In this document: positions 1 to 55,000 of the stretch, piece after piece
How positions within the stretch are numbered: the stretch's first letter is position 1
Layout: every line of letters starts with the position of its first letter
Assembly (NCBI RefSeq): GCF_000300335.1
Contig: NZ_AMRM01000023.1
Span: 1-55,000 of the forward strand
From: Nitratireductor pacificus pht-3B
Lineage (GTDB): Bacteria > Pseudomonadota > Alphaproteobacteria > Rhizobiales > Rhizobiaceae
Direction of reading: 5' to 3'
DNA: 55,000 bases
Made by a program: the position numbers and the translations under genes
The notes under the pieces: model-generated
Databases searched by the model: none
The model's input: the letters and a program-made list of their open reading frames with translations, nothing else
What the model was told of the DNA's origin: nothing

Positions 1-58
1 CCGAAACACGCCCTTCCGTTACGTCGAGCTCCCGGGGAATGAAGATCGTCTGCGTCAT
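1..58 (-). CDS. Partial CDS, N-terminus of a possible alanine dehydrogenase/transhydrogenase-alpha-like protein
   Basis: Only the first 19 codons are in the window, reading MTQTIFIPRELDVTEGRVS. The start is an ATG at 56-58, preceded by a good ribosome binding site (GGAG). The opening resembles the beta-strand/PRE...TEGRVS start of alanine dehydrogenase, transhydrogenase-alpha and saccharopine-dehydrogenase-like proteins, but 19 residues cannot settle the family. It lies 97 bases downstream of the ABC ATPase in the same direction, so it is probably the next gene of that transporter operon. The rest runs off the left edge. Confidence 0.45.
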   Translation of the reverse strand, partial: MTQTIFIPRELDVTEGRVS

Positions 59-85
59 GCGGCTGCTCCACGCGCCTGCCGGTTG

Positions 86-145
86 GCCGGGGCAACGCCC
101 CGGCGGCACCAGTTCCGATAGGTTGGGTTGTCGGTCCGCGGACCG
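86..145. repeat. Two stacked inverted repeats in the gap after the ABC ATPase
   Basis: Positions 86-104 form an 8-bp G+C stem with a 3-base loop. Positions 132-145 are a perfect 14-bp palindrome built on GGTCCGCGGACC. Neither is followed by a T run in either direction, so they are not classical intrinsic terminators. They may be processing or mRNA-stability hairpins between the transporter genes and the downstream partial gene. Confidence 0.4.
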
Positions 146-154
146 GAGTGCCGG

Positions 155-955
155 TCAGTGGGAGACCAGCACGCCCTTGGCCTCGAAGATCTCGCGGATC
201 TGCCGGACATAGCCGTGATAGGCCTTGTCCTCATGGGTGCTGCCCCATTGGCGCGGGCGCGGCATGTCGATCTTGAGATCGAGGTCGATCCGTCCGGGGC
301 GCGGCGACATCACCAGCACGCGGTCGGCGAGGAAGACGGCCTCGTCGATGCCATGCGTGATGAAGAGAACCGTATTGCCGGCCTTGAGCCACATCGCCTG
401 CAGATCCATGATCATCTGCTCGCGCGTCAGCGCGTCCAGCGCGCCGAACGGCTCGTCCATCAAAAGCAGGCCCGGCTCCTGGATCAGCGCGCGGCAGATC
501 GCAACGCGCTGGCGCATGCCGCCGGACAGTTCCGAGGGATATTTGTTGCCGAAGCCCTCGAGGCCCACCTGGGTCAGGAGTTCCTCGGCGCGGACCCTGT
601 ACCTGGCGATGTCGAGCTTCTTGATCTCGATCGGCAGCAGGATGTTGTCGAGCACCGTGCGCCAGTAGAGCAGCAGGTCGGACTGGAACACGACGCCGAT
701 CTTGGGATGCGGCTTGCTGATCGTTTCGCCGTCGATCGCGATGGTACCGGTCGTGATCCCCGTCAGCCCTGCCATGAGGGACAGAAGGGTGCTCTTGCCG
801 CAGCCGCTGGGGCCGACCACGGCCACGAAGCTGCCCGGCTCGAACTGCAGGTCGATCCCGTCGAGCGCGACGACGTCGTCGTCCTCGCGCACCTCGTATG
901 TCTTCGACAGCCGGGAGATATCGACCGCTGCCCCGGTTTGACTGATGGCATTCAT
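155..955 (-). CDS. ABC transporter ATP-binding protein, nitrate/sulfonate/taurine (SsuB/TauB) type
   Basis: This is the cytoplasmic ATPase of an importer for a small organic substrate. At 266 residues it has the usual SsuB/TauB/ThiZ length. Visible motifs are Walker A GPSGCGKST (about residue 49), signature LSGGMRQR (about 143) and Walker B LLLMDEPFGALD (about 163). The ATG at 955 follows a GAGG ribosome binding site. It is the third gene of a binding protein-permease-ATPase operon on the minus strand, 66 bases after the permease. The operon promoter carries the same operator-like element as the catabolic genes further right, so the cargo is probably the substrate of those enzymes. Which substrate cannot be read from the ATPase. 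Confidence 0.9.
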   Translation of the reverse strand: MNAISQTGAAVDISRLSKTYEVREDDDVVALDGIDLQFEPGSFVAVVGPSGCGKSTLLSLMAGLTGITTGTIAIDGETISKPHPKIGVVFQSDLLLYWRTVLDNILLPIEIKKLDIARYRVRAEELLTQVGLEGFGNKYPSELSGGMRQRVAICRALIQEPGLLLMDEPFGALDALTREQMIMDLQAMWLKAGNTVLFITHGIDEAVFLADRVLVMSPRPGRIDLDLKIDMPRPRQWGSTHEDKAYHGYVRQIREIFEAKGVLVSH

Positions 956-1021
956 GGATTTGCCTCGCTTAACCTAACATGTGTCGTGGATGACTGATCC
1001 ACTCAGGGGCTTTCGGCTGGC

Positions 1022-1855
1022 CTATTTGGCCGCGTCCCGCTTGTAGGCGACACGGGTCTCGATCAGGTCCAGCGCGAAGTAGAGCAGGACGCCGAGACCG
1101 GAAATCGTCACCACCGTGGCGAAGTTCAGCGTCGTGTCGAAGAGCGAGTTTGCCTGAAGCTGAAGATAGCCGAGGCCGCGTTCCGCAGCGACATACTCGC
1201 CGATCACCGCGCCGATCACGGCCAGCGAGATGGCAACCTTGAAGCCGCCGAAGATGCTGGGCAGCGCCGCCGGCAGGCGGACCTTGAAGAAGGTCTGCAA
1301 CTCGTTGGCCCCCATCGAACGGACCAGATTGACCAGGTTCTTGTCCAGCGACTGCAGCCCCACGACGGTCGAGATGACGATCGGAAAGAACGAGATCAGA
1401 AAGGCAAGCGTGATCTTCGGTGCCCAGCCGTAACCGAGATAGAGCACCAGAAGCGGCGCCAGAGCCACCTTCGGCACGGTCTGCAACGCCACCAGAAGCG
1501 GATAGATCGCACGCTCGAACGCCCGCGAGTAGAAGATGGCGAGCGCCAGCGGGACGCCGAAAAGCACCCCGATGGCGAAGCCGGAAACCACCTCGAACAG
1601 TGTCACATAGGCATGGGTGGCGAGCAGCGGAGCCTCGCTCACGATGCGCTTGGCGATCGCCAGGGGTGTCGGCAGGACAAATTCCGACACGCCCGACAGG
1701 GGAACCAGGATCTGCCATGCTCCGAACAGGACCGCCGCCAGGATCAGCGCCGAGTATCGCTCGGTCCATGGTGTGCGCTTCTTCTTCTTGCTCATGGTCT
1801 TGCTCTGTCCCGTGCGCGCCCTGCCGGCGCCGATAGCATCCGTGTTCGCCACCAT
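1022..1855 (-). CDS. ABC transporter permease, SsuC/TauC type
   Basis: This 277-residue inner-membrane permease of the binding-protein-dependent transport family has about six hydrophobic helices after a basic N-terminal tail (MSKKKKR). The EAA-loop region is visible around SMGANELQTFFKVRLPAALP, which contacts the ATPase. The ATG at 1855 is 4 bases beyond the stop of the binding protein, so translation is probably coupled. A second in-frame ATG at 1795, just before the lysine stretch, would remove 20 polar residues and is a possible alternative start. It pairs with the ATPase at 155-955 and the binding protein at 1860-2852. Confidence 0.9.
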   Translation of the reverse strand: MVANTDAIGAGRARTGQSKTMSKKKKRTPWTERYSALILAAVLFGAWQILVPLSGVSEFVLPTPLAIAKRIVSEAPLLATHAYVTLFEVVSGFAIGVLFGVPLALAIFYSRAFERAIYPLLVALQTVPKVALAPLLVLYLGYGWAPKITLAFLISFFPIVISTVVGLQSLDKNLVNLVRSMGANELQTFFKVRLPAALPSIFGGFKVAISLAVIGAVIGEYVAAERGLGYLQLQANSLFDTTLNFATVVTISGLGVLLYFALDLIETRVAYKRDAAK

Positions 1856-1859
1856 AACC

Positions 1860-2852
1860 TCACTGCGTCAAGAGTTCGTTGGTGTAGAAGGTGGAGAGCG
1901 GCTTCGCCTCCCCGATGTCTTCGACGCTGCCGATAAGCTTCAGCGCGTCGGATATCGCCTTCTCGTCGATCCAGCCGGTCGGCTGGCCGCTCGGCGAATG
2001 GATCGAGGCGGAGGTCGCTTCGACCTGCTGGCGAACCACCTTGTCGGAGGGTCCGGCCTGCCAGACCTTCTTCAACGCCGCCGTGGCGGCGTCGGGGTCG
2101 GCGCGCGCCATGTCGATCGCCTTGCCGGTGGCAGCGAGGAAGTTGCGGAGCACTTCCGTCTTGTTCTCGATGCCGTCATTGCTGGCGACCACCGCCATGC
2201 CGGGAATGGCAAGGCCGTACTTCGTCATGTCGAGGGTGGGAAACTTGGTCCCGGTCCTTTCCTCGAGCACGGGAAGGTCATTGGTCATGTAGACGCTGAC
2301 CAGATCGATCTGCTTCTGGAGGAACTGCGGCACGCGCGACTGCGAGTCCATCTGGACCTTGCTGATCTTGCTGCAGTCCACATCGTTCAGTTCACAGAAA
2401 ACCCCGAGATAGGACGTTCCCGTCTCGCCGACGGAATGGGCAATCGACTTGCCTTCCAGATCCTTCGGAGCAACCACCGGATTGTCGGGCTGGGAAATCA
2501 GCGCGATCGGCGATTCCGGCTGGTAGAGGGCGACCAGCTTGACCGGCATGCCCTTCTGGATCGCCGAGATGGCGAAGATGCCCGGCAGGATGACGACATC
2601 CTCCTGGCCCTGGATCAGCGCGCCCAGCGCGGCCTGCGAGCCCGCGCCTTCGCCAAGCGTCAGCTCGACGCCGGCATCCTTGTAGAGCCCCTTCTCCTCA
2701 CCGAGATAGAAGAAGCCGTATTCTCCCTTGAGCTTCCAGCTGAACCGGGCCTTGACATCCTCCGCCATGGCGCCCTGGGCTGTGAAGACGATGGCTGCAG
2801 TGGCGGTGGCAGCCAGCATCGTGTTGCGAATGAGACCTGTGACGTACAACAT
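1860..2852 (-). CDS. ABC transporter substrate-binding protein, NMT1/THI5-like
   Basis: This 330-residue periplasmic binding protein is the first gene of the importer operon. A signal peptide is clear: a hydrophobic stretch LAATATAAIVFTAQGAMA is followed by a likely cut before ED at about residue 31. The mature protein has the NMT1/SsuA-like fold signature KGEYGFFYLGEEKGLYKDAGVEL and the ligand-loop region LGEGAGSQAALGALIQGQ. This family binds pyrimidines, nitriles, sulfonates and related small molecules, so the ligand is open. The ATG at 2852 has a strong GGAGGAG site. The promoter with the shared operator-like element lies about 105-140 bases upstream. Confidence 0.88.
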   Translation of the reverse strand: MLYVTGLIRNTMLAATATAAIVFTAQGAMAEDVKARFSWKLKGEYGFFYLGEEKGLYKDAGVELTLGEGAGSQAALGALIQGQEDVVILPGIFAISAIQKGMPVKLVALYQPESPIALISQPDNPVVAPKDLEGKSIAHSVGETGTSYLGVFCELNDVDCSKISKVQMDSQSRVPQFLQKQIDLVSVYMTNDLPVLEERTGTKFPTLDMTKYGLAIPGMAVVASNDGIENKTEVLRNFLAATGKAIDMARADPDAATAALKKVWQAGPSDKVVRQQVEATSASIHSPSGQPTGWIDEKAISDALKLIGSVEDIGEAKPLSTFYTNELLTQ

Positions 2853-2956
2853 AGCTCTCCTCCCTGATGGGCGCCGGCAAGCGCCCTTTGATCGACCCGA
2901 AGGTCTGCCTCTCTCCCCAGATCGGAGCGTTCGGCATGCACCGTTATCTCCAATCT

Positions 2957-2992
2957 TGATCTCATAGTGTGATCACATTTACCGATTGTCAA
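2957..2992 (-). promoter_or_regulatory. Promoter/operator A of the importer operon (TGATC-N8-TGATC next to TTGACA)
   Basis: Two TGATC elements sit at 2957-2961 and 2970-2974, exactly 13 bases apart, with the second extending to TGTGATCACA. On the minus strand a perfect -35 TTGACA (2987-2992) lies 12 bases upstream of the nearer TGATC, so the element fills the -35/-10 spacer and -10 region of a promoter reading into the binding-protein gene. The same arrangement recurs at 5716, 12631 and 16809. Binding by the local GntR protein is inferred. Confidence 0.7.
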
Positions 2993-3365
2993 GCGCTGAG
3001 TCCGGGAGATGGCGAGAGATTTTCGGCGTGAATGTCGTGACGGGTCCGTTTGCGCCAGCCATCCGGAGCCGCAACTCGGAGCCTGTTGCCATGTGGCGAG
3101 CATTGGCGGCGCACCGGCCGGAACGAGGATCGAGCGCAGGCAACGGTCGTGCGCTCCGGCTGACGAACCAGCACGGGCGGAAGGCAATCACGCCCTTCGC
3201 CCCGCTCCGGCGCGCACACCCTACGCGGTCGGTTCTCCGCAATGCAGTCCGTGCGAAGGTTCACAGAGCGCTCCGCAGTCAGGCTGGATCATCCGACACC
3301 GGCATGAACGCGGTAAAACAATGAGATTGGCCCCGTTCGGCATTTCTGTGAAACGTTGAACGGGC
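2993..3365. other. Gap without a supported gene
   Basis: Between promoter A and the stop of the CobW gene I see no reading frame with a believable ribosome binding site or family resemblance. No RNA fold stands out. The frames that are open here overlap each other on both strands and look like high-GC noise. Confidence 0.5.
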
Positions 3366-4382
3366 CTAGGTTTCGGTGAAAACGCTCTTCAGCGAGGCTT
3401 CGACCGCCGACCGCGTGAGGTCGCGGGCGATGAAGACGAGCCATCCGCGCGGCGTGTCTTCGGGCCAGCGCGGCAGATATTGCGGCGGATAGACGACGTT
3501 CTGCACGCCGTGGATCACCACGGGACGCGCGTCGCCGATCACCGGCAGCAAGCCCTTCACGCGCAGGATGGACTGGCCCCGACTGGCCAGCAGCAACTCC
3601 AGCCATTCGACAAAAGCCGGCCATTGCACGGGCCTGTCCAGCGTGACGGAGAACGTGTCGATGCCGTCGCTGTGCCTGCCGGATGCCGGGCCCTGGTCCT
3701 GGTCCTGGTCCTGGCTCAGGAAATGCGGCTGCCAGTCGTCGTCATCATGCGCGAAGATCGCATCGCTCGGCGGAAACCGCTCCATGCTCGATGTCAGGCG
3801 GCGAACGGAAGGGTTGATCCGGGCGATCTCCAGATCGAGGGCGTCGAGTGACCACGGCTCCACGAGATCCGACTTGGTGACCACCACGCAGTCGGCAAGC
3901 GCCACCTGCTGGACCGCCTCGCTGAAATCGCCGATGCTGCGGGCGCCGCTGACGCCGTCAATCGTCGTCACGATGCTGCCCGCCTGATAGGCGCGGCAGA
4001 GCCGCAGGTCACTCATCACGGCGTGCATGATCGGCGCCGGGTCGGCAAGCCCGGTGGTCTCCACCACAACCCTGTTGAATGCCGGCATCCTGCCTGTGCC
4101 GGCGAGCGATGCGAGCTCGGCCAGCGTCGATACGAGATCGTCGCGCACGGCGCAGCACAGGCAGCCGGACGAGAGGAGCACCACGTCCTCGGAGACCTCC
4201 CGCACCAGCAGGTGATCGAGCCCCACCTCGCCGAACTCGTTGATGACGACCGCCGTGTCGGCCAGCCCGGGCTCGCCGAGCAGATGCTTCAGGAACGTCG
4301 TCTTGCCGCTTCCGAGGAAGCCGGTCAGGACGTGAACCGGAACTCGTTCGTCGACGGTGGCGGCGGCCGGCAGCACGGTCAA
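3366..4382 (-). CDS. CobW/COG0523-family GTPase (metallochaperone)
   Basis: This 338-residue G3E-family GTPase is of the kind that delivers metals, often zinc, to client enzymes. Motifs seen are P-loop GFLGSGKTTF (about residues 21-30), the family hallmark GCLCC (about 73-77), and VVTKSDLV as the NKxD guanine-specificity motif. A CobW C-terminal domain follows. Between the two domains lies a His/Asp-rich loop (HDDDDWQPHF followed by a QD repeat and SGRHSDG), a likely metal-binding stretch. The QD repeat is encoded by a short CTGGTC tandem repeat at 3693-3716. The start overlaps the stop of the RidA gene (ATGA). Three metal-dependent amidohydrolases nearby are plausible clients; that link is inferred. 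Confidence 0.88.
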   Translation of the reverse strand: MTVLPAAATVDERVPVHVLTGFLGSGKTTFLKHLLGEPGLADTAVVINEFGEVGLDHLLVREVSEDVVLLSSGCLCCAVRDDLVSTLAELASLAGTGRMPAFNRVVVETTGLADPAPIMHAVMSDLRLCRAYQAGSIVTTIDGVSGARSIGDFSEAVQQVALADCVVVTKSDLVEPWSLDALDLEIARINPSVRRLTSSMERFPPSDAIFAHDDDDWQPHFLSQDQDQDQGPASGRHSDGIDTFSVTLDRPVQWPAFVEWLELLLASRGQSILRVKGLLPVIGDARPVVIHGVQNVVYPPQYLPRWPEDTPRGWLVFIARDLTRSAVEASLKSVFTET

Positions 4383-4843
4383 CGGACCTCGAACAAGGCC
4401 TCGATCTCGACGGGCACGTTGCGCGGCAGGGAGTAGCAGCCGATCGCGGCGCGCGCATGACGCCCCGCCTCGCCGAACACCTCGACCATCAGGTCGGATG
4501 CGCCGTTGACCACTTTCGGATGTTCTCCGAAATCCGGCTCCGCGTTGACGAAGCCGCCGAGCCGCACCACACCGACGACGCGGTCGAGATCACCGTCCAG
4601 CGCCTGCCGCAACTGCGCCAGCACATTGACGGCGCAGACGCGCGCGGCGGCCTGTCCCTCTTCGGTCGAGAAATCCGACCCGAGCTTTCCCGTGTAGAGA
4701 TCCTTGCCGTCACGGCTCGGCACCTGCCCGGAAATGAAGACCTGCGTTCCAAGGCGGCGGGCCGGAACATAATTCGCCGCAGGCGCCACGGTGGCCGGCA
4801 GGGTGATGCCCAGGCTGGCGAGTTTGTCGTCGATCTTTCCCAC
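4379..4843 (-). CDS. RidA/YjgF/UK114-family protein
   Basis: RidA-family proteins hydrolyse reactive enamine/imine intermediates or, in catabolic clusters, act as deaminases (as proposed for RutC in pyrimidine breakdown). The C-terminal signature RAAIGCYSLPRNVPVEIEA with its substrate-binding Arg is present. I chose a GTG start at 4843 because GAAGGAG lies 8-9 bases upstream and the protein then begins VGKIDDKLASLG, giving a 154-residue product. A longer reading to 4969 adds 42 residues that run into the upstream gene and look like shadow coding. It sits between the GntR regulator (25-base gap) and CobW (4-base overlap), so the three are probably one transcript. Confidence 0.88.
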   Translation of the reverse strand: MGKIDDKLASLGITLPATVAPAANYVPARRLGTQVFISGQVPSRDGKDLYTGKLGSDFSTEEGQAAARVCAVNVLAQLRQALDGDLDRVVGVVRLGGFVNAEPDFGEHPKVVNGASDLMVEVFGEAGRHARAAIGCYSLPRNVPVEIEALFEVR

Positions 4844-4868
4844 TCTGGCGAACTCCTTCGGACCAATT

Positions 4869-5642
4869 CTAACTGTCGAACTGCAATTCCAGGCCGTTGG
4901 CGAAGGGCAGCTCGATGCCCTGCGAACCAGCGACGCTGAGCAGCGCCTTGCCAGTGGTGCGTATGTCATGGACGCATCCCTTCTTGGCGGCAGCTACGTT
5001 GTTTTCCCTGAGCGCATTGAGGATGATCTCGTGATCGGACGCGTTCCACGGCATCGACGGGATCAGCAGCGACATGTACATCGTCGGCCCGAACTGCAGC
5101 CACAGCGACTCGATCAGCGGCATCAGCACTTCCGAGCCGGATGCCTCATACAGCGTGAAATGGAACTTCTGATTGAGCGACAGGCAGTTCAGGATGTCGC
5201 GTTTCTCGATGGCGATCAGCAGATGCTTGTTGACCTCCGCCAGCTCGTCGATGAGCGCCGGGGTCGCCTTGGCAGCGGCCAACTCGACGGCCATGCCCTC
5301 GAGCATCTCGCGAACGGCGAAAAGGTCGCTGAGTTTTTCCGGCCCGAGCCGGGGGACGCGGACGGAGCCGCCCTTCGTCTCCTCGAGAGCGCTTGCCGCG
5401 ACCAGCCGGCTGAGAACCTCGCGCACCGGCATGGGGCTGGTGCCGAGGCCGGCCGCCAGCTTGCGCAAGCTCATCACCTGCCCCGGCAGGAAGGCGCCGA
5501 CCATCAGCCCGCGACGCATGTAGCGCAGCACCTGTTCATGGACATGGCCGCGCGGAGGCTTCTCTCCGGGGTTGCCGTCAGTCCCTGATCGCTCGACCTT
5601 CTTGACCGGCATCCGCTCGCCTTCCGCAAATTCTTCGTTCAT
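4869..5642 (-). CDS. GntR-family transcriptional regulator, FadR subfamily (FCD domain)
   Basis: The protein has an N-terminal winged helix (GHVHEQVLRYMRRGLMVGAF, then SLRKLAAGLGTSPMPVREVLSRLVAA). An all-helical FCD ligand domain follows, with putative metal-binding acidic/His positions around ASDHEIILNAL and VHDIRTTG. Members usually repress catabolic operons and are released by a pathway acid. The start is taken at the ATG at 5642 because GGAG lies 8 bases before it; an ATG at 5678 and another at 5612 are alternatives. It is first in a GntR-RidA-CobW transcript and divergent from the cytosine-deaminase-like gene, with one of the four TGATC-N8-TGATC elements between them. It is the natural candidate to bind all four. 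Confidence 0.9.
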   Translation of the reverse strand: MNEEFAEGERMPVKKVERSGTDGNPGEKPPRGHVHEQVLRYMRRGLMVGAFLPGQVMSLRKLAAGLGTSPMPVREVLSRLVAASALEETKGGSVRVPRLGPEKLSDLFAVREMLEGMAVELAAAKATPALIDELAEVNKHLLIAIEKRDILNCLSLNQKFHFTLYEASGSEVLMPLIESLWLQFGPTMYMSLLIPSMPWNASDHEIILNALRENNVAAAKKGCVHDIRTTGKALLSVAGSQGIELPFANGLELQFDS

Positions 5643-5715
5643 TGCCGGCTCCAGACCGGCATCGGGACGAGACCCCATCGACGCCCCGTCATGGAATGGC
5701 CGAAACGGCCAAGCG

Positions 5716-5751
5716 TTGACAGGCGCTTATTTGTGATCTCATATTGTGATC
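5716..5751 (+). promoter_or_regulatory. Promoter/operator B of the cytosine-deaminase-like gene
   Basis: A perfect plus-strand -35 TTGACA (5716-5721) is followed 12 bases later by TGATC (5734-5738) and, 13 bases on, a second TGATC (5747-5751). A CATATT-like -10 overlaps the element. This is the same geometry as sites A, C and D but in the opposite orientation, matching the plus-strand gene it serves. It also lies about 90 bases upstream of the GntR start, so autoregulation is possible. Confidence 0.7.
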
Positions 5752-5852
5752 AATAAATGATTTTTGCCTGTCCGGCAACCGGAAATCGGCAGCTTTTCCC
5801 GGCCGAAACGCCACTCTTTCAGCGATCGCCTCAAGGGGCAGGAGGTGCCACC

Positions 5853-7217
5853 GTGACAACCTATTCGAGGGATCGGGACGATCTGCGCGCGATGCTCGCC
5901 CGCCTGGCCGGACAAGGGTCCTACAAGCTGCGCAACATCCGTCTCGATGCGACCCTGACCGGGATCGCCTCATCGGCGGCCGACGGTGACGATTTCCTCC
6001 TCTGCGACCTCGCCATCGAGGCCGGCAGGATACTCGCAGCAACTCCAGCGGGCATCAATGCCGACGATAGTTCAACCGATGCGATGCCGTCGATGGACGC
6101 CGGCGGACGCATCGCGCTGCCTCTCTTCGTGGACTGCCACACCCATCTCGACAAGGGACATATCCTCCCGCGAACCACCCTGGCGAACGGCTCGTTCCCG
6201 ACGGCGCTCACCCAGACGAAGGCCGACCGCGAAGCCCGCTGGACACGCGATGACCTGGCCCTGCGCATGGACTTCGCGCTGCGCTGCGCGCTGCATTACG
6301 GCACCGCCGCCATCCGCACCCATCTCGATTCCCACCCTCCGCAGGACGCCATCTCCTGGCCCCTGTTCGAGGAGCTCCGGCAGGAGTGGCGCGGGCGCAT
6401 CGAGCTGCAGGCGGCGAGCCTCGTCCCCATCGATTTCCTGCATGACGAGGACCTCCTCGCGAGGCTTGCGCGGCGGGTCTCCGGCGCGGGCGGCGTTCTG
6501 GGCGCCGTCACCTACCCGACGCCGGACCTGGATCGCTTGCTGGACCGCTTGTTCCAGGTGGCGTCACGGCAGGGGATGGATCTCGACTTTCATGCCGATG
6601 AAACAGCCGATCCCGCCGCCGACACGCTGCACCGCATCGCCCTCGCGGCAAAACGCAACCGCTTTCCGGGCCGCGTTCTCGTGGGACATTGCTGCTCACT
6701 GGCGAGACAGGACTCCGCCACGGTCGACGCGACGCTGGACGCCGTCGCGAGCGCCGGCATCGCCGTCGTGTCGCTGCCGACCTGCAATCTCTATCTTCAG
6801 GACCGCAGGCACGATGCGACGACGCCCCGGTGGCGCGGCGTCACCCTGCTGCACGAGATGAAGAAGCGCGGCATTCCCGTCGCGCTGGCATCGGACAACA
6901 CCCGCGATCCCTTCCATGCCTATGGCGACCTGGACATGCTCGAAACCTATCGGCTCGCCACGCGCGTCCTGCATCTGGATCATCCGACGGCCGACTGGCC
7001 GAGGGCGGTCAGCGCGACACCGGCCGAAATCATGGGCCTGTCAGGAACGGGCGTGATCGAGCCCGGCGGAAAGGCCGATCTCATCCTGCTCGAGGGGCGG
7101 TCCTGGTCGGAGGTCCTGTCGCGACCCGAGAGCAACCGGATCGTCCTGCGCGCCGGCCGTCCCGTCGACGCGCCCCTGCCATGCTATTCGGAGCTCGACG
7201 CGCTGACCGCCGGATGA
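5853..7217 (+). CDS. Amidohydrolase-superfamily protein, cytosine deaminase (CodA)-like
   Basis: This metal-dependent hydrolase is of the cytosine deaminase/isopropylammelide hydrolase group, which deaminates amidine-type carbons in rings. Visible metal and catalytic motifs are HTHLDKG (about residues 96-102), DFHADET, VGHCCSL and ASDNTRDPF. These correspond to the HxH pair, His/Glu, His and Asp of CodA. The GTG at 5853 was chosen because GGAGG lies 7 bases before it, giving 454 residues. An upstream ATG at 5757 would overlap the operator and has no site. It is transcribed alone and away from the regulator. The exact substrate (cytosine, isocytosine, creatinine or a triazine-like ring) is not determinable here. 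Confidence 0.85.
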   Translation: MTTYSRDRDDLRAMLARLAGQGSYKLRNIRLDATLTGIASSAADGDDFLLCDLAIEAGRILAATPAGINADDSSTDAMPSMDAGGRIALPLFVDCHTHLDKGHILPRTTLANGSFPTALTQTKADREARWTRDDLALRMDFALRCALHYGTAAIRTHLDSHPPQDAISWPLFEELRQEWRGRIELQAASLVPIDFLHDEDLLARLARRVSGAGGVLGAVTYPTPDLDRLLDRLFQVASRQGMDLDFHADETADPAADTLHRIALAAKRNRFPGRVLVGHCCSLARQDSATVDATLDAVASAGIAVVSLPTCNLYLQDRRHDATTPRWRGVTLLHEMKKRGIPVALASDNTRDPFHAYGDLDMLETYRLATRVLHLDHPTADWPRAVSATPAEIMGLSGTGVIEPGGKADLILLEGRSWSEVLSRPESNRIVLRAGRPVDAPLPCYSELDALTAG

Positions 7218-7259
7218 ATACCGGGACGGGCGAACCCTCACGCGCGCCATCCTCCCATG

Positions 7260-7286
7260 AAAAAGCCACCCGGACGTCCGGGTGGC
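7260..7286 (-). terminator. Intrinsic terminator of the catabolic operon ending at 7333
   Basis: A perfect 22-base inverted repeat (7265-7286, arms GCCACCCGGAC/GTCCGGGTGGC) is followed on the minus strand by a run of five T. It lies about 45 bases after the stop of the isochorismatase-VOC gene. On the plus strand there is no T run, so it would serve the converging cytosine-deaminase-like gene poorly. Confidence 0.75.
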
Positions 7287-7332
7287 TGAGTTCCATCACC
7301 GCAGCGGGAGCGATCGGCCCCGCTCCGGACGA

Positions 7333-8322
7333 TCAGGCGCTGGCACCGACCTGATACAGCTCGACCTTGGTTCCATCGGGATCGGCGATATAGATGGTCA
7401 GGCCATAAGGCCCATCGTGCAGTTCGTTGAAGTAGCGGACGCCGGCCTTCTTCAGCCTGGCGTCCATCGCCCTGACGTCGTTGACCTCGAAGGCGATATG
7501 GTCGAGCTGCCTGTGCCCGGCCGTCTTGCCGCCGATCAGGGCGATGCCCTGGTGGAAGGCCGTGAAGGGCCGTCCGTCCGCCAGCGGTTTCGCCGGCCGG
7601 ATCGTGAAGCCGAGCTGCTTCGTGTAGAAATCGACGGACGCGTCGATATCGTCGACCATGATCAGCTGATGGCCGTAATTCGTCACCCGCGGCTTCACCT
7701 GCTCGCCGATCCAGCCGATCACCTCCGACGACTGGGCGACCTCGCAGAAATACTGTTTCCAGACCTGCTTTGCGGTCGCCTCCCAGTCGCCATTGACGCC
7801 CGACACGCAATCGTCCACGGCGATCACGTCATAGTCGCGCAGATAGGCTTCGCGAATGGAGGTCTCGACGCAGGCATTGGTCGTCGCGCCCGTCACGAAC
7901 AGGTGCTGCGTGCCCAGCATCTTCAGCATCATCTCCAGGCGCGTCTCATGGAAAGCGCCGAAGCGGTGCTTGCGGATGACGAAGGCCGGATTGACGTCGG
8001 CGAGCGGCTTCAGTTCGTCGATGATCTGCTCGTCCCAGCTTCCGGCGAGCGCCGAAACCTGCTTGCGCTTGGCCGTATGGCCGAGCAGCTTCTTCCTGGC
8101 GCGGTTGTGATCGATCGCGAAGTGTTCCTGCACGGTCCAGATGACGGGAATGCCCACCTCCTGGCAGCGCGCGATCAGCTTGGCGAGCGGCGGCACGATC
8201 GACGAGAGACGTTTCGTATCGACGCCGGAGATGCCGAGCGTTCCCTTGTCGTGAATGAAGGCGTTCTGCAGGTCGATGACGAGCAGGGCCGACTTGCGGT
8301 AGTCGAGGACGTCGAGGCTCAT
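7333..8322 (-). CDS. Isochorismatase-like cysteine hydrolase fused to a VOC (glyoxalase/dioxygenase) domain
   Basis: Residues 1-about 205 are an isochorismatase-family amidohydrolase with the full catalytic triad visible: Asp in ALLVIDLQNAF, Lys in VIRKHRFGAF and Cys in TGATTNACVETS. Relatives include N-carbamoylsarcosine amidase, ureidoacrylate amidohydrolase and biuret hydrolase. Residues about 215-325 are a complete VOC domain with likely metal ligands His (NYGHQLIMVDDID), His (LDHIAFEV) and Glu (GTKVELYQ). A single frame joins them without a stop, giving 329 residues. The start overlaps the tautomerase stop (ATGA). It is the last gene of the operon from 12519. The VOC half may open, isomerise or oxidise the ring product; that is inference. 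Confidence 0.85.
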   Translation of the reverse strand: MSLDVLDYRKSALLVIDLQNAFIHDKGTLGISGVDTKRLSSIVPPLAKLIARCQEVGIPVIWTVQEHFAIDHNRARKKLLGHTAKRKQVSALAGSWDEQIIDELKPLADVNPAFVIRKHRFGAFHETRLEMMLKMLGTQHLFVTGATTNACVETSIREAYLRDYDVIAVDDCVSGVNGDWEATAKQVWKQYFCEVAQSSEVIGWIGEQVKPRVTNYGHQLIMVDDIDASVDFYTKQLGFTIRPAKPLADGRPFTAFHQGIALIGGKTAGHRQLDHIAFEVNDVRAMDARLKKAGVRYFNELHDGPYGLTIYIADPDGTKVELYQVGASA

Positions 8323-8519
8323 GACTTGTTCTCCACCATGTCGATGCCGAGCACGCCGCCACGGCCCCAGCTCTCCTTCGGGGTCTCATGGATGACCACG
8401 TGCAGGTGGTCGGGCTTGCAGGCAGCCTCCTCGACCATGGCCTTGGTGATCGCCCTGACGAGGTTGCGCTTCTGCTCGACCGTGCGCCCCTCCCACATCT
8501 CCACAACAACGAACGGCAT
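8319..8519 (-). CDS. 4-Oxalocrotonate tautomerase-family protein
   Basis: This 66-residue protein is of typical 4-OT size. The start is placed at the ATG at 8519 so that the protein begins MPFVVVEMWEGR, with proline next to Met. After Met removal that Pro-1 is the catalytic base of the family. GAGGAG lies 7 bases upstream. An earlier in-frame Met would add MERRRR and bury the catalytic proline, so it is rejected. It overlaps the next gene by 4 bases and lies 1 base after the stop of the preceding gene. A keto-enol or imine-enamine tautomerisation step in the pathway is likely. Confidence 0.88.
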   Translation of the reverse strand: MPFVVVEMWEGRTVEQKRNLVRAITKAMVEEAACKPDHLHVVIHETPKESWGRGGVLGIDMVENKS

Positions 8520-8520
8520 T

Positions 8521-9201
8521 CTACGTCTCCTCTCCATTGATGGGTTTCGGGCCGGACGCCCACACGGGCACGGCGGGCGCGAAACCCGTAGTCAGATCGT
8601 TCGCCGCCCGGTCGGTGCCGCTCAGCAGCCAGAGCGGACGGTTCGCGTAATTGACGAGCAGCTGCTCTTCCATGCAGGCGCGATGCGCGGGATGGCCGGG
8701 GTCGCGCTCGAAACGGCTGGTCGCGGGCATCAGCCGGATCACGTAGAGCGGCTCGTCCTCCGCGAACCCGGCCAGACTCTCAGCACCGATCCCGTCAAGC
8801 GGCACTGCGCGGGCCTCCGGCCGTTCACGGCTGACCGGCACGAGAATGACGGCGCCGGCACGCGGCGCGACGGGCCAGTAGCGGCCCTCCCGCCCGGCGC
8901 CGAGGAAAGCGCCGTAGACCCGGCTCTCCGGGAACAGCTCGCTGTCCCAGAGAATGAAGTCCGGCCCGAGAACCGCGCAGGCCGCATCGAGCACCAGGCT
9001 GCTTTCGCAAAGGTCCAGAAAAGCCCAGGGGTCGGTGAAGGCCACGGCATGGCCCCACGGATTGTGAATGCCCGACAGGCGCTCCTGGCGCAGCGTCGCC
9101 TTGCGCGCGACGATTCCGGCAACCGCATCCCGCAGATCGAGCGTGGACGGGATCAGCGGATCCCGGCCGGCCAGATCGAGATGGTCGGTGCCGCCCGTCA
9201 T
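8521..9201 (-). CDS. Conserved-looking protein of unknown function, possibly PhyH-like fold
   Basis: I do not recognise this 226-residue protein firmly. It has no signal peptide or membrane helix. The stretch VLDAACAVLGPDFILWDSELFPE vaguely recalls the core strand of phytanoyl-CoA dioxygenase-like proteins, where a His-x-Asp iron site would be expected. No His-x-Asp is seen there, so a PhyH assignment would imply a degenerate or inactive member. The end region contains EEQLLVNYANRPLWLLSG. Its start overlaps the stop of the hydantoinase gene (TGATG) and its stop lies 1 base before the tautomerase start, so it belongs to the operon. Confidence 0.7.
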   Translation of the reverse strand: MTGGTDHLDLAGRDPLIPSTLDLRDAVAGIVARKATLRQERLSGIHNPWGHAVAFTDPWAFLDLCESSLVLDAACAVLGPDFILWDSELFPESRVYGAFLGAGREGRYWPVAPRAGAVILVPVSRERPEARAVPLDGIGAESLAGFAEDEPLYVIRLMPATSRFERDPGHPAHRACMEEQLLVNYANRPLWLLSGTDRAANDLTTGFAPAVPVWASGPKPINGEET

Positions 9202-10547
9202 CACGCGGGCACGGTCACGCAGCGGCCGCGGCCGTAATGGCTGTCGTCGACGGCGCCGTTCTCGTAGACAATGTCGCCGCGCGCCACCGTCATCACCGGC
9301 CAGCCCTTGAGCGTCCAGCCTTCGTAGATGCAGGTTCCCTTGCCCGTGTGCTCGACGGTGCGCTCCTCGTCCAGATCGACCAGGACGAGATCGGCGTCAA
9401 AGCCGACATCGATATGGCCCTTGCGCGGCCACAGGCCGAAGCGGCGCGCCGGATTGAACGAGTTGAGCTCGACAAGCCGCGTCAGCGGCAGGCCGCGCTG
9501 GTGGACGCCGAAATGCAGCATCAGCGATAGCTCCCACGGGAAGCTGACGACGCCCGGAAATTCCGTCCAGAGGTCTTCCAGCTTCTTCGGCAGGAACGGG
9601 ACGTGATCCGTGCCGAGGCTGTAGACGGAGCCGTTCAGCATGCCGTTCCACAGGCCTTCGAGTTCGTTCCGGTCGCGCAGCGGCGGCGAGATCTTGGCGC
9701 GCATGTCCAGATCCTCGTCGTAGCAGGTGCGCGTGAGATAGTGCGGGCAGGTCTCGACCGTGACATGAACGCCACGCGCCTGCGCCTCGGCGGCGAGCAC
9801 CGGTCCCATCCCGACCGAGGTGTGGACGAGATGCAGAGAGCAGCCCGTCTTCTCGGCGAGGAAGATCATCCGCCGGATGGTCTCGACCTCGCAGAAGGCG
9901 GGGCGCGATTCCGTATAGGCGCCGAGGTCCTGACGGCCCGAGGCGGCGATCTCCTTCTTGATCCAGGAGGCGATCTGCGTGTTCTCGCAGTGGACGTTGA
10001 TCACACCGCCCGGAACCTGCGAGAGAATCCGCATCGCCGCATAGACCCAGCCGTCGGTCGCCGGGACGATGCCGATCGGATTGTCCGGCTCGTAGCCGAA
10101 ATAGCACTTGAAGGACTTGACCCCGGTCCTGGCGATGATCTCCGGGATCTCGGCGATATGCTCCTCGCGCTGGATGCCGAAATGGAAGCCGAAGTCGATC
10201 ACCGAATTCTCTTCGCCGATCGCCTTCCGCTCCTCGTAGAAAGGCAGATAGGATTCCTTCAGGTTGCGGATGTAGAGCAGCGCCGTCGTGACGCCGCCGG
10301 AAGCGGCTGCGGCGGTCTCCGTGCGCATGTCCTCGTCGAACGGGAACTTGACGCCCAGATGGCAGTGCGGGTCGATCAGGCCGGGCATCAGCACGCGGCC
10401 TTCCGCGTCGATCGTGCGCGCCGCGTCCGGCAGCACCGCGTCGGCGCCGGTCATGACGATCTTGCCGTCCTTGACCGCCACGCCGCCGTGAAATTCGCCG
10501 TCGTGCCGGACGACGCGCGCATTCTTGATAACCAGATCCGCCTTCAT
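9201..10547 (-). CDS. Cyclic amidohydrolase, hydantoinase/dihydropyrimidinase/dihydroorotase family
   Basis: This is a ring-opening metal hydrolase. Binuclear-site residues are visible: DPHCHLG (HxH, about residue 57), the carboxylated-lysine motif VKSFKCYFGYEP, VHCENTQI, LHLVHTS and the catalytic Asp in LGTDHVPF. The ATG at 10547 (MKADLVIKNARVV) follows GGGAG and overlaps the stop of the preceding gene (ATGA), giving 448 residues. Substrates of the family include hydantoins, dihydropyrimidines, allantoin and dihydroorotate. The operon context favours a catabolic cyclic ureide or lactam over pyrimidine biosynthesis. Confidence 0.88.
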   Translation of the reverse strand: MKADLVIKNARVVRHDGEFHGGVAVKDGKIVMTGADAVLPDAARTIDAEGRVLMPGLIDPHCHLGVKFPFDEDMRTETAAAASGGVTTALLYIRNLKESYLPFYEERKAIGEENSVIDFGFHFGIQREEHIAEIPEIIARTGVKSFKCYFGYEPDNPIGIVPATDGWVYAAMRILSQVPGGVINVHCENTQIASWIKKEIAASGRQDLGAYTESRPAFCEVETIRRMIFLAEKTGCSLHLVHTSVGMGPVLAAEAQARGVHVTVETCPHYLTRTCYDEDLDMRAKISPPLRDRNELEGLWNGMLNGSVYSLGTDHVPFLPKKLEDLWTEFPGVVSFPWELSLMLHFGVHQRGLPLTRLVELNSFNPARRFGLWPRKGHIDVGFDADLVLVDLDEERTVEHTGKGTCIYEGWTLKGWPVMTVARGDIVYENGAVDDSHYGRGRCVTVPA

Positions 10548-11434
10548 GATGCCTGCTCCCATATGCCTTCAATGCGCCTGCTGATCCCGGTCCACTGGCT
10601 GCGGCCGACGGTGATCGGCGCCCGCGAGCCCATGCCCCGCGCCCACACCGCCTTCAGGCCGAGCTCACCCGCCGCCTCGCGGTCGATCGTGCCGGGCGGG
10701 GCCGCCACATCGACCAGAAGCGCGTGCTTCGGCAGTTGCCGCAGCATGTCGCGCTGAAGGAGCCGCTTCGGCACGCTGCCGATCACGATGTCCACGCGCG
10801 GCAGGAAGCCGGGCATCTCTTCCAGCGTCAGGGCCTCCGCGCCGGCGGCGTGCGCAGCCGCGCGCTGCACCGGGTTGCGCGCCGCCACATGGACATGCGC
10901 CCCGAGCCCGACCAGCGTGTGCGTGAGAAGCGAACCGATCGTGCCCTGCCCGACCAGCAGGACGTTCGCCTTGTGGATGGTGATGTCGGTGTTCTCGATG
11001 ATCACCTTCAGGACGCCCTCGACAATGGCCGGGCCGCGCAGGAGCATCAGGTCCACATCCCACTCATACTCGTGCAGCGTGATGCCGAGCGCCTCGCAAT
11101 GCCCCTTCAGATTGGCGTCCGCCCAGCCGAGGATGATGTGTCCGGGCTTGTTCATCCCGGCCAGCATCTCCCGCGTCGGGATGATCTTCTCCGGGCATTT
11201 CGGCGCGAACAGCGCTCCCTCGGCAGTGATCCCCGGGATCGGGAACAGCGCGAAATCCGCCCCCTTCAGCGCGTCGGCCGCATCGCTCGCATGGTAGACC
11301 CCCTCGATGCCGCCCTCCGGCCAGGGAAAGCCGTAGGCGCGCACGCCGGCGCCGGCGCGCAGCGCGCAGCGGGCAATCTCCTGTTCACGGGCATCCCCGG
11401 CGACGACGGCGATGACGGTCTTGTCCCAACTCAT
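10544..11434 (-). CDS. Dipicolinate synthase subunit A (DpaA/SpoVFA)-like NAD-binding protein
   Basis: This 296-residue protein has the two-domain layout of DpaA. The N-terminal opening (VIAVVAGDAREQEIARCALRAG) carries the characteristic GDAR...E stretch. A Rossmann domain follows with NVLLVGQGTIG and the DpaA-like run VEGVLKVIIENTDITIHKAN. In spore formers DpaA with DpaB oxidises dihydrodipicolinate. Spore formation is not expected here and no DpaB (flavoprotein) gene is adjacent, so a different cyclic imino-acid or dihydro substrate is likely. The start overlaps the octopine-dehydrogenase-family gene by 4 bases and the stop overlaps the hydantoinase start. Confidence 0.8.
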   Translation of the reverse strand: MSWDKTVIAVVAGDAREQEIARCALRAGAGVRAYGFPWPEGGIEGVYHASDAADALKGADFALFPIPGITAEGALFAPKCPEKIIPTREMLAGMNKPGHIILGWADANLKGHCEALGITLHEYEWDVDLMLLRGPAIVEGVLKVIIENTDITIHKANVLLVGQGTIGSLLTHTLVGLGAHVHVAARNPVQRAAAHAAGAEALTLEEMPGFLPRVDIVIGSVPKRLLQRDMLRQLPKHALLVDVAAPPGTIDREAAGELGLKAVWARGMGSRAPITVGRSQWTGISRRIEGIWEQAS

Positions 11435-12519
11435 TGCACACGCACCTTCTCGATCAGCTGGTCCCTTGTCAGGCCGGCAATGCCCATCGCCTCGGCCGTC
11501 CGGCCGCCCTGGCGGTAGTCCGTGCCGACCGCGATCTCGGCGAGATTGTAGAGGGACCGCGCCACGGGCGTTTCGACCTCTGCGATCCGCGCAAGTTCGA
11601 GGAACGGCAGCAATCCGTGGCCGAAGTCCTCCTTGTAGTAGCGATACTCCAGCGAATCCGGCCCCTTGATGCGCTTGTTGGCCTCGCCCCCGGCGATCGC
11701 CGCGCGAAAATCGCTCGTGTCCTCAACATCCGCCTCGACCGTGCCGAGCAGCTTCATCTCCTCGATCAGGTTCGGCAGGTCGTGCCCGAAGGCCCGGGCG
11801 ACCGCGAGGCGCTCATCGTCGAGCTTTTTCATGATGCGCGCCACACCGGGCGTCATGGCATCGACATAGAAGGTGAAAGCTCCGCCCGTCGCCTCGACCC
11901 ATGCCGCCGCGAGGACGGCGCCCGGAGGATGCAGGATCATGTTAACGTTGGACAGGTCCGAGGCGATCACGTCGGCGACCGGCTTCACGCCGGGATAGAG
12001 CAGCGCCGCGACGTCAAGCGCCGCCGCGTCGCCGCCGAGAACGGCGGCTTTCAGCTCTTTCGCGCGACCGCTGACCGTCACCCCGTCAGGACGGTATTTG
12101 CGTGCCACATAGGTGAGCGTCGAGAACTCGACAACCGGCGGTGCGGCCCGACCGGTTCGCGAGAAGGTCTCGGCGAACTCGAGCGCTCCGCCGGTATGGC
12201 CGGGGTTGAGCACCACGGGCTTCTCCGACGGCCAGCCCGCCGCCGCCAGCGCTCCTGCGATGGCGGAATGCGAAAAGGTCGGCAGCACCACCACCGCGAC
12301 GTCGACGCCGGCGATCGCCGCCGCGAGATCGGTCGTGATCAGCCCCGGGCGGGCGACGCCCTCGCCCAGCTTTCCCTCATAGGCGACGCCGCCCAGCGCG
12401 ACATGCGGCTCGAGCGTTCCCGCCGAACGCGCCCAGAAATGCACCTCATGTCCGGCCTGGACCAGCTCCGCGACCGAAGCCGCGCCACCCGCGCCCGCGC
12501 CCAAAACTGCAACTTTCAT
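11431..12519 (-). CDS. NAD(P)-dependent octopine/nopaline dehydrogenase-family protein
   Basis: The protein has a Rossmann opening MKVAVLGAGAGGAASVAELVQAGHEV and the C-terminal octopine dehydrogenase-type helical domain, 362 residues in all. This family oxidises or forms secondary amine bonds (opines) and includes ketopantoate-reductase-like relatives. The ATG at 12519 follows GGAGGAGAG immediately; the reading upstream to 12558 adds 13 unlikely residues. It is the first gene of the minus-strand operon that runs to 7333, and promoter C lies about 110 bases upstream. With the DpaA-like protein it gives two nicotinamide-dependent steps in one operon. Confidence 0.83.
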   Translation of the reverse strand: MKVAVLGAGAGGAASVAELVQAGHEVHFWARSAGTLEPHVALGGVAYEGKLGEGVARPGLITTDLAAAIAGVDVAVVVLPTFSHSAIAGALAAAGWPSEKPVVLNPGHTGGALEFAETFSRTGRAAPPVVEFSTLTYVARKYRPDGVTVSGRAKELKAAVLGGDAAALDVAALLYPGVKPVADVIASDLSNVNMILHPPGAVLAAAWVEATGGAFTFYVDAMTPGVARIMKKLDDERLAVARAFGHDLPNLIEEMKLLGTVEADVEDTSDFRAAIAGGEANKRIKGPDSLEYRYYKEDFGHGLLPFLELARIAEVETPVARSLYNLAEIAVGTDYRQGGRTAEAMGIAGLTRDQLIEKVRVQ

Positions 12520-12630
12520 TCTCTCCTCCGAGGGCCAAAGAGCGGTTAGTATCGCCATGTGACCTCATCTGACGGCGCACCGGCTCCCGCCCTCCTCGAC
12601 GGGTATCGGCACAAACGCCATCAAATTATT

Positions 12631-12665
12631 TGATCACACTTTATGATCACATATTGAATTGTCAA
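12631..12665 (-). promoter_or_regulatory. Promoter/operator C of the ODH-to-isochorismatase operon
   Basis: TGATC at 12631-12635 and 12644-12648 are spaced 13 bases apart. On the minus strand TTGACA (12660-12665) is the -35 and TAAAGT lies 16 bases further as a -10 candidate inside the element. The core is nearly identical to site D (TGATCACACTTTATGATCA). The surrounding gap 12520-12827 holds nothing else I can support. Confidence 0.7.
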
Positions 12666-12827
12666 GTGCCGGGATGAGGATCGTCGGCCGATCTGCGGCA
12701 CGAGGTCAACAGCCTTTATCCCAGCAAATGCAAAGAGTTCTCCATTGCCCGGCGGGCTGCCCGCGCCTCCGTCGCCACCGGGGGAACCCGCCGGCCGGCA
12801 GCGCGCGGCATGCCGCTTCGAACCGCG

Positions 12828-14267
12828 TCAGTTTCCTTCGTCGTAGAGCGTCGTCGTGGTCTCCACGTCATCTTGATGCAGGCCGGCGCGCACGACCGCC
12901 GCGGCCGCCAGTTCGCGCGCCTTGCGCCGCACCTCCACCTCGTCGACGCCCTGCACCCGTCCGTTGCGGTACAGCGCCTTCCCGTCCACCCAGGTCTGGC
13001 AGACCGAAGCCGTGGACGCCGAGAACACCAGCGCTTGCAGCGGATCGTGGAAAGGCGTCCACTCGACGTGGTCGAGATCGAACAGGATGAAGTCGGCTTT
13101 CTTGCCGATCTCCAGCGAGCCGATCTCGTCATCCCACATCAGCGCACGCGCGCCCTCGATCGTCGCCGCACGCAGGGCCTGCCGCGCAGTGAAGATATCC
13201 GGCTGCATGCGCGCGTCCTTGAACATGCCGGCGACCATCAGCATCTGCCGCATCAGGTTCATGTTGCCCGCCGCCGACACGCCGTCCGTGCCGAGCCCGA
13301 CCTTGACGCCGGCCGCGACCATCTCGGGATACTTGCCGATCATCGTCGCACCCTTCCCGAGCTTGAAGGAGGAGCAGGGACAGAAGGCCACGCTCGCGCC
13401 ACGCTCGGCCAGCAGCCGCACCTCCTCGTCGGACACGGCTGAACCGTGGGCGATGACCAGATTCTTGCGGACGCCGCCGGCACGATCGACGCGGGTGATC
13501 GGCCAGCAGCCATACTTGCTTTCGCAGACCTTGGCTTCCTCGATCGACGTCGCCAGGTGATAGGTGGTGCCGACGCCGAGTTTCTCGGCGAGCGCCACCG
13601 CACCGACATGCAGCTCGAGGCTGCACGGTTCCTTGCCTTCGATGTTGACCCAGCAGCGAGCGCGCCCGTCCAGCGTGTTGTTGTAGCGCACGACACACTC
13701 TTCCAGCACCTTCAGCGCCGACTCCGCGTCGGGGAAGAAGTGATGGTCGGCCATCTCCTTGGTCCAGCCGCGCGGCAGTTCCGCCGGAGGATTGTCGGCA
13801 GCGTGACGCCCGGTGATCCCGCGCATGCCGGTCTTTTCCATGGCGCGGATGACGATGCCGGGATCGTACTGCGACCCCATGTCGAGGAAGCATGTGGTGC
13901 CGCAGCGGAGCATTTCGGTAATGCCCAGCATCGCTCCCCAGTACTCGTCCTCCTCCGTGATATGGGCATAGAACGGCTTGGCCCAATGGAAGACCCAGGC
14001 CCGCGTCGTGAGGTTGTCCGGGAAGACGGCGCGCGACAACGTCTCGGAAAGATGCACATGGCTGTCGATGAAGCCGGGGCACGCCCCCATCATGCTGCCG
14101 TCGATGACCTCGTCGAAGCTTCCGGCATTGTGACGCGAAGCGATTTCCCGGGCGGGTCCGATATCCGCAATCCGGTCATCCTCGACGACGATGCTCGCAT
14201 CGCGCAGCACCGTGTCGTCCTCGTCGACCGTAAAGGCAAAGTTCAGGTTCTCGATAAGCGTACGCAT
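12828..14267 (-). CDS. Amidohydrolase-superfamily protein, SsnA/TrzN/S-adenosylhomocysteine-deaminase-like
   Basis: This 479-residue enzyme belongs to the chlorohydrolase/aminohydrolase subfamily with a mononuclear metal. Motifs are DSHVHLSE (HxH), TYHLATSIEEAK, VIAHGSAVSDEE and LGTDGVSAAGNMNL. The ATG at 14267 has GGAG 5 bases upstream; an extension to 14348 adds a Pro/Arg-rich stretch without support. Relatives deaminate or dechlorinate purine- or triazine-like rings, or act in selenate/xanthine-linked clusters (SsnA). It is the third gene after the enolase-superfamily and M24 genes and adds a third amidohydrolase to the island. Confidence 0.85.
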   Translation of the reverse strand: MRTLIENLNFAFTVDEDDTVLRDASIVVEDDRIADIGPAREIASRHNAGSFDEVIDGSMMGACPGFIDSHVHLSETLSRAVFPDNLTTRAWVFHWAKPFYAHITEEDEYWGAMLGITEMLRCGTTCFLDMGSQYDPGIVIRAMEKTGMRGITGRHAADNPPAELPRGWTKEMADHHFFPDAESALKVLEECVVRYNNTLDGRARCWVNIEGKEPCSLELHVGAVALAEKLGVGTTYHLATSIEEAKVCESKYGCWPITRVDRAGGVRKNLVIAHGSAVSDEEVRLLAERGASVAFCPCSSFKLGKGATMIGKYPEMVAAGVKVGLGTDGVSAAGNMNLMRQMLMVAGMFKDARMQPDIFTARQALRAATIEGARALMWDDEIGSLEIGKKADFILFDLDHVEWTPFHDPLQALVFSASTASVCQTWVDGKALYRNGRVQGVDEVEVRRKARELAAAAVVRAGLHQDDVETTTTLYDEGN

Positions 14268-14380
14268 GCGGCTCCACCCAATTCTCTGGCCAGGAATTTC
14301 CATTTGCGCCGTGCCGCTCGATGACGGCAAGGGCCTCCGCGGCGGCACTCATGCTGCCGCGGACTGTCTTTCAGGCGTCT

Positions 14381-15553
14381 TCAGGCGACGGCCTGCCGCT
14401 TGCCGCTTTTCTTGGCGGCTCCGGTAACGATCAGCCGGTCCGTGTCGGCATAGTCGGACAACAGTTCCGAGCCGTTGGCCGTCACCAGCAGCATGTCCTT
14501 GTTCTGCATGCCGAACCCGTAGCCCGTGTCATAGCAGAGCGGCTCGAAGCCCAGCACCATGTTTTCCTCGAGCGGCGCATCGCTGCCCGGCTGGCCGAGC
14601 ACTGGCGTCAAGCCGAGATAGGGATCCTCGTGCAGGTGCAGGCCGATGCCATGCCCGACGAACGAGATCGGCGGCAGGTCGAGCCTGGCGAGCTTGGCGA
14701 TGAACGCGTCGTAGATCGCGCGGCAGCTCGCGCCCGGCTTCACCTTCTCCATGATTTCGTACTTGCACTCGACGAGATGGCTCCAGATCTCATCGGCCAT
14801 CGGCGGCGCCTCGCCGACGACGGCCGTGCGGCAGACGCCAGCCTGATAACCGTTGATCACCGAGAAGATCTCGACCCGGCAGACATCGCCGCGCTTCAGG
14901 ATCCGTTCCGAGGGGCCCACATTGGGAAGCGTGCTGCGCTCGCCGGTCGCGACAATGAGGAGCTTGAAATGCTCGGCGCCGAGCGAATAGACGTTGCGGG
15001 TCAGATGGCCGGCAATGTCCATCTCCGAATCCCCCTCGTCCACCATGGCGAGCGTGTCGGTGATGGCCTGGTCGGCGATCCGCGACAGCCGGCGCAGGAG
15101 ATCGATTTCCCCGGCGGTTTTGATCTGTCGCAGACGCGCCAGGATCGGTTCCGCATGCTCGAAGCGCGCGCCCGGCATGGCCGCCGCCAGCCGCGCGAAA
15201 TCCCCGGCCGGCAGATAGTCCATCTCGATACCGATCCGCGCCTTGCCGAGGCCCAGCGTGTGGAGCTGGTCGGCCAGCACCCGCATCGGGTCGTCGGAGA
15301 ATTCCGCCCAGATGCGTGTCGGCAGATCCGGCAGCTTCCGCCTGATCGTCGATGCCTCCATGTCGACGCCGAAGACTTCCTTCCGCCCATCCGCCGTCAC
15401 GATGGTCATGGCGTGGCGATGCCGGATGAGGGGCTGCGACGGCACGACGAAACCGGCCGTGTAGGCGAAATTCTCGGGCGACGAGCAAATGATGGCGTCG
15501 ATCCCGTGCTCGGACATCGCCTTTGTCTGCTTTGCGACGATTTCTGACCGCAT
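14381..15553 (-). CDS. M24-family (pita-bread) protein, creatinase-like
   Basis: The 390-residue protein has the creatinase N-terminal domain and the M24 pita-bread domain. In metal-dependent M24 peptidases two Asp ligands sit in a VDxG...DxTRT stretch. Here that stretch reads CRVEIFSVINGYQAGVCRT, so both aspartates are missing, as in creatinase (LNTF...GYYTALERT). The His loop GHGIGLHLHEDPYLG is kept. It is therefore more likely a metal-independent hydrolase of an amidine or ureido compound than an aminopeptidase. It follows the enolase-superfamily gene by 33 bases, with GGAGAGGGG upstream of the ATG. Confidence 0.83.
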   Translation of the reverse strand: MRSEIVAKQTKAMSEHGIDAIICSSPENFAYTAGFVVPSQPLIRHRHAMTIVTADGRKEVFGVDMEASTIRRKLPDLPTRIWAEFSDDPMRVLADQLHTLGLGKARIGIEMDYLPAGDFARLAAAMPGARFEHAEPILARLRQIKTAGEIDLLRRLSRIADQAITDTLAMVDEGDSEMDIAGHLTRNVYSLGAEHFKLLIVATGERSTLPNVGPSERILKRGDVCRVEIFSVINGYQAGVCRTAVVGEAPPMADEIWSHLVECKYEIMEKVKPGASCRAIYDAFIAKLARLDLPPISFVGHGIGLHLHEDPYLGLTPVLGQPGSDAPLEENMVLGFEPLCYDTGYGFGMQNKDMLLVTANGSELLSDYADTDRLIVTGAAKKSGKRQAVA

Positions 15554-15586
15554 CTGTGTTCCCCTCTCCTAGGATGTTGTGTGCGC

Positions 15587-16747
15587 TCAGTCGCGCAGGC
15601 GGTACTTCTCGACCTTCGCCTCGTCGACATCGATGCCCATGCCGGGTCCGTCGGGAATGACGATGGCGCCGTCGGAAAGCTGCATCGGCGCGACCAGCAG
15701 GTCGTCCTTGTAGTAGATCCCGCCGACCTGCCCGTTCTGCGCCTCGGCCGGCGTGGAAACCGGGATGACGCAGGACAGTGTCACCGCCGGACAGGCGGCC
15801 GCCAGCTGCACATTGGCGAGATTGCCGATACCGGTCTCGATCGAGCCGTTGACGTTGCAGATGATCCCCGCGGCGCGGCACACGGCGCCGACCTCCATGG
15901 CCTTGTAGAGCCCCCCGGCCTTGGTCGTGTAAATCGAGATGATCTGGATGCCGCCATGCTGGATGATCTGGATGGCGTCGTGCGCGTTCCATGCGGATTC
16001 GTCCGCCATCACCGGCGCGTCGATGCGCCGGCCGACCTCGGCGATGCGCTCGATCCCCATGACCGGCTGCTCCACATATTTGAGCCGGTTCTTCTCCATC
16101 AGGCGCACCGTCTGAACGGCCTCGCCCGGCATGCGGTATCCTTCATTGGCGTCGACGCAGATCTCCACCGCATCGCCGGCGACCTCGCGCACCGCATCGA
16201 CCATGGCGACGTCCCGGGCAGGATCGACGCCGATCTTGACCTTGATGGTCTTGATCCCTTCGTCGACCAGCTTCGCCACCTCGCCGCGCGCCTCCTCGAT
16301 CGAGATCAGGCCGATGGAATGGGTGACCGGCACCCTGTCGCGCGCCTTCCCGCCGAGCAGCGTGTGGACGGGGACGTTCAGCCAACGGCCCGTCACGTCG
16401 TAGGCGGCAAATTCCACAGCGGCCTTGGCATAGGGATAGCCGCGAATGATCGCATCCATCCGCGCATGCAGCTCGGCGAAGTTTCCGAGTTCCACCCCGA
16501 TGACGGCGGGCGCCAGATAGGTGTCGATGACCGAGCGCACGATCATCGCCGATTCACCGAAATAGCGTCCGAACTCGCCGCCCCAGTCCTTGAGCGCGGG
16601 CGCCTCGCCCCAGCCGACACGGCCATCGCTGTCGGTGATCTTGACCATGACATAGCGCCCGATCACCTCGGTCAGACCCGCCCATTTGTGCTCGCGGCGC
16701 GTCGGCAGTTGGACAATCAGCGTTTCGACGGACTTAATCGTTGGCAA
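15587..16747 (-). CDS. Enolase-superfamily enzyme (mandelate racemase/muconate lactonizing group)
   Basis: This 386-residue protein has a complete MLE-type active site: KxK in TIKVKIG, metal ligands Asp (CVDANEGY), Glu (YVEQPV) and Asp (MADESAW), and the second-face Lys in YTTKAGG. The MLE subgroup includes muconate cycloisomerase, dipeptide epimerase and N-succinylamino acid racemase. The reading opens with TTG (TTG CCA ACG ATT) after AAGGTGAAG; no better ATG is near, so a TTG start is accepted. It is the first gene of the operon ending at 12828, with promoter D about 60-100 bases upstream. Confidence 0.86.
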   Translation of the reverse strand: MPTIKSVETLIVQLPTRREHKWAGLTEVIGRYVMVKITDSDGRVGWGEAPALKDWGGEFGRYFGESAMIVRSVIDTYLAPAVIGVELGNFAELHARMDAIIRGYPYAKAAVEFAAYDVTGRWLNVPVHTLLGGKARDRVPVTHSIGLISIEEARGEVAKLVDEGIKTIKVKIGVDPARDVAMVDAVREVAGDAVEICVDANEGYRMPGEAVQTVRLMEKNRLKYVEQPVMGIERIAEVGRRIDAPVMADESAWNAHDAIQIIQHGGIQIISIYTTKAGGLYKAMEVGAVCRAAGIICNVNGSIETGIGNLANVQLAAACPAVTLSCVIPVSTPAEAQNGQVGGIYYKDDLLVAPMQLSDGAIVIPDGPGMGIDVDEAKVEKYRLRD

Positions 16748-16808
16748 CGGTCTTCACCTTGTTGGTTGTCATGCAGGGTGCGGCTTGCTAAGCTGCGATC
16801 ATCTAATG

Positions 16809-16844
16809 TGATCACACTTTATGATCATGAATTTGAGTCGTCAA
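16809..16844. promoter_or_regulatory. Promoter/operator D between the enolase-family operon and a small plus-strand gene
   Basis: TGATC at 16809-16813 and 16822-16826 are 13 bases apart, with the first in TGTGATCACA. On the minus strand TTGACG (16839-16844) is a -35 and TAAAGT, 17 bases on, a -10. The element sits between divergent genes, so it could also control the small gene at 16910. Confidence 0.68.
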
Positions 16845-16909
16845 GCGACGGGCGTGATGATTTTCAGGAGCGCCGGACACGCGGGTGCACGATGCGGGGG
16901 CACGACAAG

Positions 16910-17212
16910 ATGATCGTCGAAATCACCAATTACTTTGCCAGGGAAGGTCAGTTCGACGCGGTGCTGGAACAGCGCCGCAAGGCGACCGCGATCCGGCGCG
17001 ATCTCGGCCTCGATCCCGGCCGGATCTTCGCCAGGCTGGAAGGGGATGGTCCCGACCTGCGCTGGGAGTGCAGGTTCCCGACCCGGCAGGCCTACGAAGC
17101 GGACCGTGCAGCGCGCGCCGGATCGCCGGCATTCGAGGCCGCCAAGACGCAGATGCATTCCCTGCTGACCCGCTTCGAGCGTCACGTCTACACGGACGAC
17201 ATCGACCAGTAG
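16910..17212 (+). CDS. Small NIPSNAP/dimeric alpha-beta-barrel-like protein
   Basis: This 100-residue protein starts MIVEITNYFAREGQFDAVLE and contains a beta-alpha-beta ferredoxin-like pattern with RFPTRQAYEADRAAR. That resembles NIPSNAP or ABM-type proteins found as small partners in degradation clusters. The ATG at 16910 has GGGGG 9 bases upstream; an ATG at 16892 (MRGHDK...) is in frame and possible. It is divergent from the enolase-family operon and shares its regulatory gap, so it probably belongs to the island. The function is not known. Confidence 0.65.
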   Translation: MIVEITNYFAREGQFDAVLEQRRKATAIRRDLGLDPGRIFARLEGDGPDLRWECRFPTRQAYEADRAARAGSPAFEAAKTQMHSLLTRFERHVYTDDIDQ

Positions 17213-17283
17213 CACCGGACCGGCTACGTCGCCGGGACCGTCATCGACCTTATGCGGGAGACGCCGAACGGCCGGCCTGATGC

Positions 17284-18231
17284 TCACTCATGCACGGCCG
17301 CCTGCATCACGCGCTTGGTGTGATCGTCCATCGGCAGGGACACCTCGACGCGGAAGGATCGCAGGGTGACGTCCTGCGGAAGATCCATGAGGCTCTGGAA
17401 GCGGAAGAAGTCCAGCCGGCCTCGAGCCGTGTCGAAGCCGAACACCGGGCAGCCGGCTATCCCGTTCTCGGGACAAGTCCCGAAACGCTCTTCGAGCGAC
17501 AGCGCCAGGCGCCTGACGCGCTGATGCAGCGTATGCGTGGCCGCACTCTCCAGTTCCAGCTGCCGAAACAGGCCCCAGCCCACGGTGCCGGGATCGCGCA
17601 TCCGGGACAGCAGCCCGTCGGGATGGATGCATGCCTCGATCATGTCCACCGGATCACCGGGCCGCAGGGTCTGCAGGTACCGGGGCATGACGAGTGACAT
17701 CAGCCATGAGGCGCCGCGATTGGCGGCGCGGATCTTCCAGTCCGCGTCGAAGCAGAATGCCGGGAACGGCTCGTGCACGAACAGAAGCTGCTCCAGAAGC
17801 CGCGCGTTCCATGGAGGAGCGGGGCTGGCGCTCAGGCCGGCGCTCGACTGCGGCGTGAAGCCGGCATGGTGCAATGCAGCGTTGCGTATGGACGGCTGTG
17901 CGTCTACCTCTTCCAGCCAGCTCTCGATCAGAAGCCGGCTGGGTTTCGCCCGGCCGCTTTCGACGAAGCTGATGTGGCGCGCCGAAAAACCGAGACGCAG
18001 GGCGAGCTCCATCTGGCTGAGACCCCTGCGTTCACGGGAACCGCGCAGGATCCTGCACAGATTGGAAGCGCAAGCCGCGGGAGATGCATCCGCGCCATTG
18101 AGGAGGCCCCTGCGCTCCAGGGGAAGAGGATCGATGAATTGCAAGTCGTGTCGCAAGAGCCGCTGCTGCCTTGGCAAAAATGAGTCACAACTGGTTCGGT
18201 GGAAATCGGGTAGAGTTTCATGACCATGCAT
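17284..18231 (-). CDS. XRE-family transcriptional regulator with MmyB-like C-terminal domain
   Basis: A helix-turn-helix is clear at LRGSRERRGLSQMELALRLG followed by SARHISFVESGRAKPSR. The C-terminal part (PPWNARLLEQLLFVHEPFPAFCFDADWKIRAANRGA onward) is the PAS-like MmyB ligand domain of this family. The ATG at 18231 would give 315 residues but lies inside the start of the divergent LytTR gene. The HTH begins about 60 residues later, so the true start may be a TTG/GTG between 18231 and about 18060. The open frame continues far upstream only as the antisense shadow of the LytTR gene. Confidence 0.8.
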   Translation of the reverse strand: MHGHETLPDFHRTSCDSFLPRQQRLLRHDLQFIDPLPLERRGLLNGADASPAACASNLCRILRGSRERRGLSQMELALRLGFSARHISFVESGRAKPSRLLIESWLEEVDAQPSIRNAALHHAGFTPQSSAGLSASPAPPWNARLLEQLLFVHEPFPAFCFDADWKIRAANRGASWLMSLVMPRYLQTLRPGDPVDMIEACIHPDGLLSRMRDPGTVGWGLFRQLELESAATHTLHQRVRRLALSLEERFGTCPENGIAGCPVFGFDTARGRLDFFRFQSLMDLPQDVTLRSFRVEVSLPMDDHTKRVMQAAVHE

Positions 18232-19128
18232 GAAAGCACGAAGGGACGAGCGGCGGCCTTGTGGGACGAACGGCGGAAATCGCTTGCGGATGGGGAACGG
18301 GTCGCCGAACGCTTGCTCGAGCGGCGCATCGCGCGCCGCGTCGGCGCCACCTGCCTGATCTTCTTTCCGATGGTCGCCGCCATCAACGCATCCTCCATCG
18401 CCACGGAAGCGGAGCGCGCCGGGATCGAGATGGATGCGCGCCTGCCATGGGTGCTGGAGTTCACAAGCATGGCGGCGATCATGGTCCCGATCGTCCTGCT
18501 GATCCTGATGCAGAGGCATCGGCCGCTGTGGTCGGGCGGCATCCCCTATTCGATCGCGATGATGCTCGTCCTCAGCATCGTCTTCTCGCTTCTGCATGTC
18601 GGCGGAATGGCGGCGCTGCGCGCCGTCCTCGTTCCACCGATCACGGGCGAGGAGTACAAGCTCCTGACCGACCCTGTCCGCGACCTTCTCTACGAGTACA
18701 GGAAGGACCTTTTTCCTTTTGCCGTCGTCGTGGCGCTGCTGATGTCCTCGCGCAGGCTGGAAGAGGTCATACAGGAAACAGAGGCGGCGCGAAGCGAGGC
18801 GCGCGACACGGGCCGGATCACGCTGAAGGACGGCGGGCGGGTCGTCCTGCTTGAGGCCGGCTCCGTCGACTGGGCCAAGGCCGCGGGCAATTATGTCGAG
18901 CTGCACGCGGCCGGCAGGACCTACCTGCCCCGCACGGGGTTGACGGCCCTGGAGGACCTCCTGCGCGATGCCGGCATCGACGTCGTGCGGGTTCACCGGT
19001 CCCACATCATCAACCGCAGCAGGGTTCACGAGATCGCGCCGACGGGCGATGGCGACCTGTCCATCAAGCTCATCGACGGTTCCGAGATACGAGGCTCGCG
19101 CCGCTACCGGGATCGTCTCGGCGTTTGA
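18220..19128 (+). CDS. Membrane-bound LytTR-domain transcriptional regulator
   Basis: The 302-residue protein has an N-terminal cytoplasmic segment and three to four hydrophobic helices (about residues 43-58, 82-100, 108-130, 164-178). A C-terminal LytTR DNA-binding domain follows (GRITLKDGGRVVLLEAGSVDWAKAAGNYVELH, then VRVHRSHIINRSRVHEI). Membrane LytTR regulators often come with a small inhibitory membrane partner; none is adjacent. It is divergent from the XRE/MmyB regulator and the 5' ends touch, so the two may share control. Start choices are ATG at 18220 or 18226, neither with a strong ribosome binding site. Confidence 0.85.
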   Translation: MTMHESTKGRAAALWDERRKSLADGERVAERLLERRIARRVGATCLIFFPMVAAINASSIATEAERAGIEMDARLPWVLEFTSMAAIMVPIVLLILMQRHRPLWSGGIPYSIAMMLVLSIVFSLLHVGGMAALRAVLVPPITGEEYKLLTDPVRDLLYEYRKDLFPFAVVVALLMSSRRLEEVIQETEAARSEARDTGRITLKDGGRVVLLEAGSVDWAKAAGNYVELHAAGRTYLPRTGLTALEDLLRDAGIDVVRVHRSHIINRSRVHEIAPTGDGDLSIKLIDGSEIRGSRRYRDRLGV

Positions 19129-19160
19129 CATGCGGCGGGAGGTCCGCACGAAGACCTCGG

Positions 19161-19625
19161 TCAGCCTATGGGGACGTATTCCTCCCCGGCCCGGAGCCCT
19201 TCCGAGCGCTCGCTCGTGGTCAGGACCCAGCCTTTCGTGATGCGGGTGAAACCGTCACCGGCGGGAACAAGAACGACGAACCCGGAGCCGCCGACCTTCC
19301 GCAGGACCCGTCCATCCCTCAGATCGCCGAGAAACGCGATGATGTCGTCTTCGATCGCCTCGGCGAAATCGCGGTAAGCGTCCCGGATGTCATAGAGGTC
19401 CGTGTCGATGTCGTAGCTGGCCTTGCGTCCCGTCGCCGGATCGCGCGCCTCGAACGCCAGCCCGATCCAGCGCCGAGGTTCGACGACGACTTGGGCCTCC
19501 CACGTCGAGCCGGCAAGCTGCCAGTTCGCCCCGTCGTCCGATACGCCTGTGACCAGCGACCACACGCCCGATTTTTCCATGTCCCGAAGGAAGGCCGATA
19601 GCCGCTGTCCCGGCACGTAAGTCAC
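19161..19625 (-). CDS. Hypothetical soluble protein
   Basis: I do not recognise this 154-residue protein. It has no signal peptide, membrane helix or cysteine motif. The sequence is acidic in the middle (YDIRDAYRDFAEAIEDDIIAFLGDLRDG) and ends in a beta-rich tail. I chose a GTG start at 19625 (VTYVPGQRLSAFLRD) because CAGGAG lies 5 bases upstream; a longer frame to 19730 adds 35 low-complexity Ala/Ser/Pro residues. It converges with the LytTR gene. Confidence 0.6.
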   Translation of the reverse strand: MTYVPGQRLSAFLRDMEKSGVWSLVTGVSDDGANWQLAGSTWEAQVVVEPRRWIGLAFEARDPATGRKASYDIDTDLYDIRDAYRDFAEAIEDDIIAFLGDLRDGRVLRKVGGSGFVVLVPAGDGFTRITKGWVLTTSERSEGLRAGEEYVPIG

Positions 19626-19766
19626 GAAAACTCCTGACCCGGCGCCTGTCGATGACGATGAGGCCGGCCGCGCATCGGCACCGGGATCGCGCGGCGTTTC
19701 CGTTCTCGCCGGGGCAGTGTCTATGACCACGCCCCGGCTTCTATCGGTTCGGATCGAAGCCGCAAC

Positions 19767-20315
19767 TCAATCCTGAACCATGTACTGATCCCAGAAACCC
19801 TCGGCGGGCTGGATCTGCTCGACCACATCGACGAGAACGCCAGCCGGATCCCGGGTCATGAACCGCCGCTGCCCCCACGCCTCATCCGTCAGAGGATGGA
19901 CGATAGGGGCGCCATTCGCCTTGAACCGCTCGAACATCGAGGCCGCGTCGCCGACCTCGACCGTCAGGATCATGCCCTGACCGTTGAAATTCTCCGGCCC
20001 GGGCGGGTTGGAGGGATGGTCGGGATGCATGAAGGCCAGCGTTGCACCTCGGTTCCCAGCCTCACCCGGTCCGACGAGGTAGATGAACCAGCTCGCCTCG
20101 AACGCCACCTGGAAACCGAAGTGGGTGACATAGAAGTCCCGGGTCTCGGTCAGGGCGGGTGTGGTGACGAGCGGGTAGAGGTCGCGAACTTTCATTGGAG
20201 CATCTCCTTTGGTGGCGGACGTGTTTGCCAGACCGGGCACCGGCGCCAGGGTCGGCAGAACTGGAAGCAGGGCAAAAGCCCTCAGGACTGCCCGTCGGGG
20301 AAAGATGGACTTCAT
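19767..20315 (-). CDS. VOC-family protein (glyoxalase/dihydroxybiphenyl dioxygenase fold), possibly exported
   Basis: The VOC domain runs from MKVRDLYPLVTTPALTETRD to about VDVVEQIQPAEGFWDQ. Two starts compete. The ATG at 20315 gives 182 residues with an N-terminus MKSIFPRRAVLRAFALLPV and ...PVPGLANTSA that looks like a Tat-type signal peptide, 12 bases after the upstream stop. The ATG at 20195 gives a 142-residue cytoplasmic VOC protein and has a strong AAGGAG site 8 bases upstream. Two products from one gene are conceivable. It follows the small membrane protein gene. Confidence 0.72.
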   Translation of the reverse strand: MKSIFPRRAVLRAFALLPVLPTLAPVPGLANTSATKGDAPMKVRDLYPLVTTPALTETRDFYVTHFGFQVAFEASWFIYLVGPGEAGNRGATLAFMHPDHPSNPPGPENFNGQGMILTVEVGDAASMFERFKANGAPIVHPLTDEAWGQRRFMTRDPAGVLVDVVEQIQPAEGFWDQYMVQD

Positions 20316-20326
20316 TGGAATGGTCC

Positions 20327-20701
20327 TCAGCCGATACGGGGTTGCAGGCGGGGCGCCGCACGGAATTCCGCCCAGGCAAACAGCACGACCACCAGCGCCT
20401 GCAGGATGATCAAGCCGGCACCCACCAGGTTCGGGCCGGCAATGGCCAGCACAAGGAAGCTCGCCGCGACCCAGGCGATGTTGCCGATCACGACAAGCCG
20501 GACACCCGAAGCTGATGGATCGTCCTGATACGACAGGAAGGCCATGAACGCCGCTGTCGGGAAGAGCAGGCAGCCGGCGTAGAACAAGAGGTCTTTGGAA
20601 ACCCCCATCAGTTCGCACAGTATGGAAGCGAACGATACGAGGACGACGCCCATCAGCGCGCAGGTGATTGCGTCGAGGGCAAGGATTTTCTTCAGGATCA
20701 T
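20327..20701 (-). CDS. Small four-helix membrane protein, function unknown
   Basis: This 124-residue protein is hydrophobic nearly throughout, with four predicted helices: DAITCALMGVVLVSFASIL, LLFYAGCLLFPTAAFMAFL, VVIGNIAWVAASFLVLAI and GAGLIILQALVVVLFAWA. The ATG at 20701 has a perfect GGAGG 7 bases upstream. It resembles SPW/DoxX-type small membrane proteins in layout, but I cannot name a family. It is first in a two-gene unit with the VOC protein. Confidence 0.72.
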   Translation of the reverse strand: MILKKILALDAITCALMGVVLVSFASILCELMGVSKDLLFYAGCLLFPTAAFMAFLSYQDDPSASGVRLVVIGNIAWVAASFLVLAIAGPNLVGAGLIILQALVVVLFAWAEFRAAPRLQPRIG

Positions 20702-20894
20702 GGCGATGCCTCCGGTTTTGGAATGGAGGCATATGACGCCGTATCCGAAAGCAAATCGATTATGCGGGAGGTAATAGCCGCGACGGGCGCATCCGGATAA
20801 AACCCTGTCGGTCGGGTGACGTCGAAGGGCCGTCTCCTCAATGGCGTGCCCGGCGTTTGGTGATCTTCCGTGCCAACAGCGAGCGACCGGTGCC

Positions 20895-21332
20895 ATGATC
20901 GAATCCGTGCACACCGAACCGGTATGGCGGGAACGCTCTGACTTCATCATCGCCGCGCGGCTGCCGGAGGCGGACCGGACGGAGCAGCTATGGGCCCGTC
21001 AGGTCGGCGACCATCGATTCGAGATCTGCTGCATCCCTTTCTTCACCTACAACCTCGCCCTCGCCGACATCGTCGAAACCGATCACGACCATGAAGTGTT
21101 GAGGACAGTCTCCCTGTCGGGGCGCTCGGTGTTCAGGGTCTGGTTCGGCGGGTCCGCTCATCCGCAGGAAGAAATCGTGCGCGCGCTTGCCGCGCGCGGG
21201 GCTCTGGTGGAGCGGTCTTCCGGGAACCTGATCGCGGTCGATGCCGCCGACAGAAGCATTGCGCTGGCGGTGCGTGTCTTTCTGGATGCCCATGAGAAAC
21301 GAGGGCACCTAGCCTACGAGACCGGCAATTAG
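20895..21332 (+). CDS. DUF4265-like protein
   Basis: The 145-residue protein contains the run LWARQVGDHRFEICCIPFF and TYNLALADIVETD, which I recognise as the DUF4265 pattern. No function is established for that family. The ATG at 20895 is chosen (MIESVHTEPVWRE); a longer frame to 20841 lacks support. The ribosome binding site is weak. It converges with the AraC-family gene. Confidence 0.7.
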   Translation: MIESVHTEPVWRERSDFIIAARLPEADRTEQLWARQVGDHRFEICCIPFFTYNLALADIVETDHDHEVLRTVSLSGRSVFRVWFGGSAHPQEEIVRALAARGALVERSSGNLIAVDAADRSIALAVRVFLDAHEKRGHLAYETGN

Positions 21333-21356
21333 GCCCATCCGCCCGGCGGGAAGCCC

Positions 21357-22361
21357 TCAATCATCAGCCTCGAAAGAGGCCGGCCGACCGGCAAAGCCGG
21401 GCACCCTCGATGGCTGCAGGCCAAACCGGCGGGCGAACAGGCGCGAGAAATGGCTCGCGCTGTTGTATCCGACGGACAGCGCGATCTGGGTGACGCTCAT
21501 CCCGCCCGCGCCCAGGAGCCGGCGCGCCTCGAGAAGCCGCTGCTCCTGCAGATAGGCATACACCGCGACCCCGTACAGGCCGCGAAATCCGGTCTTCAGC
21601 CGCTTCTGGCTGAGTCCCGCCTCGCGCGCCAGCGCCTCGATCGTCCAGTCCCTCGCGAGATCGGAGACCATCAGTTCACGCACCTGCCGCAACTGGCGGC
21701 GGTCGCGCGGCGGCGTGGCCGCCGGCTGCACCTTTCGCATGGCAGCGATCGCAGTGCTGATGATGTCCAGGGCGCGCGCCTCGAGAACCAGGTCGCCACG
21801 CTCCGACATCGCGCTGTCGAACAGCGCCTTGATGTGCCCCAGAAGCTCCGGCGGCACCGGCAGGACGCCGACCCAGGTCTCGCCGCTCGACGCCGAGTGC
21901 AACGGATGTTCGCCATTCAGGGCGTCCAGCAGATCGCCGGCGCCGAGCCGCTCCCAGAGGTCCATGCCGACGCGAATGTCGATCCCCCTGAACCGCGTGC
22001 CGAGCGGCACGTCGTAATAGCCCGTCGCCCCCTTCGGAGCCGACATCACATAGACCCGGCCCGGTCGATAGGGCACCGCGGCGGCGCGCGCCCCGCCGGC
22101 ATCGAGAATCCAGCCCTGCCCCGAAGCATGAAAGAGGCAGTCGATGGCGACGCAGGGTTCCGTCTGGTAGCGCCCGACGAAGTCCTCACCGACCACGATG
22201 TCGAAGACCGAGATCGTCAGACCATTGCGAACGCCCAGGATCTTGTAGGCGCCTTCCGTGGTGGGGGGCGCACGCGTCTCCTCGGCCGGACTCGGGCCGA
22301 GAACCACCACTTCCTGCTGATCGGACTGCGCCAGCGCCCGCTGCTCAACCCGTAAACTCAT
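21357..22361 (-). CDS. AraC-family transcriptional regulator, siderophore-uptake type
   Basis: Two C-terminal helix-turn-helices are visible: WTIEALAREAGLSQKRLKTG and MSVTQIALSVGYNSASHFSRLF, the typical AraC/XylS ending. The long N-terminal ligand domain is like PchR/RhrA regulators that sense ferric siderophores. The start is uncertain: ATG at 22361 (MSLRVEQRALAQ, 334 residues) or a GTG at 22403; neither has a good site. It is divergent from the siderophore permease-receptor operon and probably activates it. An inverted repeat ATGGA-N12-TCCAT lies near 22412-22434. Confidence 0.83.
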   Translation of the reverse strand: MSLRVEQRALAQSDQQEVVVLGPSPAEETRAPPTTEGAYKILGVRNGLTISVFDIVVGEDFVGRYQTEPCVAIDCLFHASGQGWILDAGGARAAAVPYRPGRVYVMSAPKGATGYYDVPLGTRFRGIDIRVGMDLWERLGAGDLLDALNGEHPLHSASSGETWVGVLPVPPELLGHIKALFDSAMSERGDLVLEARALDIISTAIAAMRKVQPAATPPRDRRQLRQVRELMVSDLARDWTIEALAREAGLSQKRLKTGFRGLYGVAVYAYLQEQRLLEARRLLGAGGMSVTQIALSVGYNSASHFSRLFARRFGLQPSRVPGFAGRPASFEADD

Positions 22362-22503
22362 GGCTGCAAATCCATGGATCACGCCCCCGAAACGCCGGTT
22401 CACGGCAAATTATGGACCCGATCGCAGTATCCATGAACCTGATTGTTATAGTCAAGTTTTTAGCCCGCGCTTATGAAGACCCCGATTCTGACGCTGAGGG
22501 GAC

Positions 22504-23760
22504 ATGGCAAGCATCGTTCGAAACCTGATGGCGCGCTCCGCCGGCTGGGCGGTGCTGGGCTGGCTTGCGGGGCTATACGCCGCGCAATCGGTGACCGGAA
22601 GCATGGTGCAGACGGCCCTGCCGGTCGTGCTGCGCGATGTCGGCATGCCGCTGGACAGCATCGGCTATCTCTCCGTTCTGTTCCTGCCCTGGGCGCTGAA
22701 ATTTCTCTGGGCGCCGCTGGTCGATCGCTTCCTGAACGAACGCTCGTGGATCCTCTGCTGCCAGGCCGGCATCACGCTTTGCTTCGTGATCGCGGCAAAA
22801 CTACCGCCGCAGGAGCACATGCCCTTCTTGGCGTGCGTCCTGCTCGTGATGGGCTTTCTGGCCGCCACCCAGGATATCGCGACCGACTCGCTGGCGGTCC
22901 ACGCGACGGACCCGGAGACGCGCGGCGCGGCGAGCGGCGCATCCACCGCCGGCGCGTATCTCGGTTTCCTGATCGGCGGCGGCATATGGCTGCTCGTCTA
23001 CAGCCACGCCGGCTGGGCCGTTTCGATGCTGGCCATGGCGGCATTCGTCGTCACGCTCAGCCTGCCGATCGCGCTTGCGAAACGGCGTCCCGTCGGCCCC
23101 ACCCCGCAAGCCGAGATGCCCGTGAAGCCCCGCCTGCGCACCACGCTCTCCAACCGCGTTCTGATGCGCGGATTGGTCTTTCTCCTCGTCTATCAGCTTG
23201 GGCTGCGCGCCGGTTCGTCGATGACCGGCCCCTATCTGGTCGACAAGGGCGTTTCCCTCGACCTGATCGGCATCATCCGGGGCGCCGGCGGTGCTGCCGC
23301 GGGCTTCCTCGCCGCGACGGGCGGCGCGGTGCTCGTGCAGAAGGTCGGCATCGTCCGATCCATCATACTGCTCGCCGCGCTCAACGCAGCCGTGCTCCTA
23401 CTTCTGGCGATCCTGGAAACCACAGGAGAGATTTCGCCGACGACCGCCATCGTCCTTCTCGTCGTCCAGAGTGCCGCCGTCGCCATGTCCTTCGTCGCCG
23501 TCTATGCGGCGATGATGAACTGGTGCAATCCGCAGCAGGCGGCCACCGACTTTGCCGTGCTGCAAAGCGTCGATGCCGTCCTTGCGATCGCCGCCGCTTC
23601 GGCTGCCGGCGTGCTTGGCCAGGCCTTCGGCTATGGCTGGATCTTCGGCCTTGCCGCTTGCGCCATCGGCGCCGCGCTTCTCGTCGCACCGCGTTTCCTG
23701 GCCGGTGCCAGCATCAGGCCATCGGGTCTGCAACTCCCTGAAGAGGTTCCACAAAAATGA
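22504..23760 (+). CDS. MFS siderophore importer, RhtX/FptX-like
   Basis: This 418-residue, 12-helix inner-membrane carrier is of the AmpG-related RhtX/FptX group. Family-like stretches include LPVVLRDVGMPLDSIGYLS, LPWALKFLWAPLVDR and ATQDIATDSLAVH. RhtX and FptX move rhizobactin 1021 and pyochelin across the inner membrane without an ABC system. The ATG at 22504 follows GAGGGG. The stop overlaps the TonB receptor start (ATGA), supporting coupled translation. The siderophore itself cannot be named. Confidence 0.87.
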   Translation: MASIVRNLMARSAGWAVLGWLAGLYAAQSVTGSMVQTALPVVLRDVGMPLDSIGYLSVLFLPWALKFLWAPLVDRFLNERSWILCCQAGITLCFVIAAKLPPQEHMPFLACVLLVMGFLAATQDIATDSLAVHATDPETRGAASGASTAGAYLGFLIGGGIWLLVYSHAGWAVSMLAMAAFVVTLSLPIALAKRRPVGPTPQAEMPVKPRLRTTLSNRVLMRGLVFLLVYQLGLRAGSSMTGPYLVDKGVSLDLIGIIRGAGGAAAGFLAATGGAVLVQKVGIVRSIILLAALNAAVLLLLAILETTGEISPTTAIVLLVVQSAAVAMSFVAVYAAMMNWCNPQQAATDFAVLQSVDAVLAIAAASAAGVLGQAFGYGWIFGLAACAIGAALLVAPRFLAGASIRPSGLQLPEEVPQK

Positions 23761-25760
23761 AACACAAACTCCTCCGGGAAGCCTCCCTTCTCGCGCTTGC
23801 CACCGGCCTGTCTTTGCACGGCGCATCCGCTCAGGATTTCTCCGGCACCACCCTTCTCGAACGCCTCGTCATCACCTCGACCAAGCGCAGCGAGGATTAC
23901 TTCGCGGTGCCGGCGCTGGTCGACGTCGCCGAACCCGGCGAACTGAGGCGGCGCAACATCGACAGCGTGGCCGATCTCGACCGCGTCTTTCCCGACGTGA
24001 ACATCCGCGCGCGGTCTGGCCGCACCTATTCCAACTTCACCATTCGCGGACAGGCATCGCTGGATTTCTACAATCCCAGCACGCAGGTCTATGTCGACGG
24101 ACTGCCGCAGGACAGCTTCAACCTCGCCCGCGCCCTGCCCGGCGATCTCGAGAGCGTCGAACTTCTCTACGGTCCGCAGGGGACGCTCTATGGCCGCGGC
24201 GCGATCGGCGGCGTCATCAACATCACGACCCGCAAGCCCGGCGACGAATTCCGCTTCGGCATCGACGGCGCGATCACCTCCGAAGGCGCCAGCAGTTCAC
24301 TCCGCATCAACCTGCCCCTGATCGAAGGCGCGCTGTTTGCGGACGCGACCGTCTCCGCCCTGCGTGAGAACGACACCTACACGACGATGATGACGGGAGA
24401 GGACGTCGGCGGAACGGACGACGTTCACGGCCAGGTCCGGCTGCGCTACGCCCCGGAGGGCAGCCCGCTCGACATGATGCTCACGGCCGGGCGCGGCCGG
24501 GTGACCTCGACCGAGGAGTATTTCGTCATGGAATCGATGCTGGAGGACAGGATCGCGCTTCCCGTTCCCTCCCGATACGATCTCGACACCTGGAATCTCG
24601 GCCTGAATGCCAGCTACGATCTGGGCTTCGCGACGATCACCGCCCTGACCGGCTATCAGGACAGCACCCTCGACCGCACGATCTTCGGCAACTACACGCC
24701 GGAATGGCAGAGCACGTTCAGCCAGGAGCTCCGCATCGCATCCAACCCCGATGAGGGCAATGTGATCGACTACGTGGTCGGCGGCTATTATCAGAATCTG
24801 GATTTCACACGGAAGGTGCCCGCCGCCAACCAGGTCTCCAACCAGAAGATCGGTTCCTACGCGCTTTTCGCCGACCTCACCTGGCACGCGACGGACCGGC
24901 TGGACATCAGCCCCGGCCTGCGTTTCGACTACGAAAAGGCGAAAGCCACCTCCGCAGGCGGCGTCACGCTCGACGGAGAAAACAGCTTCTCGTCCCTCTC
25001 GCCCAAGCTCGGCGCGAGCTATCGCGTTTCGGACGAATGGCTGGTCTACGGGCTGTTCAGCACCGGCTTCAAGGCCGGCGGCTTCACCCGCACCATGACG
25101 CCCGCCAACATCGCCTTCACCTACGACCCGCAGACCACCTACAATGGCGAGGTCGGCGTCAAGTACCGCAACGATGCGGGCACGCTGGAAGCGCGGCTTT
25201 CCGCCTACTACAACGTCACGCGGGACTACCAGATGTTCGTCGGCATCCAGCCGGTGCAGTATCTCCAGAATGTCGGCGAGGTGACCTCCAGGGGCGTAGA
25301 CCTGAAGGTGCGCGCCATGCCGACCGACAGGCTCGGCGTCACCGCAGGCATCGGCTACAATCACACCCGGTTCACCGCCTACGACAACCCCGTGACGCCC
25401 GGAGTGGACCGCACGGGCAACAGAGTGCCCTACGCCCCGGAAATCACAGCCAATCTCATGGTCGATTACCGGTTCGACCTGGCGGGCGACTACGGTGCGC
25501 TGATCCCCTACGCCGCCGTCAGCTATGTCAGCGACATCTATTTCGACGAGACCAACACGGTTGGCCAGGACGGCTATGCGCTCGTGGATCTCGGGGTGAA
25601 ATGGGAGGTCAACGAGAAGGTCGCCGCCGAGGCGTTCGTCACCAACCTGTTCGACAAGACCTACACCACCTACGGCTTCAACGCCGGCGCGCCCTACGGC
25701 AATGTCTATCAGTTGGGACAGGGCCGCACGATCGGCGGGCGCATCAACCTGACCTTCTAG
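23757..25760 (+). CDS. TonB-dependent outer-membrane receptor (siderophore type)
   Basis: The 667-residue protein starts with a signal peptide (LLREASLLALATGLSLHGASAQ). A plug domain follows with VITSTKRSEDYFAVP, the TonB-box/plug entry, and VELLYGPQGTLYGRGAIGGVINITT. A 22-strand barrel ends NLFDKTYTTYGFNAGAPYGN and RTIGGRINLTF, with terminal Phe. The form resembles RhtA/FyuA-type receptors. It overlaps the permease gene by 4 bases and precedes the FAD monooxygenase by 11 bases, so the three form one transcript. Confidence 0.92.
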   Translation: MKHKLLREASLLALATGLSLHGASAQDFSGTTLLERLVITSTKRSEDYFAVPALVDVAEPGELRRRNIDSVADLDRVFPDVNIRARSGRTYSNFTIRGQASLDFYNPSTQVYVDGLPQDSFNLARALPGDLESVELLYGPQGTLYGRGAIGGVINITTRKPGDEFRFGIDGAITSEGASSSLRINLPLIEGALFADATVSALRENDTYTTMMTGEDVGGTDDVHGQVRLRYAPEGSPLDMMLTAGRGRVTSTEEYFVMESMLEDRIALPVPSRYDLDTWNLGLNASYDLGFATITALTGYQDSTLDRTIFGNYTPEWQSTFSQELRIASNPDEGNVIDYVVGGYYQNLDFTRKVPAANQVSNQKIGSYALFADLTWHATDRLDISPGLRFDYEKAKATSAGGVTLDGENSFSSLSPKLGASYRVSDEWLVYGLFSTGFKAGGFTRTMTPANIAFTYDPQTTYNGEVGVKYRNDAGTLEARLSAYYNVTRDYQMFVGIQPVQYLQNVGEVTSRGVDLKVRAMPTDRLGVTAGIGYNHTRFTAYDNPVTPGVDRTGNRVPYAPEITANLMVDYRFDLAGDYGALIPYAAVSYVSDIYFDETNTVGQDGYALVDLGVKWEVNEKVAAEAFVTNLFDKTYTTYGFNAGAPYGNVYQLGQGRTIGGRINLTF

Positions 25761-25771
25761 GGGGACGTGCC

Positions 25772-26938
25772 ATGCGCATCCTGATCGCCGGCGGCGGCCC
25801 CGCCGGCCTGACGCTCGCCGCTTGCCTGCGCGACCGCGGCATCGAGGCCATGGTCATCGAGAAGGCGGAGAGGGAACGCACCGGCGGCTATTCCATCGGC
25901 CTGCACGTTAACGGCTGGAACGTTGCGGAGAGGCTGGGTCTGATCGAAGACCTCAGGGAGAAGGCAATGCCGCTCGGTCCGGCGCATCATTGCGACCGTA
26001 GGGGGCGGAAGCTCTTCTCCTACGACTATCGGACGCTGGCGAAGGCCGCCGACGGCCGCATTCTCGCGATCATGCGCAGCGATTTCCAGGACCTCCTGAC
26101 CCGGAAGGTCGGGCGGGACGTCGAGATACGCTACCGGACAACCCTCGAAAACATTTCCGACGATGGGGACGGCGTCGACGTCACCTTCTCCGACGGACGG
26201 CGCGACCGCTTCGATCTGGTGGTCGGGACGGATGGATATCGCAGCCATCTGCGCGCCCTGGCATTCGGACCGGTGGAACACTTCCTGAGGCCGCTCGGCT
26301 ACCGCGCAAGCGCCTGGCGGGTGCGGCTCGAAAAGCCCCTCGATGCCAGCTTCGTCGGCATGATGGACGTGGACCACCAGGGCGGTCTCTACGACATCGG
26401 CGACGGGACGGCGGCGACGCTTTTCTGCTGGCGCGACAAGAGAACGGAAAGGCTCTCCCCGGCGGAACGCCTCGAGGTGCTCATGGAGCGGTTCGGCGAC
26501 TGGCCCGACCCCGTTCGCTCGGCGCTGCGCTCTCCCATCGACTGGGACCGGGCCTTCTTCGACACCGTATCGCAGATCGAGATGCCCGGATGGTCGAAGG
26601 GCAGGATCGTCCTGCTGGGCGATGCGGCCTGGTGCCTCACATTCCTTGCGGGACAGGGAACCTCCACGGCCATGGCCGGCGCCTACATTCTGGCGTCCGA
26701 GCTCGCCGGCAAGCCGTTCGCCGAGGCCTTCGCGGCCTATGAGGAGCGTCTGCGCCCGCTGGTCGACCGGGTGCAGGCGGTGTCGCGCCGGATCGGCGGA
26801 CATTACATCCCGCAGAGCACCTTGGGGATGCGGATACAGTCCTGGGTTCTTCCCCTCCTGCTCTCGGGGCCGCTGGTGCGCCGGACCACAGCACGCCTCG
26901 GCGCGCCGGAACTGGCGCTCGGCCCCGCCGGAAGCTGA
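25772..26938 (+). CDS. FAD-dependent monooxygenase (PHBH/UbiH family)
   Basis: This 388-residue flavoprotein has the FAD dinucleotide motif AGGGPAGLTLAACLRDRG (start), the DG motif VVGTDGYRSHLRALAFG and the second FAD motif RIVLLGDAAWCLTFLAGQGTSTAM. The usual GDAAH-P is changed to GDAAW-C. The family hydroxylates aromatic or polyketide-like substrates. The ATG at 25772 follows GGGGA. Being third in a siderophore-uptake operon, it may modify the ligand after import, for instance to release iron; that is inference. The C-terminal tail is hydrophobic (WVLPLLLSGPL), suggesting membrane association. Confidence 0.85.
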   Translation: MRILIAGGGPAGLTLAACLRDRGIEAMVIEKAERERTGGYSIGLHVNGWNVAERLGLIEDLREKAMPLGPAHHCDRRGRKLFSYDYRTLAKAADGRILAIMRSDFQDLLTRKVGRDVEIRYRTTLENISDDGDGVDVTFSDGRRDRFDLVVGTDGYRSHLRALAFGPVEHFLRPLGYRASAWRVRLEKPLDASFVGMMDVDHQGGLYDIGDGTAATLFCWRDKRTERLSPAERLEVLMERFGDWPDPVRSALRSPIDWDRAFFDTVSQIEMPGWSKGRIVLLGDAAWCLTFLAGQGTSTAMAGAYILASELAGKPFAEAFAAYEERLRPLVDRVQAVSRRIGGHYIPQSTLGMRIQSWVLPLLLSGPLVRRTTARLGAPELALGPAGS

Positions 26939-26960
26939 CCGCAGGCCGACCGGTGCATTC

Positions 26961-26988
26961 CCTGCTGAAGCGATGTCACTTCGGCGGG
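26961..26988. terminator. Possible hairpin between the converging monooxygenase and glyA genes
   Basis: CCTGCTGAAG and CTTCGGCGGG form a 10-bp stem with two G-U pairs on the plus strand and an 8-base loop. No T run follows, so termination strength is doubtful. It sits 22 bases after the monooxygenase stop. Confidence 0.4.
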
Positions 26989-27025
26989 TAACTCTCCAGG
27001 CGGCCGGCGGTCTCGCAGTGCGAAC

Positions 27026-28270
27026 TCAGTTGCGGAAGGCAGCGAGGGGAAAGCGCCGGCAGAGCGCCCTCACCTCGTCGAGGACGGCCCGCTCGACAGC
27101 GCCGTTGTCCTCTCCATTGGCCGCAAGCCCGTCGAGCACGCGGACCGCCATCCGGCCGACATCGCCGAACTCAGCACGCCCGAAGCCGCGCGTGGTCGCG
27201 GCGGGCGTCCCCAGCCGGATGCCGGAGGTGACGAAAGGCTTCTGCGGATCGAACGGGATGCCGTTCTTGTTGCAGGTCAGCCCGGCGCGTTCCAGAGCCT
27301 CCTCCGCGTCGCGCCCGGTAACGCCCTTGGCGCGCAGATCGACAAGGACGAGATGCGTGTCGGTGCCGCCCGAAACCAGCGAGAGCCCGCCATCCATCAG
27401 GGCTTCGCCAAGTGCTTCCGCATTCTCGACGACGCTTTCGGCATAGCTGCGGAACCCTGGCGCCAGCGCTTCGCCGAAAGCCACGGCCTTGGCCGCCACA
27501 ACATGCATCAGGGGCCCGCCCTGCAGGCCCGGGAAGACCGCCGAGTTGAACTTCTTCGCGAGGTCGCCGTCATTGGTGAGGATGAGGCCGCCGCGCGGCC
27601 CCCGCAGCGTCTTGTGCGTCGTCGACGTGACCACATGCGCGTGGGGAAACGGGCTGGGATGGACGCCTGCCGCCACGAGGCCGGCGATATGCGCCATGTC
27701 CACCATCAGCCAGGCCCCGACCTCGTCGGCGATCGACCGGAACGCCTCGAAATCGATATGGCGCGGATAGGCCGATCCGCCTGCGATGATCAGCTTCGGG
27801 CGATGGGCGAGCGCCGCCTCGCGCACCGCATCCATGTCGATCCGGTGATCGCTTTCGCGAACGCCGTAGTGAACCGGCCGGAACCACTTGCCCGAAAGCG
27901 CCACCGGCGCGCCATGGGTCAGGTGCCCGCCATGGGCGAGCGACATGCTGAGAAAGGTATCGCCCGGCTGGAGCAGCGCGAAGAACACCGCCGTGTTGGC
28001 CTGCGCGCCGGAATGCGCCTGGACATTGGCGAATGTGCAGCCGAACAGCGCGCAGGCACGCTCTATCGCCGCCTGCTCCACCTCGTCCACCACGGTGCAG
28101 CCGCCATAGTAGCGCCGGCCCGGATAGCCTTCCGCATATTTGTTGGTGAGTACGGAACCCTGCGCCCTCAGCACATTGGCCGAGACGATGTTTTCCGATG
28201 CGATGAGTTCGATCTGGCCATCCTGGCGCTGGTACTCGCGCTCGATGGCGTCAAAGACGGGGTCGTTCAT
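27026..28270 (-). CDS. glyA: Serine hydroxymethyltransferase
   Basis: This PLP enzyme interconverts serine and glycine with tetrahydrofolate. It is 414 residues, the family length. Visible are [27 protein letters not shown], the PLP-lysine motif [16 protein letters not shown] and [12 protein letters not shown]. The ATG at 28270 ([12 protein letters not shown]) has GAGGAG upstream; earlier in-frame Met codons to 28324 lack support. A tandem glycine riboswitch lies upstream on the same strand, so expression should respond to glycine. The organism may carry another glyA for housekeeping; that is not visible here. Confidence 0.95.
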
Positions 28271-28310
28271 GAATTGCTCCTCAGGCATGGCATGCCCGCC
28301 GGCAATCCGG

Positions 28311-28331
28311 TCCCGTGACATCACGGGGACG
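28311..28331 (-). promoter_or_regulatory. Stable hairpin between glycine riboswitch and glyA
   Basis: GTCCC-GTGA and TCAC-GGGGAC arms pair with one bulge. The hairpin lies between the second aptamer and the glyA ribosome binding site and could be part of the expression platform. There is no T run, so it does not look like an intrinsic terminator. Confidence 0.35.
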
Positions 28332-28384
28332 AAACCTCATCGGGAGGGATCACGGGCGGGGCACGCGGTTTTTCTTGCTTTGAT

Positions 28385-28550
28385 GCCCCATCTGTCTTGG
28401 CGCCTGAGAGTATTATCCCGTCGGCGGAACACCTCCGAAGCGGCGGCGCTCTCTCTCCAGATGTAGAAATGTCGCGGGAAGGTCCTTTTGCCTGAGAGTT
28501 TCCGGGGCGGTTGCTCCTTCGGCGCCGGCTCTGCCGGCCTCTCCCTTCCG
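28385..28550 (-). ncRNA. Tandem glycine riboswitch upstream of glyA
   Basis: On the minus strand two aptamers are recognisable. Aptamer 1 (about 28546-28481) begins GGGAGAG, contains GCCGAAGGAGCAA and ends CTCTCAGGCAAAAGGACC. Aptamer 2 (about 28460-28391) begins GGAGAGAG, contains TTCGGAGG and ends CTCTCAGGCGCCAAGACAG. These are the conserved glycine-riboswitch cores, with a linker of about 20 bases. The tandem form and its place before a glycine-metabolism gene are classical. Whether glycine turns glyA on or off cannot be read from the platform. Confidence 0.9.
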
Positions 28551-28601
28551 CACGTCTTTCGGTGGTTGTCTCTTCCTCCCTGAATGATCGGACGGGCCGA
28601 T

Positions 28602-29276
28602 TTAAGCGGATACGAAGAAATCCCGCAACTCCCGCAGCTCGACGACGTGGCAATAGATCATGTTGATGATCGCGAGCTCGTGCCGGTGCAGCTCCATGGT
28701 TGCCGCCGCGCAGCAATCCTCGACCACGACGACGCCAAAACTCTCGTCCGCCAGGCTGCGCACGGTGGAGGACACGCACTGGTCGGTGAAGATCCCGGTG
28801 CAGATGACGTCGCGTATGCCCATGTTGCGCAGCATCAGCCGCAGGTTGGTGCCGGTAAGCGCGCTGTCGGTGGTCTTGAGAACCTGTATCTCGTCGTCCC
28901 GCGGCGCGAGTTCGGGAACCACCTGGCTGTCGGCGCGGTCCTTCGGCAGGAGAAGATAGTTGAAGCCCGGTTTCTTCTGGCTCAGCGAGCGGTCGCGACC
29001 GTCGGGCTTGTGGCAGGCGATGCGGGCGAAGATCACCTCGACGCCCCTTTGCCGGCAATCCGCGATCAGCCGGGCATTGTTGGGAATGACCGTCTCGCGC
29101 ATGCGGCTGTAGAAGGGTTCCCAGCGACGGGTCTCCTCCTCGGTCTCCTTCGGTTCCAGATAGGTGTTCTGGACATCGATCACCAGGAGCGCGGTGCTGG
29201 CGGGGTCGAGGCGGATGTCTTCCGGCTCCTCCGCATTGGCGTAGTAGAAAGAGCGGTGGGCGGTTTTCCAGCTCAT
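28602..29276 (-). CDS. Isochorismatase-family cysteine hydrolase
   Basis: This 224-residue amidase-type hydrolase has its triad visible: Asp in ALLVIDVQNTYLEP, Lys in IQVLKTTDSALTG and Cys in CTGIFTDQCVSST. The ATG at 29276 (MSWKTAHRSFYYANAEEPED) has AAGG upstream; the longer frame to 29345 runs through the terminator hairpin and is rejected. It follows the peptide-type binding protein and is probably a lower-level readthrough partner of it. It may cleave an amide or carbamoyl bond in the imported compound. Confidence 0.85.
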   Translation of the reverse strand: MSWKTAHRSFYYANAEEPEDIRLDPASTALLVIDVQNTYLEPKETEEETRRWEPFYSRMRETVIPNNARLIADCRQRGVEVIFARIACHKPDGRDRSLSQKKPGFNYLLLPKDRADSQVVPELAPRDDEIQVLKTTDSALTGTNLRLMLRNMGIRDVICTGIFTDQCVSSTVRSLADESFGVVVVEDCCAAATMELHRHELAIINMIYCHVVELRELRDFFVSA

Positions 29277-29308
29277 GCACCTTGTCCGTTGAAAACGTCC
29301 GAACGCAT

Positions 29309-29336
29309 AAAAAGGGGCGGCCCTTGGCGGCCGCCC
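29309..29336 (-). terminator. Intrinsic terminator/attenuator after the binding-protein gene
   Basis: An 8-bp all-G/C stem (GGGCGGCC/GGCCGCCC, 29315-29336, 6-base loop) is followed on the minus strand by CTTTTT. It lies just after the stop of the family-5 binding protein and before the isochorismatase-like gene. It would give much more binding-protein mRNA than hydrolase mRNA. Confidence 0.8.
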
Positions 29337-29344
29337 ACCGGTCA

Positions 29345-30853
29345 TCAGTCGACCGAAATCTCATGCAGCGGGAAGATGCCCATCGGGTTCTGGTAAAACC
29401 CTTCGACGCCCTTCCGGCTGATGTTGGAGAAGGGGCTGTAGAAGAGGTCCACCCAGTGAACGTCCTCCTTCACCTTCGCCTGAATGTCGTAATACATCTG
29501 GCGGCGGGTATCCTCGTCCAGTTCGGCGCGGGCCTTCTTCACCAGCTCCGTGACTTCCGGATTCTCGTACCGCGAGAAGTAGCTCTTGTTCTCGTCGGCG
29601 CCCACCGTGAAGGCGACCTTCTGGTCCGGGTCGAGCACGTCGTAGGTCCAGTAGACCACCGCGAGATCGTAATCGCCTTCGACCAGGCGGCCCCATGTCT
29701 GGCCGGGATCGAGCTTGCGGATGTTCACCTTCAGCCCGATCGCGGCAAGCTGCTGCTGGATCATCACGGCGATCTGTTCGTTCGCCTTGTTTCCGGCTGC
29801 GCCGTTGAAGGTCAGTTCGGCGCCCTCCGCACCGGCCGCCTTGATGAGTTCCTTGGCCTTCTCCGGGTCATAGGGCAGGTTCTTGTTGTCCGCATAGTAG
29901 AACATGGTTCCGGCAGGCATGAGCGAGTTCGCCACCTGCGCCTTGCCGAAGGTCACCACCTGGGTGATCGCATCGAGGTTGAGCGCCATGTTGATGGCCT
30001 GCCGCACCTCCTTCTTGGCCAGGACCGGGTTCTCGTGGTTCATGAGAAGCGAGTCCTCGCGGGTCGACGGGTCGAGATGGACGCTGACCGCCGCATCCTG
30101 CTCGAGCGAAGGAATGAGCGAGAAGGGAATCATGATCGCCGCGTCGAGTTCGCCGGCGCGCACCTTCAGGACACGCGTGTTGTCATCCGGGATCACGTGC
30201 CACTCGACGCGATCCACCTTCGAGATGGCGCCGCCATAATAGTGCTCGTTCGGCTCCAGGGCGAGCATCTCGCCGCGCCGCCATTCCACCACCTTGTAGA
30301 TACCGGCCGTGACGGGGCTGGTGCCATAACCTTCCTCGTCCGCCTCGATGGCATGCTTGGGGACGATCGAGGCGGCGGCCATGGAAAGGGACGGCAGGAA
30401 GGCCGCGGACGGCTCGCTGAGCGTGATGCGGATCTGCCTGTCGTCGAGGGCTTCCACGCTCTCCATGATGGCGAAGACGCTGCGCATGGCCGATTCTTGA
30501 TGATCGCGCAGGCGCGTGAGGCTGAACACCGCGTCCTCGGCCGTGACCGGGGAGCCATCGGAGAACTTGGCCCGCTTCAGCGTGAACGTATAGACCTTCT
30601 GGTCGTCGGACACGCCGTAGTCCTCGGCCAGGTCGAGCTCCACCCCGTCGCCCTCGCGGTTCGAGCGCAGCAGGAAGGCATGGATGTTGTTGTCGATCCA
30701 GATATCGACATTCTGGCTGGTCTTGATGGGATCGAGCGTCGTGGAGTCTTCGTTGCGGCCGATGCGCAACACATTGTCGGCTGCCGCCTGTTCTATTCCC
30801 ATTGTCAGAACAAGCGCCAATGCAACCAGCATTTGGCGAAGGGAATGCTTCAT
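29345..30853 (-). CDS. ABC transporter substrate-binding protein, family 5 (peptide/opine type)
   Basis: This 502-residue periplasmic binding protein has a signal peptide MKHSLRQMLVALALVLTMG...QAAA cut before DNVLRIG. The SBP_bac_5 pattern is clear (TLDPIKTSQNVDIWIDNNIH, FTLKRAKFSDGSPVTAEDAVFSL, TAGIYKVVEWRRGEML). The ATG at 30853 has GGGAGGAG. The four transporter genes it should serve are about 1 kb further on in a separate transcript (31807-35559). Both transcripts have related palindromes at their promoters. Divergent from the IclR regulator. Confidence 0.92.
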   Translation of the reverse strand: MKHSLRQMLVALALVLTMGIEQAAADNVLRIGRNEDSTTLDPIKTSQNVDIWIDNNIHAFLLRSNREGDGVELDLAEDYGVSDDQKVYTFTLKRAKFSDGSPVTAEDAVFSLTRLRDHQESAMRSVFAIMESVEALDDRQIRITLSEPSAAFLPSLSMAAASIVPKHAIEADEEGYGTSPVTAGIYKVVEWRRGEMLALEPNEHYYGGAISKVDRVEWHVIPDDNTRVLKVRAGELDAAIMIPFSLIPSLEQDAAVSVHLDPSTREDSLLMNHENPVLAKKEVRQAINMALNLDAITQVVTFGKAQVANSLMPAGTMFYYADNKNLPYDPEKAKELIKAAGAEGAELTFNGAAGNKANEQIAVMIQQQLAAIGLKVNIRKLDPGQTWGRLVEGDYDLAVVYWTYDVLDPDQKVAFTVGADENKSYFSRYENPEVTELVKKARAELDEDTRRQMYYDIQAKVKEDVHWVDLFYSPFSNISRKGVEGFYQNPMGIFPLHEISVD

Positions 30854-30910
30854 GGTTTGTCTCCTCCCTGTGGGCAAACACATCTGGACATAGCGTCCCG
30901 AAACAGCTAA

Positions 30911-30927
30911 ATATTGCATAGCAATAT
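30911..30927. promoter_or_regulatory. Palindromic operator candidate for the IclR regulator
   Basis: A perfect 7-bp inverted repeat with 3-base centre, ATATTGC-ATA-GCAATAT, lies in the gap between the binding-protein gene and the IclR gene. A near-copy of its 13-base core (one mismatch, reverse complement) is at 36476-36488 before the second transporter transcript. The pairing suggests one regulator for both. Confidence 0.65.
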
Positions 30928-30969
30928 GAGTAACCGCTTTGCAGTTTTAAATAACACAGGTTGAACCCG

Positions 30970-31806
30970 ATGGGAATATTTCATGCGAAACCGCCGGAAT
31001 TGCCTCTGGCGACCATGGACGCCGAAGGCGAGCGCGACCCGTTGTTCGTGGGCTCGGTGGCAAAGGCGCTGCGCGTCCTGCAGGCCTTCCGCGAAGCCGA
31101 CCGGGAGTTGAGCCTGGCCGAGATATCCGACCTCAGCGGCCTCGGCCGCAGCGCCGCTCAGCGCTTCTGTCACACGCTGCTCCTTCTCGGCTATCTGGAG
31201 AAGGATCCGCGCAGCCGGCACCTGCGGCTCTCCGCGCGGGTCCTCGATCTGGCCTATTCCTTCCTGTCCAGCAATCCGTTTCTGGCCGTTGCGTCGCGCT
31301 TCGTCCTGGCCGCCCACGAGGCGAGCGGCCATGCCTTCAATCTCGGCCAGCCGATCGACGCCGACATGATGTATGTCGTGCGTCTTCCCAGCCTTCATGC
31401 GGCGATCACCAGCCCGCTGGTGGGCGGACGCGCGCCGATGTACTGCACCGCCAGCGGCCGCTCGTATCTTTCGGCCCTGCCCGGTGAGGAGTCAGACTTC
31501 CTGATCGAGCACTCCACCCTCGATGCCATCACGCCGCACACCATGACCGACCGGGGCGCGATCCGGGCGCGGCTCGATGTCATCCGCGAGAAGGGATACG
31601 AGGTGGCCAACCAGGAATGCGTGATGGGCGAGCTCACCGTGGCGTCCCCGGTGCTCGGCCGCGGCCGCCAGGCGCTCGGCTCCGTCAACCTCTGCGTGAC
31701 CACCCGGGAATGGACCATCGAGCGCGTGGAGGAGGAACTGTCGCCGATCATCACGCAGCTCGCCAACGAGATCTCGCGCGCGCTCGGAGCCTCCCCCTCG
31801 GCCTGA
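30970..31806 (+). CDS. IclR-family transcriptional regulator
   Basis: The protein has an N-terminal winged helix (VGSVAKALRVLQAFREADRELSLAEISDLSG...SAAQRFCHTLLLLGYLEKD). A C-terminal IclR effector domain follows (MYCTASGRSYLSALPGEE, ...GELTVASPVLGRGRQALGSV). It is 278 residues from the ATG at 30970; a TTG at 30961 is the alternative. It is convergent with the transporter ATPase gene, sharing no intergenic base, and divergent from the binding-protein gene. It probably controls the whole transport locus through the palindromes at 30911 and 36476. Confidence 0.88.
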   Translation: MGIFHAKPPELPLATMDAEGERDPLFVGSVAKALRVLQAFREADRELSLAEISDLSGLGRSAAQRFCHTLLLLGYLEKDPRSRHLRLSARVLDLAYSFLSSNPFLAVASRFVLAAHEASGHAFNLGQPIDADMMYVVRLPSLHAAITSPLVGGRAPMYCTASGRSYLSALPGEESDFLIEHSTLDAITPHTMTDRGAIRARLDVIREKGYEVANQECVMGELTVASPVLGRGRQALGSVNLCVTTREWTIERVEEELSPIITQLANEISRALGASPSA

Positions 31807-32790
31807 TCAGGGGTAGAGGAGGCACGCGCAGTCATGCGAGGTCCCCACGCCGCGCCTTTCGGGCACCACCGTCCGGCATTCAGACATCGCCTTCGCACAG
31901 CGCGGATGAAACGCACAGCCCGGCGGCAGCGACAGCGGGCTTGGCGGCTCGCCGGCCAGCAGGCTGCCGTCCCTGATCGAGCTCCCATCCATCGTTGGCC
32001 GTGCTGAGAGCAGGGCCTGGGTATAGGGGTGGCGCGGATTGGCGAAGACCTCCTCCGTCGGTCCGTACTCGACGATCCGCCCCAGATACATGACGGCGAG
32101 GCTGGCGCAGACGTGGCGGACCACGGAAAGATCGTGGGAGATGAAGATCATCGCCAGATTGCGCTGTTCCTTGAGGTCGATCAGCAGGTTGAGAATCTGC
32201 GCCTGGATCGAGACATCGAGCGCGGAAACGGACTCGTCGGCGATGATGACCTCCGGCTCCACCGCCAGCGCCCGCGCAATGCCCACGCGCTGGCACTGCC
32301 CACCGCTCAGCTGACGCGGCTTGCGATGGACGAAGTCCTGGCTGAGCCCCACCGTCTCCAGAAGCGCAAGCACCCGCTCCATGCGCTGCTCCGGCGCGCA
32401 CAGGCCGTGAACCTTCAGGACTTCCGAAAGCGTCTCGCCCACCGTCAGGCGGGGATTGAGGGAAGCATAGGGATCCTGAAACACGATCTGGGCGGACCGC
32501 CTGAACGAGAGCAGCGCATTCCCCTGCAGGGGACCGACGGCGGCGCCACGGTAGAAGACCTCGCCCTTCTGGTAATCGACGAGCCGCAGGATGGCGCGTC
32601 CGAGCGTGGTCTTGCCGCAGCCCGATTCGCCCACCAGCCCCAGCGTCTCGCCCCGCTCCAGGGACAGGGAGATGTTCTGGACGGCCTGCACGGCGCGCGG
32701 CGCGGCTCCGCGGACGACATCCGTCAGGGATCGCTGCTGGCGGAAGGACACGGTCATGCCGCGTATGTCGAGTAACGGTCCTTCGCTCAT
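31807..32790 (-). CDS. Peptide/opine ABC transporter ATP-binding protein, DppF/OppF type
   Basis: The 327-residue ATPase has Walker A GLVGESGCGKTT, signature LSGGQCQRVGIARAL, Walker B PEVIIADESVSALD and the oligopeptide-type C-terminal extension (CAFHPRCAKAMSECR, with the Cys pattern of the family). The ATG at 32790 overlaps the stop of the partner ATPase (ATGA). It is the last gene of a five-gene transcript beginning with the alpha/beta hydrolase. The stop abuts the converging IclR stop. Confidence 0.92.
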   Translation of the reverse strand: MSEGPLLDIRGMTVSFRQQRSLTDVVRGAAPRAVQAVQNISLSLERGETLGLVGESGCGKTTLGRAILRLVDYQKGEVFYRGAAVGPLQGNALLSFRRSAQIVFQDPYASLNPRLTVGETLSEVLKVHGLCAPEQRMERVLALLETVGLSQDFVHRKPRQLSGGQCQRVGIARALAVEPEVIIADESVSALDVSIQAQILNLLIDLKEQRNLAMIFISHDLSVVRHVCASLAVMYLGRIVEYGPTEEVFANPRHPYTQALLSARPTMDGSSIRDGSLLAGEPPSPLSLPPGCAFHPRCAKAMSECRTVVPERRGVGTSHDCACLLYP

Positions 32791-33767
32791 ACGGCCAGTT
32801 TCTCCCAATGGTGGCAACCGCTGGCCCGCCCGGGCGCCACGGTCGCCAGGACCGGCGCCCGCTCCCGGCATTCATCGTCGGCCATGGAGCATCGCGTGAC
32901 GAAGCGGCATCCGGCGGGCCAGGCATGCGGTGCGGGCGGACTGCCCGGAATGGCCGGCAGGCGCTCCCCGGCAACGGTCATCTCGGGCTGCGAGGCGAGA
33001 AGCGACTGCGTGTAGGGATGCAGCGGGCGCCTGAGCAGTTCCCCTGCCCGCGCCGTCTCGGCCACCTTGCCGCCATACATCACCGTCACCGTGTCGCAGG
33101 TCTGCGCGACCACGGCGAGATCGTGGGTCACCAGCAGGATCGAAAGACCCAGACTGTCGCGCAGATCCATCAGCAGGCGCAGGATCTGCGCCTGAATGGT
33201 GACGTCGAGCGCCGTGGTCGGCTCGTCGGCGATGAGGATGCGCGGACGGCAGGCGAGCGCAGCGGCGATCATGGCCCGCTGCTTCATGCCGCCGGAGAAC
33301 TCATGCGGATAGTTTTCCACGCGGCGCAGCGGATCCGGTATCCCCACCTGGCGCAGCAGTTCCACCGCTTCCTGCCGCGCTTCCTGCCGGCTGGCGCCAT
33401 TGCGCTGACGAAACACCTCGCCGATCTGGTCGCCGATGGTCATGACGGGATCGAGGCAAGCCGAGGGATTCTGGAAGATCATGCCGATCCCGTGGCCGCG
33501 CACCGTCCGCATGCGGGCTTCGTCGAGCGCGGTCAGTTCTTCGCCATCCAGCCTGATGCTGCCCCTGGTGACATTCACGCCGGACGGCAGGAGACCGATG
33601 ATGGCGCGACAGGTGAGCGACTTGCCCGAACCGCTCTCGCCGACGATGCCCTGGATCGACCCTTCCTCCAGCGCAAGCGAAACGTCCTCCACGAGACGGA
33701 GCGCCGTCGCGCCGCGTCGCGCGCCGAGATCGAGGCCGGAGACGGTCAGGAGCGGAGCGGCGCTCAT
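32787..33767 (-). CDS. Peptide/opine ABC transporter ATP-binding protein, DppD/OppD type
   Basis: The 326-residue ATPase has Walker A IVGESGSGKSLT, signature FSGGMKQRAMIAAAL, Walker B PRILIADEPTTALD and the family C-terminal Cys region (CRFVTRCSMADDECRE). The ATG at 33767 overlaps the stop of the permease upstream (ATGA). The frame stays open far 5' only as a shadow of the permease gene. Confidence 0.92.
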   Translation of the reverse strand: MSAAPLLTVSGLDLGARRGATALRLVEDVSLALEEGSIQGIVGESGSGKSLTCRAIIGLLPSGVNVTRGSIRLDGEELTALDEARMRTVRGHGIGMIFQNPSACLDPVMTIGDQIGEVFRQRNGASRQEARQEAVELLRQVGIPDPLRRVENYPHEFSGGMKQRAMIAAALACRPRILIADEPTTALDVTIQAQILRLLMDLRDSLGLSILLVTHDLAVVAQTCDTVTVMYGGKVAETARAGELLRRPLHPYTQSLLASQPEMTVAGERLPAIPGSPPAPHAWPAGCRFVTRCSMADDECRERAPVLATVAPGRASGCHHWEKLAV

Positions 33768-34624
33768 GGATCCACATCCAGCTGTTCGGCCAGCCCGTCG
33801 GCCAGCAGGCTGAAGCCCAGCGCCATCAGGACGATGGCGACACCGGGGAAGGCCGGGATCCACCAGGCCGTCGTGATGAAGGTCTGGCCCTCGGCGATCA
33901 TCACGCCCCATTCGGCCGTCGGGGGCTGCACGCCCATGCCGAGATAGCTCACGGACGCGCCGGCGAGGAGCACCAGCACCACGTCCGACATGGAGAACAC
34001 GATCGACGCGACGAGCGCGTTGGGCAGGATATGGCGCAGCATGATGCGCATGTCCCCATAGCCGAGCGCGCGCGCCGCCATCACGAAATCCGAGGATTTG
34101 AGGACAAGCACCTGCGAGCGCACGAGCCGCGCATAGGACACCCACCCGACCAGCGTGATGGCGATATAGAAGCTGTAGAGGCCTGGCCCCAGCACGGCGA
34201 TGATCGCCATCAGCAGGATCAGCCAGGGAAAGGCCAGCATGATGTCCAGCAGGCGCATCAGCACCATGTCGATCACGCCGCCGAAATAGCCCGCGATCAG
34301 CCCGATGAAGGTGCCGAGGACGAACGGCAGCACGACGCCCAGCACGCCGATCTGGAGATCGACGATCGTCGCGTGGATGATGCGCGAGAGAATGTCGCGC
34401 CCGAACATGTCGGTCCCGAGCCAGTGGGTCGCGGAGGGCGGCGAAAGCACCGCGCCATAGTCGTGCACGTTCGGGTCGTAGGGAGCGATCCATGGCGCCG
34501 CGAAGGCGATCACCACCCAGAAGGCCACCATCAGGATGCCCGCCATGAGAACCGGCTTGGGCGAGCCGACCCGCCGACTGATGAAGCCGCGGGTACGGGA
34601 GAGTGCCGGAACCGCCCCGGTCAT
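33764..34624 (-). CDS. Peptide/opine ABC transporter permease, DppC/OppC type
   Basis: This 286-residue inner-membrane permease has the DppC opening (helix ILMVAFWVVIAFAAPWIAPYDP, then HWLGTDMFGRDILSRII) and the EAA loop (FVMAARALGYGDMRIMLRHILPN). About six helices are visible. The ATG at 34624 overlaps the stop of the DppB-type permease. Confidence 0.92.
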   Translation of the reverse strand: MTGAVPALSRTRGFISRRVGSPKPVLMAGILMVAFWVVIAFAAPWIAPYDPNVHDYGAVLSPPSATHWLGTDMFGRDILSRIIHATIVDLQIGVLGVVLPFVLGTFIGLIAGYFGGVIDMVLMRLLDIMLAFPWLILLMAIIAVLGPGLYSFYIAITLVGWVSYARLVRSQVLVLKSSDFVMAARALGYGDMRIMLRHILPNALVASIVFSMSDVVLVLLAGASVSYLGMGVQPPTAEWGVMIAEGQTFITTAWWIPAFPGVAIVLMALGFSLLADGLAEQLDVDP

Positions 34625-35559
34625 TGCGATATCCTCGGGTCGAGCGCGACGGTGATCACATCGACGACGAAGCTGACGAACACCGTTGCGCAGGCGAACA
34701 CCAGGGTCAGGCTCTGGACCACCTGATAGTCGCGCGAGAAGATCGACTTGACCATGAGCTGGCCGAGGCCTGGAATCGAGAACACCGTCTCCACGACAAC
34801 CGTCCCGCCGATCATCCAGCCGATGTTCACCCCCAGGAGATTGATCGCCGGAATGAGCGAGTTGCGCAGCACATGCCGGTTGAAGATCCACCGCGGGGAA
34901 AGCCCCTTGGCCCGCGCCGCCATGACGAAATCGGCGCCGAGCGTCTGCAGGAGGCTGGCCCGCATCGTGCGGATGAGGATGGCGGACAGGGCAAGCGCAA
35001 TGGTCAGGGACGGCAGGAACAGATGGTGCAGATGCTCGATGAAGCTGTTGCCGTAGCCGCCCACGGGAAACCAGCCGAACCCGACGCTGAACACGATGAT
35101 CAGCATCAGTCCCAGCCAGAAAGTGGGAAAGCCCAGCCCGAAGGTTGAAAAGCCACGAATGATCTGGTCCGGCAGGCGCCCCCGATAGAGCGCGGCGACC
35201 ACTGCGAGGGGCAGCGTGACCAGAATGGACAAGACGGTCGAATAGACGAGCAGGAACCCGGTCGCCTGCGTGCGCCGCGCCAGAAGGTCGGAGATCGGCA
35301 CCTTGTAGACGATCGATTCTCCCAGATCGCCGCCGAGCAGATTGCGCACGTAGTAGAAATACTGGACCAGAAGGGGCTGATCGAGGCCGTAGCGGGCCCG
35401 CAGCGATGCGACCACTTCGGGCGAGGTCCGTTCGCCGAGCAACGTCCGGATCGGGTCGCCGGGGACGGCGTGAAGCAGGAAGAAGGAGATCAGGCTGATG
35501 CCGATCAGCACCGGTATCAGTTGCAGCGGGCGATGGAGGACGAAGCCGTAGCGACCCAT
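34621..35559 (-). CDS. Peptide/opine ABC transporter permease, DppB/OppB type
   Basis: The 312-residue permease has the DppB N-terminus (LIPVLIGISLISFFLLHAVPGDP, then RARYGLDQPLLVQYFYYV) and the EAA loop (FVMAARAKGLSPRWIFNRHVLRN). The ATG at 35559 follows TGAGG, whose TGA is the stop of the alpha/beta hydrolase, so the genes are coupled. Confidence 0.92.
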   Translation of the reverse strand: MGRYGFVLHRPLQLIPVLIGISLISFFLLHAVPGDPIRTLLGERTSPEVVASLRARYGLDQPLLVQYFYYVRNLLGGDLGESIVYKVPISDLLARRTQATGFLLVYSTVLSILVTLPLAVVAALYRGRLPDQIIRGFSTFGLGFPTFWLGLMLIIVFSVGFGWFPVGGYGNSFIEHLHHLFLPSLTIALALSAILIRTMRASLLQTLGADFVMAARAKGLSPRWIFNRHVLRNSLIPAINLLGVNIGWMIGGTVVVETVFSIPGLGQLMVKSIFSRDYQVVQSLTLVFACATVFVSFVVDVITVALDPRISQ

Positions 35560-35566
35560 GGGCACC

Positions 35567-36469
35567 TCAGGCGGTTGAAAGACTGGGTTGCGGTTCCTGC
35601 TGTCGGCTTATGGTAGCATCGAGGAAGTCGCGCATCACCTGCAGGAAGCGCTCCGGTTCCTCGTGAAAGGGCATGTGCGCGCTGGCTTCGAAGACTTCGA
35701 GCCGCGCATGCGGCATCGCTTCCTTCATCAGCCGCGCGCAGTTGGGCGTGATCTCGTCATGGCGTCCGACGACGATCAGCGCCGGAACGTCGACCGCGCG
35801 CAGTTCGTCGAGCCGCCGCCAGTCCTTCAGATTGCCGATATAGTGAAACTCGTTCGGCCCCTGCATCAGGTTGTAGATATGGCGGTTGGACGTGCTCAGC
35901 GAACGCTTCACCGGCTCGGGCCATTCGCGCAGCCGGCAGACGTGGCGGTGATTGAGCAGGGTGATCGCCGCCTGGTACTCGGGATGCTGGAAATCCCCAC
36001 GCGCCTCATGCGCCGCCATCATGGTCACCGCTTCCGGCCCGAGCGCGGCGCGCAGCCGGTGCAACTCGCCGATCAGGTGCGGGATGTCTGCGCAGGTGTT
36101 CTCGAGGATCAGGCTCGCGAGGTTTTCCGGATGCGTCACCGCATATTCGACCGCCAGCCAGCCGCCCCACGAATGTCCGGCCAGATGAACCTTGCCGAGG
36201 CCGAGCGCCGTGCGGACCGTCTCCACCTCTTCCACATAGCGCTCGATCGACCAGAGGCTGTCGTCCTCCGGCCTGTCCGACCGACCGGTCCCCAGCTGGT
36301 CGAAGCTGACGACCTGCAACCCCTTGCCTGCCAGCGCCGTGTGGCCGGACAGCATGTAGTCGCAGGAGAGCCCCGGCCCGCCATTGAGGCACAGCAGGGT
36401 CTCTTCGCCCTCCCCCACAATGTCGCAAACAACCGTATGACCGGAAACGCTGATGGATTTCTGCCGCAC
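35567..36469 (-). CDS. Alpha/beta hydrolase, proline iminopeptidase-like
   Basis: This hydrolase of about 300 residues has the S33 peptidase pattern: oxyanion/HGGPG-like LNGGPGLSCDYM, nucleophile GHSWGGW, acid in VVGRHDEITP and catalytic His in ASAHMPFHE. It could remove an N-terminal residue from an imported peptide or cleave an ester/amide. The start is uncertain. A GTG at 36469 lies just after the operator-like palindrome, and a TTG at 36487 lies inside it; neither has a clear ribosome binding site, so leaderless translation is possible. It is the first gene of the transporter transcript. Confidence 0.82.
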   Translation of the reverse strand: MRQKSISVSGHTVVCDIVGEGEETLLCLNGGPGLSCDYMLSGHTALAGKGLQVVSFDQLGTGRSDRPEDDSLWSIERYVEEVETVRTALGLGKVHLAGHSWGGWLAVEYAVTHPENLASLILENTCADIPHLIGELHRLRAALGPEAVTMMAAHEARGDFQHPEYQAAITLLNHRHVCRLREWPEPVKRSLSTSNRHIYNLMQGPNEFHYIGNLKDWRRLDELRAVDVPALIVVGRHDEITPNCARLMKEAMPHARLEVFEASAHMPFHEEPERFLQVMRDFLDATISRQQEPQPSLSTA

Positions 36470-36475
36470 GTCAGT

Positions 36476-36488
36476 ATCGCTATGCAAT
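36476..36488. promoter_or_regulatory. Second IclR-type operator candidate
   Basis: Read on the minus strand the sequence ATTGCATAGCGAT differs by one base from the core of the perfect palindrome at 30913-30925 (ATTGCATAGCAAT). It overlaps or abuts the start of the hydrolase-transporter transcript, where a bound repressor would block transcription. Confidence 0.6.
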
Positions 36489-36489
36489 T

Positions 36490-36892
36490 TCTGTTATCTT
36501 AATACGATTGTTATCGGATTTTTGGTTGATGTCAAACATCTTCCGCCCGCGGGGTGCACCGCCTCGACGCACGGTGCACTCCGAGCCCTGGGTTCCGATA
36601 AATGGATTGTTCGATTAAGGGGCTTCCCGCCGGCGCCGTGAGTGCGGGGCGGTCATTGTCGCTATCGGCGATGTGGAGGCGGACACAGAGCGTGTCGTGC
36701 CGGGCGCGCATCGGCCGGAGAGCCTTGGCGGCGTTCCGGGTGCGACAGCAGGCGCAGCGGGCACACCTTGCGCCAGCCCGACGACGTCAGGCGGGTCGAA
36801 GGTGCCGGCATCCGGACCTGTTTCAGGCTAAAGGTGCCCTGGGGCGGTATGCACGGCGGCTGGCGTTTCAGGCGCCCGCCGCCGCCGTCAGC
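36490..36892. other. Gap between the hydrolase promoter and metH stop, no supported gene
   Basis: The left 110 bases are AT-richer and should hold the minus-strand promoter of the hydrolase-transporter operon. The rest has open frames on the plus strand, but none with a convincing start or family resemblance. The long plus-strand frame that begins here is the antisense of metH. No terminator with a T run is visible after metH. Confidence 0.5.
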
Positions 36893-40675
<3,783 letters not shown>

Positions 40676-40712
40676 GCGACGCTCCCTGTGTGAAAAGTGA
40701 ATGGAAGATATC

Positions 40713-40732
40713 ACATAAGGACATCTTTATGT
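40713..40732. promoter_or_regulatory. Palindrome upstream of metH, ArsR/SahR-type operator candidate
   Basis: ACATAA-N8-TTATGT with partly symmetric centre (GGACATCT) lies about 40 bases before the metH start. Palindromes of the form CATAAAGATATCTTTATG are, as I recall, recognised by SahR-like ArsR regulators of methionine-cycle genes in proteobacteria. Flanking GATATC and ATATATC may extend the symmetry. The regulator gene is not in the window. Confidence 0.55.
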
Positions 40733-40754
40733 CAATATATCCGCGACGAGGCCA

Positions 40755-41654
40755 TCACCCCTCGGTCCGCCCGTCAGGCGAAGTTCGGGCTTCATCGAGA
40801 ATCCAGTCCCTGAACCTCTTGATGTTCGGCAGCCTGGATGCGCCCTCGCGATAGGCCAGCCAATAGCCGCCAGCCTGTTCGAGGGAGAGGTCGAAGGGAA
40901 TCCTCAACCTGTCAGACGCGATCTCGTCGGCAAAGAAGCCCGGCGTGACGATCGCCGCGCCGCCTTGCTTCAGCGCCGCCGTCACTTCCGATTGCTGGGT
41001 GCCGAGATCGGTCGAAGCGATCCCGGCCATCTCATCGTCGCGGACACCCGCCGCCGGCAGCCACGCCTTCCACCAGTTCAGCCGTCCGAACAGGGGAAGC
41101 GCGAGAAGATCGCGCGGCGCCTGCAGGGCATCGTGCATTTCGGGGCCCGTCACCACGGTGTAGAGATTGGGAAACAGGAACTTGGACGTGCACCCCGCCC
41201 AGACACCGTTCCCCGAGCGCACCGCGACGTCGAATCCCCCCATCCGCAGATCGGCTGAATCCGTCGAGCTGTTGAGTTCGATCCGATAGCCCGGATAGGT
41301 CTTCTGGAACCGGCCCAGGCGGGGAACGAGCCAGTTGGACGCGACCGTGGGAAGGGCAGTTATCCTGAGGCGCTGCGCACCCTGCCTGGACGCCAGCGCG
41401 CAGGCGGAGCGCATGGTCGCCAGCGCGGTCGAAAGCGATGCGGCCAGCTCCTCGCCGACGGGCGTCAGATGGATGTGCCGACCCGCCCTTCGAAACAGCG
41501 TGACATTGAGAAACGTCTCCAGCTTCTTGACCTGATAGCTGACCGCCGCCTGCGTCATGGCAAGCTCCTCGGCAGCCTTGGTGAAGCTGTTCAGCCTCGC
41601 CGTCGCTTCGAAGGCCCGCAGCGCGGGAAGTGGGAGATGCGCGTTCTCTTGCAT
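40755..41654 (-). CDS. LysR-family transcriptional regulator, GcvA-like
   Basis: The 299-residue protein opens LPLPALRAFEATARLNSFTKAAEELAMT with the LysR winged helix (QAAVSYQVKKLETFLNVTLF). An effector domain of the GcvA/TrpI type follows (LRITALPTVASNWLVPRLGRFQ, DVAVRSGNGVW). GcvA-like regulators often govern glycine cleavage or amino-acid-responsive genes. Its stop lies 80 bases upstream of metH in the same direction. No neighbouring gene in its typical divergent position is clear except the small frame and DUF885 gene to the right. Confidence 0.88.
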   Translation of the reverse strand: MQENAHLPLPALRAFEATARLNSFTKAAEELAMTQAAVSYQVKKLETFLNVTLFRRAGRHIHLTPVGEELAASLSTALATMRSACALASRQGAQRLRITALPTVASNWLVPRLGRFQKTYPGYRIELNSSTDSADLRMGGFDVAVRSGNGVWAGCTSKFLFPNLYTVVTGPEMHDALQAPRDLLALPLFGRLNWWKAWLPAAGVRDDEMAGIASTDLGTQQSEVTAALKQGGAAIVTPGFFADEIASDRLRIPFDLSLEQAGGYWLAYREGASRLPNIKRFRDWILDEARTSPDGRTEG

Positions 41655-41768
41655 AAAGACAGCTTATACCAAGGCGCGAACTTCCGCATCCAGGAATACG
41701 CTCGGCTCCGGTAGAAAAGAGCAAGGCGGAACCGTGCTTACGGTATGGCCGCAGAAGAACGAGGAGCC

Positions 41769-41939
41769 ATGACGCAGCTTGCATCGTTGACAGGCTTTTC
41801 GGTCACGCCTGCGGTGGCCACGCCCCGCTCCATGACAAGCAAGCTGGTGTCGCGGACCATGCTGCATGGCCGCGAGGGCGTCGTCGGCCTCTGCGCGGGG
41901 CTGATCCTGCACGGCCTGAACCGCTGCACCCCGCGATGA
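41769..41939 (+). CDS. Possible 56-residue peptide, or nothing
   Basis: An ATG at 41769 follows a good GAGGAG site and opens MTQLASLTGFSVTPAVATPR, ending HGLNRCTPR. It has no recognised family. It fills part of the 337-base gap between the LysR and DUF885 genes and could be a leader peptide or a gene remnant. The rest of the gap (41655-41768, 41940-41991) holds nothing I can name. Confidence 0.3.
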   Translation: MTQLASLTGFSVTPAVATPRSMTSKLVSRTMLHGREGVVGLCAGLILHGLNRCTPR

Positions 41940-41991
41940 TGGCGGCCGCGCGGGCGCCGTTCTCTTCACCTCATGATGAAGGTTTTTCCCA

Positions 41992-43863
41992 ATGGTTGAT
42001 CGACAGGACTTCAACTCGGCAGGCCCGGCTTGTTTCGCGGCCCGCAAATTCCCGGACCAAAGCAGCAATCGCGGCGGACGGCCGGGCGTCGATGCGTTCC
42101 TCACCGTCTGCGACCGCCTGAACGCGAACTGGCTGGAGCGCTCGCCGGAAGGCATGACCGAACTGGGTCTCGATACCGGCGGCAACAACCGGGCCCGGCA
42201 TGAGCTGGATGACCGCTCCGCCGAAGCCTATGGCGATTTCCTCCGGTCGACCAGGGACCTGTGTCGGCAGGCGGCCGCAATCGACCGGCGGGAACTGACG
42301 GGCGCCTTCACGGCCTATCGCAGCGTCGTCGTCGACCATGTTCTGGCCGCCGCCGATGGCGCCCTGCATTTCGGCTTCGGAACGACGGGCGAGGCAGCGC
42401 CCTTCATGCTCAACCAGCTCTCGATGGTGCAGCCCTATGTCGTCGGAACGCTGAACGGCGCCTATCAGGGCGTACCGGACTTTCTCATCAACAAGCACCC
42501 CCTGGCAGACGCCGCCGACGCGGAAGCCTATCTGGACAGGGTTCGCTCCCTCCCGGGCGTACTCAACGCCGAAACGCGCCGGCTCCGCATCGACGCCATG
42601 GAGAAGGGCGTTGTTCCCCCGAACTGCCTTCTTGATCCGGCCATCGCGCGGCTGGACGAACTGATCCGCCAGCCCGCCGGCGAGACGGCCCTTGTCAGGC
42701 ATCTCCGAGGTGGATGCGAAAGACTGCGATTGCCGGAAGGCATCACGGAGGCCACGACCCGCATTCTGGATAGCGAGGTCAAACCGGCGCTGGCCCGGCA
42801 GATGGAGGAGCTGAGGAGGCTCAACCCCGGCGATTCGCAAAGCCCGGGCGTTGCCCGGCTGCGCGACGGCGGGGACTACTATGCCTGGTGCCTGCGCATA
42901 TCCGCATCGGCATCTCGATCCGCCGAGGAAATCCACGCCATCGGCCTTGATCAGGTGGCGGACATCGCGGCCCAGGCCGATGCGGCATTGAGGAAGCAGG
43001 GTTACGCGCAGGGAACGGTGGGCGAGCGCCTGTCCCGTCTCGCCGACGAGCCGCGCTTCAGCTTTCCTGACGACCACGACGGCAAGGAGGCGATCCTGGC
43101 GACGTTCCGTTCGGTCACGATGGAAGCGGCCCGCAAGCTGCCGCTGGTGTTCGGACGCCTGCCGCCGACCGCGCTGAGCATCGAGCCCGTACCGCCGGAA
43201 CTCGAAGCGGATGCGCCACGGGGATATTATCAGCGGGCGGATCTGTTCGGCGCGCGGCAGGCGACCTATTTCGCGAACCTGCGGACGACGAAGGACTGGT
43301 CGAAGTTCTACCTGCCCACCTTCGCGTTCCACGAGGGCATGCCGGGCCATCATCTGCAGTTCGCGCTGGCGATGAATGCGCCCGACCTGCCGGAGATCTG
43401 CCGCTTCGTTCAAATGGCCGGGTTCAGCGAGGGCTGGGCGCTCTATGCCGAGCAACTGGCCGACGAACTGGGGCTTTACGACGATGATCCCTGGGGCCGC
43501 ATCGGCTATCTGCAGTCCTCGCTGCTGCGCGCCGCGCGCCTCGTTGTCGACACCGGCCTTCACCACTACGGATGGCTGGTCGAGAAATGCGTCGACTATC
43601 TGGTGACGACGGTCGGCGAGACTCCCGGCCGGAGCCGCTCGGAGGTTCTGCGATACGTGTCCTGGCCCGGCAACGCCTGCAGCTACAAGCTCGGGCATCT
43701 CGCCTGGACGGAGATGCGGAAGGACGTTCAAGGCGTGCTCGCGGCGGGGTTCGATCCGAAGGGCTTTCACGACGAGGCCTTGAGATACGGCGCCATGCCG
43801 CTCGACCAGATGCGCTCGTCCATGCAGGACTGGGCGCGCGACCGGGCAGCGGCGATGATCTGA
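41992..43863 (+). CDS. DUF885-family putative metallopeptidase
   Basis: The 623-residue protein has the DUF885 core: the zinc-site-like motif FHEGMPGHHLQ, then FSEGWALYAEQLADELGLYDD, and RYVSWPGNACSYKLGHLAW near the end. The HEGxPGHH arrangement is a variation on HExxH and is thought to bind metal. There is no signal peptide, so it is cytoplasmic as read. The ATG at 41992 has GAAGG 9 bases upstream. Members are presumed peptidases or dipeptide hydrolases; no substrate is established. Confidence 0.86.
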   Translation: MVDRQDFNSAGPACFAARKFPDQSSNRGGRPGVDAFLTVCDRLNANWLERSPEGMTELGLDTGGNNRARHELDDRSAEAYGDFLRSTRDLCRQAAAIDRRELTGAFTAYRSVVVDHVLAAADGALHFGFGTTGEAAPFMLNQLSMVQPYVVGTLNGAYQGVPDFLINKHPLADAADAEAYLDRVRSLPGVLNAETRRLRIDAMEKGVVPPNCLLDPAIARLDELIRQPAGETALVRHLRGGCERLRLPEGITEATTRILDSEVKPALARQMEELRRLNPGDSQSPGVARLRDGGDYYAWCLRISASASRSAEEIHAIGLDQVADIAAQADAALRKQGYAQGTVGERLSRLADEPRFSFPDDHDGKEAILATFRSVTMEAARKLPLVFGRLPPTALSIEPVPPELEADAPRGYYQRADLFGARQATYFANLRTTKDWSKFYLPTFAFHEGMPGHHLQFALAMNAPDLPEICRFVQMAGFSEGWALYAEQLADELGLYDDDPWGRIGYLQSSLLRAARLVVDTGLHHYGWLVEKCVDYLVTTVGETPGRSRSEVLRYVSWPGNACSYKLGHLAWTEMRKDVQGVLAAGFDPKGFHDEALRYGAMPLDQMRSSMQDWARDRAAAMI

Positions 43864-44020
43864 CCCACCGCCCTGATCGTCGCGAGATTGGATCTCTGTT
43901 TTCAGTCGGGTTCAGCCGCCAGAAAACACCGACAACCGCGCGCTGCAAGTTTCCGTCTGGAGATACAGTGCTACGGCTTGCGTTGGTTCCTTGCCACGAG
44001 AATCTGCGGCTGACGACAGC

Positions 44021-45808
44021 CTAGAATCGTGCGGTTACGGTGCCTTGGACGTTCCAATCGCCGGCTTTCGTCTTGCCGGCATCGCCGAGAGCGACACCGG
44101 CGAAGACGCTGGCCGTGAAGGTGTCGGCAATGGTGTAGTCGAAACCTGCCCCGAGCCCGCCGAGGGTCGTACTGCGCTCCGTCGTGTGATCGCGTCCGAA
44201 CGCGACATCGGCGAAGAGATAGGGTGAGAGACTGTCCTGCATGGGTTGAAGCCAGGCAGCCGCAGCCCGGTTTCCGAACAGTGAGAAACTCGGCAGGCGC
44301 AGCTCGTTGCGCCAGATCATGCCGCTGTCGACGCTGACGTCGTCGTAATTGTAACCGCGCACGGCATAGCGCCCTCCGAGCGAAACCCGCTCCGTATCCG
44401 GCAGCGCTTCGCCGGAAAGGGTTCCCGAGATCGAAGAAATCCAGGAAAGCCGGGCCGGTAGCGGCGTCGCGCGGGTGACGTCCATGGCGACATAGGCGTA
44501 GCTGAGATCATCGATGCGGCCATTGGAGAATGACAGCCAGCTGGCCGCGTCGTTGCCGTGCAGCACGCCGCCCGGATTGGCCTTTATCCGAACGTCCACG
44601 GCGGTCCGTCCCCAGCGGTCCTCGAAACTGCCGCTCCAGCCCAGGACGAGCTGGAAGAGCTCGGCACTGCCTTCCGCGACCGGCACGCCAAGGAAGAACG
44701 TCCTCCGTTCGAGGCGCTTGAACTCGACGCCGCCATAGACGTCGCCCCAATAGCGTCCCGGCAGGATGTTCGAGATCGCCGAGCGATAGATGACGGGGAG
44801 TTCGAAAGTGGTGTTCTCGATGGCGAAGAAGCGGTTCGGCCGTTCGCTCGTGGCAACCAGGGCCGGCGCGATTTCCAGGCTTTGCCGGGCAAGGGTCGGG
44901 ATCGTGATCCTGCCGGCATGGCTGATATAGTCCGAATACTCTCCCTTCCGGGGGATGACGATCCCCGGATCGCTCCAGATATCGTCGCTCGCCGTCATCT
45001 GGTAGGAGATCCACGGACCACCCGGCAGAGGCAGGCGGGCGGAGCCTCCAGCGAAGTAGCGGTCCCGGCCGGTCTCTCCCGAGCCCGAATTCGACCAGCC
45101 CGCGAAGACATTCCAGGGCCGCTGCGCCCTGAGCGTGACATCGAGATCGCTGAGCGCGGCCTCCTCGCCAGGGCGAAAAACGCCTTCGGCGCGCCGATAG
45201 GGGGAGCGGTTCAGCCAGTCGAGATCCTCTTCCAGCGCCCGCGCATCGATCCTCTCTCCCGGGTCTGCTCGCAATCCGTTCCTGATGCTCTCCGCTTCGC
45301 CCGGTGCAACGCCGCCGACCTTCACCTTGCCGGTGCGGAACTCGATGACCCGGACCTGCAGCACGCCACTGGTGATCTCCTGCGGCGGCAAGGTGACGGA
45401 GACGAACGGATAGCCGGCATCCCTGTAGGCGCGGGCGATCGCCGCCTGGATCCGGCCCGCGAGCGCCAGTGTCAACGGCTCGCCGATGAACGGGCGCAAG
45501 GCGTCCTCGGCCGCCTGCCGATCGATGATCCCGACCCGACCCCCCACACCTTCGGGCGGCGCGGCGGCAACCGTGTCATTCTCCCCGATCAGAAAAACGC
45601 CGGCGAGATCGACGCCAAGCGGTGTCGTGTCCGTCGCACCGAATTCCTGCGCGTCCACGCCTAGGGTCACCGGCTCGCCCGGCGCAATCCGAGGCAGGTT
45701 GCGCTCGATGGCGGATTGCGCCAGCGCTGCAGGATGACCAAGCAGGATGCCCGCGCTCAGCGCGGCGGGCAGCGTCAGATGCCGGCGGCTCAGGAGTCTT
45801 GGCGCCAT
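44021..45808 (-). CDS. Two-partner secretion outer-membrane transporter (TpsB, ShlB/FhaC family)
   Basis: A signal peptide (LTLPAALSAGILLGHPAALAQ) is followed by POTRA domains (IIDRQAAEDALRPFIGEPLTL; AYRDAGYPFVSVTLP; VRVIEFRTGKVKVGG). A 16-strand barrel with the conserved L6 motif VRGY (GGRYAVRGYNYD) and terminal Phe follows. It secretes the exoprotein encoded just upstream. The ATG at 45808 (MAPRLLSRRH) has GGTGGA 6 bases upstream inside the tpsA end; an ATG at 45814 overlaps that stop (ATGA). About 595 residues, normal for the family. Confidence 0.92.
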   Translation of the reverse strand: MAPRLLSRRHLTLPAALSAGILLGHPAALAQSAIERNLPRIAPGEPVTLGVDAQEFGATDTTPLGVDLAGVFLIGENDTVAAAPPEGVGGRVGIIDRQAAEDALRPFIGEPLTLALAGRIQAAIARAYRDAGYPFVSVTLPPQEITSGVLQVRVIEFRTGKVKVGGVAPGEAESIRNGLRADPGERIDARALEEDLDWLNRSPYRRAEGVFRPGEEAALSDLDVTLRAQRPWNVFAGWSNSGSGETGRDRYFAGGSARLPLPGGPWISYQMTASDDIWSDPGIVIPRKGEYSDYISHAGRITIPTLARQSLEIAPALVATSERPNRFFAIENTTFELPVIYRSAISNILPGRYWGDVYGGVEFKRLERRTFFLGVPVAEGSAELFQLVLGWSGSFEDRWGRTAVDVRIKANPGGVLHGNDAASWLSFSNGRIDDLSYAYVAMDVTRATPLPARLSWISSISGTLSGEALPDTERVSLGGRYAVRGYNYDDVSVDSGMIWRNELRLPSFSLFGNRAAAAWLQPMQDSLSPYLFADVAFGRDHTTERSTTLGGLGAGFDYTIADTFTASVFAGVALGDAGKTKAGDWNVQGTVTARF

Positions 45809-45810
45809 GA

Positions 45811-48800
45811 TCATTCCACCGCAGCGCTGAGCCATGCGCCATAAGACCGATTGCAGGGATGAACGGCCACCGGACCGTTCTCGCGAACGATCACCGGCTC
45901 GCAGGTGTCGGTTGTTCCATCGTCTGCTTCGACAGGCAGTGGTGGTGAGGCTTCATGTATCTGCGGCCGGGCATCGGGTGTCGGCACGTCTGGCTCGGCG
46001 AGGATGGTCAGGACACCGCCGAGATAGGTCAGGTCGTAGTTGGCCGACAAGGCCAGCGAGCCCTGATCGATGTCGTATCCGCCGGCCGGCGAATTCACGC
46101 CCGCCGCCGTCGACAGGCCACCGCTCGGTTGATCGCCATTCACGAGCGATCCGGAAATGATGGTGTAGGTCAGATCGGGATTGGCCTCGTCAATGGCACG
46201 TTGCAGGTCATCCGCCCGCACCGTCACCGCGCGTCTGGTGATCGTCACGTCCGCACCGGTGAAGGCGATCTGGTAGTTGCCGCCGGCCGAAAGCGAGCCT
46301 CGCGTGATCCCATAGCTGCCGACATTGCTGACGGAGGTCGCATCGCTGGCCAGCGCTCCGGTGAGCACGGACGCATCGTCGCCGCCGACCAGTCCGCCAT
46401 AGGTATAGCCAAGGGCCGGCACGCCGTCGCCGTAGGTCATGCTCGCCGCGTTTGCCGCGACCCACAGGGTCGCCGGCGTGATGTCGGCGCTGGAGGTGGC
46501 GGTCGGCGCCAGCGTGTAATTGCCCGCATCCGCACCCGTCAGGCCGAGGCCGGAGACGGTGACCGTCTTGCCCGTACCGACATTCTTGTCCGCGAAGGCA
46601 AAACTGCCGCTGCCGGACACGCCCACCACATCGCCGCCGATGAGACCGGAGAGGCTTCCCAGACTGCCGGTTGCGGCGGTGGTGCCGTCATAGACCTTGC
46701 TGTCGGCGTTGACCGAAACGGTGAGCGCCTTCGGTGTGATCGCGAGAGAGCCTGAGGCAAGCGTCAAGTCGTAGCCAAACTGGCTTGAATACAGGCCAGC
46801 CAGCGTCAGATCGCCGCCGCTATAGGTGCCCACATCCGCATCAGCGGACAGGTAGCCGGCAGTGCCGAAGATCAGGGTGCTGTCATAGGGCGAGCCATAG
46901 ACGAGCGTGCCGACATCCGAACCTGCAACGCTGCCGTCATAGATCTTGGCGCCATCGCCGCCCGTAACGGTCAGGCCGGTCATGAAGCTGCGCAGCAGCG
47001 GCGCCGTATAGCCCTCATAGATGCGCCATGTCGCGCCCGTGCCGCCCTGCCCGTCGACATCGAAGCCGTGGTCGACAAAGGTCGAAAGCTGCTTCATCTC
47101 CGCGCTGGTGACGCCATCGACATTGGAGACGGTGCCGACGCCGAGATCGCCGACGGCCACCGACTGCCCGCTTGCCTCGCGGTCCCAGACACTGTCCGTG
47201 AGATTGAAATAAACGTATGCGCTCTGACCGACCAGGCCGCCCGACAAGGCCCCATCCACCAGGCCCGAGGCGTATGAGGTGCTGACGCTGGCCCGTCTGC
47301 TCCAGCCGATGAGCCCGCCGGCGATGCCGGAGCCACCCGACGCAACGGTGCTGCCCGATGCGTAGGAATCGGAGACATGAAGCCCGTCCGCCCAGCCGAC
47401 CAATCCGCCCGCGATGCCGGAGTCGCCGGACGCGGTCGTGCTGCCCGACGTGAAAGAGTTGGAGATTCCGACATTGCCGCTCGCAAAGCCAACCAGCCCG
47501 CCTACCCTGGTATTGCTGTCGGTCCCGAGGACCGATCCGGAAAACCAGGAGTCCGAAATCGAGAAATTGCTATCAAGGCGGCCGACGAGACCGCCCACGT
47601 TGCTGTCGTCACCCACCGAAGTGACTGTTGCCGACGCCCAGGAATTCGTGATGCTGCCGTCATCATATGTATAACCGATCAGTCCGCCTACGCGTTGGCC
47701 GGAAACGGTTCCGGTAAAGCTTGAGTCCGTGAGGTTCAGGCCCGCTTCCACATAGCCGAACAGGCCACCGGCCTCGGAGTTCGCACCACCGGAAACATCG
47801 ACGTCGGCGCGAGTATTCGTGGCCGTCCTGGACTCTGCGCTGGAATAGTATCCCCCGACCCCGCCGACCCTGTAGGAGGAGCCGCCTGACACCGTGCCAC
47901 TGACGTAGATATTGGCCAGGGTCAAGGTACCGGCATAGCTCTGCGAATGTCCAAACAGGATGCCTGCCTCATAGTTGCCGGCTGCAACAACATGAGCGTT
48001 GGTGAGAGACAGGTCCTTGATTTCAACCGATACGGCGCTGCCGGATTCGAGTTGGTTGTCCCAAGTACCAATGAGGCCGGCGTTGTCATTGGGTTTGTAA
48101 ACGTATAGCCCGTCGATGGTATGTCCGCCGCCGTCGAGAGAGCCGGCGAGAAAGACAGGAGCGAACCCCGCGCCACCGTTCCATTCGGATGTGCCCGTGG
48201 CATCGATGTCGGCGACGAGCTGGTAGCTGCGGCCGTTATTGCTGGATGGTTGGTTCCCGAGAGTATCCAGTCCCGTGATCCCCTGCAGGCCGTAGACATC
48301 GAAAAGCTGATAAGGGTCCGCGACGGAACCATCGCCACCCTGCGCCCTCACAAAGCTTGCGTTGTAGTGGTTCGTCCTGAAATCAAGCGCCTCGAAGGAC
48401 GGCAGGCTCGCCCCGACCTGATACCAGTAGCCCTTCGGGAGATTGAAGGTGCCGACATCGACCGTGCCGTCGGAGCCGGTGCTGATCGTACCGACGTCGT
48501 CGCTTCCGCCCGTGCCATTGGCACGCAGCGTCAAGCCGCCATTCTTGCCGTCGATCGCGCCGTTGAGCGCGATATCGTCGTCGGAGTTCAGCGTCAGCGT
48601 GCCGGTGCCATTCCAGGCGACGCCGCTGTTGAGCAGGATCGAGCCGGCATTGGTTGTCTTCAGCGTCCGGTCGGCGTCGATGGTGAAGGTGCCGCCGCTG
48701 GTCAGCGACAGGAGCCCGCCCGCGGTCAGGTCCTGATCGAGCGTGTAGGAGGATGCGGCGTTGACATAAACGCCCTCGCCGCTCGCGGTGAGCTGGGTCG

Positions 48801-51800
48801 CGCTGGTGTCGATGAAATCGATATCCGTGTCGGTATAAGAGCCGATCGCCGTATCCAGCTTGGCGATGGTCGCCGACAGCGCCGTTTCGCCGGTCAGCAG
48901 GTTGAGGGACGAGCCGTAAATATCAAGCCCGGTCACACCTGTTGCAGAAACAGTGTCCTTGAAGGCCGCCGCCTGTGTGCTTTCGCCGTCCAGATAGGCG
49001 AGCGCACCGGAGGCGTTGACGGAGCCGGAGGGGGCCAGGATGTAATAATAGCCATTCGCGCCGGTGGTGGCCGATCCAAGCAGCGAACCGCCGGAAATCG
49101 CGCTGATATTCGCGCCGGACCAGGCCGTACTGCCCGCATCGGAATAGACCTTGCCGGAAATCGCCTCAGGCGCTGTTGCATATTCCCAGTTGAAATAGGG
49201 ATAGAGCCCGCTGCCCGTTCCCCAAATGCCGCTATCCAGGGTGACGCCGCCCAGGGCCAAATCGCCCTGCATTTCCGACGTCGTCAGGCCGTTCGTATTG
49301 GTCACCGTCGGCGTATAGAAACCCGAATCGCCAATCGCCTCACTTTGCCCGGTCGTGTCCGTGTCCCAGGTCGAGTCGGTTATGGATGCGGTGTTATCAG
49401 CGGCTTGGCCGACCAACGCACCCACCTCTCCTTCGGCCTCCACCAGCCCGGTCACAAAGGCGTTCTCAATGATCGTATTTCTGTTAGCACGACCCACAAG
49501 ACCGCCCGCAGACGCACCATTGGTGCCGAGCACCTGCCCGGCGAAATAGGAATTGCTGATCGTGATGTCTTGGGCTTCGCCGACCAGTCCGCCGGCCTCT
49601 CTGAAGGCGCCATCAGCGATGACTGTCGCCGTCGAATAGGAGTTTTCGATCCTGTTGTTGTTGTCGTCGACAGTTCCCACCAGTCCGCCGACGTTCCCTC
49701 CGCTAATGGTCCCTTTTGAGCTGGAATTCGATATGGTCAGACCTTCTCTCATGATGCTGACCAGGCCGCCGGTGGCGCCGCCCAAGTCGCTGCTATTGAC
49801 GGAAACATCGGCATGCACATTGGTCATGATCGACCGGTCAATGTTGCCGTGATACCTGGCCACTACGCCTGCACCCCAGCTATTCGCCTGGACGGTGCCA
49901 CTGACGGCCACATTCGACATGTTGTGTGCGTGAGCATTCCCACCACCGGTATCGCCAACCAGGATCGCCACCTGGCTGCCCCCAGTGACGGCCGCATTGG
50001 TGATTGTGATATCCTTGATTTCCAGGGCTCGTCCGGAGGTGAAATAGTTGTCTTCCCAGTAGCTTACGAGGGCAACATTGCTTTGGGACGGTCGATTGAT
50101 ATGGAGCCCGTCAATCCCATGTCCGTTTCCATCCAGGCTTCCGCGCAGACTGACAGGCGCGAAACCGGCGCCACCATTCCAGGACGACGTCACTGATGCG
50201 TCGATGTCGTTGGCGAGTTCATAGTAAAGACTGACGTCGCCAGACCTGCGGCCGCGCCAGTCATTGGTGGTGATCCCTTGCAAGCCATAGACGTCAAACA
50301 GCGCATAGGGATCGGTGTAGGTACCATCTCCGCCCAAGGTGCGGATGAAGGTGCCGAATCTAACATCCATACCATTCGCGGAAAAATCTGGCAGGCCGGC
50401 ACCGACCTGCTCCCAAACACCCCGGTTGAGCGCAAAATTGCCGACATCGACCGCACCGCCAGCGCCCGTTGAGATCGTGCCGACCGCGTCCGTGCTGCTG
50501 TTACCATAAGCCAGTAGGGACAGGCCGCCATTCTGACCGGCAATCGCGGCATTGATTGCGATGTTGTTATAGGCGTTGAGAGTCAGCGTATTGGCGCTGG
50601 TCCAGGCTATGCCTGAATTGATGATGATATCGCCGTCGCCCGGACTCTGGTTGCCCGGTCCGCTCGCTGTGGTGTTTGTGGTCTTGAGCGTCACATTGGT
50701 GCTGGCCAGATTGGTCGAGATCGTCGTGGCGGCCGCCGCATCGACCGTCAGATTGATGGGATCGACCAGCCAGTCGCCCGTCGTGCCGCCCGCGGCTGAG
50801 GTGTCGATCGAGACGCCTGTGAAATCGACGGTCTTCTTGCCCGAAGTCTCGATGAAGCCACCCGTCCCGCCTGCGCCGCCCCGCGCGCTGAGCGCGCCGG
50901 AGGCGGATGTATCCTGTTCGGCGAAGATCATGATCTCGCCGCCCTTGACGCCATCGCTTTCGGCCGAAGCGTCCAGTGTGCCGGTGACCTCGATGTTGCC
51001 CCCAGTGAGGGTAATCGTCCCGCCTTCGCGCGCCGGCCGCGGCGTCGGAATGGGCACGTTCACCGCCGCCTTGCGGGCCTTCAGCCGGCCGCTGGCCTTG
51101 ACCTTGCCCGTCGCTCCGGCAGTCAGGAAGATGCGCCCCCCGGAACTGGTCGCGCCGGTCGCCTTGATGACGCCGTCGGTGTTGCCGGCCAGCGCGTAGA
51201 CGTTGCCGCCATTGGCGCGGATCTCGGCGTTGGCGGCCGCGATGGTGCCGGAGTTCACGGCTTCCGTGTCGGGGCCGCCGAGCGCCACCGACAAGAGCCC
51301 GTCCGCGTCGGCGCGGTCCTTCATCAGCACCTCGTAGCCGGCGGCGAGCCCGGCGGTACCGTTCGGCGCTTCCAAGGTGCCGCTGTTCTCGACCCGGCGG
51401 GCGATCAGGGCGATGTCGCCCTGCGCGGAGCGGATGATGCCCGCATTCTTCACCTCCGCCGTGCTGGCGCCGGAGAAGGTCATATCCCCGCCATCGAGGA
51501 AATCAGCGTCCGTGACGTCGTGCGTGGAGGCGGCAAACGAGCCGCCGGTGGCGACCATGCCGCCGCTGCCGACCACCACGCCCGCCGGATTGACGAGAAA
51601 CACGCTGCCGGTCGCGGTCAGGCTACCGTCAATCTGGCTCGACACGTTTCCGGTGACGCGGTTGAGCGTGGCGCCATTGCCGTTGTCGAAATGAACGCGG
51701 TTGCCGGACCCGACGGAAAAGCCGTTCCAGCTGATGATGCCGGCCTCGCTCGTTTGCCGGATGTCCATCCGTGAGCCGGTTCCCGAGATCGTGCCGCTGC

Positions 51801-51972
51801 CGGCGGTGAACGCTCCACCGGAAGGCAGGGCTTCACCGGCCAACGCGGTGGTGGGAACAAGCGCCGTGGTCAGAAGGAGGGAGGCGGTGAACGCGCGCGC
51901 AGCGCGCGCCGGGCGGCGAAGCAGGGGCCGCCCGGCCCCGAAGCCGCCCAGGTTCGAAATCCCTTTTGCCAT
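45811..51972 (-). CDS. Two-partner secretion exoprotein (TpsA): TPS domain, GLUG and MBG repeats
   Basis: The 2053-residue surface or secreted protein has a long signal peptide (cut after ALVPTTALA, about residue 45). The haemagglutination TPS domain follows, with SGTGSRMDIRQTS, NRVTGNVSSQIDG and FLVNPAGVVVGSGG. A glycine-rich beta-helix has GLUG-type repeats (GGLVG...NSYSTATV) in two blocks, about 700-870 and 1440-1640. MBG-type repeats fill about 1670-1960 (KIYDGSVAG, ITPKALTVSVNADSKVYDGTT). The C-terminus carries Cys2024 and Cys2040 around a 15-residue loop, as in HMW1-type adhesins retained at the surface. Residues near 465-570 and 1125-1235 are a duplication. Likely adhesin or biofilm matrix protein. 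Confidence 0.9.
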   Translation of the reverse strand: MAKGISNLGGFGAGRPLLRRPARAARAFTASLLLTTALVPTTALAGEALPSGGAFTAGSGTISGTGSRMDIRQTSEAGIISWNGFSVGSGNRVHFDNGNGATLNRVTGNVSSQIDGSLTATGSVFLVNPAGVVVGSGGMVATGGSFAASTHDVTDADFLDGGDMTFSGASTAEVKNAGIIRSAQGDIALIARRVENSGTLEAPNGTAGLAAGYEVLMKDRADADGLLSVALGGPDTEAVNSGTIAAANAEIRANGGNVYALAGNTDGVIKATGATSSGGRIFLTAGATGKVKASGRLKARKAAVNVPIPTPRPAREGGTITLTGGNIEVTGTLDASAESDGVKGGEIMIFAEQDTSASGALSARGGAGGTGGFIETSGKKTVDFTGVSIDTSAAGGTTGDWLVDPINLTVDAAAATTISTNLASTNVTLKTTNTTASGPGNQSPGDGDIIINSGIAWTSANTLTLNAYNNIAINAAIAGQNGGLSLLAYGNSSTDAVGTISTGAGGAVDVGNFALNRGVWEQVGAGLPDFSANGMDVRFGTFIRTLGGDGTYTDPYALFDVYGLQGITTNDWRGRRSGDVSLYYELANDIDASVTSSWNGGAGFAPVSLRGSLDGNGHGIDGLHINRPSQSNVALVSYWEDNYFTSGRALEIKDITITNAAVTGGSQVAILVGDTGGGNAHAHNMSNVAVSGTVQANSWGAGVVARYHGNIDRSIMTNVHADVSVNSSDLGGATGGLVSIMREGLTISNSSSKGTISGGNVGGLVGTVDDNNNRIENSYSTATVIADGAFREAGGLVGEAQDITISNSYFAGQVLGTNGASAGGLVGRANRNTIIENAFVTGLVEAEGEVGALVGQAADNTASITDSTWDTDTTGQSEAIGDSGFYTPTVTNTNGLTTSEMQGDLALGGVTLDSGIWGTGSGLYPYFNWEYATAPEAISGKVYSDAGSTAWSGANISAISGGSLLGSATTGANGYYYILAPSGSVNASGALAYLDGESTQAAAFKDTVSATGVTGLDIYGSSLNLLTGETALSATIAKLDTAIGSYTDTDIDFIDTSATQLTASGEGVYVNAASSYTLDQDLTAGGLLSLTSGGTFTIDADRTLKTTNAGSILLNSGVAWNGTGTLTLNSDDDIALNGAIDGKNGGLTLRANGTGGSDDVGTISTGSDGTVDVGTFNLPKGYWYQVGASLPSFEALDFRTNHYNASFVRAQGGDGSVADPYQLFDVYGLQGITGLDTLGNQPSSNNGRSYQLVADIDATGTSEWNGGAGFAPVFLAGSLDGGGHTIDGLYVYKPNDNAGLIGTWDNQLESGSAVSVEIKDLSLTNAHVVAAGNYEAGILFGHSQSYAGTLTLANIYVSGTVSGGSSYRVGGVGGYYSSAESRTATNTRADVDVSGGANSEAGGLFGYVEAGLNLTDSSFTGTVSGQRVGGLIGYTYDDGSITNSWASATVTSVGDDSNVGGLVGRLDSNFSISDSWFSGSVLGTDSNTRVGGLVGFASGNVGISNSFTSGSTTASGDSGIAGGLVGWADGLHVSDSYASGSTVASGGSGIAGGLIGWSRRASVSTSYASGLVDGALSGGLVGQSAYVYFNLTDSVWDREASGQSVAVGDLGVGTVSNVDGVTSAEMKQLSTFVDHGFDVDGQGGTGATWRIYEGYTAPLLRSFMTGLTVTGGDGAKIYDGSVAGSDVGTLVYGSPYDSTLIFGTAGYLSADADVGTYSGGDLTLAGLYSSQFGYDLTLASGSLAITPKALTVSVNADSKVYDGTTAATGSLGSLSGLIGGDVVGVSGSGSFAFADKNVGTGKTVTVSGLGLTGADAGNYTLAPTATSSADITPATLWVAANAASMTYGDGVPALGYTYGGLVGGDDASVLTGALASDATSVSNVGSYGITRGSLSAGGNYQIAFTGADVTITRRAVTVRADDLQRAIDEANPDLTYTIISGSLVNGDQPSGGLSTAAGVNSPAGGYDIDQGSLALSANYDLTYLGGVLTILAEPDVPTPDARPQIHEASPPLPVEADDGTTDTCEPVIVRENGPVAVHPCNRSYGAWLSAAVE

Positions 51973-52064
51973 CCCTCACCCACTCCCAAATGTTTCGCCG
52001 ACAAAGCGCATGCCGAGCGGCTCCAGCCTAAATACAGAGGGCGACCTGAGGGATTCCACCTACC

Positions 52065-52094
52065 AATTCTGATCAATTCTGACTGAATCTGACA
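52065..52094. promoter_or_regulatory. Three 10-bp direct repeats between tpsA and the two-component genes
   Basis: AATTCTGATC, AATTCTGACT and GAATCTGACA follow each other without spacing. Head-to-tail 10-11-bp repeats are typical binding sites of OmpR/PhoB-type response regulators, and such a regulator is encoded at 53656. The repeats lie in the divergent gap, about 95 bases from the tpsA start and 55 from the kinase start. Confidence 0.6.
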
Positions 52095-52147
52095 TTTGCT
52101 GCGCATCCTGGAAGATAATTTCGGGAAAATCTTCCCGGAGGGAAGCA

Positions 52148-53659
52148 ATGCGGCCGGTGTGGCTTGCACTGGCGTTGCGCATGGGCAATCAGTCTTGGAT
52201 GCTCGACCTCAAGACGCTGCTGCTGCTAGAATTCTGCACGACGAGCCTGCAGGCCGTCGCCTGGCTGCTCGTGTGGCGGTCATGGCGACATCTCTATCAG
52301 CTCAAGGTCATCGCAGCCGGCTTCGTCGCCATAGCGCTCGGCCTGCTGCTGTTGTTGCAGCGGGGCCCCGATCCCTCCCTGTTCCGCATCGTGCTCGACA
52401 ACATGATGATCAAGATCGGGCTGGTGCTCCTCGCCGACGGGATGGCCCGTTTTCTCGGCCAGCCGAGCTATCTCAGGATCGGCACGGTTTTCCTTGCCGC
52501 GCACTTCGTCGTCTGGTCGCTGGCCGTCGCCTTCTTTCCGGCCGACCTCGCGCTTCGCATCCACGCCTCGACGGTCTTCACCATCGTGATGATGGGACTG
52601 ATGATCCGGACGCTCTATCTGGACCGGACCCAGCCGGGCTTTCTCCGCTGGATCACCATCGTCCTTCTGGCGGAGTACATGGGCGCCAGCCTTCTCCAGA
52701 GCGCCCTTGTCTATCTGTATCCCGCGACGGTGAAGAACGGCCCGGTCCTGAGCAACATCAACGCCTGGTACTTCTTCCAAGGGCACCTGTTCATCACCGG
52801 TTTCTTCATCTGCCTGCTGTTCATGGTCGGGATGCGGCTCTCCATGGACCTGAGGGACCGCAACTCCGCGCTCGCGCGCGAGGTCGCGGAACGCAGACGC
52901 CTCGAGGACGAACTGTCCGCCAGCCTCGAATCCGAGAAATCGGCACGCCAGGAGCAGAGGCAGCTCGTCCGTATGGTGAGCCACGAGTTCCGCACCCCGC
53001 TGGCGGCGATCCGCTATGCCAGCGGCATGCTCGAAGTGATGCTCGAGCCGCCGCGGGAGGCTGTCGCAAAGCGGCTTCGCGGCATCGACGAGGCCGTCTC
53101 GCGCATGACGAAGCTGATCGACCGCTTCTTCGCCGAGGAACGCCAGGTCGATGGCGTGCTCGAAGTCGAGGAAGTCGATATCCCCCGGCTTGCCCGCCAG
53201 GTGCAGCACCATTTCGAGCAGGTGGGATTGGGCAGCCGGCTTCGCTTCACCCATGTCGAAGAAGTGCCGGACTATTGGGCCGACGTCGAGATGCTCCGGA
53301 CGGTGGTGGTCAATCTCGTCGACAACGCCCTGAAATACTCGCCGAACGACGCACCGGTGGAGATTGCGCTCCTTGTCCGCAACCGGCTGCTGACGATCGA
53401 GGTTTCCGACCGTGGGATCGGCATACCGGCCGACGAGCACAGCCATCTCGGTCGCCGCTTCTTCCGCGCCTCGAATGCCCGGGCGGCCTCGGGAAGCGGT
53501 CTCGGCCTTCACAACTGCCTGCAATTGCTGGGTTACCACGAAGGGTCCCTGAACCTCAGTCACCGCGAAGGCGGAGGAACGGTCGCGACCGTGCGCCTGC
53601 CGCTTCCGGGCCTGCTTCCGCGAAACCCCGAGAAGACCGAGGAGGACGCGCTGGCATGA
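52148..53659 (+). CDS. Membrane sensor histidine kinase
   Basis: The 503-residue kinase has six to seven N-terminal hydrophobic helices without a large periplasmic loop (about residues 18-235), a short coiled coil (LAREVAERRRLEDELSASLESEK), the phosphoacceptor box VSHEFRTPLAAIRY (His279) and a catalytic domain with N box NLVDNALKYSP, G1 DRGIGIP and G2 GSGLGLH. The integral-membrane sensor suggests a lipid, respiratory or membrane-stress signal. The ATG at 52148 follows GGAGGG. The stop overlaps the response-regulator start (ATGA). Divergent from tpsA. Confidence 0.92.
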   Translation: MRPVWLALALRMGNQSWMLDLKTLLLLEFCTTSLQAVAWLLVWRSWRHLYQLKVIAAGFVAIALGLLLLLQRGPDPSLFRIVLDNMMIKIGLVLLADGMARFLGQPSYLRIGTVFLAAHFVVWSLAVAFFPADLALRIHASTVFTIVMMGLMIRTLYLDRTQPGFLRWITIVLLAEYMGASLLQSALVYLYPATVKNGPVLSNINAWYFFQGHLFITGFFICLLFMVGMRLSMDLRDRNSALAREVAERRRLEDELSASLESEKSARQEQRQLVRMVSHEFRTPLAAIRYASGMLEVMLEPPREAVAKRLRGIDEAVSRMTKLIDRFFAEERQVDGVLEVEEVDIPRLARQVQHHFEQVGLGSRLRFTHVEEVPDYWADVEMLRTVVVNLVDNALKYSPNDAPVEIALLVRNRLLTIEVSDRGIGIPADEHSHLGRRFFRASNARAASGSGLGLHNCLQLLGYHEGSLNLSHREGGGTVATVRLPLPGLLPRNPEKTEEDALA

Positions 53660-54363
53660 GCCACATTCTCATCGTCGAGGACGAGGATTCGCTGCGCACG
53701 GATCTCATCGATTACATGGGCCTGCATGGCTACGAGACGACCGGAGTGGCTTCTGCCGATGAACTTGAGACGGCGCTGGAAACGATACCGCAACCGCACG
53801 TGGTCATCCTCGACATCTCGTTGCCCGACGGCAACGGCTTCGAACTGGCTCCGAAGATCCGGCAGCGGTTCGATTGCGGGATCATCATGCTCACCGCGCA
53901 TGGAGATGCGGAGAGCCGGGTGCGCGGCTTCGACAGCGGCGCGGACATCTACCTGGTCAAGCACACGAGCCTGCGGGAGATCCTGGCGGCGATCCAGAGC
54001 CTGATGCGCCGGCTGCCGATCCACGGCGAACACTGGAACGCTGCCTCCGAATGGGTGCTGGACGACGCCGCCTGGAGGCTGGTGCCGCCCGATGGCGCGA
54101 GCATCAAGCTGACCTCGACGGAGCGTGCCTTTCTCGCCGCGCTGATCGAGAACTCCGGCACCCCCTGTTCGCGCGAGGACCTGGCACGGCTCCTGTCGAA
54201 CCGGCAGACCCAGTTCGACAACCGGCATCTGGACGCCGTTGTAAGCAGGCTGAGACGCAAGATCCAAGATCACACGGCCGCCGAGCAGCCCATCAAATCA
54301 GTCTATGGTGTAGGCTATTCGTTCAGCGCCGCCGGCAGAATCGGCAACACGCGGTCCGGGTGA
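53656..54363 (+). CDS. Response regulator, OmpR/PhoB type
   Basis: The 235-residue protein has a receiver domain with acidic pocket (IVEDED), phosphoacceptor Asp53 (VVILDISLPDGNG), Thr in MLTAHG and Lys in YLVKHTS, where the usual Pro after Lys is His. The C-terminal winged helix is of OmpR type (LTSTERAFLAALIENSGTPCSREDLARLL, then DAVVSRLRRKI and YGVGYSF). It is the partner of the kinase. The 10-bp repeats at 52065 are its likely target, linking the pair to tpsA-tpsB expression. Confidence 0.92.
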   Translation: MSHILIVEDEDSLRTDLIDYMGLHGYETTGVASADELETALETIPQPHVVILDISLPDGNGFELAPKIRQRFDCGIIMLTAHGDAESRVRGFDSGADIYLVKHTSLREILAAIQSLMRRLPIHGEHWNAASEWVLDDAAWRLVPPDGASIKLTSTERAFLAALIENSGTPCSREDLARLLSNRQTQFDNRHLDAVVSRLRRKIQDHTAAEQPIKSVYGVGYSFSAAGRIGNTRSG

Positions 54364-54487
54364 ATGCCGGGACTTCCTGCGGCATGGGCAGGGCCGCTCG
54401 CGGAAACGTGCAGGGCGGCTCTGCCACCCGGAGCGCAGCCGAGCGCTTGCAAGGCTGGGGAGCAGGTTACCCGCGTTGCTTCTTCAT

Positions 54488-54530
54488 CAAAAAAACAACC
54501 CCGCCAACCGTGTGGTCTAGCGGGGTTTTC
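54488..54530. terminator. Intrinsic terminator of the rRNA-tRNA operon
   Basis: A 6-bp stem (CCCCGC 54499-54504 / GCGGGG 54520-54525) is followed on the minus strand by TTGTTTTTTT, just downstream of the initiator tRNA. On the plus strand TTTTCTG follows, so it may also stop transcription from the response-regulator gene. Confidence 0.8.
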
Positions 54531-54537
54531 TGTTCAG

Positions 54538-54616
<79 letters not shown>

Positions 54617-54731
54617 TCACCAGATGGGAAAACCCCACCGAGAAGCTGATCCTAACGACAAAAGGCCGCCAATGCGGCCTCAACCGCCGGTAACGGCGGA
54701 ACCTTTGAAGAGAAAACATGCGTTTGGCAGA

Positions 54732-54846
54732 CCTGGCAGCGACCTACTCTCCCGCGTCTTAAGACGAAGTACCATCGGCGCTGGGGCGTTTCACGGCCGT
54801 GTTCGGAAAGGGAACGGGTGCAGCCACCCCGCGATAACCACCAGGT
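54732..54846 (-). rRNA. 5S ribosomal RNA
   Basis: On the minus strand the 115-base sequence starts GACCTGGTGGTTATCGCGGG and contains the conserved CCCGTTCCCTTTCCGAACAC loop region. It ends CGGGAGAGTAGGTCGCTGCC, with the two ends forming helix I. It lies between the 23S 3' end and the initiator tRNA. Ends are estimated to within a few bases. Confidence 0.95.
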
Positions 54847-54911
54847 CGGCAAAGCGCATGTTTGTTCGAGAAGCTGGCTGCTGCGCCACAATGGGCACGA
54901 GCAATGAGAAT

Positions 54912-55000
54912 GATCAAGCCGATCGAGCTATTAGTACCGGTAAGCTCCATGCGTTGCCGCACTTCCACACCCGGCCTATCAACGTGGTCGTCTTCCACGA
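54912..55000 (-). rRNA. 23S ribosomal RNA, 3' end (partial)
   Basis: The minus-strand sequence reads GACGACCACGTTGATAGGCC, then GTGTGGAAGTGCGGCAACGC and ends near TAATAGCTCGATCGGCTTGA. This is the conserved 3' terminus of bacterial 23S rRNA in its alphaproteobacterial form. The rest lies beyond the right edge. Confidence 0.95.

Follow-up and report, generated by a model that had tools for sequence, protein, structure and literature searches.

What does the cluster of catabolic genes at the start of this contig break down? The initial annotation of the window, i.e., the whole 55,000-nucleotide stretch that was analysed, had named a series of enzyme families here and had taken creatinine breakdown as the model for their core. 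Every family named was recovered at its place by profile scans, with the tautomerase identified from the annotation of its orthologues on Shinella, Aminobacter, and Phyllobacterium plasmids and not from a profile scan of its own. The contig end cuts the start of a minus-strand PntA-like NAD(P) transhydrogenase gene (2..58), whose translation resembles the PntA start of locus L013; PntAB genes come after the ABC ATPase gene in L012-L015. There follow on the same strand an ABC transporter ATPase (155..955, PF00005), an ABC permease (1022..1855, PF00528), an NMT1-type substrate-binding protein (1860..2852, PF09084), a CobW-family GTPase (3366..4382), a RidA family protein (4379..4843, PF14588/PF01042) with a probable GTG start placed from the translation, and a GntR/FCD protein (4869..5678) that is the candidate regulator of the island, the GTPase and the GntR protein both being assigned by domain profile matches. 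A CodA-like deaminase gene, which is not present in every island, is encoded on the plus strand (5757..7217) and scores 587.1 bits against NF005759 (cut-off 403).

A palindrome search placed a predicted operator at four island promoters: upstream of the transporter genes (2957..2975, minus strand), between the GntR and CodA-like genes (5734..5752, minus), upstream of the opine-dehydrogenase operon (12631..12649, plus), and between the enolase operon and a divergent small gene (16809..16827, plus, with a weaker overlapping copy at 16796-16814). This small plus-strand gene encodes about 100 aa (16910..17212, start near 16910), has no Pfam match, and keeps its place next to the enolase gene in other species. 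With up to 1 mismatch allowed, no copy of the palindrome was found elsewhere in the 4.47-Mb genome, and the backward-pattern control also gave 0. With up to 2 mismatches, the operator was found in 34/36 hydantoinase-bearing loci and in none of the 14 loci without hydantoinase (reversed-sequence control, 0). The common predicted operator at four promoters thus supports the earlier proposal that the island forms one regulon and argues against separate expression of its operons. The island's own GntR protein probably controls it.

The same order of genes, interrupted by insertions, is found on four plasmids examined (Shinella, Aminobacter, Phyllobacterium), and a species-wide scan returned 45 loci carrying the island in part or whole. 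All 45 were retrieved through the DpaA-like protein and many are closely related; because that protein was the search query, the locus counts given here are conditional on it. Hyphomicrobiales loci repeat both the gene order and the operator sites, and both recur, with rearrangements, in loci whose titles name Rhodobacteraceae, Variovorax, or Pandoraea. Such recurrence of gene order and operator sites exceeds chance, and in all some 18 neighbouring genes are conserved together in many soil and water bacteria. A full-length match to the DpaA-like protein was found in 1 of 60 genomes searched, namely the window's own. The opine-dehydrogenase family is a poor marker by itself because it is common: 21 of 385 genomes of the class have a match at E 1e-20 or better, the window genome included, and none of the matches in the remaining class genomes exceeds 40% identity to the window's protein. 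For neighbour counts we call a hydantoinase locus full-flank if it has the hydantoinase gene and 6 kb or more of sequence to either side (n=26); 31 full-flank loci were used in total.

Comparison of the loci separates two modules. The first, module U, comprises an SsnA/TrzN-like amidohydrolase (12828..14348, minus strand), a hydantoinase/allantoinase-like cyclic amidohydrolase (9201..10562, minus), both assigned by profile match and alignment, and an isochorismatase-family (RutB-like) domain, a candidate ureido amidase by profile and structure comparison (7333..8322, minus). The isochorismatase-type amidase of the initial annotation was indeed present, and to it must be added a fused C-terminal VOC domain. 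This fusion was found in 34/34 assessable hydantoinase loci, with L016 and L035 left out since their contigs end first; a stand-alone VOC protein is encoded in 12/14 loci without hydantoinase. Amidase domain and hydantoinase are thus gained or lost jointly across loci, in agreement with the hydantoinase and ureido-amidase logic first suggested. The amidase domain lies nearest to the cysteine hydrolase 6xix (E 3.2e-22) and RutB 8bkd (8e-22), with N-carbamoylsarcosine amidase 1nba at 2e-9, and scores 82.1 bits against the RutB equivalog TIGR03614, below its cut-off of 377.95. In locus L093, SsnA, hydantoinase, and amidase domain occur with no L genes, and the VOC domain there no longer has the H/H/E triad, which does not vary among 24 aligned members. 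SsnA is not strictly coupled to hydantoinase: L058, on a 9.3-kb contig, has SsnA and DpaA with no hydantoinase, and L110 has SsnA alone, with a broken reading frame. In 30/30 aligned SsnA-like orthologues, window included, Thr replaces the glutamate of the HxxE motif, which we take to be the catalytic glutamate of the SsnA/TrzN deaminase group; this Glu is kept in E. coli SsnA, GuaD, and an L042 paralogue. The lack of the usual catalytic Glu obscures the step that SsnA would take and counts against the two-module explanation set out below.

The rest of the enzymes form module L, which is also found where hydantoinase and amidase domain are missing. The redox and isomerase steps that had been noted as extras to a creatinine-like core are supported and form a separate module. 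It consists of a DpaA-like dehydrogenase (10544..11434, minus), a 2-hydroxymuconate/4-oxalocrotonate-tautomerase-like protein (8319..8537, minus, likely starting at an internal MPFVVV), the VOC domain, an enolase-superfamily, muconate-cycloisomerase-like protein (15587..16747, minus, by profile match), and an M24 protein of the creatinase/prolidase fold (14381..15553, minus, by profile match and alignment). The N-terminal PF16924 of the DpaA-like protein exceeds its own cut-off, while the scores against TIGR02853 (173.8 of 319.65 bits) and NF006162 (186.5 of 261 bits) both fall below theirs. The M24 metal ligand set is incomplete: at the five positions that we take as ligand sites, comparison with the prolidase 5cdl gives D to E, D to G, H kept, E kept, and E to K. 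In its model the VOC domain is similar to glyoxalase I and to fosfomycin-resistance proteins, a likeness that does not account for the VOC step and so speaks against the two-module explanation. A role as ring-cleaving dioxygenase is compatible with the H/H/E triad, yet is no longer favoured, as the best 50 of 358 Foldseek matches (E 0.001 or better) comprise glyoxalase I, fosfomycin-resistance, antibiotic-binding, and other VOC-type proteins, and none of them is named as an extradiol dioxygenase. Muconate-type (aza-muconate) chemistry for the enolase is hinted at by PcaD and CMD genes in L046, L049, and L051, which may be mere neighbours. Beside the modules stand an opine-dehydrogenase (octopine/opine) family protein (11431..12558, minus; PF02317, 124.8 bits, cut-off 30), which is absent from 13/14 loci without hydantoinase though L is present there, and a 227-aa conserved protein (8521..9204, minus) with no Pfam or NCBIfam match and a model weakly resembling phytanoyl-hydroxylase-type proteins.

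With moderate confidence, then, we read the island as a single catabolic regulon, probably GntR-controlled, in which two separable modules degrade an N-heterocycle by way of cyclic-ureide opening. The NMT1-type ABC importer would take up the compound, and entry enzymes that vary with the species would convert its variants to one oxo form. The CodA-like deaminase may fill this place in the window, and a Mo hydroxylase, a Rieske VanA-type oxygenase, another deaminase-like enzyme, or an amidase may do so in some other islands. Module U would then open the cyclic-ureide ring and split off the carbamoyl group, yielding NH3 and CO2, and L, with the opine-type dehydrogenase and RidA, might convert what is left to amino or keto acids, possibly including glyoxylate. 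In favour of this reading, D-amino-acid dehydrogenase and malate synthase G genes occur in 15/31 and 9/31 full-flank loci, respectively, and ThiO-like and SoxA-like genes adjoin an operator site in L042; against it, neither of the first two is in the window island, and their matches in L014 are fragmented. The CodA-like gene was found in 18/26 full-flank hydantoinase loci; of the eight others, L028, L030, L033, and L055 have a VanA-type or Mo-hydroxylase gene nearby, and no replacement entry enzyme was seen in L026, L027, L034, and L052, which counts against this reading, as does L037 with both a CodA-like gene and a Mo hydroxylase. Mo hydroxylase genes adjoin 10/14 loci without hydantoinase, 4/36 with it, and L093, and VanA-type and reductase genes adjoin the three Bradyrhizobium loci, with VanA also in L042.

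The cluster looks like an undescribed route for the uptake and breakdown of a nitrogen-containing ring compound. As the initial annotation had supposed, no description of the full set was found in the part of the literature covered by our searches for the gene set and candidate chemistries. A further search led to PMC12507026 and PMC4016543. Some 18 genes with a shared operator make up this conserved catabolic unit, to which no pathway is assigned in that literature, and through it DpaA-like, M24, and muconate-cycloisomerase-like proteins, now named by family only, become candidates for new reactions. The modular gain and loss predicts enzymes acting in sequence and therefore makes the substrate question directly testable, with the operator as a readout for inducer screening.

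As to the substrate, the possibility that survives best, though we hold it to be unlikely, is a pteridine or other fused pyrimidine: from a compound like lumazine or a pterin, U would remove the pyrimidine ring, and the pyrazine-type ring left over would be degraded by L to an N-carboxyalkyl amino acid, which the opine-type dehydrogenase would split. The enzyme group of SsnA includes pterin deaminases. GTP cyclohydrolase I and Mo hydroxylase genes lie close to SsnA in both loci that have it without any L gene, L093 and L110, the latter with a PTPS-family gene as well. Furthermore, 10 loci carry L next to a Mo hydroxylase and lack U, which is what one would expect if U left a second ring behind. 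However, GTP cyclohydrolase I was found in 3/72 searched stretches, some overlapping, a rate that does not clearly exceed chance, and the pattern shared by the two loci was noticed post hoc; FolE and PTPS are biosynthetic families, and the SsnA concerned is without the deaminase Glu and has a broken frame in L110. Only tentatively might one speak of an undescribed aerobic fused-pyrimidine pathway (possibly for pterins or other pteridines) in which hydantoinase and RutB-type amidase hydrolyse the pyrimidine ring and the DpaA/opine-dehydrogenase module, which would also serve Mo-hydroxylase-initiated routes in other bacteria, dismantles the ring that remains.

Somewhat more doubtful is a monocyclic substrate, i.e., an N-carboxyalkyl hydantoin, dihydropyrimidine, or glycation product, which the hydantoinase and amidase would turn into an opine for the opine-type dehydrogenase to split. 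The nearest structure to that protein is CENDH (1bg6), as in opine metabolism (octopine/CENDH family), and related islands have D-amino-acid dehydrogenase or ThiO-like genes. Such a substrate leaves unexplained the occurrence of L without U and, in nearly all of those loci, without opine dehydrogenase, and no other opine-catabolism gene was recognised in the window island.

Creatinine itself, the core model of the initial annotation, fared poorly and is an improbable substrate. In the creatinine deamination pathway, a deaminase, a hydantoinase, and an isochorismatase-family carbamoyl amidase act, after which sarcosine or glycine would be oxidised to glyoxylate. All three enzyme types are in the island, their active-site motifs look intact in alignments, and the Aminobacter islands examined contain D-amino-acid dehydrogenase and malate synthase G. 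Creatinine is unsupported as a general substrate because the CodA-like gene is missing from 8/26 full-flank hydantoinase loci; moreover, the amidase is closer to RutB than to N-carbamoylsarcosine amidase, L occurs without hydantoinase and amidase domain, and about 10 further proteins are left unexplained.

The reductive uric acid pathway of E. coli (XdhD, YgfK, SsnA, HyuA, YgeW, YgeY, YgeX; PMC12507026) shares with the island an SsnA/TrzN-type amidohydrolase, a hydantoinase, ureido-group removal, and, in some related islands, a Mo enzyme. A variant with NAD(P)-dependent dehydrogenases replacing YgfK would likewise combine a Mo enzyme and a reductase with an SsnA-family amidohydrolase, a hydantoinase, and removal of the ureido group, but is scarcely probable: the window SsnA shares 23% identity with that of E. 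coli and scores 114.1 bits against TIGR03314 (cut-off 455.5), the hydantoinase is 32% identical to HyuA, Pfam scans of 17 window proteins gave no YgfK-, UacX-, YgeW-, or YgeX-type family, and OHCU decarboxylase is encoded elsewhere in the genome. Compared with that pathway, the island is without a YgfK/UacX-type reductase or diaminopropionate lyase, has a RutB-like amidase for YgeW, and adds the tautomerase, VOC, enolase, M24, DpaA, and opine proteins. Ordinary purine or pyrimidine catabolism was set aside, as the markers OHCU decarboxylase (purine) and PreA (pyrimidine) are on other contigs. The reductive (Pyd) and Rut pyrimidine pathways do resemble the island in hydantoinase-type ring opening and in a RutB-like amidase with a RidA-family protein; they differ in the PydA-type reductase and RutA-type monooxygenase, neither of which was found among the scanned island proteins. 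Both are named in the introduction of PMC12507026. A link to metformin or another xenobiotic through Aminobacter strains was considered and dropped, as the island is present in many other genera.

The most defensible statement about the island (window positions 1-17212) is that it is a two-module N-heterocycle catabolic regulon, probably under GntR control. The window starts at the contig end (G000:C23:1), and the minus strand carries the transporter genes for SBP, permease, and ATPase, followed by the start of a PntA-like gene, a GntR-RidA-CobW gene run, six overlapping frames (opine dehydrogenase, DpaA-like, hydantoinase, a 227-aa protein, tautomerase, and isochorismatase-VOC), and an enolase-M24-SsnA gene run. 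A CodA-like gene stands by itself on the plus strand; divergent to the enolase gene is a gene for a protein of ~100 aa. Operons were assigned from gene spacing and overlap. Every family named in the initial annotation was found in this gene map, and its observation of an island is confirmed and strengthened.

The intergenic regions of the window and a repeat search reveal a shared palindrome of 19 bp. The pattern derived from the four window sites, TGATCACAMTWTRWGATCA, has four exact matches in the window, at 2957, 5734, 12631, and 16809, and allowing up to three mismatches yields 8 window matches over both strands, vs. at most one in 100 dinucleotide shuffles. The initial annotation had treated these genes as one regulon, which is supported by the operator standing at four island promoters; the looser pattern TGATCACANTNTNNGATCA, with at most one mismatch, finds only these sites in 4,466,205 bases of the genome, and its backward-pattern control finds 0. 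The island's GntR gene (4869-5678, minus strand) is the candidate regulator.

We tabulated 50 DNA loci (L-numbers): the window, four plasmids, and 45 loci from a one-genome-per-species scan. Hydantoinase is present in 36 of the 50, and TGATCACANTNTNNGATCA with up to two mismatches is present in 34 of those 36, with 118 sites in all (overlapping ones merged) and at least four sites in 21 loci. It occurs in 0 of the 14 loci without hydantoinase, and the reversed-sequence control of the locus scan likewise gave 0. The operator-negative hydantoinase loci are L016, which is only 3.8 kb long, and L045. Sites with one mismatch lie between the ThiO-like and opine-dehydrogenase genes of L042 and, in L015 and L025, ahead of an additional SBP gene with an amidase gene after it; L042 also has a two-mismatch site on the VanA side, at the 5' end of a gene for a PRK12393-type amidohydrolase.

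The two modules emerge from gene co-occurrence. All 31 full-flank loci (those flanked on both sides by 6 kb or more) have DpaA-like, tautomerase, and VOC, the DpaA-like count being 31/31 by construction since the scan was seeded with that protein. Enolase, M24, and GntR are each found in 30. Opine dehydrogenase, hydantoinase, and the 227-aa protein each occur in 26 loci; SsnA, RidA, and CobW in 25; and CodA-like in 18. Of the 36 hydantoinase loci, 34 have a full-length isochorismatase-VOC fusion, the contig ending first in L016 and L035. A stand-alone VOC occurs in 12 of the 14 loci without hydantoinase; none was found in L058 or in L059, where the contig stops at the DpaA-like gene. The converse case is L093, recovered by a hydantoinase search, with 76%, 69%, and 49% identity to the window for SsnA, hydantoinase, and the amidase protein, respectively. 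The L093/L094 stretch compared has no DpaA, tautomerase, enolase, M24, or opine-dehydrogenase match, and the L093 VOC domain lacks the triad positions.

Two loci are exceptions to a tight SsnA-hydantoinase-amidase module: L058, a 9.3-kb contig with SsnA and DpaA and without hydantoinase, and L110, where the SsnA frame is broken and hydantoinase, amidase, DpaA, opine dehydrogenase, enolase, and M24 are unmatched within 15 kb of it. In L098 the island is rearranged, and its enolase match is weaker (44%). In the L041 and L054 genomes, a paralogous second opine-dehydrogenase/M24/enolase operon (32-47% identity) is found close to the island (L083:17-4384 and L084:12167-18001) and is followed by a luciferase-like gene, assigned by Pfam for L083 only. 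Mesorhizobium sp. L-8-3 (L087, L088) has two copies of transhydrogenase PntAB, one on each side of the island.

The amidase domain is nearest to a cysteine hydrolase (6xix) and RutB, the opine dehydrogenase to CENDH (1bg6, E 4e-53), and the DpaA-like protein to dipicolinate synthase A, scoring under the equivalog cut-offs. Part of the metal ligand set is lost in the M24 protein. In the SsnA-like protein, the Glu of HxxE is Thr in 30 of 30 aligned sequences; it is kept in E. coli SsnA, GuaD, and the L042 PRK12393 protein. The VOC model (pLDDT 94.0) best matches glyoxalase I and Fos proteins. The 227-aa protein gives a good predicted model (mean pLDDT 87.5) whose best PDB matches are ThoJ, phytanoyl-CoA hydroxylase, and CytC3, and this predicted fold assignment is weak because E is 0.003 and above and query TM-scores are below 0.45.

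Flanking genes suggest that differing entry enzymes may funnel related compounds into one core. Xanthine-dehydrogenase-family Mo hydroxylase genes occur in 10 of the 14 loci without hydantoinase (L041, L043, L044, L046, L048-L051, L054, and L059), in 4 of the 36 with it (L035, L037, L045, and L055), and in L093. VanA-type oxygenase and reductase genes adjoin the three Bradyrhizobium islands (L028, L030, and L033), and L042 has a VanA gene; these calls rest on Pfam for L028 and L042 only. Against funnelling, the full-flank hydantoinase loci L026, L027, L034, and L052 lack CodA-like with no replacement seen, and L037 carries both CodA-like and Mo hydroxylase genes. The output would be an amino acid plus glyoxylate: of the 31 full-flank loci, 15 carry D-amino-acid dehydrogenase and 9 carry malate synthase G. 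Matches to both are fragmented in L014, and the window island has neither.

The creatinine model of the initial annotation is unsupported as a general function, given that 8 of the 26 full-flank hydantoinase loci lack the CodA-like gene. The nearest described logic is the reductive uric acid pathway of PMC12507026, which combines a Mo enzyme and a reductase with SsnA, HyuA, and removal of the ureido group, and from which the remainder of the island gene set differs; the proteins are also far apart (23% identity for SsnA, 32% for hydantoinase vs. HyuA). OHCU decarboxylase and PreA markers are present in the Nitratireductor genome on contigs other than the window's. A search covering part of the literature retrieved no paper on this gene set, and to that extent the earlier statement that no described pathway with the full set is known is supported. 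A pteridine is one possible substrate: GTP cyclohydrolase I is encoded close to SsnA in 2/2 loci without DpaA-module genes, a pattern spotted post hoc, and near the L015 island, although the overall 3/72 searched stretches is by itself not clearly above chance. At L093:4406-13827, GTP cyclohydrolase I, GHMP-family, OMP-decarboxylase-family, and HAD hydrolase genes adjoin the SsnA/hydantoinase/amidase genes. L110:6862-23826, from an unannotated Neorhizobium plasmid record, holds GTP cyclohydrolase I, PTPS-family, Mo hydroxylase (identified by eye from translations), luciferase-like, DHODH-type, and M20 genes with the broken SsnA.

The DpaA-like protein has matches in 18 plasmid records, 14 of them with at least 80% identity (10 from Aminobacter, 3 from Shinella, and 1 from Phyllobacterium), and gene order is kept in all four plasmids examined, with insertions in three. 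Counting the window genome, 9/297 genomes of the window's family have hydantoinase at E 1e-150 or better; the SsnA-like protein is found in 1/385 genomes of the class at that same threshold and in 5/397 genomes of the order at E 1e-120 or better. The island is thus patchy in distribution and plasmid-borne in at least three genera. NZ_CP015008.1, a 143-kb plasmid, is a second plasmid of Aminobacter aminovorans with part of the island, its SsnA match spanning only 47% of the query. Elsewhere in the window, translations inspected by eye place a second isochorismatase-family gene beside apparent dipeptide/oligopeptide ABC transporter genes (28602-35565), and a 2053-aa filamentous-haemagglutinin-like frame beside a possible ShlB-like frame (44021-51972), a pair that by eye looks like two-partner secretion.
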